Positions 1 through 64,000 of a DNA stretch of 64,000 nucleotides are shown one piece after another. This DNA is from Haliotis asinina. Its lineage: Eukaryota; Mollusca; Gastropoda; Lepetellida; Haliotidae. Under the pieces are notes generated by a model. The model did no database searches. It saw only the letters and a program-made list of their open reading frames with translations, and had not been told where the DNA came from. The first letter of the stretch is position 1. The number at the start of each line of letters is the position of its first letter. Location of the stretch: positions 35,046,249 to 35,110,248 of the forward strand of contig NC_090283.1 of NCBI RefSeq assembly GCF_037392515.1, given 5' to 3'. A program made the translations under genes and the position numbers.

Positions 1-249
1 TAGTTTTCTTTCATTCCATCAAATACCAGCATTTATATCAATTCGTCAGTCAAAAGATCGTACCTGATTGACGTTCACATGCTATTGCATTTTCAGTTGT
101 TCTATATGGGCATTGTACTGTTTGGACCGGCAATAGCGCTGGAGGCAGGTTCGTTATCTATAAACATATTTTGTTTCACATTTGATGTGACCGGAGGATG
201 TTTCAGAAAAAGGGCATAACAGACGAATAGCATGAACATACGACTAACA
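1..249. other. No gene seen; probable intron or flank
   Basis: AT-rich sequence with no convincing exon, RNA gene or terminal repeat. It probably belongs to an upstream intron of the SLC5-like gene, whose 5' exons are not visible in this window. Confidence 0.4.
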
Positions 250-716
250 CACTAGCTATCACTAGTGGATGTCACTAATGTATCACTGGCACACTGGCTA
301 TCATTAGTGGATGTCACTATTGTATCACTGACACACTGGCTATCACTAGTGGATGTCACTAATGTATCACTGGCACACTGGCTATCATTAGTGGATGTCA
401 CTAATGTATCACTGACACACTGGCTATCACTAGTGGATGTCACTAATGTATCACTGGCACACTGGCTATCACTAGTGGATGTCACTAATGTATCACTGGC
501 ACACTGGCTATCATTAGTGGATGTCACTAATGTATCACTGACACACTGGCTATCACTAGTGGATGTCACTAATGTATCACTGGCACACTGGCTATCACTA
601 GAGGATGTCACTAATGTATGACTGGCACACTGGCTATCACAAGTGGATGTCATTAATGTATGACTGACACACTGGCTATCACAAGTGGATGTCATTAATG
701 TATGACTGACACACTA
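250..716. repeat. 42-bp minisatellite, about 11 units
   Basis: Tandem 42-bp units around the core GGATGTCACTAATGTATCAC. Units alternate between CTGGCACACTGG and CTGACACACTGG forms, giving a partial 84-bp higher-order period. Because 42 is divisible by three, the array is open on both strands as 14-residue peptide repeats; this is a by-product of the period and not evidence of a gene. The last units diverge (TGTATGACTG instead of TGTATCACTG). Confidence 0.93.
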
Positions 717-2696
717 TTGAGTAGCACCTCACGAAGTGCCAAGCATTGTATGAGTGCGACTGAGGAGCACTGCAATGCTATATTTAGACACATATACATT
801 AGACAGAACGATCTGGAAGCTTCCACATGTTACTACATCCCGACGGGTTGTGGGAGATTTTCTGGCATCATAGACTTGTGTATGTAAGGGGAGCTTACTA
901 TTTCCTCTCATCTCCCAGGACATCTCATGTTCGTTAAGTTCAGTTCCTGGTCAACGTTTTTGTTTCAACTCAGGAATCAACACGCAAAGACATCACCATG
1001 GAGTATTCCGGGTGTACGACTGATACAGGGCTTTTATGCACTTCTCAATCCAGGAACAATCACAAAATATTTTCAGAGGTTCTGTAAGGCGTAAATAGTT
1101 AATTCATAATTACACTGGCAATCCTGGATGAGAGGATGGCTCCATAGAATTGAAGTGTTTACACGTGAACGGTTATTAAAAGTTGAGAAGTTTCGGGTTT
1201 TTTTATTTCAGTAACTGGATTTCCTCTAGCTGGTTCCATGGCGGTGGTAGCGTGCGCCTCTGTGTGTTATACATCAATCGTAAGCATACACTGGTGTATG
1301 TGTATTTAATTTAGAGGGTAGTAAATGACCTTCAGCGTAATACCATTTATATTAAACGAGGTCGAGATTGATACTAAATATTTCACGAGATAACAAAAAA
1401 TGGTAATTTCACGGAAGCAAGTTTGGCATTCTGTTTATTACACTCGAATATAAATTGCCTTCAAGGTGATTATACTCCGCAAAACAAGATCTGATACGAT
1501 GTCTTTTAACGGCATTTAGAAGTTGTTATAAATGACCAAGATCATTTTATGGATAAATCTTCTTTTACACACAAAGTTTCGGGGTCATTTGAGACCACTT
1601 CATCAGGTGAACAGACAGTTGATCCTGTAACCATTGTGTGACATAACATTGTGACGTCATATCTGTAAACCATTGCCGTCGTACGTCTATCGCTATTAGT
1701 GTTGTATTGGCGCAAAAATACTAGACTGCCGTATCTTCGCATGCGAGTAATAAATACAGACTTCTACAGGAGGTCTCATTAGATATGAATTATACGAATT
1801 GAGTGTCCTTCCTATGGTATCTGACCATAGGGAGGTCAAGAGTTTCGTATAAATGATTTATGTAATGAGTCCGAGTGTGGTATTTTATTCATTACCCGCA
1901 TGATTCATGCATTAAACTGACAAAATAGCGTATTTTAATTTTTTTCATAAATATTTTTTTTATTTTATTGACATCACTACTTCTCGTCTGCCCCCTTGAT
2001 AACCGACGTCACGATCATGCATGTCAGTTTTTATCGCCTCGCACAGCCTCCTACACTAAACTGTTCCGTAGCAGACCTTTTGTTGGTTTGCAAATGCGGT
2101 GCCACTGGTGGGAACATTTGGATTTCTACGGATATAATGTTTCAGTTCGACTCACAATTACACAGCGACACAGCAAGGTTCAAAATGTTTACATTACTAT
2201 TATGCACATGCGTTGTAGATTGAATGAATCCACTAGTTTGTTATGAATGAAAAAGTAGTTCCATCACAACGTGACCTAAATGAAAGGTCAGTTATCCAAT
2301 CTCAGGTCAAGTCGTAACGTGACAGAACGCGATACGACACTCGTGTGACATACGAGATTAGTATGCATCTACCTAACCGTTGATCACGTTGTGAATGAAT
2401 CCTTGTTATGTTCCATCAGATATTTCGATTATAAGTAGTGAGGTGTTGTGCTGTGATTACAAGTGGCAGTAAATGACAGAGGCGTTCGTAAAATATCGAC
2501 TGTCAGATTGTAACAGTGTACTTTAGTAGAGGATCGCTAAATCATTCGAGTAATTCCGTGACGGGAACATTTCTACAAAGCAGACTCTGTCTATGCAGAA
2601 AAGACACCTGGTCGAATTGATGATATAATATTGTGTTTTAATACGATCTGCTTATCATTCATACGTATGTTGTAATGATGTCATTGGGTTTTCCAG
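717..2696. other. No gene recognised; probable SLC5 intron
   Basis: About 2 kb with no exon I can support. Short open frames occur but lack splice-site context or family resemblance. The next feature is the acceptor TTTTCCAG ending at 2696, so this is most simply the intron before the first visible SLC5 exon, or else a mix of intron and flank. Confidence 0.4.
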
Positions 2697-5600
2697 GGTG
2701 GGTTCAAGGCTGTTATCTGGACAGATGTGTTCCAGACGATTATCATGCTGACGGGGATCTTCGCAATTCTTATCAAGGTTTGTCATACTGTCTGAGGCTG
2801 TCCCAAGGTGTCAATACAACAGTAGATATCATCAACTGTATGTATGTCTGAGGCTGTCCCAAACTGCCATGTACCACAGGGCGGCTGAGAACACGTTTTG
2901 TCTTCTTGTAGGGGACATTGGAGGTTGGCGGACCAACAGAAATGTGGAACATCAACTACGAAAATGGCCGACTTAACTTTTTCGAGTGAGTGGTAGATTC
3001 ATGTTTCATAGTCACCCTTATAATTTTTAAATATAGCTGATTTTACCACGGTGCTTCAGTATGTTCATTGCACTTGAAACTTAGACAACGAATTAACAAT
3101 ATGGATTATTTCCTTGTAAAATATTATTGTACAACTCTCATAGGCATATTCAAGCAATACTATAAATTAGCTGCAGGAGGTTTCACGTCAAGAAACTGTC
3201 ATGTCAACATGAATATTAACCATTCAAACATGAACAATAGGCGTTATAAAGTTCAAAACTAAAATCGTAAAACAGGCCTTATCTATGATTCACACTACAA
3301 CCGTAAGTATTACTTGCAGGAAATATAATGGTATGTGTGAATCCTACCACAAGCTTCAACAGCGACTCACCTTTTGACTGAGTGTTGATGCATACGTGTG
3401 ATCAACACACAATCCCGGAAGTTTTACTTGAGGAGTGTAATGTGATGAATGTTTTATCACCAGCTTCAATACCGACCCTACTGTCCGGCACACTTTCTGG
3501 AGCTTGTTTCTGGGGTCCAGTATCAGGATGATCGGACTCACCATCGGCCAGGCAGCCATTCAGCGGATCTCTTCCACGCCAACCGAGCTGCAGGCCAAAA
3601 AGTGAGACATCTGGTTGACTGAGATTAAGCACGTAGAAACATGTTCTAAGTTAACATGACTGCAAGTTGTCTATTGTGTGTTTGTGTGTATGCTAGTTTG
3701 CAGGAATTTACGTTACTCCTAGACCAATAATATGTACTAATATTACGACAATTACTGAAAACCGAGATACAGCGATAAAGCGACAAAGCTGATGGAGCAA
3801 ACACAGTAACATTCAATATTGCGATTAGGAACAACGAAACACTATTAATGGACTTAGATGCACATACGGGAACTAACTTACATTGTGGGGCACAATGTAA
3901 AAGACAAGTAAACAATGTATCGAAATACCATGGAGCTCATTTAACACGCAATGAGAAAGGAAGCTGTATTGTCCTAACAGAATGCTGTTTGTAGAGTTTT
4001 GTTCATCACTGGCCCCGCCTTCTTTATCACCTTGACCTTGGCGACCTTGGAAGGACTGGTGGCGTTCGCCTACTACTACCACAGAGGCTGTGATCCACTC
4101 AAGTCCAACCAAATCACAAACCCTAATCAGGTAAACAGTAACTAGTCTGAATAGCTTTATTCCCCAAAATCCTCACTCCAATCATAAATAACAATAGACT
4201 CTAAATTATAGTGATTGTGTCTGTTGGGGACTTCTGTATATGTTTGGACTGGGGGTCTTGAGTATCTATATAGCGACGCATACTGTGTCTATAAATAGTG
4301 GATTGTCCCGTGTATGTTTATAGCTAGGTATCCTTTATACATAAATAGTGGATTGTTCTGTGTATTTATATAGTGGGTCACCCTGTGTCCATAAATGGTA
4401 GATTGTACCATGTATCTACATAGTGAGGTGTTCTGTGTTCATAAATAGTGGATCGTCCCATGTATCTATATCGTGAGGTATCCTGTGTCCATAAATAATG
4501 AATTGTTCTGTGTATCTATATCGTGAGGTACCTTGTGTACATACATAGTGGATTGTTTTGATTATCTATATGCTGCGGTAACCTGTGTCCATAAATAGTG
4601 TCGTTCCGTGTATCTAAATAGTGAGGTATCCTGTATATATAAATAGTGGATTGTCCATGTATCTATATAGTGAGATATCCTATGTACATGAATAGTGGAT
4701 TGTCCCGTTTATATAGTGATATCTCATATGCATATATATACTTGGTAGCTATGCATACATACATACATACATACATACATACATACATACATACATACAT
4801 ACATACATACATACATACATACATACATACATACATACATACATACATACATACATACATACATACATACATACATACATACATACATACATACATACCG
4901 GGAGTGTGATATGGTGTGTATATCTGCAGATCATTCCCTTCATGGTGATGGACATCTTCCGGGAATTGCCAGGCATGCCAGGTTTATTCATGGCAGCTTT
5001 GTTCAGCGCCTCACTGAGGTAGGGAGCTGTCACAGAAACACTGTATCACAAACGCCGGGCCACTTGACCAACCTACTTGACTAGACCACTTGACAAGCAT
5101 ACGAGATTACTTTGTCAGACCACTTAGCCAGACTGCTTGACCAGACAGATTACTTTGGCAGGTCACTTGGCCAGATCGCGTGGTCAGACCTTTTGATCAG
5201 ACCACTTGGCCAGATCACATGGCAGACCTCTTGACCAGACCACTTGGCAAGATCACATGGCCAGACCTTTTGATCAGACCACTTGGCAAGATCACGTGGT
5301 CAGGCCATTTGATCAGACCACTTGGGCAGATTACGTGGTCAGAACACTTGACCAGACCACTTGACCACATCACATGGCCAGACCTCTTGACCAGACCACT
5401 TGGGCAGATCACATGGCCACTTGATCAGACCACTTGACCAGATCACTTGGGCAGACTGAGTAGATATTCTATCACTGCTGTTGGTATTTCAGGACGTTCT
5501 CAGTATTAATAGTTAAACATTGCCGTACAATACAGAACCTGGTACAATACAGAACTATATCAAACCAATTGTATATTTTTCAAGTACTTTTTGTTGGTAG

Positions 5601-8600
5601 AATGGATTCTGATAATGTTACCCATTTGATGCCATGTACCACCCAGGCACATAGTAAAATACACACACACGAGCTAACGTCCTGTGTTGCAGCACACTGT
5701 CCTCGGGACTCAGTGCCTTGTCTGCACAGACCTGGGAGGACTATATCAAGCCGTATGTGAAGAATCCCTCCGAGATAAAGGCCACGATCATAGCCAAGTG
5801 CTCAGGTAGGAACAGATCCTGCCAGTGTGGACGTATTTTACATGTAGTGTGGTGTCAACACTATCCCCTCTCACTATCCTGTTGTGAGTGGTGCTGGAAC
5901 TGAGTAGACTCGCGGTGAATCGATCTACCGACTAGATAGACGTGAAAAGCGAAAAAGGAACTTCTTAAACCAAGTCACAAAATATGCAACACTGAGTGAG
6001 TAAAGCGTTCAATGTTCTATGTTTATGACGAAGTGGCAACACTGAGTGAGTGAAGCGTTCAATGTTCTATGTTTATGACGAAGTGGCAACACTGAGTGAG
6101 TGAAGCGTTCAATGTTCTATGTTTATGGCGCGGTGAAACCTTGAGGGAAAAGTGTTCACCCGTTACATCAAAGTTGTGAGTTCGATTCTCTACAGGTTAC
6201 TGTGTGTGCAGCAAATTTCTGTTGTGCCTGACGTCAGCTATCGATGGCTTATTGCTAAAACAGGCACAAAACCACAGTCAATGACAAAAACCTTTTTCTT
6301 GATGACCATAAATACGTTCATTCCACGTTCATCTTTGAATGATTGAGCATAATGAACTTTTGATTTGCTATTTCTGTGACTATGCAGGTCGGATACAAAT
6401 TTTTAAATGCATATGAAGTTATAAGGAACATACATGTATTGTAATCAAGTGTGTTTCGTCTATTCTGTAGTTGTGGCATGTGGAGGTGTTGCTGTCGCTA
6501 TCTCGCTGCTCATAGCCAAGGTCGGCGGGACATTGTCTCAGGTGAATGTTTCGTACTTTCACTGAATTAACTGAATAGATATATTTCATTGTAAAAAATA
6601 AGTTCATTATGGAAAGTCACTATACTTATCCACCTGTCCATAGTCAGTTACATAACAGGAAACAGAGAATTATTGATTAGAAACAGAAGTATATCACATC
6701 ATTACTGTTTTGTATTTCAAGATCTCATTCAGCCTCCTGGCTGCCTTTTCCGGTCCCGCCACTGGGCTTTTTCTCTTGGGAGCCATGATACCGTGGGCTA
6801 ATGTCCAGGTAAGCCAGTTAATGGGATACCCAGTAAGTCCGTAAAGTGAATGCCCTGTAAGCCAGTTAAGTTAATGTCCAGTAACCCAGTCAAGTCAGTT
6901 TCCAGTAAGCCCGTTACGTCAATGTCAGTAAGCCGGTTAAGTTAATGTCCAGTAAGCTAGTTACGTCAATGTCAGTAAGCCAGTTAAGTAAATTTCCAGT
7001 AAGGCAGTTAAGTCAATGTCCAGAAAATCCGGTAACTGAATGTCCAGTAAGCCAGTTAATTGGATGTCCAGCAAGCCAGTCAAGTCAATGTCCAGTAGGC
7101 TAGTTACGTCAATGTCAGTAAGCCAGTTACGTTAATGTCCAGTAAGCTAGTTAAATCAATGTCAGTAAGCCACTTATGTTAATGTTCAGTAAGCTAGTTA
7201 CGTCAATGTACGTAAGCCAGTTACGTTAATGTCCTGTAAGCCTGTTAAGTGAATGACCAAGTAAGACGGTTCACGTATTATTGCAACACGTGATTTAGCT
7301 GTGCTACGGATGGAGTAATGTAATAACTTATACTTAAAACGTGCACGTGTAAAAGCATGTACGTAAGAAGACCCTTCTGTTGTTTGTTTCTATCGCTATA
7401 AGATATGCCATATATCCATCATTGACACGTGTGGTGTGTCTGCAGGGGGCATTCGTGGCCACAGTTACAGGAGCCGTGTTTATCTTCTGGATCTCCATCG
7501 GGTCCTACATGTCCACTACAAAGCGGAAGACACCTTGGCTTCCTCTGGGACCCACAGACAGATGTCCAGTAGACAACATCACTTTCATCAGCGACTTTAA
7601 CTACACCATCCCAGACATTAGTGTGACGACAGAGGCCTACACACCGTGAGTTCATTAAGATATCGATCCATAATTTACAGATATTATTATGATGCGCAAA
7701 ATTTCTAACACAATGCAATAATAGCTATGCTTGTTATGGACAAGTATATTTATGTTAGACCGATATGATTTTATGTTCTGCACGCATACGTATGCCACTG
7801 AGTGATATCACTATACTACAGACAGGGCCTTGACAAGCTGTACTCGCTGTCCTATATGTGGTTCGGGGCACTTGGTATATTTGTGGTCGTAGCAGTTGGG
7901 GCTATCGTCAGCTACATGGCTAATGGTGAGTGCAAGTAGGGCGACACATACCTCATACCACTCAGCAATATTCTACGTTCTTTCTGTCTATCTCTGAGTT
8001 TTTGGCATAGTATAAAAAAGAGCCCATTGTTCGGTGACTGAAAGGTTCTGAGCCAAACTACTGATAGGTGACAGTAGCTAGCTGGTGTTCCGACATAATC
8101 CGCTCCAGGGTTCCGACACTAGAGCCAATATGCTGGAGCGCATGGCTTTTTAGTGTAGAAGACATTCCCTGGCGGTATGTAAAGTTCTCAACAACATAAA
8201 AGAGGTGATCATCTTTTGTTCACTGCTTTCTGGCTAGTTCTCCCTTTGGAGCAAATGGAAATGTTATGCTGGAGCAATATGCGTTTGGCTTAGCCAAATA
8301 ATTTTATGCAGTGACAATGCAGATTAACCCAATACTGACTATAAGGCATCTTCCGACGCTATCTTCCTGACTGATGAAACAAACTTTACATTGGTCAGAG
8401 ACGTAAGATAGCCTTCCGCCCACCGCTCCATGGTTACCTATCAAGAGACAGTTAGATGTTGCTTTGCTTTAGGACGATTTATATTCTAATTGGAGACGAT
8501 GTACCTTGATTCACCAACCTGCAATCCACCTTTCCGGAACCTTCGGCATGCTCAGTTGTTCTTCTCAGAATGTTCTCAGCTCAAGCGAGAGGCCTGTGAT

Positions 8601-9865
8601 ATTGTATGACGTGCGCACAGTATTCGATTATTTAGCATGGATTTTTTTCTTGTATTAACATTTTCTGTTTGGAAGTAGGGAGTATTCGTGAGGAATCAGT
8701 AGTGCTGCCTATCTATTGAACAGTCAATTAATCGACTGGTTCAGAACCATTGCGTTGTAGGACACATTTTGTAGGTATGAAAGCCGTGGTTGCGCGAGTG
8801 ACAGAGTGTGTACAGGTGAAGATACAGGGGCGACATTGTTGCAGGATGCCGGACGACCAAGAAGGCAGACACTCGATACTTGGTCTCCGTCGTGGATCAG
8901 TTATTCTGCTGTCTCCCGGAACCCCTCAAACACTTCTTCCGATGTGGAGTGGACTATTCAGCTGTAAGTTCATTGATGTTGTTACTAAATACATACTTTA
9001 TATGAATTATAGTTTCAGATGTTGCAGCGAATAAGGATAGTGAAACAGTATTTTAAGGAACAGGCGGTGCTGTCAAGAGAATGCATCGTCTTAAATATGT
9101 GAATAATGGATGTTGACATAATACAGCCATGTATATAATAGTCTGGTGTATATAGCTCGTTATCAGAGCCTGGTCATATAGATGCAGACTCATCACCTCA
9201 GACAGCTTTTTCAGAACACGTACAGCACATGTCAATATTTGTGTAATATCTCGGCAATGTATACTTTGTATGATCAGGCTGTTCGTGTCGCCGAGTCCTC
9301 TTCTAAGGGAAACATATACCACACCAGCGTGGACATACCCGAAGAAGGGGAGGCTCTTCGCCAGCCAGACGAGGAAGACGACCAGCAGCAGCCAAACCAC
9401 ATCAAGACTGCGCATGTTTCTGAAGACGGTCCAGAATCAGATAGCAGCCATCTTATTGACTCCGAACTGTTACCTCTTCAACAAAGTCAAGATAGAGATG
9501 AAGGTGAAGGCGATGATAGGGAGGTGTCACAAGGCCGAATCCAAGATATGGAGGAATCAGTTCTTGATCAGTCTGTAGAGGTCAAACAAAACTTTGACCA
9601 ATCTCATAAGTTAGACGACCCACGCTTAGATCAAGTTCAGGAGAGGAATGAGCCGAGTTTAGTACTAACGCAGATGAAGGAGCCATGTCCAAACGACCAA
9701 ACAGATGGGATGGAGCCAAGTTTAGATGACGCTTCCTGCAAAGAGGAGCCACAACAGGATGGGAATCTGGAGAGAGAAGACACTAGAACAGGGCAGATTT
9801 CAGATACACAGGAATCCAGTCCACACTTAGAGGATACCAAACCTCAGGAGTCCAACAGTCTGTAG
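2697..9865 (+). CDS. SLC5 sodium-coupled monocarboxylate transporter-like, 3' part
   Basis: Twelve exons join in frame with GT/AG introns: 2697-2777, 2912-2985, 3464-3601, 3995-4130, 4930-5018, 5693-5805, 6471-6541, 6722-6808, 7446-7645, 7822-7925, 8845-8963 and 9278-9865 (1,800 nt, 599 residues plus stop). The first visible exon encodes GGFKAVIWTDVFQ, the conserved SLC5 segment, followed by ITGPAFF, LPGMPGLFMAALFSASL and a PYVKNPSE segment typical of the SLC5A8/SLC5A12 branch. Family knowledge: these are plasma-membrane Na+-coupled symporters of short-chain monocarboxylates with a LeuT-like fold. The N-terminal exons lie upstream, outside what I can see. The last exon adds about 195 residues rich in Glu, Asp, Gln and Ser with no membrane segment, a longer cytoplasmic tail than I recall for vertebrate relatives. 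The family call is firm; substrate and orthology are inference. SLC5A6 or another SLC5 member is the main alternative. Confidence 0.9.
4250..4735. repeat. Degenerate ~50-bp tandem repeat, about 9 units
   Basis: Diverged units built on ATAAATAGTGGATTGT followed by GTATCTATATAGTGAGGTAT lie in SLC5 intron 4 (4131-4929). The divergence suggests an older array than the clean microsatellite that follows it. Confidence 0.85.
4754..4898. repeat. (CATA)n microsatellite, about 36 units
   Basis: An uninterrupted tetranucleotide run of about 145 bp in SLC5 intron 4, ending about 30 bp before the exon at 4930. It creates spurious open frames on both strands. Its purity implies high length polymorphism. 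Confidence 0.98.
5060..5455. repeat. Nested ~20/40-bp tandem repeat
   Basis: Units combine GACCAGACCACTTGGCCAGA with ATCACATGGCCAGACCTCTT in SLC5 intron 5. The array starts about 45 bp after the donor at 5019. Open frames through it are products of the repeat. Confidence 0.9.
5987..6134. repeat. 50-bp tandem repeat, three units
   Basis: Three nearly identical 50-bp units start with CAACACTGAGTGAGT at 5987, 6037 and 6087 in SLC5 intron 6. The high identity indicates recent duplication. Confidence 0.93.
6800..7265. repeat. Minisatellite seeded on the SLC5 exon-8 splice donor
   Basis: About 20 units of 22-25 bp with consensus AATGTCCAGTAAGCCAGTTA. The exon ends AATGTCCAG at 6808 and the intron begins GTAAGCCAGTTAATGG, so the unit is the exon-intron junction itself minus one G. 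Most units therefore keep a donor-like CA/GTAAGC. The array runs from the true donor to about 180 bp before the next exon at 7446. Confidence 0.92.
7926..8844. other. SLC5 intron 10, no further feature
   Basis: A 919-bp intron between the exons ending at 7925 and starting at 8845. I see no repeat array, no terminal inverted repeats and no coding signal in it. Confidence 0.6.
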
Positions 9866-10121
9866 AGACAGTATAGTTCATTGAGAGTTTTCACATACCC
9901 ATGGAGGAATAACGAAAAATGACATCCACAGTGACTGTTGCGGCCACAACTAGAGCTACTGGACAAATCGAGTCTTGGTGTCAGGGGAAGAGACATGAAT
10001 CTTAGATGGGAGGATGACAGTATGAAGTGTATGTGATAGGACTGGTAAACAGGCAAGTCGTTACACCCGCAATGCAGTAAGCATCGTTTCTCTTGCGGAA
10101 CCAGCAAAATTAATGATTAGT

Positions 10122-10127
10122 AATAAA
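10122..10127 (+). terminator. Poly(A) signal of the SLC5-like gene
   Basis: AATAAA about 257 bp after the stop codon at 9863-9865 and just before the 29-bp array. It is the first canonical signal downstream, so it is the likely cleavage signal. Confidence 0.6.
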
Positions 10128-10212
10128 AAACGCCCACATGATGACATTTGACTTGATTGTCTCCCCTATTTCCTGACATCTGTAGGAGGGTCAGATCCGG
10201 AGGGATCCGCCA

Positions 10213-11082
10213 GGTCACGCAGAGTATGGACGGATCCTCTAGGTTACACAAAGTATGGACGGATCCTCTAGGTTACACAGTGTATGGACGGATCCTCTAG
10301 GTTACACAGAGTATGGACGGATCCTCTAGGTTACACAGTGTATGGACGGATCCTCTAGGTTACACAGTGTATGGACGGATCCTCTAGGTTACACAGTGTA
10401 TGGACGGATCCTCTAGGTTACACAGAGTATGGACGGATCCTCTAGGTTACACAGTGTATGGACGGATCCTCTAGGTTACACAGTGTATGGACGGATCCTC
10501 TAGGTTACACAGAGTATGGGCGGATCCTCTAGGTTACACAGAGTATGGGCGGATCCTCTAGGTTACACAGTGTATGGACGGATCCTCTAGGTTACACAGA
10601 GTATGGACGGATCCTCTAGGTTACACAGAGTATGGGCGGATCCTCTAGGTTACACAGTGTATGGACGGATCCTCTAGGTTACACAGAGTATGGGCGGATC
10701 CTCTAGGTTACACAGTGTATGGACGGATCCTCTAGGTTACACAGAGTATGGACGGATCCTCTAGGTTACACAGAGTATGGACGGATCCTCTAGGTTACAC
10801 AGAGTATGGGCGGATCCTCTAGGTTACACAGAGTATGGACGGATCCTCTAGGTTACACAGTGTATGGACGAATCCTCTAGGTTACACAGTGTATGGACGG
10901 ATCCTTTAGGTTACACAGAGTATGGGCGGATCCTCTAGGTTACACAGTGTATGGACGGATCCTCTAGGTTACACAGAGTATGGACGGATCCTCTAGGTTA
11001 CACAGTGTATGGACGGATCCTCTAGGTTACACAGAGTATGGACGGATCCTCTAGGTTACACAGAGCATGGACGGATCCTCTA
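10213..11082. repeat. 29-bp minisatellite, 30 units, one BamHI site per unit
   Basis: 870 bp made of 29-bp units: GGTTACACAGTGTATGGACG followed by GATCCTCTA. Variants are limited to GTGTATGG or GAGTATGG and GGACGG or GGGCGG, so the array can be read as a string of unit types. Nearly every unit has GGATCC. It lies directly downstream of the SLC5-like gene. There are no unique spacers between units, so it is not a CRISPR-like structure. Confidence 0.97.
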
Positions 11083-14000
11083 GGTCACGCCTTGTTATTT
11101 GACCGATCCGGCAGTTACATAACTGGCATGTTAGAAGCTTCTGTTCGATGAGCATTTCATGACTTGTTCTAGCCTCATCATCAGTTAGAACAATCCTACC
11201 TGGTGATTATGTAGAACCAGCCCCGAAATGTTGTACTCCAGAATAAAAGGAAGGTCTAACCCCAAAACATCTCTAGGATCTGGCAGGACACACACTACAG
11301 ACTGTAGTTCACTCTAGACACACACAGCTTCTTGGCGAGGTATGTGTTAAGGAATATACATGAACTGGGAAGCGTGTTCACCCAAATGCTATGGGTTTCT
11401 TATATATTTCAGTGATAATAACGTCGCTTAACATGGTGGATGTCTGGTTGTTCCTATTCAAGAACTGTCTCTATGCTGTGAAAGCAAATGATTTATAGAG
11501 ACAGTCTAAAACCCAAGTTAATGATATCATACTATACATCTCTCACAGCACTATTATAATAGTGAGTTCTATACAAAGTTTATTGCCAACGTCAGCTGTG
11601 ACACGAGTAGCGTCTCCCTGCGTCCATTCTACCTACACCACACACACAAATACTGAAATACTCACAGGACGTCTGACTAATCAAGACAACCGTTGGTATC
11701 ACACTCAAATGCAACCAAGGCGTCAATGACTGGAAATATGAATGGATCGCCGTGTCTGCAGCAGGGGTCCGCGAGCTTAGTCTCAGGCTAGATCAGTCTC
11801 AGTCTATATGCATCATATACTAGTTGATCGGGGGTCAGCTGAATTTACCAGTTTCACAATACGTGAACCAGTGTATTACGTTTAACTGACTTTATGACAA
11901 ATGATATCATAATGTTATCACAGAGAGTGGAATGAAATGTGATTTGACGTCGGCTGTAAAAACTATGAAATTATGAACAATTTGACGCACAAACTGTCTA
12001 AGTTCTTCAGCATCGTTTTTAAAGTATGTTAATGCTTGGACCTGTCGGGAGACGTTTAAAGAGTAATTACGACATAACTGCTCGGGTAATGTCCTTATCG
12101 AATCCTCGCTACAGAAAAGAATGTTCCGGACGAGATACGATGTTTAATTGTAATTCGTCACTGTGATTGCATGGTTGTGACACGTGTAGATTGATGAATG
12201 TAGATATCGCAATATGTGCAGTCTCAGTACCAACCTGGTGGACAGGTGGTGCGGGTCAGCTGTCACTTGGCACACCTCGTCACCCAGGTAGTTAATTCTC
12301 ATTAACCTACAGCTTCGTGACGGACGTTATCTCAACACTTCCTGTACAGGTGAGATTTCAGCATGTTCATGCTATATATGTGCTTAATATAATCACATTT
12401 CCCACATTTGGAGTTTTCCGAGAGTAGTAGTTTTAGTGCTTTAATTCAATCACAATCAATGTGCGGACGTTGTACAAACACACGAGCTAGTACTACAGCT
12501 GTGAAATCTCCCGTTTGTGTTGAGATGTTCAAGTCGGACTTAAGTCAACATAGTCATCACACGCAGAATGGATAGTTTTATTGCTGACTGCATGAACAGT
12601 CTCTCTGTTACATCGTTTTACCAGCATTTAATGAAATATCAAATATGTGTGGCACCGGCATCAATACAAACCCTTATAACTAGCCCTATACACAGATACA
12701 CAGAATCATGAAGGGCAAATAAACTGAAAATATAATTGCACATTTGTTACAAATATGAATTTTTCTAGATTTCTTTGGTAACGTTCCAAGAGAGAAAAAA
12801 ATTTCTATAACATTAGTAGAAAATATAAAATATCCAAGAAAAAGAGTTAAAGTGCTCCGTAGTAGTTATTCTAATAAACAGAAATTTTCAGCGGTTTCTC
12901 AAACACTGTAACGTTTAAAATTTAATTTGGAAAACTCAAACAGGCTTTTTCTTTCACTTCTCCAATTTACACAATTCACACTCAAACTCGCATAATTTAT
13001 ATAAAAAGTTAAAGGGGTTTGTAATAACAGCTCTCCGGTTTCTGGTTGTAGGAAGTGTTAATTACTCAAGGGCGCCCGATGCTTCTTCGACGTCATCTAC
13101 TGGGTTGTGAGTAATCAGTCCGCTGTTTCTAAATGTATCTGTAGAGTCCACATCCCTCTTTTCGAGTCTCAGTGACGTGTCACTGTTGATGTTATACAGG
13201 GATTCTCCTTGGAAAGACGTCTTGTCTAGATCACGAACTTTTTTTCTTTTTCGACCACGTTGAGAATGGGTAATGGACACCAGCAAAATATTCTGCCATA
13301 GTTGTATACTCTCTCTTGTATGTAGTTCCTTTAAAACCCTCAAACTGCTAGACATGATGCTGTAGCATATAGCCACAGACACTATAAGCTGTATGGCCCT
13401 CTGTACGGTAATACGGTGTCATCCGACATGACACGTAGACTAACAGCTAGTCTCTGAAATGAACATATTTTACTGAAAAAAACGTTAATTGCGAAGAAAA
13501 AACAATATAATGAGATGGGGCCCTGAGACTTTCGTCATTTTCAGAGGCTATGGAAATCTAGACTTGCCACATTTTCTAGACTTGCGTGGGCTTTCTTGAA
13601 TATATATACTTCAGGGTCTGTACGACAGACTACATGACACGCTGCACAGGGTCGTACGTCAGACTGTATTACCCGAGGAAGATTCATAGAACGTATTTGC
13701 ATCTCACCGACATGTTAAATATACAAAATGTCAATAACCTCCTTACCGACTATATGACAAGTAAACAAAACTGGTAAATTATGTTCAAGCTGAGCGTTTA
13801 AATAAGCAGTAGAAGTCAGTAAAAGAGGTGTGTACATAGTGAACTCCAAAACATCCAGCAGAACCGATTTCGAAATCCCTGCACTGTAGGCGTCATGTTA
13901 TGACGTTATACAACTGTTGGCGACACAAAAGTTACCGTGGCAGTGGCAGTAATATGTTTTTCCAGTTGTGGCCCTCCTAGGGAGTGGTGACAAGAAAACT

Positions 14001-14580
14001 TGTCTAAGAGTTATTGGCCAATGAAATAAAAGTATTTTTCATGAAGGTAAGATAAATTGATATATATTGTACAAGTTTTCTCCATGTAATTATACTTCAC
14101 CGCTAAGCTGTGACATGATATGTTGTAAGATGTTTACCACGATATCCAGTGTCAGATCTGAGATGCACCCAAAACTAGATACAGGAGGACGACTGTGTAC
14201 CGCCATGGAAACTGAAGGTCTGTCCGTTTGATTCTACGGATCCTTCAAATACCCGGGAGAGCGTGTGTGAAGGAATCCTTTCAGGTGTGGACTCCACGTT
14301 ATTTCCTGTTTCCAAATTTCATACATATGTCCTGAAGTTTTAAGATATAAATTATATTTGCCTTTTGAGAGTTTACGTCAGACATAACGTCACTATACAA
14401 TCCCTATGGTAACATTAGTATGTCATTTTACTAATATGTACATGATGTACTGGTGGAAACTGTGTGAGGAATGGACATTACACCAGGGACCAGGTTGGGT
14501 CAGCAGAAGTCAGCAGTGCGGTAAGGTAGAGTGCCAGCAAGGTGTACGACAAGTGATGTGGGCTGTGTAAACATAAACTG
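11083..14580. other. Intergenic DNA between SLC5 and GALNT copy 1
   Basis: About 3.5 kb of AT-rich DNA. Two items stand out: an uncertain open frame at 13062-13382 on the minus strand, and a block at 14460-14525 with GGACATTACACCAGGGACCA followed by a CGGTAAGG donor-like site. That block resembles the non-coding block upstream of GALNT copies 2 and 3. Confidence 0.5.
13062..13382 (-). CDS. Uncertain 106-codon open frame
   Basis: I do not recognise this product. The frame has a hydrophobic stretch (SIQLWQNILLVSIT) followed by a strongly basic segment (RGRKRKK) and an acidic, Ser/Thr-rich end, as in a short membrane anchor with a cytoplasmic tail. A splice-acceptor-like CTACAG lies just before the Met on the minus strand, so it could be a last exon. 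No partner exon is visible at higher coordinates. It could equally be a chance frame. Confidence 0.22.
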   Translation of the reverse strand: MSVAICYSIMSSSLRVLKELHTRESIQLWQNILLVSITHSQRGRKRKKVRDLDKTSFQGESLYNINSDTSLRLEKRDVDSTDTFRNSGLITHNPVDDVEEASGALE

Positions 14581-14844
14581 AGTGATTGAGTGAGTTTAGT
14601 TTTACGCAACACTCAGCAGTATTCCAGCTATATGGCGGTAGTCTGTAAATAATCAAGTCTGGACCAGACATTCCATTCCAGAGCATGAGCATCGATCTGC
14701 GCAATTGGGAACCGATGACATGTCTCAACCAAGTCAGCGAGTCTGACCATCCGATCCCGTCAGTCGCCTCTTACAACAAGCATTGCCGCCTTTTATGGCA
14801 AAGATAGGTTTCACTGCCTATTCTACACTGGACCTTCACGGGTC
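14581..14844 (+). mobile_element. SINE with 12-bp target duplication
   Basis: A 264-bp element starting AGTGATTGAGTGAGTTTAG and ending CCTTCACGGGTC. The flanks are AAACATAAACTG at 14569-14580 and again at 14845-14856, a perfect target-site duplication that fixes both ends. The same family recurs at 20519, 53018 and 60335. It splits the conserved non-coding region upstream of GALNT copy 1. Confidence 0.95.
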
Positions 14845-14859
14845 AAACATAAACTGCTA

Positions 14860-15060
14860 TAAACTTAAGCTAACCCACATAAAGTGCCCATGTCAGACAC
14901 AGCGCAAGTATACACACTCCGCAATCTATTTACTAACATATCCGATATGACCGCCACTGTTGTACCTGAGTGGACATTACATGGTGGCCAGATAACCTCA
15001 GACGGCCTACTCTATGTTGGGGCAGCCGTGCTGCTGAGGTAGCGTTCAAGTAATAGGTTA
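14860..15060 (+). promoter_or_regulatory. Conserved upstream block of GALNT copy 1
   Basis: Shared with 24420-24640 and 36000-36210. Common strings include TACACACTCCGCA, GAGTGGACA and AGACGGCCT. In copies 2 and 3 the block ends in a donor-like GTGTG/GTAAGG. I infer a shared promoter or 5'-untranslated exon copied with each gene. In copy 1 the equivalent donor seems altered (GCTGAG/GTAGCG), or the spare copy at 14460-14525 is used. Confidence 0.55.
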
Positions 15061-15389
15061 GAATAATGGCGTTAGGGAATGAATGATGAAACAAAAATTA
15101 TTTCAAAATGTAACTGTATAAAATTCGATGCCAAATATCATCCAGTTGCAATGGAGCTATTGTTTTAAGGCACCTGGAGTAAACAGTTAAAGCAAACGAA
15201 GAAAACTGAGGCATACTTCCAAGCAAATATATCGCACTTGCATTAGTTGATGTATTGTAGCGTAATAACGTTATTGTGAACGTTATTACGGTTCAGCCAT
15301 ATGAATGAACATTGATGTGAAGGCATAATGTGTTCATCTATGTCTTAATATGTCCTAGAGTGTACGCTTGCTGATCCGGTGGCTGCATA

Positions 15390-18300
15390 ATGAAGACCCG
15401 CAAGTGTAACATCTTGCTGCTGAAGGTCCTCCGGCCACGTGGTCTGATGCGACTGATGATGTTCCTGTGTGGTTTGTTTGTCGGGATCATTTACCTGACG
15501 GCGTCATCTGTCCCACGGACAAACACAGGTTCAACTCACAGGTCTGGGCTGAGGATGGGGGACAGCGTAAGGTCGGCACCCAGTGGTGTGTTTGACCAAC
15601 ACATGGCCGGCCGAAAATGGAGCTCAAAGAAGTTTGGAAACTGGTCTAATGGTGTAGAAGATGACATCACGTATCCTCCATTTGTTGCAGAAAGTCCACC
15701 TCATGGAAGAGGTATGATTATACAGTTGGCAAATCAGGAAATATTCAGTTACCTCTACATATAAACATGACATATGTCGACTAGGAAAGTTAACTTGATG
15801 TACTGATGTCATATTTACGCTGACTCAAATGATAACCAATTTTCTTAGGTGAGTATGGCCGCCCAGTGACCGTCTTCCCGAGCCACCTTTCAGCTGAAGC
15901 AAAGCAGACATTTGATGAAGGTTTCAAGAGACACAGCTTTAACCAGTTTGTTAGTGACATCGTTTCCGTGACCCGTCGACTTCCGGAACCAGGCCCTCCG
16001 CAGTGAGTGTTTTTAGCACTGTGACTTCCAAGGAACCAGGTAGAGCAAGAGGTATAACTTGGTATCAGAAGCAACAATTGAGAATGCATTATAAAAGCTG
16101 CATTCCGTGTAATACTTTAGCCTATGCTGTTCCAGATGTCGGTCTCTGAGTCACCAGAATATTCTTAAGGCGAGTGTCATCATGTGTTTCCACAACGAGG
16201 CATGGTCTACTTTGCTGCGCTCCGTGCACAGTGTCATCAACCGTTCACCACCACACCTCCTCCAGGAGATTATCCTTGTTGACGACGCCTCAGATCTAGG
16301 TGCGTATCACAATTACTACATCTCATACTAATGCACGTGCATCCTCGTTTTTCCATTTCTAATAACATCAAGGCATGTGGAATACACTTCGTGCCCCTCC
16401 CCTCTACGTGAAACCTACACTACCGCTCAAATTGTGATGACTTTAAACAACTGTTACAGACAGATTCACATTGATTGTGTATATTTGTCCAGAATATCTT
16501 GGTGCAGCCCTGGAGAAGTACATGTCAACGCTGGGCATAGTGAAGATACTTAGGACAGGTCAGCGGGAGGGGCTGATAAGAGCAAGGTTGTTGGGCTACA
16601 AGCACGCGATGGCCCCTGTCCTCGTCTTTCTCGACTCACACATCGAGTGTTTCCCAGGTAGGGTCGGACTGTGGTTTTACGTAAACATGACTGAAAATTA
16701 ATTTATAAAGTTATGGCCATAGTTAACTTTTATATACACAAAAATGAAAACTTAACACTCCGTATTTTGGGGGCCATAATTGTAATATTTATTATAAGGC
16801 AATTATTTTAGCTCTATGCTGTGCACAGAACACATGGACATCAACAGAAAACAAAAACACGTCGCGCCGTTCGTCTTTAACGTTAATAATATTTATGATG
16901 TCGGACTACACTCCACAATGAAGTTCACAGAATGGAGAACAATGAGTCTGAGGTGTTCAGTAACGATTGTGTCCACCTCTAGTGTCTCATACAGCCACAC
17001 AACGTTTCCTCATGGATCTCAGAACGTTAGTGAACACTCCCCGAGGAAGACGTCGCCATTGCCCAACAGGAACACTTTGAAGACCTTGCAATGTCTGTGG
17101 TAAATTGACTTGTTGACGAACACGTTGCCCAAGTTCGTCCTAGATGTGTTCGATCGGATTGAGATAGCGGCTACGTGGTGGCCAGTCCAGGACTTGAACA
17201 CCAGCATTTCTTAGAAAATTCTGCGTAAGAACTGATGTGTAAGGCCTAGCTCTGTCTTGCTGGAACGTTAGTCCAGGGGCGTGTCTCTGCATGGCCGGAA
17301 GCAAAACAAGTTGTAAAATGTGATCCCTGTACTGGACAGCACCACACCTTATGTGTCGTGTGGCCCTCGTATGTCGGTTACGGCGATGAAGAGGCGTTAA
17401 GATTGGCGATGGGGAAGTCCGGCGTCACGCAAGCAATTTCTGGCCGTTTGTGGGGTTACCCTTCCACCAAACATCAACCGACTTGTGGAAGTTGCAGCGG
17501 CAAATGTCTTGCGAAGATGACGTAATCGTATTGCTGCATCTTGCCGGAGTGACGTCACACATGACGCTCCTGGCCTCGGGGGATCTGCAACTGTTCCCAT
17601 TTGATGCATTCTCATCCTGAGATTAAAACTCGTTTTCCTTGAACAGTTAAAGGTTTTTGCAACAGTAACCACAGACTGACCAGCATGGAGCCTCCCAATA
17701 GCACGTTGACGTTCTTCATTTGTAAGACGGGGCATTTCCAAAAGGTCATAAAAATGAAACTTTCAGTTTGTTTTTCCAGTTCAAATTCACTGTGTTTATT
17801 CGGTTTAGGCAAACATGCACAACTTGACCTAATGATTTTGTGTTTGCACGTGTATTCACATTTGTTCATTTTTCTAGGCTACAAAGTCAAGGAATGCACG
17901 TGACCTTACAATTTCATGAAATTAAAGGATTCACAATCTGTACGTTTATTAGGGATACGGTTTGAAATATTCCAATGAACAGAAACAAAAAATTCGTAAA
18001 TTTACCAGTGTCACGTTTCCATTTTTGCTCAGTATATTACGAAAGGATACAGTTAGGCAAGATGCTACGCTGACGGCCCCATACATCGTTACCGCATTAC
18101 GTATCCTAGGAAAATACCATAAGAAAAGTTCCTTTGACAGTGCTGAATGGTAAGGTACCTGTTGCTAGGTTGGCTTGAACCCCTGCTGGATCGGATTGCT
18201 GAGGATCCTTATGCCGTCCCCTATCCAACAATAGAGTCTATCAAGTCCGACACATTGTCAGTCAAACCCCATGCTCCCCTCAGCGTTGGGACATTCTCCT

Positions 18301-21300
18301 GGTCAAATCTCATCTTCAGATGGATTGGGATCCATGAACTCCGTACCAAACCCGCCCGTTCTCCGACAGCACCCATCAAGTGAGTGAACATCGCACTGTT
18401 GGCACCGTCACTAGCGAGGTGTCACGAGTCTTGATCACTGATGAGTCAGATGGTTCCAACTAAACCGTGTGTCCGTGTGTATTTTCAGATCCGCCACAAT
18501 GCCTGGTGGGTTGTTTGCGATATCCCGTGACTATTTTACTCTGCTGGGGGCCTACGACCCAGGACTGGACTACTGGGGTGGAGAGAACATCGAGCTGTCT
18601 TTCAAGGTTTGGCTGAAAGGGGAGTCACCGGTCATGTCTAACAGTTGTAGTAAACACTGATCCTGAAGACATACGGGTGTTTCGTTAAAGCCACATAAAT
18701 TATATAAATCCAACTCCAACACTTTACGGCACTCGTATTACTGTAACAGCGATCTCTCAAAAGAACACACGAGCAGACAGATGATAGATCTTCTGCGGTA
18801 GAGATGTGTTGGTTGCAACCTTATATCTGTTAACTTTGTGGCAATATTGCCTGTCCATAGAGCAGGTGTGGATGTGTAAAGGGACATACTAATGACTAAG
18901 CACATACAGAGCTAATAATTTCTTACTGTTAACTGTTAACCATGCTAACGTTCTGGATTGCATTACGTCACGAGAGAATATCACAAAAGAACACACGAAC
19001 AGACAGACGACGAATCCTCTTTGGTAGAGAAATGTTGCAGGTTTGTGTGTAACGACAGCACTTTACAATACACTTGGTTTATTCATTACAGGCGTGGATT
19101 TGCTATGGCAGCACCCTACAAGTCCAGCTGGGTTTACCTGTTACAGGTGTGGACGTCTAACGACAGCTCTCTACAATACAGCTGGGCGTGTCTTTGATAT
19201 ACGTAGTTTTTGTTACGGCAGTTTCAGGGTATAGCTGGTTTTATTTGTTACAGGTGTGGATGTGTAACGGCAGCATAGAGGTGCTTCCCTGCTCACATGT
19301 TGGTCACATCTTTCGGCATAATAACCCCATCCTTTGGCCCATCCCTGGTAGTGATAGGAGGAACGCTGCCCGAGTGGCCGAGGTGTGGATGGATGACTAC
19401 AAGAAGTTCTTCTACGAGACCACTGGATCTGACAAGGTTAGTGATAGGAGCAGAAACATCGGATTCTGAAACACGTAGGAACACTGGATTCTGAGACAGT
19501 AGGTATTAATAATGAGAATGTACATGGTGTATACTGAAAATATTGATATTGGCAGATATGCTGTTGTCAGTGACAGGTGGGCATGCTGAATGGGGTGACA
19601 GGTATGTATAGTGAGGTCGTTGACAGGCAGATATAGTAAGGTGACAGGTGGATACACTGGGGTCCGTGAGGTGACGGATAGATTTACTGAGGTGGATATA
19701 TGTAATGTTATATTTCTGGATCTCAACATCACAACAGTTCCTGTTTCAAGTGGGTTTCTACAAAGATTAACCTCCATCCCATCCCATCCTATTCCCTCTA
19801 CCCCCTAAATGGATTCATCAGTACCATGCTGGTTGCAAATATCCGTTGAGTACAATGAGTTCATGGTATTCGGGCTAATTTGCATGTATTATTCCCCCTC
19901 AGGTTGTTGTTGGAGATATCTCGGAAAGACAAGAACTACGTCGGAGTCTACACTGCCACGACTTTGAATGGTACTTGAAGAACGTGCTCCCAGAACTTCC
20001 AGTGCCCACAGACTGTCTGACTGTAGGAGAGGTATGCCACCTGTATGCTCACACTCAGTGTATGTCTCAGTCCATTCTGTAGACCGAGGCACTCCACAGC
20101 GCTTTGTAAATTTTCATGATGCTAGTAGTAGGAGGCCCTCAGGTACTCACAATCCAAACAGACAAACGATGAAACGTTGAACGTTTCATGACTGTTCCAT
20201 CCAAGTACTTACCATCAAACACTATTCCTGTGTATGCTACTTATTGCAAGTCTACTTTTATTTCCAGATTCGGAATGCCGCCTACAGTAGCTGTATAGAC
20301 TCGATGGGGCGACAGTCCCTGGTGCCGAGCATGTACACATGCCAGGGCAAAGGATACAATCAGGTAGGGGCATAGTGACAACTACACAATGAGAAATACG
20401 GAATTAGATCATGACCTGGTTACCCTTAGGATACGTGTATAACACTTTGATAATAATCACATCTTCAGTAAAGAATTATCACGAGATAAGACTATTGCAG
20501 TTTCCCTTAGGCGAGATGCTTGTCGTAAGAGGCGACTAACGGGATCGGGTGGTCAGGCTTGCTGACGTGGTTGGTATATGTCATCGGTTCCCAATTGCGC
20601 AGATCGATGCTCATGTTGTTGATCACTGGATTGTCTGGTCCAGACTCGATTATTTACAGACCGCCGCCATATAGCTGTAATATTGCTGAGTGCAGAGTAA
20701 AACCAAACTCACTCACTCCTTAAGCGAGGCATCTGCGGCCCAGAACACATCCCTAGATCCAGTAAACTTACTTACTTAATGCAGATAAAATATTGGCTAT
20801 AAATGTTTTGTAGTTTTGTCTTCAAGTACACGTGCATATCCCCGTCCCTTGTCGTAAAAAGACTAAACTGGGATCTATATAGAAACCACAGACCCACCCA
20901 TACTCGCACAGACCAACACATACGCTTTTACTCACATCTTTGCAAGTCCCCACTTGTCTGTTTCTTGTTCCCATCTGCGTCTCTCTCAACCAACAGTTTT
21001 GGTGTATGCGTGACAATGGCCAGATCTGGAACTACCATCAACACCTGTATGTTAAGGGCGGGAATGTCTCCCTGAACCTGCGTCACGGAACAAGCTGGAC
21101 ATACACTCAGGTAAACGTTTGCCAAACACACTTAGGTAGATGTTAGCCAAATGCTCTCAGGTAAACGTTTGCCACATACGCGCAGGTAGACGTTTGTCAC
21201 TTACACCCAAGTAGACGTTGTGCCACATACGCCCAGGTAGATGTTAGCCAAATACATTCAGGTAGACGTTTTGCCACATACACTCAAATAGATGTTTGCT

Positions 21301-21611
21301 ACATACACTGGCTCAGATGTAACTAGAACAAGAAGGAAATATTGAAGAATACACACTTGTTGATTAAACATATTACAGCTTATAATTGCCACGGGCTGCC
21401 ACATAAATAATAAACTGACTGCAATGTATCTTTTGACATACTGAGCTGAAGAGTTAAAACTTAATCCTGCCTCGACTTGTTTTCGCAGGATGGACGTTTA
21501 CAAGAAAAGAATAGTGGAATGTGTCTACAGGCAGACAAGAAGATTCTCACCGTCCAACCCTGTTCTGGACACAGGTCTCAAGTGTGGACACTCACGCCAC
21601 GCCCTTCATAG
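15390..21611 (+). CDS. Polypeptide N-acetylgalactosaminyltransferase, tandem copy 1
   Basis: Eleven coding exons: 15390-15711, 15849-16002, 16136-16299, 16493-16657, 18169-18379, 18489-18606, 19254-19436, 19903-20031, 20268-20363, 20997-21110 and 21489-21611; 592 residues. GALNTs are Golgi type II enzymes that start mucin-type O-glycosylation by moving GalNAc from UDP-GalNAc to Ser/Thr. Visible parts: short cytoplasmic N-terminus, membrane anchor at about residues 22-38, stem, GT-A domain with [15 protein letters not shown] and LVDDASD (about 174-212), metal-binding DSH at 261-263, [33 protein letters not shown] with the likely third metal ligand His396, and [17 protein letters not shown]-terminal ricin-type lectin domain (about 475-590) keeps MCLQA and [11 protein letters not shown]. 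The start is the first Met of the block shared with copy 3. Intron 4 holds a broken Tc1 element and intron 9 a SINE. Family is certain; subtype is not assigned. Confidence 0.95.
16800..17950 (-). mobile_element. Broken Tc1-like DNA transposon in GALNT copy-1 intron 4
   Basis: On the minus strand a transposase N-terminus starts at 17741 ([18 protein letters not shown]) with a helix-turn-helix and a degenerate GRPR-like linker. Further on, the frame encodes [10 protein letters not shown] and [13 protein letters not shown], the hallmarks of the Tc1 C-terminal catalytic region. The middle of the transposase is deleted and there are in-frame stops (after LPHRQS and within the NPIEH region). I cannot fix the terminal inverted repeats, so the ends are approximate. 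Copies 2 and 3 lack it in the same intron, so it came after the triplication. Confidence 0.85.
18855..19253 (+). repeat. Serial copies of the exon-7 acceptor in GALNT copy 1
   Basis: Upstream of the true acceptor (CAG ending 19253, exon GTGTGGATGTGTAACGGC) there are earlier look-alikes: AGAGCAGGTGTGGATGTGTA near 18860, TTACAGGCGTGGATTTGC near 19087 and TTACAGGTGTGGACGTCTAA near 19142. In copies 2 and 3 a single GAGCAGGTGTGGATGTGTAA is the acceptor, so the site near 18860 looks like the ancestral one. The last copy appears to have replaced it. Confidence 0.75.
19437..19700. repeat. Short degenerate repeats after GALNT copy-1 exon 7
   Basis: Starting at the donor there are two ~28-bp units with GGATTCTGAAACACGTAGGA, then several ~22-bp units of the type GGTGACAGGTGGATA. 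The first units resemble the end of exon 7 plus its donor (GGATCTGACAAGGTTAG). Similar but different arrays follow exon 7 in copies 2 and 3. Confidence 0.65.
20519..20719 (-). mobile_element. SINE copy in GALNT copy-1 intron 9
   Basis: Reverse complement of the SINE at 14581, ending ACTCACTCACTC on the plus strand and keeping the core CCCAATTGCGCAGATCGATG. It lacks part of the 3' end. Approximate flanking duplications TTAGGCGAGATGC and TTAAGCGAGGCATC suggest the insertion boundaries. Confidence 0.85.
21097..21300 (+). repeat. Minisatellite seeded on the GALNT copy-1 exon-10 donor
   Basis: About seven units of ~30 bp of the type ACATACACTCAGGTAGACGT. Exon 10 ends ACATACACTCAG at 21110 and its intron begins GTAAACGTTTGCC, so the unit is the junction. 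Several units keep CAGGTAAAC or CAGGTAGAC donor-like sites. Confidence 0.88.
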
Positions 21612-22344
21612 CCAATATCAGTGCCAACATTAAGTCGGGCTATGGACAATCGAAACATACCTCACTACTATAATGTAAAAAAATACAGTTTAGCCCCGAG
21701 CTATCACGGTAATAGTATATTCATGCTTATGATACTATTGGGCCGAACTGAACGAGTAAACAAGTACTTGTCCATGGTGCTGAATTCAAGACTTACATTA
21801 TTAAAACCCCACGTCCAGATCAGCAATACAAAGGTTTAAGTGAAAGTCTTTATACATAGCATCACTGTTTACTCTCGAACTTTGCACTCATTATTGTGTA
21901 ACGTTTTTAGCTGCCTTTCATTGTGAGTAATGTGATTTCAGTCGTAAACAAGTGTATTTTATACTTCCACCACTGACATGGGCGTACGCCGCGAAGGTTC
22001 CACGAGCAGACGTTAAATGTCACAGAAAGCCAGCAGAGGAAGTGCAATAGCTACTTCAGTGATTGCTGATTGTTGTGTCCAGTGACATGCACTAACTAGG
22101 AAGACACTGTGACACACACAGAGTCGTGCAAACTTCTACACGTGTGAGAGTGCCTACTCGCGCGACCGAGGTATGGTCACCCTAAAGATTCAAGACCTCA
22201 TACTGACCTCGGAAGAACGTAAAATCGCCCGTGTATTAAAATTGGCTTAGATTTATATCGGAACTGACACATTGTTATAGTTACTATTACTCACGTTGTA
22301 GGACGCCAGATGTTCACCTTGAATGTTTTAGGTTGCTCATTGTT

Positions 22345-22350
22345 AATAAA
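22345..22350 (+). terminator. Possible poly(A) signal of GALNT copy 1
   Basis: AATAAA about 735 bp after the stop of copy 1, in an otherwise non-coding stretch. It is the first clean hexamer that I see downstream. Confidence 0.4.
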
Positions 22351-22568
22351 GTTTTAAACCGTCAGTTGTTTTGTCTTTGTACAATGCAATGAAGTCTGTT
22401 TCTTTGTTGTTGTTGTTGTTTTTTTCAGTTCACGTTTGTGCATTCTAGCACCCCCTAAAAGACTGTTGGCCATGTATGAATCGACTCCTGTGCATTGATC
22501 TGACGTCGTTGATGCGACGTAATGGGTACATATACACCATAGTCGACGACAGTCAGTACAATTCTCAC

Positions 22569-22700
22569 CATAATCTACACACTTGTATTTTGACCAGAAA
22601 ACTACGCTAGTTAGCCGTTCATGATCAGAGCGCTTCCACAAATGGGTGCAAAGTAGCGCATGTAGCCGACAGTTAAGAAAAACGGTTGTTATCACAAATC
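22569..22700 (-). pseudogene. Relic copy of one exon of the unknown minus-strand gene
   Basis: The plus-strand sequence aligns to the exon at 47950-48115. Shared strings include CGTTCATG, AGAGCGC and GTAGCG, and the donor side CTCACCATAATC matches CTCACCATTATC. The peptide runs TTVFL, LCTHLW, SDHERL, where the intact exon has STVFL, LCPYVW, SNHERL. An internal deletion shortens it and I see no neighbouring exons of the same gene, so I read it as an isolated old duplicate. The surrounding frame (22354-22815) happens to be open for 153 codons. Confidence 0.7.
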
Positions 22701-22969
22701 TGATGAGATAATATTTCATAACCCATGAGGGCGAAAATGTCGGGGGTTCATATTTTTCATACCACACCTTAAGGCAAAGTATCTCATTGTCACAGTGACG
22801 TGAACTCATGAACAATGTTATGACGTCACGTTTTTACTACGACGTTCAGTTATACATGCCAGGATATGTTTGATAGTAGATTTGAGTTCATTTTCCTCAA
22901 ACTGAGATAATAGATAGACGATTATATTCGTGCGAAATATAGTTTTAGCCTACCGAACTATCGTTTTTG

Positions 22970-23545
22970 ACAGTTGAGTTTGTACAATGCCCTGACGCCA
23001 TAAATTACATGATATTGTTTTGACAGCAGGGTTTGTACAATGCCCTGACGTCATCAATTACATGATATCGTTTTGACAGTAGGGTTTGTACAATGCCCTG
23101 ACGTCATCAATTACATGATATCGTTTTGACAGTAGGGATTGTACAGTCCTCTGACGCCATTAATTACAAGATATCGTTTTGACAGTAGGGTTTGTACAAT
23201 GCCCTGACGTCATCAATTACATGATATCGTTTTGACAGTAGGGATTGTACAGTCCTCTGACGCCATTAATTACAAGATATCGTTTTGACAGTAGGGTTTG
23301 TACAATGCCCTGACGTCATCAATTACATGATATCGTTTTGACAGTAAAGATTGTACAATGCAATGACGCCAATAATTACAAGATATCGTTTTGACAGTAG
23401 ATTTTGTACAATGCCCTGACGCCATAAATTACATGATATCGTTTTGGCAGTAGAGATTGTACAATGCAATGACGCCAATAATCACATGATATCGTTTTGA
23501 CAGTAGGGTTTGTGCAATGCCCTGACGTCATTAATTATATGGCAT
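22970..23545. repeat. 53-bp minisatellite with CRE-like TGACGTCA sites, 11 units
   Basis: Units of 53 bp with core GTTTTGACAGTAGGGTTTGT and CCCTGACGTCATCAATTACA. Five units contain the palindromic CRE consensus TGACGTCA and six carry TGACGCCA. Adjacent pairs of the two forms have themselves been duplicated. A further TGACGTCA lies just outside, near 23564. It lies between GALNT copies 1 and 2. Confidence 0.93.
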
Positions 23546-23604
23546 GATATGATGTAAAAACTGATGACGTCACAATGTTGTGGTATCACTGCACTCTCAG
23601 TCTG

Positions 23605-23929
23605 AAGCGGTCTTCACACGGCAAATACATGTTCTCGAAATTTCGAAAGTTGTCAAACACGCGTTTTCACAAGTCAAACACATACTGTTAAACACATGTT
23701 GTCATATATTCGTGTCTTTTGAGCTCCACGTCTCTATCCACACGGTCAGACGCCACACGTCAAACTTGACAACACCGAAAACTGGATGGAAAAGTTGGTG
23801 AGAAAAGAGACCGATTTCATTTCTCGACAGTAGTTTGACAACTCTGAAATTGGTGGAATGTTCATACTCTTAAACTCGAGTTTGACAACTAGTGTTGTCA
23901 AACTTTAGTCTGCCGTGTGAAAGCCGCTT
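23605..23929. mobile_element. 325-bp inverted-repeat element (MITE)
   Basis: The left end AAGCGGTCTTCACACGGCA and the right end TGCCGTGTGAAAGCCGCTT are inverted copies with one mismatch in 19. There is no coding capacity. Target duplications are not obvious, so the superfamily is left open. Confidence 0.88.
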
Positions 23930-24419
23930 ACCCTTTTTCAGAAATGAACATCTGTCATGAAGAGTGATTTTTTAATGACGAATCAAACCCTCGTGTCTCC
24001 TGATATCAAATATATAAATGTGAAAAAAAAAACAATTGTAATTTTATCAACTCGGAGACAGGTGACAGGTGGATGACATAAAACAGGGTTCTAAAAACAT
24101 ACGCAATTATTTGAATTACAAACATATCCGGACACAGGATACCATATCATTCATTTAATGACGATGGTAATTGTTTCGGCCTGAATCCTTCATTTAAACC
24201 AAAAAATAAAAACTTAATGTACTTTTAAATTTCGCAACATTAGCAGGGTGGACGAACAGTTGATGCTGTTCAGTTTGCACAGCCAGCCACATCTCCATGC
24301 TTCATCGTTATTGATTAATTCAAACACTAGTTACGTCATTAACGTAACATTTAATTGTACCTGAAGTACTTAATTCAACATTTGAAGATTAATGACGATG
24401 TTTTCTGTTTGTCAGTAAG

Positions 24420-24640
24420 AACATAAACTGCTACATGTCAACACTACACGAACAATATGTTATGTGTTCTTATCAGACACAACGCAATTATACACACTCC
24501 GCAGTGTAACTAAACCATGATATTATGACCACGCAATGACCACCACTGGCCTGCCTGTGTGAGTGGACACCAGGGACCATAGACGGCCTACTCCATGTTG
24601 GGGCAGCAGTGGTCAAGTGTGGTAAGGTTTATATAAAGTG
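24420..24640 (+). promoter_or_regulatory. Conserved upstream block of GALNT copy 2
   Basis: Aligns with the blocks at 14860 and 36000: TACACACTCCGCAG, CCACCACTGGCC, GTGTGAGTGGACA, GGGACCATAGACGGCCTACT. It ends AGTGTG/GTAAGG, a good splice donor, while a matching acceptor ATCCTCAG lies before the coding exon at about 25289. I infer a 5'-untranslated exon and promoter. Confidence 0.6.
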
Positions 24641-25336
24641 TAAGTGTTATGGATTCTGCAGCCCATTTTTTTCTGATATATCAAAATAAATACTACACAG
24701 AATGTTTTGTAATAAAATAATTTTATCTGAGATATAATTGCAGTGACGGTAGCTTTGTGCCGGGTAAATGCTGTCACAACCATAGTCGGATACCTTTCTT
24801 CAACGCCTACTTAGCCATCATTGATCCTCATTGGTCCATCTTTTGCGGACATTTCAGTTACACTCTAGCGAATTTGTACCTTACGAAGAAAGTGTTATCC
24901 CAGATACGGTATTTGTTACAACTGGCCACTTTCTAAGTGGCATGGTAATCTGTAGCGAAAGGTTCTACTATTTCCTTACGATGTTCCTTGGTCTTTTAGT
25001 CAATGAGAAACAAACACGTTGTAAAATATCATCATTCAATTTGGACGGAATTTTTAAAATCACTGAAATTGAAAGAAAAACCGAACGAAGGAAACTTAAT
25101 CACATTTCCAAGCTTTTTACTTGCATTTATTGCCGACATACCCACTCAGAGCAAATCAACCACGTGATTGGGTCTTACTTGACGACGTCAGAGTGTCCTC
25201 AACAATAAGATTAATAGAAATTGAATCCATGGTCAGCGAAACGGGTCGAAAGTGTTGTAAAGAAATATTTCATCATCTTCATCCTCAGGTTTCATGCTAT
25301 ACCGGTGGCTCAACACTGAAGATACGCAAGTGTGAC

Positions 25337-28300
25337 ATGCTGCTGCTGACGTTCATCCGACCACGTCGTCTGATGCGACTGATGATGTTCCTGTGTGGTT
25401 TGTTTGTCGGGATCATTTACCTGACGGCGTCACCTGTCCCACGGACAAACACAGGGTCAAATCACAGGTCTGGGCTTAGGATGGGGGACAGCGTGAGGTC
25501 GGCACCCAATGGCGTGTTTGACCAACACATGGTCGGTCGGGAATGGAACTCAAAGAAGTTTGGAATCTGGTCTAATGGTGTAGATGACATCACGTATCCT
25601 CCATTTGTTGCAAAAAGTCCACCTCATGGAAGAGGTATGGGCGACAGCATGGAAGGTGTTATTTCACCGTTAATATACTGGACAAATACGTTCCCTTGAA
25701 ATCCCAAACAGTGTACAAACTTACGCATTAACTGCTAAAACATTATCTTTATTCACAAGTATGCACTTGGAATAACGTTCGCTATTTTCACTGCCAACGT
25801 AACTATTTTAAAAAAAGGTAAAGGTAACTCCATATATTTCCACGTCTGATCTTGTCACATTGGCACTGACATGAAATTTGCATTTCGTAGGTGAGTATGG
25901 CAGCCCAGTGACCGTCTTCCCAAACCACCTTTCAGCAGAAGCAAAGAAGACGTTTGATGAAGGCTGCAAGAAAAATAGGTCTACCCAGAATGTTGGTGAA
26001 ATTGTTTCCGTGACCCGCCGACTTCCGGAACCAGGCCCTCCAGAGTAAGTTTTGCATGTGTTTCCCGAAACCCAGGGACATGACAGTGTGGCAGATTGTG
26101 TTGCCGGGAACACAGTGACTAGACAGGAAGTGTGGTAGGTTGTGTTCCCAGGAACTCAGGGGCCAGAGAGATGTGCTATAGTATCAGAAGTAGAAGAGAA
26201 GCTACCTGAGAAATCATTTCAAGATGTTTCTGTGATTGTGGAAGTGCATAAGGTATTCTTTGGTCGTAGTAAATGAAAACAACAACAACAACAAATATCA
26301 AACACATGCATGCATGGTATTCAATAACCGTTCCAGATGTCGGTCTCTGAGTCACCAGAACAGTCTTAAGGCGAGTGTCATCATGTGTTTCCACAACGAA
26401 GAGTGGCCCACCCTGCTGCGCTCCGTGCACAGTGTCATCAACCGTTCACCACCACACCTCCTCCAGGAGATTATCCTTGTTGACGATGCGTCAAACCTAG
26501 GTGCGTGTGACTATCCTTTACCACTGTGTAGTTGGTACACGGTCCTCTCGTCTAGCAAAATCTCATTTACAACTATATAACTAATAAGTCTTGGGGACCG
26601 GATCACTCAGGTTGCATCGGGTTTTATAGCAATCGCAATCTCTGTCTCATACCTGCCATTCTTCAGTTTGGGTGAACTCGAACTCGAAATTGTGATGAAT
26701 ATTCATGTTATATGGAAAAAAATGAATATTGCTCTCGTCTCGCCACTGTTCCATTAGATATTTCCACTCGGAATCATAGGAGACTGACACCTGCTGGTAC
26801 AAAGTTCTTCACGTCACCCGTCTGCAGTAGCCATGTCTCAGTATCTAGCATTAATTAATGTGGCCATATTCTGTCTGTTTCAGTTGTCGGCTCTTCACTC
26901 TGTTTTCAACACTGGAATCTAAATGAGTCTCTGTTTGTGTGATGGCTGTAGAACATTGTGGAGTGATTATGTATCTGACACAAATTGTAAGGGTCGAGTT
27001 TAGATCCTTCGTTCATTTTTCAGTCGGGTGGGTGACGACGATGATGAGGGTGACGAGGGTATTGAAGGTGACGAGGGTGATGAGGGTGATGAGTCTCATG
27101 CAGATGATAGGAGAAATGGAGATGAGAACATGACCACAAAGATGATTTCTTTCAGTTGTTCAAGTGGAAACAGTTACAGTTTTATTCCGCTTGCAGTAAG
27201 CAAAGACTTACAATTAGCTAACACGGGATGTCCGCATAAATACTAATGAAATTTCGATACATCAAGACAATAACCAACCCTTTGCCTCAAGACGAGAATA
27301 GGTTTCTGCTGCGGTTAATGCTTTGTTCACGGAATTCTTTAACAAATATATGTTACAGTCAATCTCTACAATCAGGCAATGTATACAATGACTGAAATAA
27401 CCAGTAAATGTGTACATTGTCTAAAATTTTCAGGCATTGTGTACATTGAATCGGACTGGAAATTTTAGACAAAGTCAATCTACTAGACTAAAGACGTCAA
27501 GGTTGTAGTAGCAGTTCAGAAAAATATTTTCGGGCAGTATTATGTTCTAGGAGGTATGAGATTGTACAGTGTAGTGACGTTGAGCGTTGACGTTATAGTC
27601 CGTTTGGTTCCAAAGTAGACCAATGAAATGCAATTTATCTCTAATACTATCTTAAAATACTCAATGAAGTGTTGATCATAATCAAAAGACCATATCAACT
27701 CACTAAAATATTGACACGAGGGAAGACTTGAGAGAAAGGGACCACCAGATGTAGTTATTCATCAACCTGTGCTGTGCCTCAGTTCCCTCTAGCAGCTGTT
27801 TCTCCATGTTCCAGTTGGTTAATTCTGATCCAAATTGACAAGGGCGACACTATGGCTGCTTGTGAAGGCTGAAAGCAGTACTTACCTGACCTGTCCTATT
27901 TTTTTTATTCCCATGTCACCACAGCAAATACCTTTTTTATCCATTGACCTTGTCCTCCTGAGAAACGTTCTCACTACATTATATATCCTGGCAAGACTTC
28001 ATATGTATACCAGTTTGTGATTTCAGATGGTTGATGGGTTGGTGTGATTCCTCACTACTAGTACTACTACACTCACTACTACACACATCCTGTCCCCTGT
28101 CCCTGGTGCTGCAGCTGAATTGCCCCTGAAAAATACATTTTACTGCCATCAATATAGACGCTGTCCTCATTTCACCTATGACATCATGGGCCACAAAGTA
28201 GAGTTCCAAACGATTCAGCATATTGTTCCCAGTGGTCTTCATGGTTTATCTCGCTGAAACTGCCCAATGTCCCAATTCCGCCATTGCTCTGAGATAAGGT

Positions 28301-31300
28301 AACACCCTCTTAGCTCCCCATGTCCCCAGTTTGTAGTATTTCACAACCTCATACTTAACAAAACCATGTATTATACGGTTAACATACATTTAACTCCTAG
28401 GGAAGCAGTCGTAATCCTCTCTTTCCCACAAGGGAAATGGGCCTCACACATTGTACATACGTGTGGAATCGAACCTGGATCTTTGCCGTGGCGAGCGAAC
28501 GCTGTAACCACTAGGCTACACCAAAGTCCTCCATTTTCAGAAAAAAAGTGTTCGTTCAATACACTTAAACAGTTATGACTTTACGCAACTGGTACAGCCA
28601 GCCTAATATATACATCGATGTTGTCCAGAACACCTTGGTGCAGTCCTCGAGAAGTACATGTCAACGCTGGGTATAGTGAAGATACTTAGGACAGGTCAGC
28701 GGGAGGGGCTTATAAGAGCAAGGTTGTTGGGCTACAAGCACGCGGTGGCCCCTGTCCTTGTCTTCCTCGACTCACACATCGAGTGTTTCCCAGGTAGGCT
28801 CAGTCTTATAGTATCATCCTGTAACATGGCCACTTTAAGATGAAAACATATTCAACTGATAAGTATCCAATCTTCTACTTTATTTGAATATTCAAAAGGA
28901 GACCGTGAGGCAAGGCGCGATGATGAATGGTAAGGTACCTGTTGCTAGGTTGGCTTGAACCCCTGCTGGATCGGATTGCTGAGGATCCTTACGCCGTCCC
29001 CTATCCAAGAATTGAGTCTATCAAGCCGGACACATTGTCAGTCAAACCCCATGCTCCCCTCAGCGTTGGGACATTCTCCTGGTCAAATCTCATCTTCAGA
29101 TGGATTGGGATCCATGAACTCCGTACCAAACCCGCCCGTTCTCCGACAGCACCCATCAAGTGAGTGAACATCGCACTGTTGGCACCATCACTAGCGAGGT
29201 GTCACGAGTCTTGATCACAGATGAGTCACATGGTCCAACTAAACCGTGTGTCCGTGTGTATTTTCAGATCCGCCACAATGCCTGGTGGGTTGTTTGCGAT
29301 ATCCCGTGACTATTTTACTCTGCTGGGGGCTTACGACCCAGGACTGGACTACTGGGGTGGAGAGAACATCGAGCTGTCTTTCAAGGTTTGGCTGAAAGGG
29401 GAGTCACCGGTCATGTCTAACAGTTGTGCCACATAATCCCACTCCAACATTAGACTGACACTTTATAATACACCCCCATATCGCACATCACAAAAGAAGA
29501 CACCAATAGACAGGTGGCAAATCCCCTGTGGTAGAGATGTGTTGCATGTTAACTTTGTGACAAAATTTCATGTCCAACTGAGCACACACATGTCTGCGAC
29601 ACAGTTCTTACAGTAAATGCTACTACTTTTCTGGATGCTGCTTGTATTACGTCACCAGTGTCATTATTCTCTGTCTGTGGAGCAGGTGTGGATGTGTAAC
29701 GGAAGCGTGGAGCTGCTGCCCTGCTCACATGTAGGTCACATCTTCCACCACAACAACCGCATCCACTGGCCCATTCCTGGCAGTGTGAGGAGGAACGCTG
29801 CCCGAGTGGCCGAGGTTTGGATGGATGACTACAAGAAGTTCTTCTACGAGACTATTGGATCTGACAAGGTTAGTGACATGTAGAAACATCGGATTCTGAG
29901 ACAGATAGAAATGATGAGGTCAGGAACAGGTAGAACTTACGAAGTCAAGAGGAGGTAGAAATAATGAAGCAAGGAGTAGAAATATGGCGACCTAAAGATT
30001 GAGAAGTGGGAATTCTGAGAAGGTCAATGACAGAGTGGAAATAGTGAGAAGGTCAACAACAGGGTCAAATGGTTTAGTATGCCGGTGATAGGTGGTTATA
30101 AAGACCGGTGTAAAACTTGTATTCTTTCAACAGAATACTAGAATCAATATAACGTCTACGCGAGAGCGTACAGAAGAAGATTACTTCTAGGTGGCGTCCT
30201 TAACGTCAGTATGACGCAGGTTGCAAATATCCGTTGAGTACAGTGTTCAGGGTACTCGGGCTAATTTGCATGTATTATTCCCCCTCAGGTTGTTGTTGGG
30301 GATATCTCGGAAAGACAAGAACTACGTCGGAGTCTACACTGCCACGACTTTGAATGGTACTTGAAGAACGTGCTCCCGGAACTCCCAGTGCCCACAGACT
30401 GTCTGACTGTAGGAGAGGTATGCCACCTGTATGCTCACACTCAATGTAAAGTCTCAGTCCATTCTGTAGGCCGAGGCACTACACGGGGGCTGGTAGATCT
30501 TGACGATGCTGGTGGTAGAGGCTCTTTCTGATGATCCAATCGACCAATGAAACGTTGAAAGTTACATTGCATCTTACCGGAAAATACTTACCATCAGCCA
30601 CGCTTCACGTTCATGTTAATTTGACTTAGAAGTCCTGTTATTTCAGGTTTAGTTTTTCATTTCTAGATTCGGAACGCTGCCCACAGTAACTGTTTAGACT
30701 CGATGGGGCGACAGTCCCGGGTGCCGTATATGAACGCATGCGAAGGCGATGGATACAACCAGGTAATGCCATATGGACGTAAAGTATAATCACGACCTAG
30801 TCACATTATAACAATGTCAAGGTGTTATAACTGGCAGTATAACAATGTGTTTGTGGTTTTGCCATGCAATGTTCATCTGCCGTGTCCGACATCACGGCCT
30901 TGCCTATCGCAAGAGCCACCTACATCAGTAACCGTAGGAATTAGAATAGCCTCCTATCAGCAGAGATAATAGGGGACCTGGCCAGTCAATGTATCTCCAC
31001 AGCATGGATAACACACACACCTCATGTCTGTTTTTTTTTCCTAAAGGAAATAATATCGTCTGCATCTATCACTACCACTTTCATCTCTCAACCTTCAGTT
31101 TTGGTGTATGCGTGACAATGGCCAGATCTGGAACTACCATCAACACCTGTATGTAAAGGACGGGAATGTCTCCCTGAACCTGCGTCACGGAACAAGCTGG
31201 ACATACACTCAGGTAGACACATGAACTCAGGTAGACCTTTGTAACTTACGCTCAGGTAGACCTTTGTTACATACACTCAGGTAGAAGTTTGTGACATTCA

Positions 31301-31748
31301 CTCAGGCAGACTTTTGTGATATACACTCAGATAGACCTTTGTGACATACACTCAGACAGACCTTTGTCACATACTCACACACCTTTGTCACATACACTCA
31401 GGTAAGCCTTTGTGACATACACTCAGGTATATTTACCACATGCACTCTCCACATGCACTGTTATTACACTGACTCAGATGTAACTAGCACAATAAGGGAA
31501 TTGTGTAGAAGTGTTAATGCATTTTGATTATTAACCATAGAACAGTTTCCATTCGCCACAGATTGAAACAATATAATGTTTTCAGCAAACACGGTACTCA
31601 TTTCTTCCTCGATTTATTTTCACAGGATGGGTACTTACAAGAAAAAAGCGATGGACTGTGTCTACAGGCGGACAAGAAGACTCTCACCGTCCAACCCTGT
31701 TCTAGTCACTGGTCTCAGGTGTGGACACTCACGCCTCGCCCTGCATAG
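25337..31748 (+). CDS. Polypeptide N-acetylgalactosaminyltransferase, tandem copy 2
   Basis: Exons: 25337-25634, 25891-26044, 26337-26500, 28629-28793, 28949-29159, 29268-29385, 29686-29868, 30289-30417, 30667-30762, 31099-31212 and 31626-31748; 584 residues. All catalytic and lectin landmarks of copy 1 are present, including [22 protein letters not shown] and [11 protein letters not shown]. The ancestral start codon used by copies 1 and 3 is CTG here (25316); the next in-frame Met, [12 protein letters not shown] at 25337, still precedes the whole membrane anchor, so I chose it. An in-frame Met further upstream (25230) is possible if the upstream region is exonic. Intron 3 is expanded to 2.1 kb and differs from that of copies 1 and 3. 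Golgi type II O-glycosylation enzyme, as for copy 1. Confidence 0.93.
26045..26175 (+). repeat. Three units of the exon-2 donor repeat, GALNT copy 2
   Basis: About three degenerate ~48-bp units of the type GTGTGGCAGATTGTGTTGCC follow the exon-2 donor. They are the same family as the longer array in copy 3; copy 1 has at most one. It is an intermediate expansion stage. Confidence 0.65.
26501..28628. other. Expanded intron 3 of GALNT copy 2
   Basis: 2.1 kb against about 193 bp in copies 1 and 3. It contains a purine-rich microsatellite at about 27034-27115 (GATGAGGGTGACGAGGGT) that makes a spurious acidic open frame, and a tRNA-type SINE near 28390-28530. The rest I do not recognise. Confidence 0.6.
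28390..28530 (-). mobile_element. tRNA-derived SINE (second family)
   Basis: On the minus strand a tRNA-like head reads GGTGTAGCCTAGTGGTTACA (A-box-like) and contains GGTTCGATTCC (B box), followed by a body with GTGTGAGGCCC. It is not a working tRNA gene: no full cloverleaf can be drawn and it continues into the SINE body. A diverged relative lies at 55240-55345. Confidence 0.8.
31200..31440 (+). repeat. Minisatellite seeded on the GALNT copy-2 exon-10 donor
   Basis: About eight ~30-bp units of the type TACACTCAGGTAGACCTTTG. Exon 10 ends ACATACACTCAG at 31212 and the intron starts GTAGACACATG. Unit variants differ from copy 1 (CTTTGTGACA rather than GTTTGCCACA), so the two arrays were expanded or homogenised separately. 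Copy 3 has almost none. Confidence 0.88.
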
Positions 31749-31927
31749 CTTCATGAGACACAGGGGCAAACATTGTCCATAGTTCATATCAAATCGGTCA
31801 TTTGAAGAGGACATGAGCTAGTCGTTGTGTCTTTAGGAAGGGTTATCGATGCCTCTTTTACAAAGATATTATGAATGAATGTAGTTGACTGACATGTCAT
31901 AAAAGTTGGTTTGGTTGCTTTTGCGAT

Positions 31928-32125
31928 TCATTCTCAATATTGCAAAACTATCCAGGTTTTGCACTCAGATTGTCTACATTCCCAATATTGTAAAACTATT
32001 CAGGGTTTAAATCCACGTGTCCATATTCTCAATATTGGAACATTACTCGACGTTTGGGCACAGGGGATCCATATTCTCAATATTGCAGAACTATTCACCG
32101 TTTTGCTTCAGCATGGCCACATTTA
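31928..32125. repeat. 48-bp tandem repeat, four units
   Basis: Units begin ATTCTCAATATTGCAAAACT and diverge at their 3' halves. They lie just downstream of GALNT copy 2, in its likely 3' flank. Confidence 0.85.
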
Positions 32126-32918
32126 GGGGTATAACTTTTAGGTTGTTCATATACACTTACACAACATGTACAAATGCCTTTCATCTTACCTTCACTCTCA
32201 GATGGAGTTGAACTTGTAAGCTTTTGAATGATACAGTGTGGTGGTCTTTGTTTCCCTACATTCGTCAGCTAAATCCATACAGAATATGACATGACGTTGT
32301 CTACCTTCTTACACCTTACCTTCATTCATGGATATCATCAAATATCTCCCCTGTGCCATACATCACCCACTTCCTCCACAAGTGTACAGGTGATGGGCGA
32401 GTGACAGCTTGTGTGGCACATCATACCATGTCATATCTAAACTACAATATATACTGTTCGTAGTTCCATCACAATGTCCAAGCATAAACCAGATCACATT
32501 TGAAGCAGACTGATCTGGCCATACGAAACTTGCTCTGTAGCATACTATATTCAATTAAAATTGTTATATATTACTATTTTTGTTTTGAATTATTAACATG
32601 ATATCAAGAAAACATATATTGTACGCGTTACTTGTGTGGTTACTGTGGTGTCTCCATCTCGTTCCGTTTGGTCCGCTGACGCTTGTGGGGCGTGCAATGG
32701 TGGCCCAGACATGTTCTGAAGGTAACTGCATTGTCCTGCATGGTAGTGTCCACTCAGTCCAACACTTGTAGCTCTGTCATCTGTGAAAAGAACTTTGGCC
32801 AGATCACAGGTGATCTGATAAATAGGTGTTGAGCACCAGTTATCGCCCTTGATTTACCAGATCGACATCTTTCACCAACGTTATTGGTCTGTTATATCTA
32901 CTCAATACTGTTATATCT
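32126..32918. other. Intergenic stretch, nothing recognised
   Basis: AT-rich DNA between the 48-bp and 43-bp arrays. I see no exon, inverted repeat or RNA gene. Confidence 0.5.
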
Positions 32919-34516
32919 AGTATGCGGTGCATAGACCTGACATGCATATCTACTCAACATGAGTATGTAGAGTATAGACCTGACTTGCATACTTACCCAT
33001 CATGAGTATGTAGAGTATAGACCTGACATGCATATCTACTCAACATGAGTATGTAGAGTATAGACCTGACTTGCATACTTACCCATCATGAGTATGTAGA
33101 GTATAGACCTGACATGCATATCTACTCAACATGAGTATGTAGAGTATAGACCTGACATGCATACTTACCCATCATGAGTATGTAGAGTATAGACCTGACA
33201 TGCATACTTACCCATCATGAGTATGTAGAGTATAGACCTGACATGCATATCTACTCAACATGAGTATGTAGAGTATAGACCTGACATGCATACTTACCCA
33301 TCATGAGTATGTAGAGTATAGACCTGACATGCATACTTACCCATCATGAGTATGTAGAGTATAGACCTGACATGCATACTTACCCATCATGAGTATGTAG
33401 AGTATAGACCTGACTTGCATATCTACTCAACATGAGTATGTAGAGTATAGACCTGACTTGCATACTTACCCATCATGAGTATGTAGAGTATAGACCTGAC
33501 ATGCATATCTACTCAACATGAGTATGTAGAGTATAGACCTGACATGCATACTTACCCATCATGAGTATGTAGAGTATAGACCTGACATGCATACTTACCC
33601 ATCATGAGTATGTAGAGTATAGACCTGACATGCATACTTACCCAACATGAGTATGTAGAGTATAGACCTGACTTGCATACTTACCCAACATGAGTATGTA
33701 GAGTATAGACCTGACTTGCATACTTACCCATCATGAGTATGTAGAGTATAGACCTGACATGCATACTTACCCATCATGAGTATGTAGAGTATAGACCTGA
33801 CTTGCATACTTACCCATCATGAGTATGTAGAGTATAGACCTGACATGCATACTTACCCATCATGAGTATGTAGAGTATAGACCTGACATGCATATCTACT
33901 CAACATGAGTATGTAGAGTATAGACCTGACTTGCATACTTACCCATCATGAGTATGTAGAGTATAGACCTGACATGCATATCTACTCAACATGAGTATGT
34001 AGAGTATAGACCTGAATTGCATACTTACCCATCATGAGTATGTAGAGTATAGACCTGACATGCATACTTACCCATCATGAGTATGTAGAGTATAGACCTG
34101 ACATGCATACTTACCCAACATGAGTATGTAGAGTATAGACCTGACTTGCATACTTACCCATCATGAGTATGTAGAGTATAGACCTGACTTGCATACTTAC
34201 CCATCATGAGTATGTAGAGTATAGACCTGACATGCATACTTACCCAACATGAGTATGTAGAGTATAGACCTGACTTGCATACTTACCCATCATGAGTATG
34301 TAGAGTATAGACCTGACTTGCATACTTACCCATCATGAGTATGTAGAGTATAGACCTGACATGCATATCTACTCAACATGAGTATGTAGAGTATAGACCT
34401 GACATGCATACTTACCCATCATGAGTATGTAGAGTATAGACCTGACTTGCATACTTACCCATCATGAGTATGTAGAGTATAGACCTGACTTGCATATCTA
34501 CTCAACATGAGTATGT
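32919..34516. repeat. 43-bp minisatellite, about 37 units, two unit types
   Basis: Unit core GAGTATGTAGAGTATAGACC. The variable part is either ATCTACTCAACAT (type A) or ACTTACCCATCAT (type B), with a second switch CATGCAT or CTTGCAT. The two types occur singly or in runs across 1.6 kb. On the minus strand each type B unit contains GGGTAAGTAT, a near-perfect splice donor. It lies between GALNT copies 2 and 3. Confidence 0.97.
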
Positions 34517-34599
34517 AACATACTGGAAATATGAACTGTAAACAAGGCAAACGTTGTTTTTCATTTCGTCATTCTTTTTTGCTTAGAAAATAGGAAATT

Positions 34600-35215
34600 A
34601 TCGAGCCACGAGTGAATGCAGCCACAGGGCGCCTGAACCTGTCGAGTCGCATTCAGCAGTTGCCAGACATTTCATCAGAGTACCATGTCTCGCCTTTGGG
34701 ATCGTTTCCTGCAAACCAGTTCCGCCCACGATCACCCGAGAAGCGACCGAGAAGCAAGAGTTCCCACCATGACCCTTACATCCGGTCTGCTCACTTGCGT
34801 CATCGTCTTGCCACAGCCGTGGGGACTGCAACGTTTGAGAAGAATTTCCGACCAAAGTTTCAGGCAGTCCGGAAGTGGAACCTTACAAACTGGGTGTGAG
34901 TCTGGTTCAGTGATGAATCACGGCACCTCCTTGAACGGAGTATTTGGCCCCTAACTGCTTTCGACAGGTCGACAGATTCGGTGGAGCCAGTGTCATGGAG
35001 TGGGTGGGATACACAACATACACATATCTGATTTAGTGATGGTTCAGGGGAATTTGACACGCTTCCGGTCATGGCTTATCCAGTCTGTGCCGAGACGGTG
35101 GCGAGCAGTAATTGCTGCCAAAGGTGGCCAGACAAAGATCAGACGCCATCTTCTGTTCTCAACTAAACAGAGAAGCTATTATAAAGGCTGCTGTTGTGTT
35201 GGTGTTTGTCTATAG
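34600..35215 (+). mobile_element. Broken Tc1-like DNA transposon between GALNT copies 2 and 3
   Basis: The plus strand encodes SRLWDRFLQT, a damaged GRPR region, VWFSDES (first catalytic Asp) and DLVMVQGNLT, then jumps to a C-terminal end of the type SVPRRWRAVIAAKGG. The N-terminus and the segment with the second and third catalytic residues are missing, and frames are broken by stops and shifts. This is roughly the part lost from the Tc1 relic at 16800. Ends are approximate; I found no terminal repeats. Confidence 0.82.
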
Positions 35216-35999
35216 ACGAGTGATTTTTTTCCCTTTTACCATTGAAATTACATTAAATAATTGTTCTTAAACTAACGCAATAAATTCTTCTAAAAGAGCT
35301 TATGCGTTTCTATTTTTAAGGAGTGTACATGCAATAATTTCTTACAATCAGACGATAGCGAGAAGGAAAAAACGGTCATGGATGTATCAAATTGTTTTGA
35401 AATGTTTTAACCACGTTGTATGTACAATGAATGGATGCCAGGCTAACACACAAAATAATCATGATGATTAGACAGGTATGATTATAATTAGATATTAGGG
35501 GTTAACGCATAGTGTATGCATGATGTACACTGCCCGTGTATGTCCAGGCATGCATCATAGTGGCTATGCACGGGACGATCGTCTGTGTTTACTTTTCCAG
35601 CTGTTGGGATTTACGGATATGCAGACAATACGACAATACATTAGCCAGTGCTCGATTAATGTTTTGTTTTGTTTTTTACAGTTTGTGCCCGATTTCTCCC
35701 TCTAGTAGAATCTCATCAAGATACGACGTTGATTACAGGATATCGAACGCAGTGATAATAATGTACCACGTATAGACTGACGAAGGTGTATATCATAACT
35801 TGTCAAAGGCTGACAAAGCCCGGTCCACATACAGAACACGCATAATGGACATGGCGTATGTGTTACTACTGCTTGCAACCGCAGTCACTCCGTTAAGCCA
35901 TTTTATCATATTTGATGCTAAATGGTACATGTAATTGAACAAATATGGCGACAATAAAGATACAACGGGCACGTGTGTCGATATGTTCTGTTTAGTGGT
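35216..35999. other. Intergenic, nothing recognised
   Basis: AT-rich DNA between the Tc1 relic and the conserved block of GALNT copy 3. Short frames here have no family resemblance. Confidence 0.5.
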
Positions 36000-36210
36000 A
36001 TACAAACTGCTATAAACTACCGCCACCCGCACAAATACTTCAGTTAAATGTTCTCATCAAACAAGCAAACACACTCTGCAGACCATGATATTACGTACAT
36101 GTACTGACCACCACTGACGTACCTGTGTGAGTGGACATTACACCAGGGACCACAGACGGCCTTCGCCAGGCTGGGGTAGCAGTCGTTGACAGTGTGGTAA
36201 GGTTCAGATA
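36000..36210 (+). promoter_or_regulatory. Conserved upstream block of GALNT copy 3
   Basis: Shares ACACACTCTGCAGACCATGA, GACCACCACTGAC, GTGAGTGGACATTACACCAG and AGACGGCCT with the other two copies and ends CAGTGTG/GTAAGG. An acceptor CGGTCCCAG precedes the coding exon. I infer a 5'-untranslated exon and promoter. Confidence 0.6.
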
Positions 36211-36710
36211 TGGACTCTGATATATCAAACTGCTTCCTTGAGGAAGGGACCTCTGTAATCAAACTGCCCAGCTGCCATATTCCAATAAGGAAACTGTTTT
36301 GTCTGAGGTGTTTTCAGGATAGGTAAAATCTATCTATATGTATAGAGAGAGAGGTATATAGTTATATATATCTTCAGGGAAAAGTCCCTGAGGATAAAAA
36401 TGCCACTCCTCCCTGAAGTTGTAAATTGAAACATGTAATTATTTCAGAAACATGTGTAATTGTTTCAGAATAAATATAGGAAGATGCAAGACACATTGTC
36501 GATTTGTAGAAAATCGTTTTGGCTTTTGGAACAAAAGTGAAGCATACTTCTAATATTATACATGGTACATGTATTTGTTGATATGTTAATATGTTGCATG
36601 TTTCATCACATCATAGATCGGCGAAACGGGTGGGTCGTGTGATAAAGGAATACTCGGTCACCTGCGTCTTCGGTCCCAGTATGCATGCTTGCTCAACCGT
36701 CTCTTACATG

Positions 36711-39700
36711 ATGAAGATAAGGAAATGCGGCATGATGTTGCTGCAGTTTCTCCGACCACGTCGACTGATGCGACTGTTGATGTTCCTGTGTGGGCTGTTT
36801 GTCGGGATCATCTTCTTGACGGCTTATCCTGTCCCAAGGCACTACAAACGACCAATTCAAGTGTCTGACTCCTTAAAGAACACTGGAAACTGGTCTAATG
36901 ATCAAACTGATGTCACGTATCCTCCGTTTGTGGCTGAAAGCCCACCTCATGGACGAGGTATGGTCACAATTCTCCGTTGATAGATAAGACAGGTATTCTT
37001 CTTGAAAATGTAAAACATTCTATTTATTTCGGAAATAACTGCCGAAGACAAACATACTAATGTATGTTGTCATGTTGAGTAAAATGTACAATAAAAAGAC
37101 GTTCAAACGAATCTTTCCACTTTGAACGAAGCTATTATCGTGTATATGGCATGTGTCAACTACGAAAACCAACCTTGGCCTCCTTACACGAAGCAACCTT
37201 TACATTCTTTAACACTGCACTAAGGTAACATTAGTAAAGTTTGCTTCGTGAAAGGGGGCCCTGATGTATACACGTGGAAAACAGCTTCGTAGCACCCTAT
37301 ATTTTCATTGTGTCAGTATGCTACAATTTAAGCAGTGCAAAAGAACTTATTCAAGCATCATATAACTTAATATCTGGATATACTGATCAACAAGTAACAA
37401 TTTCTTGCCAAATGAGTTTAAAAATACATATTCAGAAGTTTATTAGAAGCAAGTATGGCATACACTGACTCAATTTGTAATGCCGATGGGGACGACCCAT
37501 TAGTGATTACAAATGTGGTCATTTTCAAGATTCCACAAGAAATCATACAGGCATCAGTAATCGAACACAATGTAAATATTTGGTCTTATTTCAGCCAACT
37601 GCTATACCACCCCCGACCTCACTAATTGTATCAGACGGTGAGTTTGACATTGAGACGTTGAGATCTTAATTTAGGGCTTGTTCCAATACATTGAGATTTC
37701 ATAGTCGACGATGTCTGGTATTGGGTAACAAACATGCTGAAATCTGGACTCCTGTCTGGCCATGATAGAGCTGTTACCATCTCTTAATATCAGAAATCAC
37801 CAGCAACACGTGCAGCGGTGTTGTCTAGCATTGTCATTATGAAGACTGACCTTGTGTTCAGAGGACGGTCGTCGAAATGTGCTGCAACAACCCTGTTTCT
37901 TCATCACAGATTTCAGTGATGTTAGAAACTGTTCCTGCTGCGCCAATCACGTACTCAGCTATCAAAAGAAATCGTATTTTGGCCGACTAGTGGAGCTTTC
38001 TACATGGGCTGAAATCCCAGTGACATTGAACATGACATCAAGCTAGTCGTACTCACCTGTGCTGTGGGCACATCAACGGACGTCCGATAGGCGAAGGTTG
38101 TAGAAGCCACTCTATTTTCAACACACCACTTGGTATGAACCGATAAAGTCGTATGATTCCTCTGTAGAAGTTGTCTTTCGTGGTGAAAAACATTCTGTCA
38201 AGGTAATCATGCAAACAGTCATGACTGTGATTTTAATATAAATGGCTATATGGTTGAAAAAATGTTAGGTGTTGTGACACTTTATCCCATGTATATACTG
38301 GCCGTTCCCACTATGTTTCGCTGATTGATAGAAACTAATTTTCCAGGTGAGTATGGCCGCCCAGTGACCGTCTTCCCAAACCACCTTTCAACTGAAGCAA
38401 TGCAGACATTTGATGAAGGCTTAGAAAAAAATAGCTATACCCAGAAAGTTGGTGAAATTGTTTCCGTGACCCGTCGACTTCCGGAACCAGGCCCTCCAGA
38501 GTAAGTGTAGCAGGTGTTCCCAGAAACCCAGGGACCAGAGAGTACGTGTGGCAGGTTGTGTTCCCGAGCACTCAGGGACAAGAGATTAACTGTGGCAGGT
38601 TGTGTTTCCATGAACCCAGGGACCAGAGAGTAAGTGTGGCATTTTGTGTTTCCATGAACCCAGGGACCAGAGAGCAAGAGTGGCAGGTTGTGTTCCCAGG
38701 CACCCAAAGACCAGAGAGTAAGTGTGACAGGTTTGTTCCCAGGAGCTCAGGGACACAGGGACCACAGCGTAAGTGTATAAGGATGTGTTACCAGGAACAC
38801 GGGTCCAGAAAGTACATGTTCTAATATTATGTTCCTAAGAAGCCAGGGACCAGAGAGTAAGTATGACGGACTTATTGTTCCAAGGAACCCAAATACCAGA
38901 GATGTGACATGGTCTCAGAAGTAGAATTTATTTCAAAATTCACTTCATTGTGTTTCTGTAGAAGTAGAAGTACATAATGTTTTCTATGGGTGTATTACTT
39001 GCGCTGTTTCTCTATAAATGCAAGCAAAACTGAAGCCAGCTGTTACAGGTACGTACGTCAACAATAGCATCTTCTTAGACAGCATTTTCAGTGATCAACA
39101 CGCACGCAATTGTCCACAAATTAAATTAATGACATCGGTGAGATCAATAATGTAATACATACCATACCATTGTGAGAATGGCCAATTTGTTTTCGGTTTT
39201 TGCGTTTGCATGGTTACCGAATGGAATGCCGCGTACTCACTAGTGATACAGAAATTTAATGCAAAGGTCTGCATTGTTGTAAGCTTATACTAATGTATGT
39301 TCCAGATGCCAGTTACAGAATCATCAGAGCAGGCACAAGGCGAGTGTCATCATGTGTTTCCACAACGAAGAGTGGTCTACCTTGCTGCGCTCCGTGCACA
39401 GTGTCATCAACCGTTCACCACCACACCTCCTCCAGGAGATTATCCTTGTTGACGATGCGTCAAACCTAGGTGCGTGTCACAATTACTACATCTCATACTA
39501 ATGCACGTGCATCCTCGTTTTTCCATTTCTAATAACATCAAGGCATGTGGAATACACTTCGTGCCCCTCCCCTCTACGTGAAACCTACACTACCGCTCAA
39601 ATTGTGATGACTTTGAGCAACTGATACAGACGGATTTACATTGATTGTGTATATTTGTCCAGAATATCTTGGTGCAGCCCTCGAGAAGTACATGTCAACG

Positions 39701-42641
39701 CTGGGCATAGTGAAGATACTTAGGACCGCTCAGCGGGAGGGGCTGATAAGAGCAAGGTTGTTGGGCTACAAGCACGCGATGGCCCCTGTCCTCGTCTTTC
39801 TCGACTCACACATCGAGTGTTTTCCAGGTAGGGTCTTACAGTGGCAATATCATCACGGTTGAACGTAAACATGACAGCATCATACTTGGATATGGTTCTT
39901 TGGTTTCTTTCATTATATCACCTATCTCTACATTTCCAAAGATGGGAAAGATGCCGCATGGCAAGAAACTATACAATGATTTATAGTAGAGTATCTGTTG
40001 CTAGGCTGGCTTGAACCTCTGCTGGATCGGATTGCTGAGGATCCTTACGCCGTCCCCTATCCAACAATAGAGTCTATCAAGCCGGACACATTGTCAGTCA
40101 AACCCCATGCTCCCCTCAGCGTTGGGACATTCTCCTGGTCAAACCTTATCTTCAGATGGATTGGGATCCATGAACTCCGTACCAAACCCGCCCGTTCTCC
40201 GACAGCACCCATCAAGTGAGTGAACATCGCACTGTTGGCACCATCACTAGCGAGGTGTCACGAGTCTTGATCACAGATGAGTCACATGGTCCAACTGAAC
40301 CGTGTGTCCGTGTGTATTTTCAGATCCGCCACAATGCCTGGTGGGTTGTTTGCGATATCCCGTGACTACTTTACTCTGCTGGGGGCCTACGACCCAGGAC
40401 TGGACTACTGGGGTGGAGAGAACATCGAGCTGTCTTTCAAGGTTTGGCTGAAAAGGGAGTCACCGATCATGTCTAACAGTTGTAGTAAACACTGATCTTA
40501 ATTAAACAAAGTGTTTCGTTAAAGCCACAAAACGCCAACACATTAAACTGACACTTTATGACACGCTCCCATAATACTGTAACAGCGAAACCACATCAGA
40601 AAAAAACACATGAAGAGACAGATGGCACTCGGGGGTGAAGATGTGTTGCATGCTTGGTTTCAACGTGTTAACTTTGTGACCAAATCCACTGTGGGACATC
40701 TGTGGATGCGTAACGGAAATGGCACACAAAGCTGGGTTCATTTGTGTCACTGAATGTTTTTAAAATTCTGGATTACACCACCAGTGTCCTTAATCTCTGT
40801 GGAGCAGGTGTGGATGTGTAACGGAAGCGTGGAGCTGCTGCCCTGCTCACATGTAGGTCACATCTTCCACCACAACAACCGCATCCACTGGCCAACCCCT
40901 GGTAGTGTGAGGAGGAACGCTGCCCGAGTGGCCGAGGTGTGGATGGATGATTACAAGAAGTTCTTCTACGAGACTACTGGATCTGACAAGGTTAGTGATA
41001 GGTGCAGAAATATGGTAAGCTAACAACTGAGAAGGTCGATGGCAAGTGGTGAAACCGAAAGGGGGAAATACTTAGGTCAAGTATTTTGGGGGGTAACACT
41101 GAGGTCGATGACAGCGGGAAATACTGAGAAGATCAACGACAGGGGGAAATACTGAAAGGGTCTGTGACAAGTAGAAATTCTTAGGTCGGTGACAGGTGGA
41201 TACAGAGACAGTCGTAAAAATTGTATTCTTTAATCTCAAAATCATTACGCCTTTGAGTGGGCGTACAGATGAGGACTACTTCCTAAGCGATTCATCAGTA
41301 CCAAGCAGGTTGGAAATATCAGAGTTCAGGGTACTCTGGCATTTCTTGGATGTAATCACCACCGCTAATTTGCATGTATTATTCCCCCTCAGGTTGTTGT
41401 TGGAGATATCTCGGAAAGACAAGAACTACGTCGGAGTCTACACTGCCACGACTTTGAATGGTATTTGAAGAACGTGCTCCCGGAACTCCCAGTGCCCACA
41501 GACTGTCTGACTGTAGGAGAGGTATGCCACCTGTATGCTCACACTCAGTGTATGTCTCAATCAATTCTAGTGGTTGGAGGCTCAGTCACTCATAATCCAA
41601 GACAACCAAACGTTGAAAGTTACTTACCATCAGCCATTCTGTAAGTTCTTGTTACTTCGGCTTAGAAGTTCTGTTACTGGAGGTGTACTTTTTCCTAGAT
41701 TCGGAACGCTGCCTACAACACCTGTTTAGACTCGATGGGGCGACAGTCGAAAATGCCGAGCATGTACACATGCTATGGAAAGGGATACAATCAGGTAGAG
41801 TCATAGTGACCACTTTTTCCTTTCATATACTGCTAACATATGGTCTGTGACGATGTATACCATGATTCCAGTTTGGGGATTACAACCTTCTGTGGTTGAC
41901 GGTCATTTGTATTCCTGAGCGTTACCTTGGTGAACATTCAACATATCCATGTTTCTGCAGGTGTATAAACCGTGAGGGTAACGGGTAGAATGTGTAACCA
42001 GCACTCCACTGCTGGCAGTAATAGGTGACTAGCATTACAACCGTTGGGATTCCAGGTTTAAACTGGTCCCTGGAAACCAAGAGATGGCAAAATAGTAGCT
42101 GTCCAGCGGTCGTGTTGAAACGAAAGTGCTCGTTGGTTTAAACAGAAAATTGTCATAACAAAATTAACAACACACGCCTTTAACTTAATTTTCCCTTATG
42201 GCCTCTGCTAATTTCATCTCTCTCAAACTACAGTTTTGGTGCATGCGTGACAATGGCCAGATTTGGAACTACCATCAACATCTGTACGTCATGGACGGGA
42301 ATGTCTCCCTGAACCTGCGTTACGGAACAAGCTGGACGTACACTCAGGTACAATTGCCTAATACACTGACTCAGATGTAACTGGCACAAGAAGGGAATTG
42401 TGAAGAAGTGTTAATACATTTGACTATTAACCATGGAACAGCCTCCAATGGCAACAGATTGAAACAATACAATCTTTACAGAAGACACGACACTTATTCC
42501 TTCGACTTATTTCCACAGGATGGGTACTTACACGAAAAGACCGATGGACTGTGTCTACAGGCGGACAAGAAGACTCTCACCGTCCACCCCTGTTCTGGAC
42601 ACAGGTCTCAAGTGTGGACACTCACGCCACGCCCGTCATAG
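36711..42641 (+). CDS. Polypeptide N-acetylgalactosaminyltransferase, tandem copy 3
   Basis: Exons: 36711-36957, 38347-38500, 39306-39469, 39663-39827, 40005-40215, 40324-40441, 40808-40990, 41393-41521, 41699-41794, 42234-42347 and 42519-42641; 567 residues. An ATG lies immediately upstream (36708), so the protein may have one more Met. Membrane anchor [19 protein letters not shown]; the stem is about 25 residues shorter than in copy 1. Catalytic [22 protein letters not shown] and the lectin [11 protein letters not shown]-type end are intact (here [11 protein letters not shown]). Exon 3 begins with a diverged stretch ([11 protein letters not shown]) where copies 1 and 2 have CRSLSHQN, but the rest of exon 3 matches copy 2 and intron 3 matches copy 1. 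Function as for copy 1. Confidence 0.95.
37177..37260. mobile_element. Small fold-back element
   Basis: 84 bp whose ends are inverted copies: GGCCTCCTTACACGAAGCAA and TTGCTTCGTGAAAGGGGGCC, with CTTTAC and GTAAAG next to them. It would form a hairpin with a ~30-bp loop. Non-coding, in GALNT copy-3 intron 1. Confidence 0.75.
38495..38890 (+). repeat. Minisatellite seeded on the GALNT copy-3 exon-2 donor
   Basis: About eight ~48-bp units of the type CCAGAGAGTAAGTGTGGCAG followed by GTTGTGTTCCCAGGAACCCA. The true junction is CCAGA/GTAAGTGTAGCAGG at 38500, so each unit copies the end of exon 2 and its donor. At least four units retain GAGA/GTAAGT, as good a donor as the real one. Confidence 0.9.
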
Positions 42642-43880
42642 CCACTATAACTGACATGACAGACGACAGACAACTCATCCCTTGGGGGACTTTATGGAGC
42701 GGAGCAAAAAGACACAATTCCAGAAATCCACTGCCTTCAGAACCATTGTTGTGCCTCTAAAGTGTAAATATTTAATGACTCTTGTGACAGATTGTTGACA
42801 TACAGTGCAGGTGGGTCTTATATTTAGGTTACAGCTAATTAGTGCATGTGTGGCTCATAAGTGATACAATGATATCTGTGGCTTTACATTTGGTGCATGA
42901 TTGCTGGTAGGTTCTAGGTTCTTTGTATGACACGCTGGGGTGAAGACATTTATTATATTAAAATTAGCAATTCTTGGTAGTGTAGCAGATGACATGACTA
43001 GGCAGTACACATACTGTAGACTACACCCAGTGTCTGTCTGCTCACACTATAAGACAGATGAACAATTCCTTACATTGGGATTCCCACAGACGCAATATAG
43101 TGACAGACTGGTGGACCACACAACGTCCACAATGACAGAGTGGCTAGCATCATATTCGTAAGATGTTCATTCTCCAGTACAGATATCACCAATCTCAGTA
43201 CCTACACTACACCAACTGCTGGTGACACTGCCCTGACATACAACTATGATATGTAATGTACCCTTCTCTAGGTCTTCTAAATGCATAAGTATTTCTGTTT
43301 ATCACTTACCACAGTTAAAGTTGAATGCCAAACATGGGTTATGATACATTTATTCCTTTTCAAAATATGTACAACAAAGAATATAGGTTTCATCCAAGAA
43401 AATCAACAAAGGAATAGAGCAAGTGTTTCAAGGATATACAGATGAGCAGAGAGGCCAGACAACTTGTGTCCTGTTCAGCAAACTACGTTACTACTTCCAC
43501 AGGTGTAATTCTATGGCACAGTTTGTATGTTGAGATTTTACTTAGGGGGTTCAGACTCACTATGAATTAATGATACAGAGCTGGAGTGTGTCTGTGTACA
43601 CATACTGTAACTTGCTGCCTTTTTATACACAGTGGTCACTGTAGTTTGTAAGATATGTAAATATAGATGGCGTCAGTATTTGTTTGTTTTCATACTCATG
43701 ATATTTTGACATGAAACATCAGCAACATGATTTTATGTCACTTATTATCTCTTACCACCATACACCTGCATGAAAAATCCCCAAACCTTTCACCATACAT
43801 AATCCACTACTGCAACAAAACTATATCATGTGAAGAGCACTGTCCACCAACCCTGTCATCTTTATTACCGATTTGCCATC

Positions 43881-43886
43881 AATAAA
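43881..43886 (+). terminator. Possible poly(A) signal of GALNT copy 3
   Basis: AATAAA 1.24 kb after the copy-3 stop, in a non-coding stretch running up to the converging gene. Earlier signals may exist; this is the clearest. Confidence 0.4.
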
Positions 43887-44024
43887 CTGCATCAATATCA
43901 CAGTCATCTATCTGTGTGTTGTGTTTCCACTTATTCGTGACCAAGGCACCCAAAGTCAAGCTAATCATAGCAGCTAGAAGAGCACAGTGAATCTGTTGCA
44001 TTATGTCCCGAAAATGTCACCCAG

Positions 44025-44030
44025 TTTATT
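44025..44030 (-). terminator. Poly(A) signal of the minus-strand gene
   Basis: TTTATT on the plus strand is AATAAA on the minus strand, about 168 bp after the stop codon at 44198-44200. It lies about 140 bp from the opposing signal of GALNT copy 3, so the two transcripts converge and may overlap. Confidence 0.55.
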
Positions 44031-44197
44031 ATGATTTCTGTATTCATTGTATTCATTCAATGTACAACAGTGTCGTGAGACATTCACTGGAGCCTTGACC
44101 TATGTCTTTCTTCAGTGACTTTTCTGCCTCAAGGACAGTTCCATGACTAGTCATAGGGCACTCCTCAGCTTCAATCTTCCTGTACTGTTTGTGTGCG

Positions 44198-47100
44198 TCA
44201 GTAGCTTGGAGCATTGTGACTGCCATAGTTGTAGCCTGCTGCAGGCTGCTGGTACTGCCCATACTGGGCCGGGTACTGACTACCACTGCTGGGATACCGT
44301 TTACGTGACGACAACTGGGACTGGCTGCCACTCATCTTCCTGCGTTGCTGCTGCTGCTGCTGCTGTTGCTGCTGTTGCTGTTGCTGCTGCTGCTGCAGTA
44401 TGGGCAGTCCTCCTTCCTTAGCCAGTTTCTGAACAGCTGAGAAGTGACATTTTGTCACTAACTGGAGATCTTCAAATACTGAAAGAAATCCACAACTACA
44501 AACTGGATCTTAATGACAAGATGGAAACAGAAATATTACCTCTGTGATATTGTTTTTCTTATCATCATACACCACAGCGTTATTTTGAGATTTCCAAAAT
44601 GCTTCATTAAAAAGAAGTGATCATGGGGGAAAATATTGTTTCTTCTAAACATGATAGATGTCATATATTCTTTCTAATCAAGACAATACACACTTGAAAT
44701 GTATTACTAGCTTAGGGAAACACATTCTCAGTTTTGCGTTGTTATCTAGATTTTGAAAAGCGGTATGAGAAATTTTGAATTTGCTATTCTTGTAATCCTG
44801 TGGACACTTTTACAATTAAATGCAAAGAAATATTCCCCTTTAGCAGCATAGGTTTTGTCATTAGCCGTATATGTCAACATTACGCTACCTTTAGCAGCAC
44901 AGGGTTTGTCATCGGCTGTGTGTATCAACACTTTCTCCTACCTTCAACAACACAAGTTTGTGATCGGCTGTGTGTATCTACACTTTATCTTACCTTTAGC
45001 AGCATAGGGTTTGTCATCGGCTGTGTGTATCAACACTTCATCTTACCTTTAGCAGCATAGGGTTTGTCAGTTGTGTGTATCAACACTTTATCTTACCTTT
45101 AGCAGCATAGGGTTTGTCAGCTGTGTGTATCAACACTTTATCTTACCTTTAGCAGCATAGGGTTTGTCAGCTGTGTGTATCAACACTTTATCTTACCTTT
45201 AGCAGCATAGGGTTTGTCATCAGTTGTGTGTATCAACACTTTCTGCAGGAAGGACACCATAGCTGCAGTTGACAACACCTGCTCTGAGAGTGGCAGAGTT
45301 GAGAAGAATGGAATGTCCACGGCAAATGGATTACGGGGAGCTGGATATGTGCATAACTTGACCAGCTCTGCGATGATGTCCCATATAAACACATCTGTAA
45401 AGTAAGGAGGTGTACTTCCAACATAAGATGTTAGATGATTAGTACCTTTCACACTTTACACCTACACCTTTCACACTGTACACCTACACCTACAACACTG
45501 TACATCTACAACACTGTACACCTACACCTACAACACTGTACACCTACACCTACAACACTGTACACCTATACCTACAACACTGTACACCTATACCTACAAC
45601 AATGTACACCTACACCTACAACACTGTACACCTACACCTACAACACTGTACACCTATACCTACAACACTGTACACCTATACCTACAACAATGTACACCTA
45701 CACCTACAACACTGTACACCTATACCTACAAACTGTACACCTATACCTACAACACTGTACACTTACACCTACAATACCGTACACCTATACCTACAATACT
45801 GCACACAGTACCTACAACTGTAGTTATACCCAATGGTTGAGAACTACATAAGAATTTGCCTGATCTACTTCCCGTTCCATGCATAGTGTAGTCAAGTATA
45901 GTTAGTTCACTATGCATGGGCTTCAGTTCCTATATAACTTTTCAAAGATGATTAATGTCTGTCTAACATTGTGTTTTAGAGATGACTTAATTTAATTGGT
46001 AATACATTATGTCATAAACTAAATGTCCCAAAACACAGTTAAATGATGTACTTGTCCATCTATTTACCTCCACCAATGTTTAAGAAATACAACGTTCAAG
46101 TCTTAAATGTCTGGTATGCTGCGAAATATGTCACATTTTACTATCTGCACATGGTATCATTATTATTAATCAATAAATAGGATCTAAATGATTGCCTTTG
46201 TCAAATTGTTGTACTTTAATCTAAGATTCCAAACATTCGACAAATGCACTAAGATCTGACCTAACCCATGTGAACATAACTATAGTGCTGTGAGGAGGGA
46301 GCATCTCTGCTGTATACATATTAAATTATGTTCCCATCATTCATGTGAGCAGACTACTACAACAACTTCAAGCCCTGGAACAGAGACCTCACTAACATGC
46401 TGCTCTGTTGGATACATATGAACAAATGAAGTGGTTTTATGATTGACCTGAGGCTTGACATATCAGTCAGTCCACAGTAAAAACTTTCACCTCAGATGAC
46501 TTGATGATCGTGATGACACATAGATACTGGTTAAAACATCCATGTCAGCTCTTCCTTTATACACCTTATTACTGACATGTGTTCTGTCGTTCAAAACAAC
46601 CTTAGTTAAGACCAACCTTAAACACTAAGGTTAGAGTTACGATCACCTTAAGAAAAAGATACGTCCGTTGCACAAAACCTTGTGGCAACCTTAACTTGGA
46701 CTCAACCTTAGCCGTAACCTTAACTAAGGCTGAAATCTTAGATCAGATCGGCAATATGTCATGTTTTTCTCACACCCTAACATTTTGTCTTAGATCATGG
46801 AACTATCACTATTACTTGCAAACACATTTCACCTGATAGTTTATTCCCCTCATAAGAATTAAAGGTGCATGTGAAAGATGTTTTGAAGTAATAACTAGAA
46901 CCACTCAAACAACGGCGTATAGAATTTCAATGGCGGATCAGAGCAGATCGGTGACATGTCACATTTTTCACACACCTCAAATACATCCTAACATTCTTTT
47001 TTAGACTATGAAACTATCACTATTACTTTGCAAACACATTTCACCTGATAGCATATTCCCCTCATATGAATTAAAGGTGTATGTGAAAGCTGTTTTTGAT

Positions 47101-50100
47101 GAAGTAACTAGGAATACTCAAACAATGGCGTGTAGCATTTCAATGGCGAAATGTCATATTTTTCACACACCTCAAATACACCCTAACAAATTTTTAAGTC
47201 ACAAAACTGTCACTATTACTTGCAAATTTCTTTCAACTAAAGGTATGTTCTCCTTCTAAAAATTAAACGAATGTGTGAAAGAAGTTTTTATCGGCACAGT
47301 TTAGTCAATCTTCGCAGTGAAACGAGAAGAGAAGCCAGGGAGCTATAACTTACCAACTTGAAACTTTACTACAAATCTACACTGTCCTAATACGGACACT
47401 TATACCAATTGTTTGACTTAAACTGAAGTGACAAAATACTTAACCTATCTTCTACATATTGGATTTCAGTTGTTACAACACTCAGCAGACTTAATCAGCT
47501 GTTGAAAATAAACCGGACTCAATCTTAAATACTACGCTGCCACCATATTGGCTACACTGGTTATGTAACGACCCGAGACATACGTTCAGCGGCTTTTCGA
47601 GGAGTTTCTTCTCCCCCTCTATATAGGCTCCTTCCTTGCTACCTTGCTATTTGTACTGGCACAGACATAACATCAACAACAAATACATAAAAAATGAAAT
47701 ACCCATGAGCTAAATATTTGACCAGGAGCTCTGACTACAACTTGACAAAACTGACAGACCTTAGTTAAATATAAAACATGCAAAAGACCAGAAAAAAGGT
47801 GTAAATAAAAACAGTGTTTTTAGTAAAACATTGGTACAACTGTCACAGGAGATTTTCAGTAGCAGAAAATGCATAAATGCCTCTTCTGAAGAAGGGTGTG
47901 ACTTAGACGATGGTAGGAGTGGGTCTACAAGTCAAGCAAAAATACTCACCATTATCCTTCCACTTGTATGTGGACTTGAGGCGGAGAGGGTTGTCTTTTT
48001 CCTGTGTGTCACCTCCGGTCAGCCTCACCAGGCGTTCATGGTTAGAGCGCACCCATACATAGGGGCAAAGGTAGCGAGTGTAGCCGGCAATCAGGAAAAC
48101 AGTAGACGAATCATCCTGCAAGAGGAATAACAACACCCCGGTCACTCAAACAGACAATTCAGCCTAGACAGTTTCTGTCAGCAGGACAGAATCTGTGAGA
48201 CCTTACTTTCGTCATAAAGGAGCAATAACAGGCATTTCAAATATCACTTTAACTAATAAAATATATCAGAATCACACAATATCATATCTCAGACTATTCT
48301 TTAAGCAAGTGTGGGAACATCTTTTAGAGACAAAACCTCAATTAACACACTGATTAGTGTACTGCAGTATTTAGTGAGAGGCAGCTGGTGCAGAAATAAC
48401 TGCAATATCATGTCTACCATGTCACTGTGCTTGAATGACTTGCTTGTGAAACAATCGTATTACATATCAAAGTTGTGGACAGTCTATAGTGTGTGGCAGA
48501 CAGATACTTGTACGTTAGTTGTACTGGATAGTCTGGTCCAGAGTGGAATACTTGTAGGCTGCCTTTCCATGTAAAACATCATCACCCACAGTGGAACTGT
48601 CATTTTCTCTGACACACAAAAGTAGTGTCTGGTCCTACACTAGATCATGCTGTGTGATGTCCAGTATCCAAGTATCTGACAATTATTCAATAGTTCCACT
48701 TACCATTGCCTGTGTCTCATCATCACTTGGGGAGGCTGGGGGCAAGCCAACACCCTTTTCCCCAAGACCACTCAGAGACATCTGTGTCCGCTGAGACAGC
48801 ATCAGTGACCTCCTGAAATAATAACACAATATCCTTGTAACCTAATCATGTCAAATGATGTATGCAGGGCAATCTACTCAAATAATCATCTTGACGTTTG
48901 TGGTAGTCAATAACTGAAAGAAATCCTGGAAGATTTACTGAGACACGATGTGGTCTAAATTAGTGATGTTCCTATGATTGAAAATACTTGAAAATTGATC
49001 AAAAGAAGCATTAAAAATAACTGTCAGCAAAAAACATATTTTCGATGAATTGGTATTTTGTTTTATCAGTATAACACTTGAATGAAGTAAACTACCCATT
49101 AAATTTGATGAATGTTCATGAACAAACATGCGTCAAGCTAAAAACTATAAAATTATACATTTTTAACCACTTTTATTGTTTAATTACAATCTTACTGCAC
49201 TACAGTATTAGTTATGATAAACAATAATAAGAGAATATCTAGGGAAAACCTCTTAAAATGGGGATAACAATAAAAATGTGTGTATTTTAAATATACTTAA
49301 TAATCATTCACCGCAAGTACTCTGAACATTGATAGCGGATTTGGTTTCCGATTCAAAACACTTCTCTGAATGCTAAAAACTTACTTGTCGTAGGGGAGGT
49401 TGTTGGAGGTAAAGCTGGAGCCTGCTGCTAACTCTGTAGTGTGCAGGGGAGTGCCTGGTTCACTGCTGTAGCTGTTGTTGGGAGTCTGCAACAAGTGTAC
49501 CATGCATAAAACATATGCAGTAGCTGGGATTTGGAGAGCAGAACCCTTGTACCTTTCAAACTCACTGGCACCATTTGATACCCTTTAACATGGAGTAATA
49601 TTCTTTAAAGGGGCACTGATGCGGAGCAATTTCCGTGGACTGGTGTAAACTTTTGTTATTGTTTTTCTCCCGTGCGTACCCGGATGATATCCCAGAATTC
49701 GTGACTGGTTCGTGACCTCTGCTTCCGTAAGCGCAATTGATAGTTTAATTATAGACAGATCAACTTAGGTGAAGTCATTTTTACTTCATAACAAATGTAT
49801 TATGAAAACAAATGAAACACTTAGAAGGTTAATCATCTGCCAGTGGTAGAAATGGTAAAAAACTATTAGGATGGAAAAATAACGAAGCCAATGTACGTCT
49901 CTATATTTTGTCTCATAACCCTAATTGGTTTATTGTCATATTTGTATGATTCTGAAAATCAATAAAAGAACACACGATCTGCTTATACTCATAGTAAATT
50001 CCTAACATAACAGCAACATTTATACATTGTATAGATTGCCAATGTGGATCCTATTTCACACACATACGCGATCTAGTGTGTGTTTTCTGTCATACAGATT

Positions 50101-51804
50101 CTGCTGAATGCTACAACAAATAAATTAAAACAAAATGCAAATAATGAATGTAAAACAGACTAATTTTATAGCAACAATGTCAGGTTACTACCTTGTTCAG
50201 GAATGTATCCATCAATATCCACGTAAAAGAAATCGTATTCCATTCATCTGCAGCTGGTAAATAATCCTGCTCTGTGTCGCGTGTCTTACAACTGTCTCAT
50301 TTGCGAAAAAGTAACACATCGTTTCACGTCTTTCGTTGGTGAAAACCAGATAAACCTCTCATTGGTCTCCCAAGATAGCACACCTGGCAACTAATTGTAT
50401 GATGTCCACTATTCTAAGTAATTTAGTTAACCAATAATGAGCAATCAATCAATCAACGCAAGGGTGGTTAATTCTTTGAAGGGAGGATGTTGTTTTTGCA
50501 CTCACTCTTTACGACAGGGTGTAGTCATCTACACACACTGCCTTTTGACAAATCCGCTAGAAGATAAAAGTAATTAATCAATCAGTGTGTTATCGGTTAA
50601 TCTTTTGATCGATGTTTGTTTTTGTAACTCAGCTGATAAACCCTCTTGCATCACTTACATGCACATATTACATAACATACAATACATTTGCCATTACAGA
50701 CCTTAATTTATAATGTTGAGTATTTACTCCAGACAGGAGAAATGCCAAATGGGAACCTTTGTTGAGTAACCGAAGTGGTGCTACTACTAATTATACCTGT
50801 TATAAATTCATTAATTGACCATCCAGAGAATGATGACAAATAACACGTGTAGGTTTACACCATCAAACGCGAGTTACAGCAAGGAGGATGTAATCTCTGT
50901 GTTGCATGCAGCCTGAAAACACTTATGGGCCGAAACTGTTTTGAGGATACCAACGGAATTTCGTTACATAAGGAATACACACAGGCATTTGCTGTGTACT
51001 TGGGTAAATAGGTGAAATAAGGGGTTTTTTTACGTAAGAAAATTTTCAGATTTCTCTACCAAAGGCAAAGTCATCGTTTTTTGTTTACGAATTCAAATAA
51101 ATCAACTGTGTGTTTTTATTATCATAAATAATACCATTGTAGCTACCATAGCTACCAAAATTACGTATGATATTTGCTATCACAGCTGAACCAACACTCA
51201 AAACTACCTATATATAAAAAGCTTTGCAATCTTCCGTACTGAAACAAATGGCTTGCTACGTGCCTGTAGACATCATATTTTCATGTAACATGATTAAATA
51301 TCGAGGTTAAAAACACAGAAATAGGATCAAATTGGATCAGTAACTATACCATCCAAGCATCCGAAAAGAACTACACTGCTGGGATATTTGGTTACGATCA
51401 GACAAGGAATACCATGGATATTTTTTAACAAATGGCATATGATGAGCATCCGGCCTCCTGACTGTTAAGGTGAAGAAATTCTGCTAATATGGACAGGAGC
51501 CCAGTTCCTTTGTCCGTCACGGTCGAAGGAGCGGGCGCTGACCAATTTGCGGTTTGGTTTCGTAATTCGACCGATGGCGAGAAACATAATTTGCTCCGCA
51601 TCAGTGCCCCTTTAAGTAGTTAAAAGGTATGAAGTATGAAGAATCACAGAAGGTGACTGTAACCTGTGGCTCATTGACAATGCTGATGACCATTTCCTCA
51701 CGCCCTCTCATGTACGAAGCGAAGTACTTAAAGCCTTTCACTGTGCCCAGCTTCAGCATCTCCGTCAGAAACACCTGCAGTTTCTTCTTCAAGTGTGGAT
51801 CTTC
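44198..51804 (-). CDS. Unrecognised gene with poly-Q and low-complexity tail, 3' part
   Basis: Six exons join in frame on the minus strand: 51664-51804, 49385-49485, 48704-48812, 47950-48115, 45197-45394 and 44198-44478 (331 residues plus stop); the 5' exons are not identified. Order of parts: a helical segment (LKKKLQVFLTEMLKLGTVKG), two Ser/Pro-rich linker exons (SEPGTPLHTTE, PPASPSDDETQ), a conserved-looking aromatic exon (YTRYLCPYVWVRSNHERLVR), a helical exon (DVFIWDIIAELVKLCTYPAP to FLQKVLIHTTDDKPYAAK), and a last exon with VFEDLQLVTKCHFSAVQKLA, about 17 Gln encoded by mixed CAG/CAA, RRKMSGSQSQ, SRKRYPSSGS and a Tyr/Gln-rich end stopping at NAPSY. The basic clusters and prion-like tail suggest a nuclear or RNA-associated protein, but that is inference. 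I do not recognise the family. All six exons have standard splice sites and consistent phases, which is why I accept the gene. Confidence 0.85.
44332..44395 (-). repeat. Poly-glutamine CAG/CAA tract
   Basis: A run of mixed CAG and CAA codons encoding about 17 Gln inside the last exon of the minus-strand gene. CAA interruptions should limit slippage. Confidence 0.93.
44830..45240 (-). repeat. 50-bp repeat of an exon end plus its splice donor, about 8 units
   Basis: Each unit, read on the minus strand, encodes the last ~15 codons of the 45197-45394 exon (KVLIHTADDKPYAAK) and then the donor AAAG/GTAAGAT. The exon's own end is the first unit; donor sites recur at exactly 50-bp steps (near 45144, 45094, 45044) and then 53 bp. 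Four downstream GGTAAGA sites are exact; two more are GGTAG forms. Reading through the first donor meets an in-frame TGA within seven codons. Confidence 0.95.
45438..45815. repeat. ~22-bp tandem repeat, about 17 units
   Basis: Units of CCTACAACACTGTACACCTA, with TACACC and TATACC variants, in the intron just upstream (in transcript order) of the exon at 45197-45394. The long plus-strand open frame through it is a repeat product. Confidence 0.95.
46599..46729. mobile_element. Fold-back element with ACCTTAGTTAAG ends
   Basis: The left ACCTTAGTTAAG and right CTTAACTAAGG are inverted copies, with further CCTTAA/TTAAGG pairs inside. Non-coding, ~130 bp, in the intron between 45394 and 47950. The theme resembles the small element at 37177. 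Confidence 0.6.
46750..47290. repeat. ~200-bp tandem repeat, three diverged units
   Basis: Units share TCACTATTACTTGCAAACAC, TTTCACCTGATAG, TCAAACAA and TTTCAATGGCG, at spacings of about 211 and 193 bp. They lie in an intron of the minus-strand gene. Confidence 0.85.
49609..51611. mobile_element. 2-kb non-autonomous transposon with TTAA duplications
   Basis: The left end AGGGGCACTGATGCGGAGCA and right end TGCTCCGCATCAGTGCCCCT are perfect inverted repeats (about 22 bp). TTAA flanks both sides (49605-49608 and 51612-51615). TTAA duplication is the habit of piggyBac and Kolobok elements; the AGGGG start fits Kolobok better from memory. The 2,003-bp interior has no frame of useful length, so it must be mobilised by an enzyme encoded elsewhere. 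It fills most of the intron between the exons at 49385-49485 and 51664-51804. Confidence 0.93.
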
Positions 51805-54263
51805 CTACAAAATGTAATGTATGTATTTATGTATGTACATATACATGTACAGCATCATGCCTACCACAGGTATATAGTTCCAGCAGAGGAAGGTAAGAAT
51901 GAGAATATATTCTGTCCCAATAGCATCTGGTGTTCGTTCCTAGCTTAGCTAGTAGAATTAATTCATGAGCCTACCTTTGCCTCCTGTTGGCAGCATGTGT
52001 ATGAAGTTACAACATTAGCTTAGTGTCTAGAGTACACACTGACTATTAGTGAATGAGATAAAATAGTCATCTTAACTCACCATATCCCGTTGCTTAGCTC
52101 CGTGAAGGCTTAACCCCAGTGGGTGCCACAGGGACATATATGTCTTGCCCACCAAGCCTCACTTTAAAGTTCAATCAAATTCTAAATATATCACGGTTAC
52201 AAATATGCTTTACAGTTTTGAATTCTTCGGGAAAGTCCCTGTTTCTTGACACTATCCACTATTATCTCAAACAAAGTTAAAGTGCTTAAAATAACCTGTC
52301 AAAATTGGCTTCATTGTGAATGTTGCTATTTTTCACACAATACAAAATCATGATTCACAGTGTTATTTGCTGTATGTTTTGAAATGTGAAAATCAGAAAA
52401 TTAATGGGAGTATTGTATTTCAAAAATACCATATCAATGATCACTGATATCAAGTTTTCATACAACCAGTAACGATAATTCTGAAACGTCAATGATGAAC
52501 CCAGAATCGGTTGGGATGTTTTCGAAAATACACTTACATGAACGCCAAAGTGCGCTTTCTGCCATATAGGATAGTGTTTACAAAATCACATTTCATGAAG
52601 GCAAATTCTGCCATGGCAGCTGAGACCTTTTATACAATCAATGGAAATTAGGTGAGATACATACTTATCTGCAAGCCAACGTTGTCTTTTCCGACGTCAC
52701 AAAATACACAAAACATGCCATAATGTCAAGTTTGACTAAAATGTTGTATTATTTTCCGTCATTTCACTACATTTGAAGATGTGACTGTTACTCCGTTAAT
52801 AATGATGCAAAATTAGTCGAAATACATCTTCACAGACAGGAAAATATGGAAATCTAAGAAATAAGTTATGCATCAGATAGGGCCCTCCAAATCACTATTA
52901 CCTGCTTTCTCATGTAGGTCTAGTACACTGGCATTTTTTCTTATAAATTGTGAAACTACCAAAAGGTATCCACTCACATTGGGGAACTTTGTACTGGAAT
53001 AGTTTGGTTCACCGTGAGTGAGTGAGTTTAGTTTTACACCGCACTCAGCAATATTCCAGCGGTGGTCTGTAAATAATCGAGTCTGGACCAGACAATCCAG
53101 TGATCAACAACATAAGCATCGGTCTGCGCAATTGGGAACCGATTACATGTGTCAACCATGTCAGCGAGCCTGACCACCCGATCGCCTTTTATGGCAAGCA
53201 TGGGTTGCTGAAGGACCCCGGGACCTTCACGGGTCACCATGAACAAACGCAACGAAAATATAGTGTCCATATCCACAACAAATTTTCTCCATGTAATGTG
53301 AGTTACACTGGCTTAGTGTTAAGCACAGCAGAGTTACGCCCCCTTATCTTTACACATGCATGGCCTCTCTGTTGACGTTTGACGTCATAGAGGAAGATAC
53401 ATTTTTGACGTTTACTGTGGGTCCTTTTAATGCTGTGCATAAAATGCTATGCATAAATCCATTTTAAATATACTTATGTCATTCAGATTTTGGACCACGC
53501 GAGCGCAATTCTCGCACAACGATCACTGTTCAAACCTTATCATGGCTTATGTCAAGTTATGAAAATGTGAGCCTGAAAAAAACTAGTCATCAACTTCATG
53601 ATCAAGGGGGTTAAATTTCATCTCTTCTGCATTAGTGACATGACATTTGATGGAAGAAAAGTCCGAACCAATAGCGCAAAGAAAATTCAATCACTACATT
53701 TACCGATGTCGCTTTCATCTTCTAACCGTGTCAAATGGTCAATGGGATGGCACGCTACTTTACACAACGAAAACAGTTGCGCTGGCCTATCAGGAAGTTA
53801 ATAAAGAGTTATCTTCTCTTGTTATTAGTTCCTCTAAACTAGCCGACTGCATTCATTGCGCTCTCTTTGTTTAAAATGTTTAGAGTCGGAGCCAAGTTCA
53901 AAGCATGTCCTGACGTGGTATCGAAGCATTAATTGCGGCCAAAATAAGATAGTTTCTCAAATGAGTTATATCTTGTCAGTTTATATATGCTATGTATTCA
54001 TTTTAAAGACACAGCAAGGTGATGGTTGGAAGGTGTCATAGATCTGCCCACAGACAGGATTCGTGCGCGCAATCAGATACGACTAATGCTCTAATTTAGA
54101 CTAACCAGCCAAGCGATAAGTTTGTGTTTTGTGATCGCTGGGATCGGTTCCGGCTAACTTATCATAACAGCCATCATATGTAGTTGGGAAGCATACTAAA
54201 GAAAAGTGTGTGCAGTTTCGCGTGTTTGCTTGGCTGAGACTTTTCCGTCTCTCGAAGGAGAAA
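51805..54263. other. Region between the minus-strand gene and INTS4
   Basis: I see a SINE (53018-53234) but no clear exon. The missing 5' exons of the minus-strand gene may lie here, which would make it divergent from INTS4; none is convincing. A TGACGTCA site lies near 53379. Confidence 0.45.
53018..53234 (+). mobile_element. SINE with 8-bp target duplication
   Basis: Same family as at 14581: starts GTGAGTGAGTTTAGTTTTAC and ends CCTTCACGGGT. Flanked by CACCGTGA (53010-53017) and CACCATGA (53235-53242), a target duplication with one difference. Confidence 0.92.
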
Positions 54264-57200
54264 ATGGCTGCCCTCTTAAAGAAGAGAGCACTTGCTGAGT
54301 ACAGTCAAGTGATTCAGGTACATAGACGACAGACTGACGATTTATCTTCAGGACCAATTTACTAACAACATCATTTCACCATCGAGTTTTAAACTACAAA
54401 TAACTATTCCTGAACAGAACAGTTTCAATAATTTTATTATGTTTTTTTTTTCATAATATTTTCTATAAGTAAATACTTTGTTCTTAAATATATGTTCTTA
54501 AGATGACAAAAATTACTATACAGACCACTTGTTCTGATGTAAGTGGCAGAAGCTTACAAGAGCTTATGTTTGTCATGCCATAAATGTAGCATCGCCCTGA
54601 ATGTGTTTCTTGGTTGGTCAGTGGCATTCCATTGTCTTTGGTTTTAGCTTCCATATGTGGTAAACCTCAGAAAGCAGTAAAGTTAGGGTTTTATCACTTT
54701 TTTAGTTTTTATACTCTGATGTAACTAAACTGTTGTTCAAAGTAGTATTAAAACCAACTCATTCACCCTCTCACTGCCTGTTTATGAGAATCATGGTTAG
54801 CTATAGACTTTGAAAGTTGCAGTTGTCATTGGATCATCAGAAGCTTATGTCTTTAACCTAAATCTTCTGGTATCCAGGAAGAGCCAAAACCTGTGAAGAA
54901 GCTCCGTCTCCAACACAAGCCTCCTGCAACAGAACTTCATCTTGATCTACAGAACACAAGCAGTTCCCACGATGCCCTGCAAGTGCTCCTTGACTTCCAA
55001 GCATGCCTGGTGTCAGTGTCTGGTGAAGCTGCTGTGGATGTAGTCGGGGAGCTGATCGAACACTACCACCGCGAGAAGGAGGCAGTTGTGAGGAGCAAGA
55101 TAGCACAGGTGTTGGGGCACCTATGTCGACTGCCTGGCTTCTCACCAGAAAACGTCATTGACCATCTCTTGGCCATACTCAGCACAGAAAGTAAGCCCTC
55201 ATAGACAGTTTACAGGTATATCATCACATTCCACGTCCTGAAATAGGGGAGGTGGAGTAACCTAAGGCCTGGGCTTACTTCCCTACATGGATGCAATGTG
55301 TGAATGTTGGTAAAAGCAGCATAAAACCAAACGCACTCACTCAGTCATCCTGAAATTGTTTAGACTTACAGCCTGTATTGTACATACAAAATTACAATGG
55401 CTTAACAGCTTTGACAATGAAATACATATGTGTTTTCTTATTAAGTTTAAAGTTATTGATATTTACGAAGTAGTGACTTTTCAAGATGCAAATGCCATGA
55501 CGACACATGCTTGAGGTCATAAAAACAAATCTTGGACATTCAAGCAAGCATGTCCTATATAATTACATGGAAAACAATGTAATGGGCACAGTTGGATCAC
55601 AGTCAGTCAGTTTTCAAAAATTTGAATACTTTGTTACCCAGTGAACAATATTGTCAAGATAGAAACATACTTCTTTTCATTATATTTATAAGTTTCCAAA
55701 CTTCACTGAAGGTGCTGATATAAGCCCTGTTGGTCTTTGTGGACCAACAAGAAGAAAAAACATTTTCCAGCTAAATTAGCATTTGTACTTTAGAGATTTG
55801 GCCCCTTTCCTCATCATTGAGATGTGTACTTCAACCCTATTTCCCTGTCCGTGATTAGGCAGTCACATGACTGAGTGATCCTGTCTCAGGCAGTCATTTT
55901 TATATGTAACAGATAATCGCTTTGCTTACAAGTTGCACCCTCTACTGCTTTTGTTCCAGAGTTTTGTTATGTAAATACATGTTCATATGATCATTTATGC
56001 CCACATGTTTGCCAAAGTTGGTTTAATACTATTTTGCTTACAGAAAGAAACAGGTATCTTTTAACTTCCTGAACTCTTCTTGTTCCAGAATCACACAAAG
56101 TATTGCGTGAGATCATTCAAGCTCTCTCATCCATAGGGAGACAGCTCCCTAGCAGCCTTGCTACCTACAAAGTACAGATATTGCAGGCTGTCAAATCTGT
56201 AAGTTTATTTTACACATTTCATATCTTCAACAACATCGATATACTCTTTAGAGGTTGGCAGTGGGGACGTATCAATTTATGACAAAATGACAATGTCAGA
56301 AAGAGTGTATCCGTTGCATGCATGGGTATAACCTAACAACATTTCATGGAAAAAGTTCAGTCACTAGTCACAAACAGATAACTGTCAATTAGTTCATAAC
56401 TTTGTTGTAAAAAGTAAAAGATTTGTATTTAATTAAAAAAGGATAACTGCATTATTTCATTTCACATTTACACTGACACCACATGCTTAAAAATATTGGC
56501 TTGATATATTTCATCTGTACACGTTGCACATTGTTTCCAGCAGTTGCTAGCTTATTAAATGGAAGGGTTTAAACAGGAATGTGTTTAAGCTATACTTGTG
56601 TTGTGCAGCACCTGTGTGACTCAGCTCATAGTGTGAGGAGCAGCTGCCTTGACACGATTGGTGTTTTGTGGTCATCTGATTCAAAGGATGAAGGGGAAAA
56701 CCAGACAGATATGCAGAAACTCATAACGAAATTCTTCAGTGATCAAGACCCTCGTGTGAGAACAAGTGCTTTCCAAGCAATGGTATGTGATCTGGACAGC
56801 CTTACCATTCCTGATTAGTAAATCAAGTGTTCACTTACCCGTCACAAAGTTTACACTAGCCTCATGTTTCTGTATCAGTCAGCTAGAGCCATATCATTCA
56901 ACTATGACTGGTAACTTACCCTGTGTCCTTATGAATTCAAAATATAACTTTCTGGGTGTATAAAGTTAGCCCTCGGCAGAAACACCATGTTTTCCTCTAC
57001 TGTGAGTTCAGAGTGTTGCACAGGAGGGTACCCACATGTACAGAGCCATAATTGCATAGAATTCACACTGAGTCAGCCATGTGAGGACAATGTGATATGA
57101 TGTCGTCTGTTATTGCAGGTGTTAACATGTCATGTGTTTTTGCAGGTGGGTTTCCATCAGCGTGGTCTCCAGCTTGACCTTAACATTCACCAGCATGCCT

Positions 57201-60200
57201 GTCAGGCATTCACAGATGACTACGAGGATGTGCGCAGGGCGGCAGTGAAAGTGGTGTGGGTTCTTTGTCATCTTTACCCAGAGAGGTTAGCTCAGTCAAT
57301 AAATTCTTGCTTGTTTCTTGGGTGAAAAGAAGTAGATTTTCAATAAGTAAGAGGGCATTATATCTTGAGACTCCTGCCAGTGTCAGTGTTTATATCTGAT
57401 ACAAGTTTCTGGTTTTCAGTCTAGTGTTCCTATATATTTATACCCCTGCTACGAAGTAACGCGAGTATATAGCGTTCATTCCGTCCATCCATCATACCGT
57501 CCACAATCTTTGTCTGAAGCATATCTCTTAAAGTTTTCATGCGAGGTTCACCAAACTTCAGACTAATGTTAATCATTACCCACAGCTGTGCCCTTTGCTA
57601 TTTTGAAGTTTTGAATTTTGTTTTTGCTGTTTCCATGGAAACATGACCTAGTGCCAGATTTGTTTGATGTTTTTAGTCAGGAACTTATCTCTTAAAATTT
57701 ACATGTTAGGTTCACCAAACTTTACACACATGTTAATCATTACCCATTGATGTGCCTTTTGTTGTTTTTGTTTTTTCTGAATTTTGATTTGTTGTTGTTT
57801 CAATGGAAACATGACTTAGTGCAAATTGTGTTTGAGGGTCCCTGGGCACAGCATATCACCAAAACTATGAATGCTATGTTCACCAAACTTAATACACAAG
57901 TTAATCATGACCCACAGACATGCATGTGCTATTTATTTGCAAATTGTGATTATTCAAAGTGTGATGTTCATTTTTTCTGTGTTGCAGCCTGGTACCTGTG
58001 TGTGAATCATCAGTAGAGGAGCTGCGCCTTGTAGATGATGGCTTTGCTAAGATCTGTAACATGATCAATGATATCTCAGTGAAGGTTCGGGTGGAGGCTG
58101 CTTCTCTGCTGGTGAGATGTTGCTATGATGGTTACAATAGAGAAAGTTACTGCTTTGGGTGAATCTGACAGTGTGTATATGTTTCTCAACAATCTCAGAA
58201 CTGTGTGCCAGATCTATTGCCATTTTGTCGAGTCAGTCCTGTGTGGGCCTCAGAAGTATTTGAATTGTTGAATGTGTTTTTCCATGTATGTATTCTGACC
58301 TGACTCAGACGGTGTCCTACATGTGTTTGTATTTCAAGGGCTCTCTACATCAAGTCAGTCCTCGATTCCTTGAACAAACCCTGGACAAAAAACTGATGTC
58401 CAACATGAGAGTAAGTAAACAGATTTGATCAGAGTAAATTCACACATATACTTTACTGCTTTTGCTCAGTAAGTTAGCTAGCATTATGAATAGATTGATT
58501 TTTCCTCAAAAGTGTTAGTGATGTAAGCAGGGCATTATTTCTTGTAAATTTTTATCCCCCTGGCATGTAATGTAATCATTTTACTTGCGGAGCATAACTC
58601 AAAAACTTGGTAGATATATCAGTCAAAACCTAAATTGGTGCCTTCTGCTATCTACAGGTTTTTGTGATTTATTATTTTCTCAGTTTCCATGGAAACTTTT
58701 CGGACTTAGTCTCAAAAGTAAGCGGTGTGTTTTGTTTTCAGAGCACAGCTTGAAAACTTCATAATATATTTCAACAAACTTGGCAGATATGTGAGGCAGA
58801 CTCTTGTCATGTTTGTTTTTCTGGTTTCCATGGAAATGATTCAGACTTAAGTCTCAAAAGGGAGGGGTGGGCTTCGTTTGCAGAGCACACCTGAAAGCAT
58901 TTTCATAGCTATCAGCTAAATTTGGCATATATGTGAGGCAGATCCCAAAGTGATGCCTTTTGCTACTTACAGATTTTTGTGGTTTATCATTTTCTGGGTT
59001 TCCATGGAAATGATTTGGTCTCAAAAGGGAGGGGTGGGTTTCGTTTCCAGAGCACACCTGAAAGCATTTTCATAGCTATCAGCCAAATTTGGCATATATG
59101 TGAGGCAGATACCAAAGTGATGCCTTTTGCTATTTACAGATTTTTATGGTTTATCATTTTCTGGGTTTCCATGGAAATGATTTGGTCTCATATGGGAGGG
59201 ATGGGCTTCGTTTCTGGAGCACAACTCAAAAACATTTGATATCTTTCAAGATGTATGAGACGGAACTTGAAGTGGCGCCGTCTGCTGTTTACAGATATAT
59301 GGCATTTATCCTTTTCATGATTTCCATGGAAATGATTCAGACTTGGTCTAAAAAAATCAAGATTTGTCCTTTCAAATATGTGGGTACTGGAGAAGATATA
59401 ATTGTTTATTGCCCAATAACATACTTGATTTTATCTATTCAATTATCTATTTGTTGTGTGAAGATTCATCTTAGATTACCATTTGTTGCTGTTAGAGAAA
59501 GCACAGTGCCCATGAACGTGCCAAAGAGCATTTCCAGTCTGGTGAATGGTCAACAGGCCAGAAATGGGCTGATGATGCTCCCAAGGAGGAAATAGATCCA
59601 GAAAATATCAATCTGATGAACATCGGAGCATGTGGAGCTTTCATACATGGACTTGAAGATGAGTTTTATGGTAAGTTTTCAAAGTTTGAGAGGAATGAAT
59701 GCTTTGAATATTTGTTGCAACATATTTTGCCTAGGACATGACATATTTCTATGATAATCTCTCCTATCAAGTGGCACAAGCATGCTTAATCATCAAGTGT
59801 CCTACACCTGGTACCACAAGAAACCCAACCCTAGGACATTCATTTCCCAGAAAACTTGAAAAACAACAATGCTGGCCCTTGTTACTGTATCCTTTTACAC
59901 TTATACTGTAACTCTTTACTGACTGCAGTATAGAAGTGGAAAATCTTTATCATAACATGGAAATAGTTTCAACCATATGTCGTGTGTTGTAGAGGTGCGT
60001 AATGCAGCTCTAGACTCGCTGTGTGAGCTGGCAGCTCAGTCCAGAGTGTTTGCCAACCTATCACAGGATAGCATCATCGACATGTTCAACGATGAAATTG
60101 AGAGTGTGCGTCTGAATGCCATTAACAGTTTGAGGAAAATCTCACACCACATTGTGCTCCGACAAGACCAGTTGGAGATCATCCTTGGTGTCCTGCAGGT

Positions 60201-61603
60201 ATGTTCACAGAACTGTCATGTATGAGGGTTCATAGAGGCCACATAGGTGGGTCCGCAGAACTGTCATGTGGGTGGGTTCACAGATGTCATGTAAGTGGGT
60301 TCAGGATTTGCAATGTGTATAGATTCACAGATTCATGTGGGCAAATTTGGGAGCATGGTTGGTATACGTTGCCGTATCCAAATTACATGGATTGATGCTC
60401 ATGATATCAATCACTAGATTGTCTAGTGAATACTCATTTCTGTACAGACTTTTGTCTTATATATCACAGGAATAGTGCTGAGTGCTGCATAAACATTCAA
60501 ACAAACAAACCTAACCAGTAAATGCAGAACTTTCTATGCTCAGGATTTTTCTGGAACAACTCGTACAGACCTGCGTGACATGCTGTGTGACATGCGTCTG
60601 TCAAACAAGGAGTGTCTGAATGACACAGTGCTGGCTCTTTTAGACAACCTTCGCAGATACCCGCAGGACAGGACCTCGGTCTGGAAGTAAGTACAACAAA
60701 CCAGCTTGTGTTGTTCATGTAGCACCCAGAACCTTTCTGCTATACACATTGTACAACAAACCAGCTTGTGTTGTTCATGCAGTACATCTGAACCTTTCTG
60801 CTATACACATTGTACAATGAGCCAGCTTGTATTGTTCATGTAGGACAGTGATCCAATGTGCTGTACATATTATACTATAAACAAATGTGCTGTACAAATT
60901 GTACAATGAATTGTATGTTTAGTAACATTTCCATTTCTGGAGAATCACTGTAGATGTGTCTTGGGTATGTTGCAGGTGTTCCATGTTTTTGGGGAAAAAC
61001 CACCCCCAGCTGTGCCTGACCCAGGCACGGGAACTTCTGTGTATTCACCCCTACTTCAACACTCCAGTTCCTGACATGGATGACCCAGCCTGTATCCTTC
61101 ATTTGACATGTGAACTTTCTTAACTAAAAAATTACTCTATAAGTGATACAAGTACGATGTATCTAAAGTTGCATTTCACTAGCTTCAAAGTATAAAAAGC
61201 CATCTCTCATGGAATGGAATTTGGAAAAATAATGCATGCCTTTTATTTTGGTTTCAAAAAATAGTATGTAACAGCTGTGGACAGTCAACCTAAGAAACTG
61301 TCCCCTGATATACATGTGATCACTGAATAAAATGCTGATAAATTTGTTTCCTTTTAACCCAATTAAAATCAAACAGTTTATGTCCTTGCTGTCATTGTAA
61401 GGTGTATTTTGTAACTCCCTATTCCTAGCCAGGAGGCTTTCATGAACACGTTCTCCTTGATGCCAGTAGATATTGCTATCCTGGTGCTGATGTTCAATGC
61501 CTGTGTGGATTGTCCCACACTGATTCCCCTGCTGCAGGACCACACACTGCAACACTACACCTATCTGCGTGACAGCCAGCCCCACCTGGTGCCCATCCTG
61601 GCG
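54264..61603 (+). CDS. INTS4: Integrator complex subunit 4, 5' and central part
   Basis: Exons: 54264-54317, 54878-55190, 56089-56198, 56609-56782, 57146-57285, 57988-58111, 58339-58410, 59496-59670, 59993-60198, 60544-60686, 60976-61091 and 61470-61603; 587 codons, all phases consistent, and the gene continues beyond the window. INTS4 is a nuclear HEAT-repeat scaffold of Integrator, which cleaves snRNA and other RNA polymerase II transcripts; with INTS9 and INTS11 it forms the cleavage module. Recognisable segments: MAALLKKR at the start, FFSDQDPRVRTSAFQAM, VRRAAVKVVWVLCHLYPE, LRLVDDGFAKIC, FLEQTLDKKLMSNMR, SGEWSTGQKWADDAPKEE, GACGAFIHGLEDEFYEVRNA, DMFNDEIESVRLNAINSLRK and YTYLRDSQPHLVPIL, all matching vertebrate INTS4 in order. 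The start ATG follows GGAGAAA, a good context. Intron 12 holds a retroelement fossil. Confidence 0.97.
55240..55345 (-). mobile_element. Diverged SINE fragment
   Basis: The minus strand starts CTGAGTGAGTGCGTTTGGTT and continues TTCACACATTGCATCCATGT, the head and body of the second SINE family (see 28390). The tRNA-like part is missing or too diverged. It lies in INTS4 intron 2. Confidence 0.6.
55346..56088. other. Rest of INTS4 intron 2
   Basis: AT-rich intronic DNA. I see no coding, repeat or RNA signal beyond the SINE fragment upstream. Confidence 0.55.
57425..57985. repeat. Dispersed repeat with TTTCCATGGAAAC palindromes, INTS4 intron 5
   Basis: Starts TACCCCTGCTACGAAGTAAC, then has two ~165-bp segments each with GGTTCACCAAACTT, TTAATCATTACCCA and TTTCCATGGAAACATGAC. 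Related to the array in intron 7. Probably the remains of a dispersed element; class unknown. Confidence 0.7.
58540..59490. repeat. ~167-bp tandem repeat, about five units, INTS4 intron 7
   Basis: Units carry TTTCCATGGAAATGATT, GGGAGGGGTGGGCTTCGTTT and AGCATTTTCATAGCTATCAG. The middle units are nearly identical and the outer ones diverged. They share the TTTCCATGGAAA palindrome and layout with the repeat in intron 5. Open frames here are not genes. Confidence 0.88.
60199..60330 (+). repeat. Short repeat starting at the INTS4 exon-9 donor
   Basis: The intron begins GTATGTTCACAGAACTGTCATG and variants of GGGTTCACAGAACTGTCATG recur three to four times over 130 bp. The first unit includes the donor; exon bases are only weakly included. 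Confidence 0.7.
60335..60510 (-). mobile_element. Old SINE copy, INTS4 intron 9
   Basis: A strongly diverged reverse copy of the first SINE family, with GATGCTCATGATATCAATCA, ATTGTCTAGTG and GTGCTGAGTGCTGCATAA in the expected order. About a quarter or more of positions differ from the younger copies. Confidence 0.6.
60687..60870 (+). repeat. ~73-bp repeat starting at the INTS4 exon-10 donor
   Basis: Two near-identical units and a diverged third, of the type GTACAACAAACCAGCTTGTG followed by TTGTTCATG and ATACACATT. The first unit begins four bases into the intron, within GTAAGTACAACAAACC. Confidence 0.85.
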
Positions 61604-62149
61604 GTATGTTACATTCACATCAATATTTGTTAATGTTATTGGGGAAAGATGGAGATGACATTGGTAAACTTATACAAACCTGTAGAGGTCATGAATTCTT
61701 TCAAGAAAGTCCTCCTTGGGGTACATATAAGCATTTTTATGCCCATTAGGAATTCATATGACAGTTGTAACTATATTTTGTAATGAAATATTTACAAAAC
61801 GAAAAAAACTCCCTTTTTGTCTTGTGAGACCATCCTTACAGGGCCCCTTAGGGCCCCCCAGAGCCCCCTACAGCCAAGAGCGGATAACTCTGGCTGTTGA
61901 CCCTGTTTTATGCTGAACGTATCAGACAAATGAGGGGTGCTGAGTGGCCGCACTCCAAGGACTTTCTTCAAAGAATTATTACAGGTTTGTATAATTCTTT
62001 TTCAGGAGAAGTCACTCCTTGAGCTACATATATGCATTAACAGACTCCCAAAGACAAAATGGTTAGGGAGTGTTATTCTGTATGACAACGCAGTCCATTC
62101 AAAGTGCAAATCTACAACCATATGGAAATAGAAAGACACCTACCTTGAC
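61604..62149. other. INTS4 intron 12, first part
   Basis: Non-coding DNA after the last INTS4 exon in the window. I see no further exon before the retroelement fossil. Confidence 0.5.
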
Positions 62150-64000
62150 ACCTGACTGCTGATGTCAGGGGGTGAGACTAAGGTGAGGAATTAAATTGGG
62201 TAAATACCCAAAATAAACCCTGCCAACCCAACTCAAGGTTTGGAGGTGTGGAAATACAGGGAACTCGCCAAACCACACCCTAACCATACGGCATTAGTGA
62301 GTTAAAAAGGAAAAAATGGATAGAAATGCCAGTAAGTTGCCAATGAATATCTGGTGACACAGCCATAGCTTACGGCGGCCCATTACCACACTGATCATTT
62401 GGCTTGCACAAGAATGCATCGAGTCGCATACCAGATGTGAGTGCAACTCTGTAAGCTGCTGCGCTGGTGTGGACGATGACACCTCATCATCCCCACCCTC
62501 CTGTACAACTAGCTGCCTCTGCAGGACCAAGAGAGGACAGGAGAGGATAGTTTACCTTGCTGATAAGCTACGACAAAGTGCAATGCCGATTTTGGGCTGC
62601 ACCAAAGTCATCTGAGATAGAGACACATCTGGTAAAGTTAGTACATGTGCAGGAGAAGGCAATGCAGAAGTAGAGGGGATGGGGAAGAGATGGACTTTCC
62701 CGCCGATTAAGCCCATTTGCCCACGACATTAACAGACAAAGAGATAGAACTTCTTGCCCTTGCCTTTCACTTTTTTGAGGGTGGGTCATTACCCCAAATG
62801 TCCCCCCTCCTCACATCCCCCACCTGCAGCAGATGCATGTAGAAAAGGAAATCAGCCGACTGATTAGTACAAGGCGAAAACGTTTGACACTTTTCGCAGG
62901 ATAGGGAATTGTGGTTCTCTTCAGTGAGACACAAGGGGCAAGAATGGTGAGTATCTTGGGGTGGTAGTGTAGTGCCACATTTTGAAATGCAAGACCGGTT
63001 CCATCTAACACCCATGCAGAAGAAAAGGAACCATACATGCAGTAGCTGACTCTTTTTTGTTCATAGTACATAGGAAGAAGCAAAGGAGTTTATTGTTTTG
63101 TAAATATTTTATTATATTTCATGGTTTTCCTTATTCTGACTCGTGCTAATTGCTTATCTCCTCTTCCCTGGCGAAGGTAGTGGAACACCTGAAATCCCTT
63201 GAAGTTCCCTTCTAGAAAGAAGCGAGCGTAAAATACACTCACCCATGTGTAGCCTCCTTTTTCCCATGCCCTAGGCCACGTGACCTGCCATGCTTGTCAC
63301 TCTCTCATTATCGCCCGAAGTAGGCGTCTGGAGGCACCTGAGGGTCCCAATAAGTTCTTTCTTTATTTTGGTCTTTAACCTAAATTCTGCTCATGTTCAG
63401 TATTTGGATTTGTATATACATTATATACATTATCTACACACTTGGCAGTTCTGAGCTCAGTAATCACCATGGAAACGGGGACCAAGCTGACTAAAGTACC
63501 CGAGCCACTTGCTTTGTTATGCTCCTTCAAGTTGGAAGATCAACAACGTAGATTTAGAGCTCCAGCATGGGATCTAAACATCGTACTCCAACATCTCACA
63601 AGTGATGCGTACGAGCCGCTTGATTGGACCTCACTTGAATTGCTAACTCAGGAGACGCTGTTTTTACTTGCCTTGGCTACAGCTGCACGAATGTCAGAAA
63701 TTCATGCTCTAGACTTCAACTGCATGAGTTTTGATGCAAGTCATCATCAGACAACTCATCTGGGTCTGCGATGGGATTTTCTTGCAAGAAATCAAATGCC
63801 AGGTCAACCAGATGTACAATTCCACATACTGGCACTATCTTCAATCCCTGGACCCGTGATACCCAAGATTTATATCCAGTCAGAGCATTGAAGATATACA
63901 TCACACATACCAAGTCTAGAAGGCAACGTTTCAAGCGCCTGTTTATTCCTATATCTACTGAAACACTTACGGAAGTATACTGCAACACTATCTGCCCCTG
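62150..64000. mobile_element. DIRS-like retroelement fossil, probably two pieces
   Basis: The plus strand from about 63440 encodes the N-terminal part of a tyrosine recombinase of the DIRS type (APAWDLNIVLQHLTS, LFLLALATAARMSEIHALD) and runs off the window edge. The minus strand at about 62290-63085 has a gag-like Cys/His-rich segment. Opposite orientation of the two parts suggests a rearranged element or two insertions. It appears broken, with several breaks, and moderately old. Family assignment is from motif memory; a Crypton-like element is an alternative for the recombinase. Confidence 0.65.

Follow-up and report, generated by a model that had tools for sequence, protein, structure and literature searches.

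Minisatellites spanning 5' splice sites in several genes of the gastropod Haliotis asinina and their likeness to amphioxus mirages

Minisatellites that span donor sites are an already known kind of sequence, the "mirages" of amphioxus, and they have human relatives. One of the latter, a minisatellite with a series of donors in a single human gene, was, according to its title, the subject of a 1995 study. The original prediction for the Haliotis arrays discussed here, that such recurrent structures had not been described, does not survive these amphioxus and human precedents. Mirages are minisatellite-like tandem duplications over exon-intron boundaries in Adh3, TnC, the globins BflGb6 and BflGb9, and PGBD5; in the parts of the reports available to us, their units measure 10-160 bp, many contain splice signals, and both 5' and 3' boundaries are affected (PMC3087553, PMC3902484). 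Human segmentally duplicated genes contain variable internal tandem repeats, some of them at exon-intron boundaries, and the values given in the accessible part of that study, 30-bp units and a mean of 4 repetitions, refer to all of its variable repeats (PMC2812944). In human UBC, the portion at hand describes dual-specific splice sites, with AGGT repeated in tandem repeats (PMC10809524). In Haliotis discus hannai, intron 3 of a TSSK1-like gene holds a 27-bp, length-polymorphic minisatellite (PMC6905558, excerpts). Within the available text of the literature searched, no boundary-spanning array in a mollusc was found.

The window that we analysed is a stretch of 64,000 nucleotides of the H. 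asinina genome (contig NC_090283.1, positions 35,046,249 to 35,110,248); coordinates below are those of the window. Its 59 introns were taken from gene models checked for reading frame, and arrays were found with TRF, a minisatellite being an array of at least 100 bp with a period of at least 10. The 5' splice site is the start point of 7 of the 15 intronic minisatellites, which begin within 12 bp of the donor or inside it. With an overhang of 20 bp, 1.3 such starts are expected (p 5.5e-5), and with 60 bp, 2.4 (p 0.004); none of the 15 starts at a 3' splice site. When all 19 merged arrays of any size are taken, the donor test gives p 0.007-0.017. Intron 10 is homologous in GALNT copies 1 and 2, so that the independent events in the window are fewer than seven. 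The called junctions are backed by reading frames that stay open through them and by homology to human INTS4. Other arrays lie in the interior of introns, for example 4262-4712 (+) in intron 6 of the SLC5 gene, 131 bp from the donor, and those at 248-715, 5104-5456 and 5986-6127.

It had been proposed that the repeated unit comprises the final exon bases together with the donor. This holds for the clearest cases, exon bases being clearly inside the unit in 5 of the 7, but it is weak in INTS4. The expected array of the SLC5-like gene (intron 10 of our partial model, intron 8 of the first reading) is borne out at 6799-7265 (+). It spans the donor 6808|6809, contains 10 exon bases and the donor region, and has a sub-unit of about 24 bp; its most frequent decoy, as we call the extra copies of the donor, is CCA|GTAAGC, the true donor being CAG|GTAAGC. 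An array that had been placed at 2778, at the donor of SLC5 intron 3, was not found by TRF; an 18-bp stretch occurs there twice by eye. Equally well placed by the prediction is the 50-bp minisatellite at 44837-45242 (-) in a gene with a DUF7886 domain, which spans the junction 45197|45196, the donor of what is intron 5 in the modelled part, after the exon 45197-45394. About 43 exon bases followed by GTAAGAT make up its unit, GT is kept in 6 of 7 aligned decoys, and four of these are the same as the true donor. This exon with its array was reported at one place genome-wide and thus has not the look of dispersed repeat DNA. A 22-bp array rich in sense AGGT (45451-45806, -) lies in intron 4 of the same gene, ending some 50 bp before the acceptor is reached, and crosses no boundary. 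The two INTS4 arrays stand in part: that at 60189-60303 (+), at the donor 60198|60199 of intron 9, starts 10 bp within the exon, but it has weak donor content and a single poor decoy could be aligned. The 61-bp array at 60690-60847 (+) begins 3 bp past the donor 60686|60687 of intron 10, but alignment recovered no decoy donor from it.

The three GALNT copies differ among themselves in array state at introns 2 and 10, which all of them possess, with an array or without. Donor arrays had been predicted for both introns. In intron 10, copy 1 has a 25-bp minisatellite at 21099-21309 (+) spanning the donor 21110|21111, with GT kept in 6/6 aligned decoys. Copy 2 has a homologous 25-bp minisatellite at 31225-31429 (+), 12 bp past the donor 31212|31213, with GT kept in 3/6 aligned decoys, two of which clearly outscore the true donor. 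Copy 3 has none: alignment locates the homologous donor at 42339-42374 (+), where it is straddled by a direct repeat of TACACT, 23 bp apart. For intron 2 the prediction stands in copy 3, where a 44-bp minisatellite lies at 38498-38754 (+), at the donor 38500|38501, with more degenerate copies up to about 38910 by eye. In copy 2 about 2-3 degenerate, vestigial copies are seen by eye and TRF gives no array; in copy 1 there are none. For intron 7 a donor array had been thought probable, but this was not confirmed: the array of copy 2 starts 32 bp downstream of the donor, and TRF found no array in copies 1 and 3. Intron 6 of copy 1 carries an acceptor-side duplication (19084-19280, +), with diverged copies of the acceptor region upstream and an acceptor score of 26.

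By the original prediction, limitation of the pattern to this window would have counted against it; it is recurrence that we find, six other genes elsewhere carrying the pattern. Across 131 introns from genes for myosins, kinesins, dyneins and transporters, and for a class (at least 100 bp, period at least 10) that was picked after a non-significant first outside test, 6 of 14 minisatellites cross the donor (expected 1.6-2.4, p 0.001-0.014), and 2 of 14 cross the acceptor, about as expected. The six donor arrays are in six different genes, and each starts 9-58 bp inside the exon. Exon bases belong to the unit in all six, and also in the two acceptor cases. One dynein array (C4:21013844) is a near-perfect repetition of 55 exon bases plus the donor. 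In a myosin gene (C4:329544) the intron consists almost entirely of a donor array and an acceptor array, with up to 11 decoys identical to the true donor, the closest 41 bases off. In all, the arrays are spread over SLC5, GALNT, the DUF7886 gene, two myosins, two kinesins and two dyneins, and weakly INTS4.

On this small scale the predicted donor enrichment is thus seen outside the window, but the looser first test did not detect it: 22 arrays of any size (TRF at least 50, overhang 45) gave 4 at donors, with p between 0.14 and 0.20 at 5 bp and 12 bp; at 12 bp there were 4 donor (p 0.195) and 3 acceptor matches. At TRF of at least 35, 39 arrays gave 4 donor and 5 acceptor matches (donor p 0.45-0.56). 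The class was fixed before the fresh dynein sample, where 2 of 3 arrays are at donors (p 0.032; 0.006 and 0.069 with other overhangs); a second pre-set test, on donors plus acceptors, gave p 0.12. Exon pairs were restricted to conserved domains, with exons within 3.2-4.5 kb. The domain matches used for pairing were 110/125 for myosin, 52/100 for SSF (the family of the window SLC5 gene), 76/122 for SNF, 127/128 for kinesin and 88/88 for dynein; exclusions were made by eye before repeats were inspected and were mostly of stop-containing or isolated matches. The first outside set had 91 pairs, one without a junction, and 15 of the other 90, with junction scores below 8, were dropped, as were 5 of 61 dynein pairs. 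The 75 introns kept from the first set are 25 myosin, 32 kinesin, 11 SNF and 7 SSF; 19 of the 25 myosin introns come from one tandem cluster and none of these has an array of TRF at least 50.

We consider these arrays to be mirage-type minisatellites, duplications straddling the donor that are tolerated through choice of the exon-proximal donor and then grow neutrally, and we give this reading a probability of about 0.7. A small tandem duplication of about 25-105 bp, perhaps made by slippage or microhomology, would by chance span an exon-intron junction. The exon-proximal copy would remain coding with a working donor and the additional copies would land in the intron, tolerated presumably because splicing favours the exon-proximal donor. 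Copies of a 3' splice site would tend to be filtered out because the upstream acceptor would be used first. The array would then expand, contract and diverge like ordinary minisatellite DNA, its decoys having no selective upkeep.

Pure tolerance predicts zero donor excess, and the bias in start positions is therefore not explained by it. Starts anchored at the donor occur about 2.5-8 times as often as uniform placement would give, according to the overhang chosen, acceptors being close to expectation, and start offsets peak at -60 to -1 (11 against 4.5 expected) and not at 0 to 59 (3 against 4.5). Such figures would suit 5' splice sites being mutational hotspots, where something in transcription or splicing makes tandem duplications start more often, and we entertain this tentatively; U1- or R-loop-related nicks, or the step in composition between exon and intron, may be its cause. 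Per site, however, local copying at donors is like that at interior sites: a nearby copy exists for 12/174 donor 45-mers, 50/710 interior intron 45-mers and 6/174 acceptor 45-mers, so that the excess concerns where arrays start and not how often donors are covered. Moreover, the donor-anchored arrays number only 13, two of them homologous, and their unit starts are scattered across 58 exon bases without clustering on GT. Acceptors are duplicated too, so that anchoring at the donor amounts to a bias rather than a rule. An excess of sense AGGT in non-donor arrays (49 against 12 antisense) was dropped, one array giving 31 of the 49. A broader and equally tentative suggestion is that 5' splice sites are a lineage-preferred birthplace of minisatellites: a junction-tied mutational process would seed arrays in a few introns out of every hundred, making exon ends a major minisatellite source and leaving thousands of decoys genome-wide. 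Among the 131 sampled introns, 6 have donor-crossing arrays (95% interval 1.7-9.7%). That frequent arrays simply fall beside donors at times, or that assembly or gene models mislead, is unlikely. About 7% of interior 45-mers do have a nearby copy and the looser outside test was non-significant, but the units hold coding sequence of the adjoining exon, the enrichment is present in both window and outside samples, and the junctions have the support given above.

A splicing role of the decoys had been left open in the original prediction; we regard it as quite unlikely. The ladder might buffer donor loss, allow tunable leakiness to decay transcripts, or serve recursive splicing with AG|GT sites acting as donor and acceptor both, as human AGGT sites can according to the part of the report seen (PMC10809524). 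With the best register within 2 bases, GT is kept in 69 of 78 aligned decoys from 11 arrays and 49 of the 78 score at least as high as the 5th percentile of real donors, yet in 10 of the 11 arrays no decoy clearly beats the true donor, with ties in four. Nor did we find conservation of the decoy motif above the rest of the unit in 12 arrays: mean identity, gaps counted, is 0.83 in the donor core and 0.86 in the flank, the core being lower in 7 arrays and higher in 4 (0.86 against 0.87 over 11 arrays when junction-gapped copies, including most of SLC5, are skipped). Copy spacing is divisible by 3 in 18 of 67 cases, so that frame is not kept, and an in-frame stop occurs within 33 intron bases in 7/7 window cases. 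In core conservation, spacing and stops there are thus no signs of decoys being kept, and one homologous GALNT copy does without the array. It is very improbable that the introns themselves were born when an exon segment with AGGT was duplicated in tandem, the arrays being remnants, although AGGT is present in many units, the C4:329544 intron is almost all array, and this origin has been put forward for amphioxus globins in the accessible part of PMC3087553. That myosin intron position is common to another myosin gene (C3:75290910), GALNT introns 2 and 10 occur in all three copies with or without arrays, and the copies in the donor arrays inspected, including the dynein one, carry the exon end.

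If mirages are common beyond lancelets, exon-intron junctions would be a general source of minisatellites and spare splice sites, and a two-decade-old curiosity would become testable genome-wide. It would also raise the question of how the spliceosome passes over donors identical to the real one.

How do the Haliotis arrays compare with the described ones? In the 1995 human minisatellite the donors are, going by its title, said to be used, and one gene is concerned; here there are several genes. With the TSSK1-like repeat, as far as the excerpts go, the likeness is that of an intronic minisatellite in a gastropod, and a 17-base pattern of its unit was matched in the present genome just 3 times, at scattered places and each time with one mismatch (PMC6905558). 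UBC, in the portion at hand, is alike in repeating AGGT sites in tandem arrays, but its repeats are coding and variably spliced, whereas the copies here are intronic with stops (PMC10809524). The human repeats, as the accessible part of that study has it, alter splicing or make new introns in recent primate paralogues, whereas here there is no sign of use (PMC2812944). From the available parts of the amphioxus reports, mirages share with our arrays the spanning of boundaries, the exon bases in the unit, the splice signals and the occurrence in several unrelated genes. Their normal mRNA and length instability come from experiments, whereas the Haliotis arrays are known here from the sequence of one assembly; here, on the other hand, the genome is that of a gastropod and the donor excess is measured against placement (PMC3087553, PMC3902484).

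Donor-spanning arrays are a real and recurrent feature of this genome (assembly size 1.14 Gb); their kind is known already, and the genome is new. Our gene models of the window hold 59 introns. They come from an SLC5-like transporter gene (Pfam SSF), three GALNT-like genes in tandem (copy 1, the sole copy scanned, has Glycos_transf_2 and ricin lectin domains), a DUF7886-domain gene on the minus strand, and an INTS4 gene whose top PDB match is human INTS4; reading frames are open across the joined exons. TRF gave 25 merged arrays, 19 of them inside modelled introns. Seven start inside a donor or at most 12 bp away from one, and none starts at an acceptor. The original prediction of donor-anchored arrays in these genes stands for seven arrays; neither the 2778 stretch nor intron 7 of GALNT qualifies as such. 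That the unit would, in the clearest cases, contain the exon end plus the donor region holds for the SLC5, GALNT and DUF7886 genes (SLC5 intron 10; intron 10 of GALNT copies 1 and 2; intron 2 of GALNT copy 3). In INTS4 introns 9 and 10 the arrays adjoin the donor and have little or no donor content. The DUF7886 gene offers the clearest case: its 50-bp unit consists of about 43 coding bases followed by GTAAGAT, and four decoys are the same as the real donor. Other long minisatellites lie outside modelled introns, at 10199-11085 (29-bp units), 22959-23541 (53-bp) and 32931-34517 (43-bp).

Is the pattern confined to the window? It is not. Whole-genome Pfam searches located exons in myosin, SSF, SNF, kinesin and dynein genes; successive exons were paired blind to repeats, and junctions were placed from frame, profile gap and splice signals. 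From 91 pairs in the first sample 75 introns were retained, and from 61 dynein pairs 56. The resulting 131 introns include 19 from one myosin cluster, none with an array of TRF score 50 or more. In all, they contain 14 minisatellites with a length of 100 bp or more. Six cross a donor, in six different genes, starting 9-58 bp within the exon, and two cross an acceptor. A dynein gene (C4:21013844) has six near-perfect copies, the exon's own included, of 55 exon bases plus the donor. In the myosin gene at C4:329484-330797, almost all of an 855-bp intron (C4:329544) is taken up by two arrays, the first with 41-bp units that carry the donor and the second with 24-bp units that carry the acceptor. 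An SSF gene (L062) and a myosin gene (L045) have local copies on the acceptor side that are absent from the TRF listing.

A growing array would push its neighbours aside without overwriting them, so its start should mark the founding duplication. Under uniform placement, with an exon overhang of 20-60 bp allowed, 1.6-2.4 arrays would be expected at either kind of site outside the window; for a size class picked after a looser test had failed, six were seen at donors (p 0.001-0.014) and two at acceptors. Together with the window, donors account for 13 of 29 and acceptors for 2 of 29 (donors versus acceptors, binomial p 0.007, paralogues uncorrected). A fresh dynein sample contained three arrays only, and a pre-specified second test, on donors plus acceptors, gave p 0.12. 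A test for local copies found no donor surplus (12/174 donors copied versus 50/710 interior intron sites; acceptors 6/174), though it measures coverage, which at interior sites derives from arrays begun anywhere upstream. Even so, the result means that donors are not uniquely rich in repeats. Enrichment is thus seen in array starts but not in local copies, and donor bias has support, from small numbers.

The decoys behave as neutral or decaying sequence. Averaged over 12 arrays, identity to the first copy is 0.83 in the donor core and 0.86 in the flanks, the core being lower in seven arrays and higher in four. Copy spacing is divisible by three in 18 of 67 cases. Among 11 arrays compared, decoys clearly outscore the real donor in GALNT copy 2 only, and tie with it in four (GALNT copy 1, GALNT copy 3 intron 2, the DUF7886 gene and the C4 myosin). 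All seven window introns with a donor-anchored array have an in-frame stop within 33 bases of the donor, so translation reaching most decoys would truncate the protein; in GALNT copy 1 the first decoy, at +25, precedes the stop, and its use would shift the frame. Among paralogues the intron is kept in all while array state varies. Most probably a tandem duplication across an exon-intron junction is tolerated and then undergoes neutral minisatellite turnover. GALNT copy 3 may exemplify an array seed: its donor is straddled by two direct copies of a 6-base sequence, and their spacing of 23 bp is close to the 25-bp period of copies 1 and 2.

Several further features can be mentioned. INTS4 intron 11 (61091-61470), with donor GTATCCTT and with TTCTCCTTGAT immediately before the acceptor, is presumably U12-type; the frame joined across it agrees with human INTS4. 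By motif, 16840-17780 and 34600-35170 resemble remnants of Tc1-type transposases, and a 170-aa open frame at 63379-63891 resembles a fragment of a tyrosine recombinase. A tandem cluster at C5:73.57-73.88 Mb, with 13 matches to one muscle-type myosin motor stretch (profile ~235-381), resembles the tandem Mhc genes reported for the limpet Lottia (PMC3912159). SINE-like elements may likewise be of gastropod type. In a dynein gene (C6:55023582-55025645), two adjacent exons encode the same AAA_6 segment (82-122 and 83-121) and are candidate mutually exclusive exons.

A minisatellite in 6-16/IFI6 that reportedly carries donors is related to the arrays described here. No molluscan boundary-spanning array was found in the literature searched, most subscription journals being outside its coverage. 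The suggestion that such arrays were undescribed is not borne out: the mirages of amphioxus, minisatellite-like duplications across exon-intron boundaries, agree with them in anatomy (PMC3087553, PMC3902484). Human exon-intron boundary repeats (PMC2812944) and dual-specific AGGT splice sites (PMC10809524) are related to them as well.
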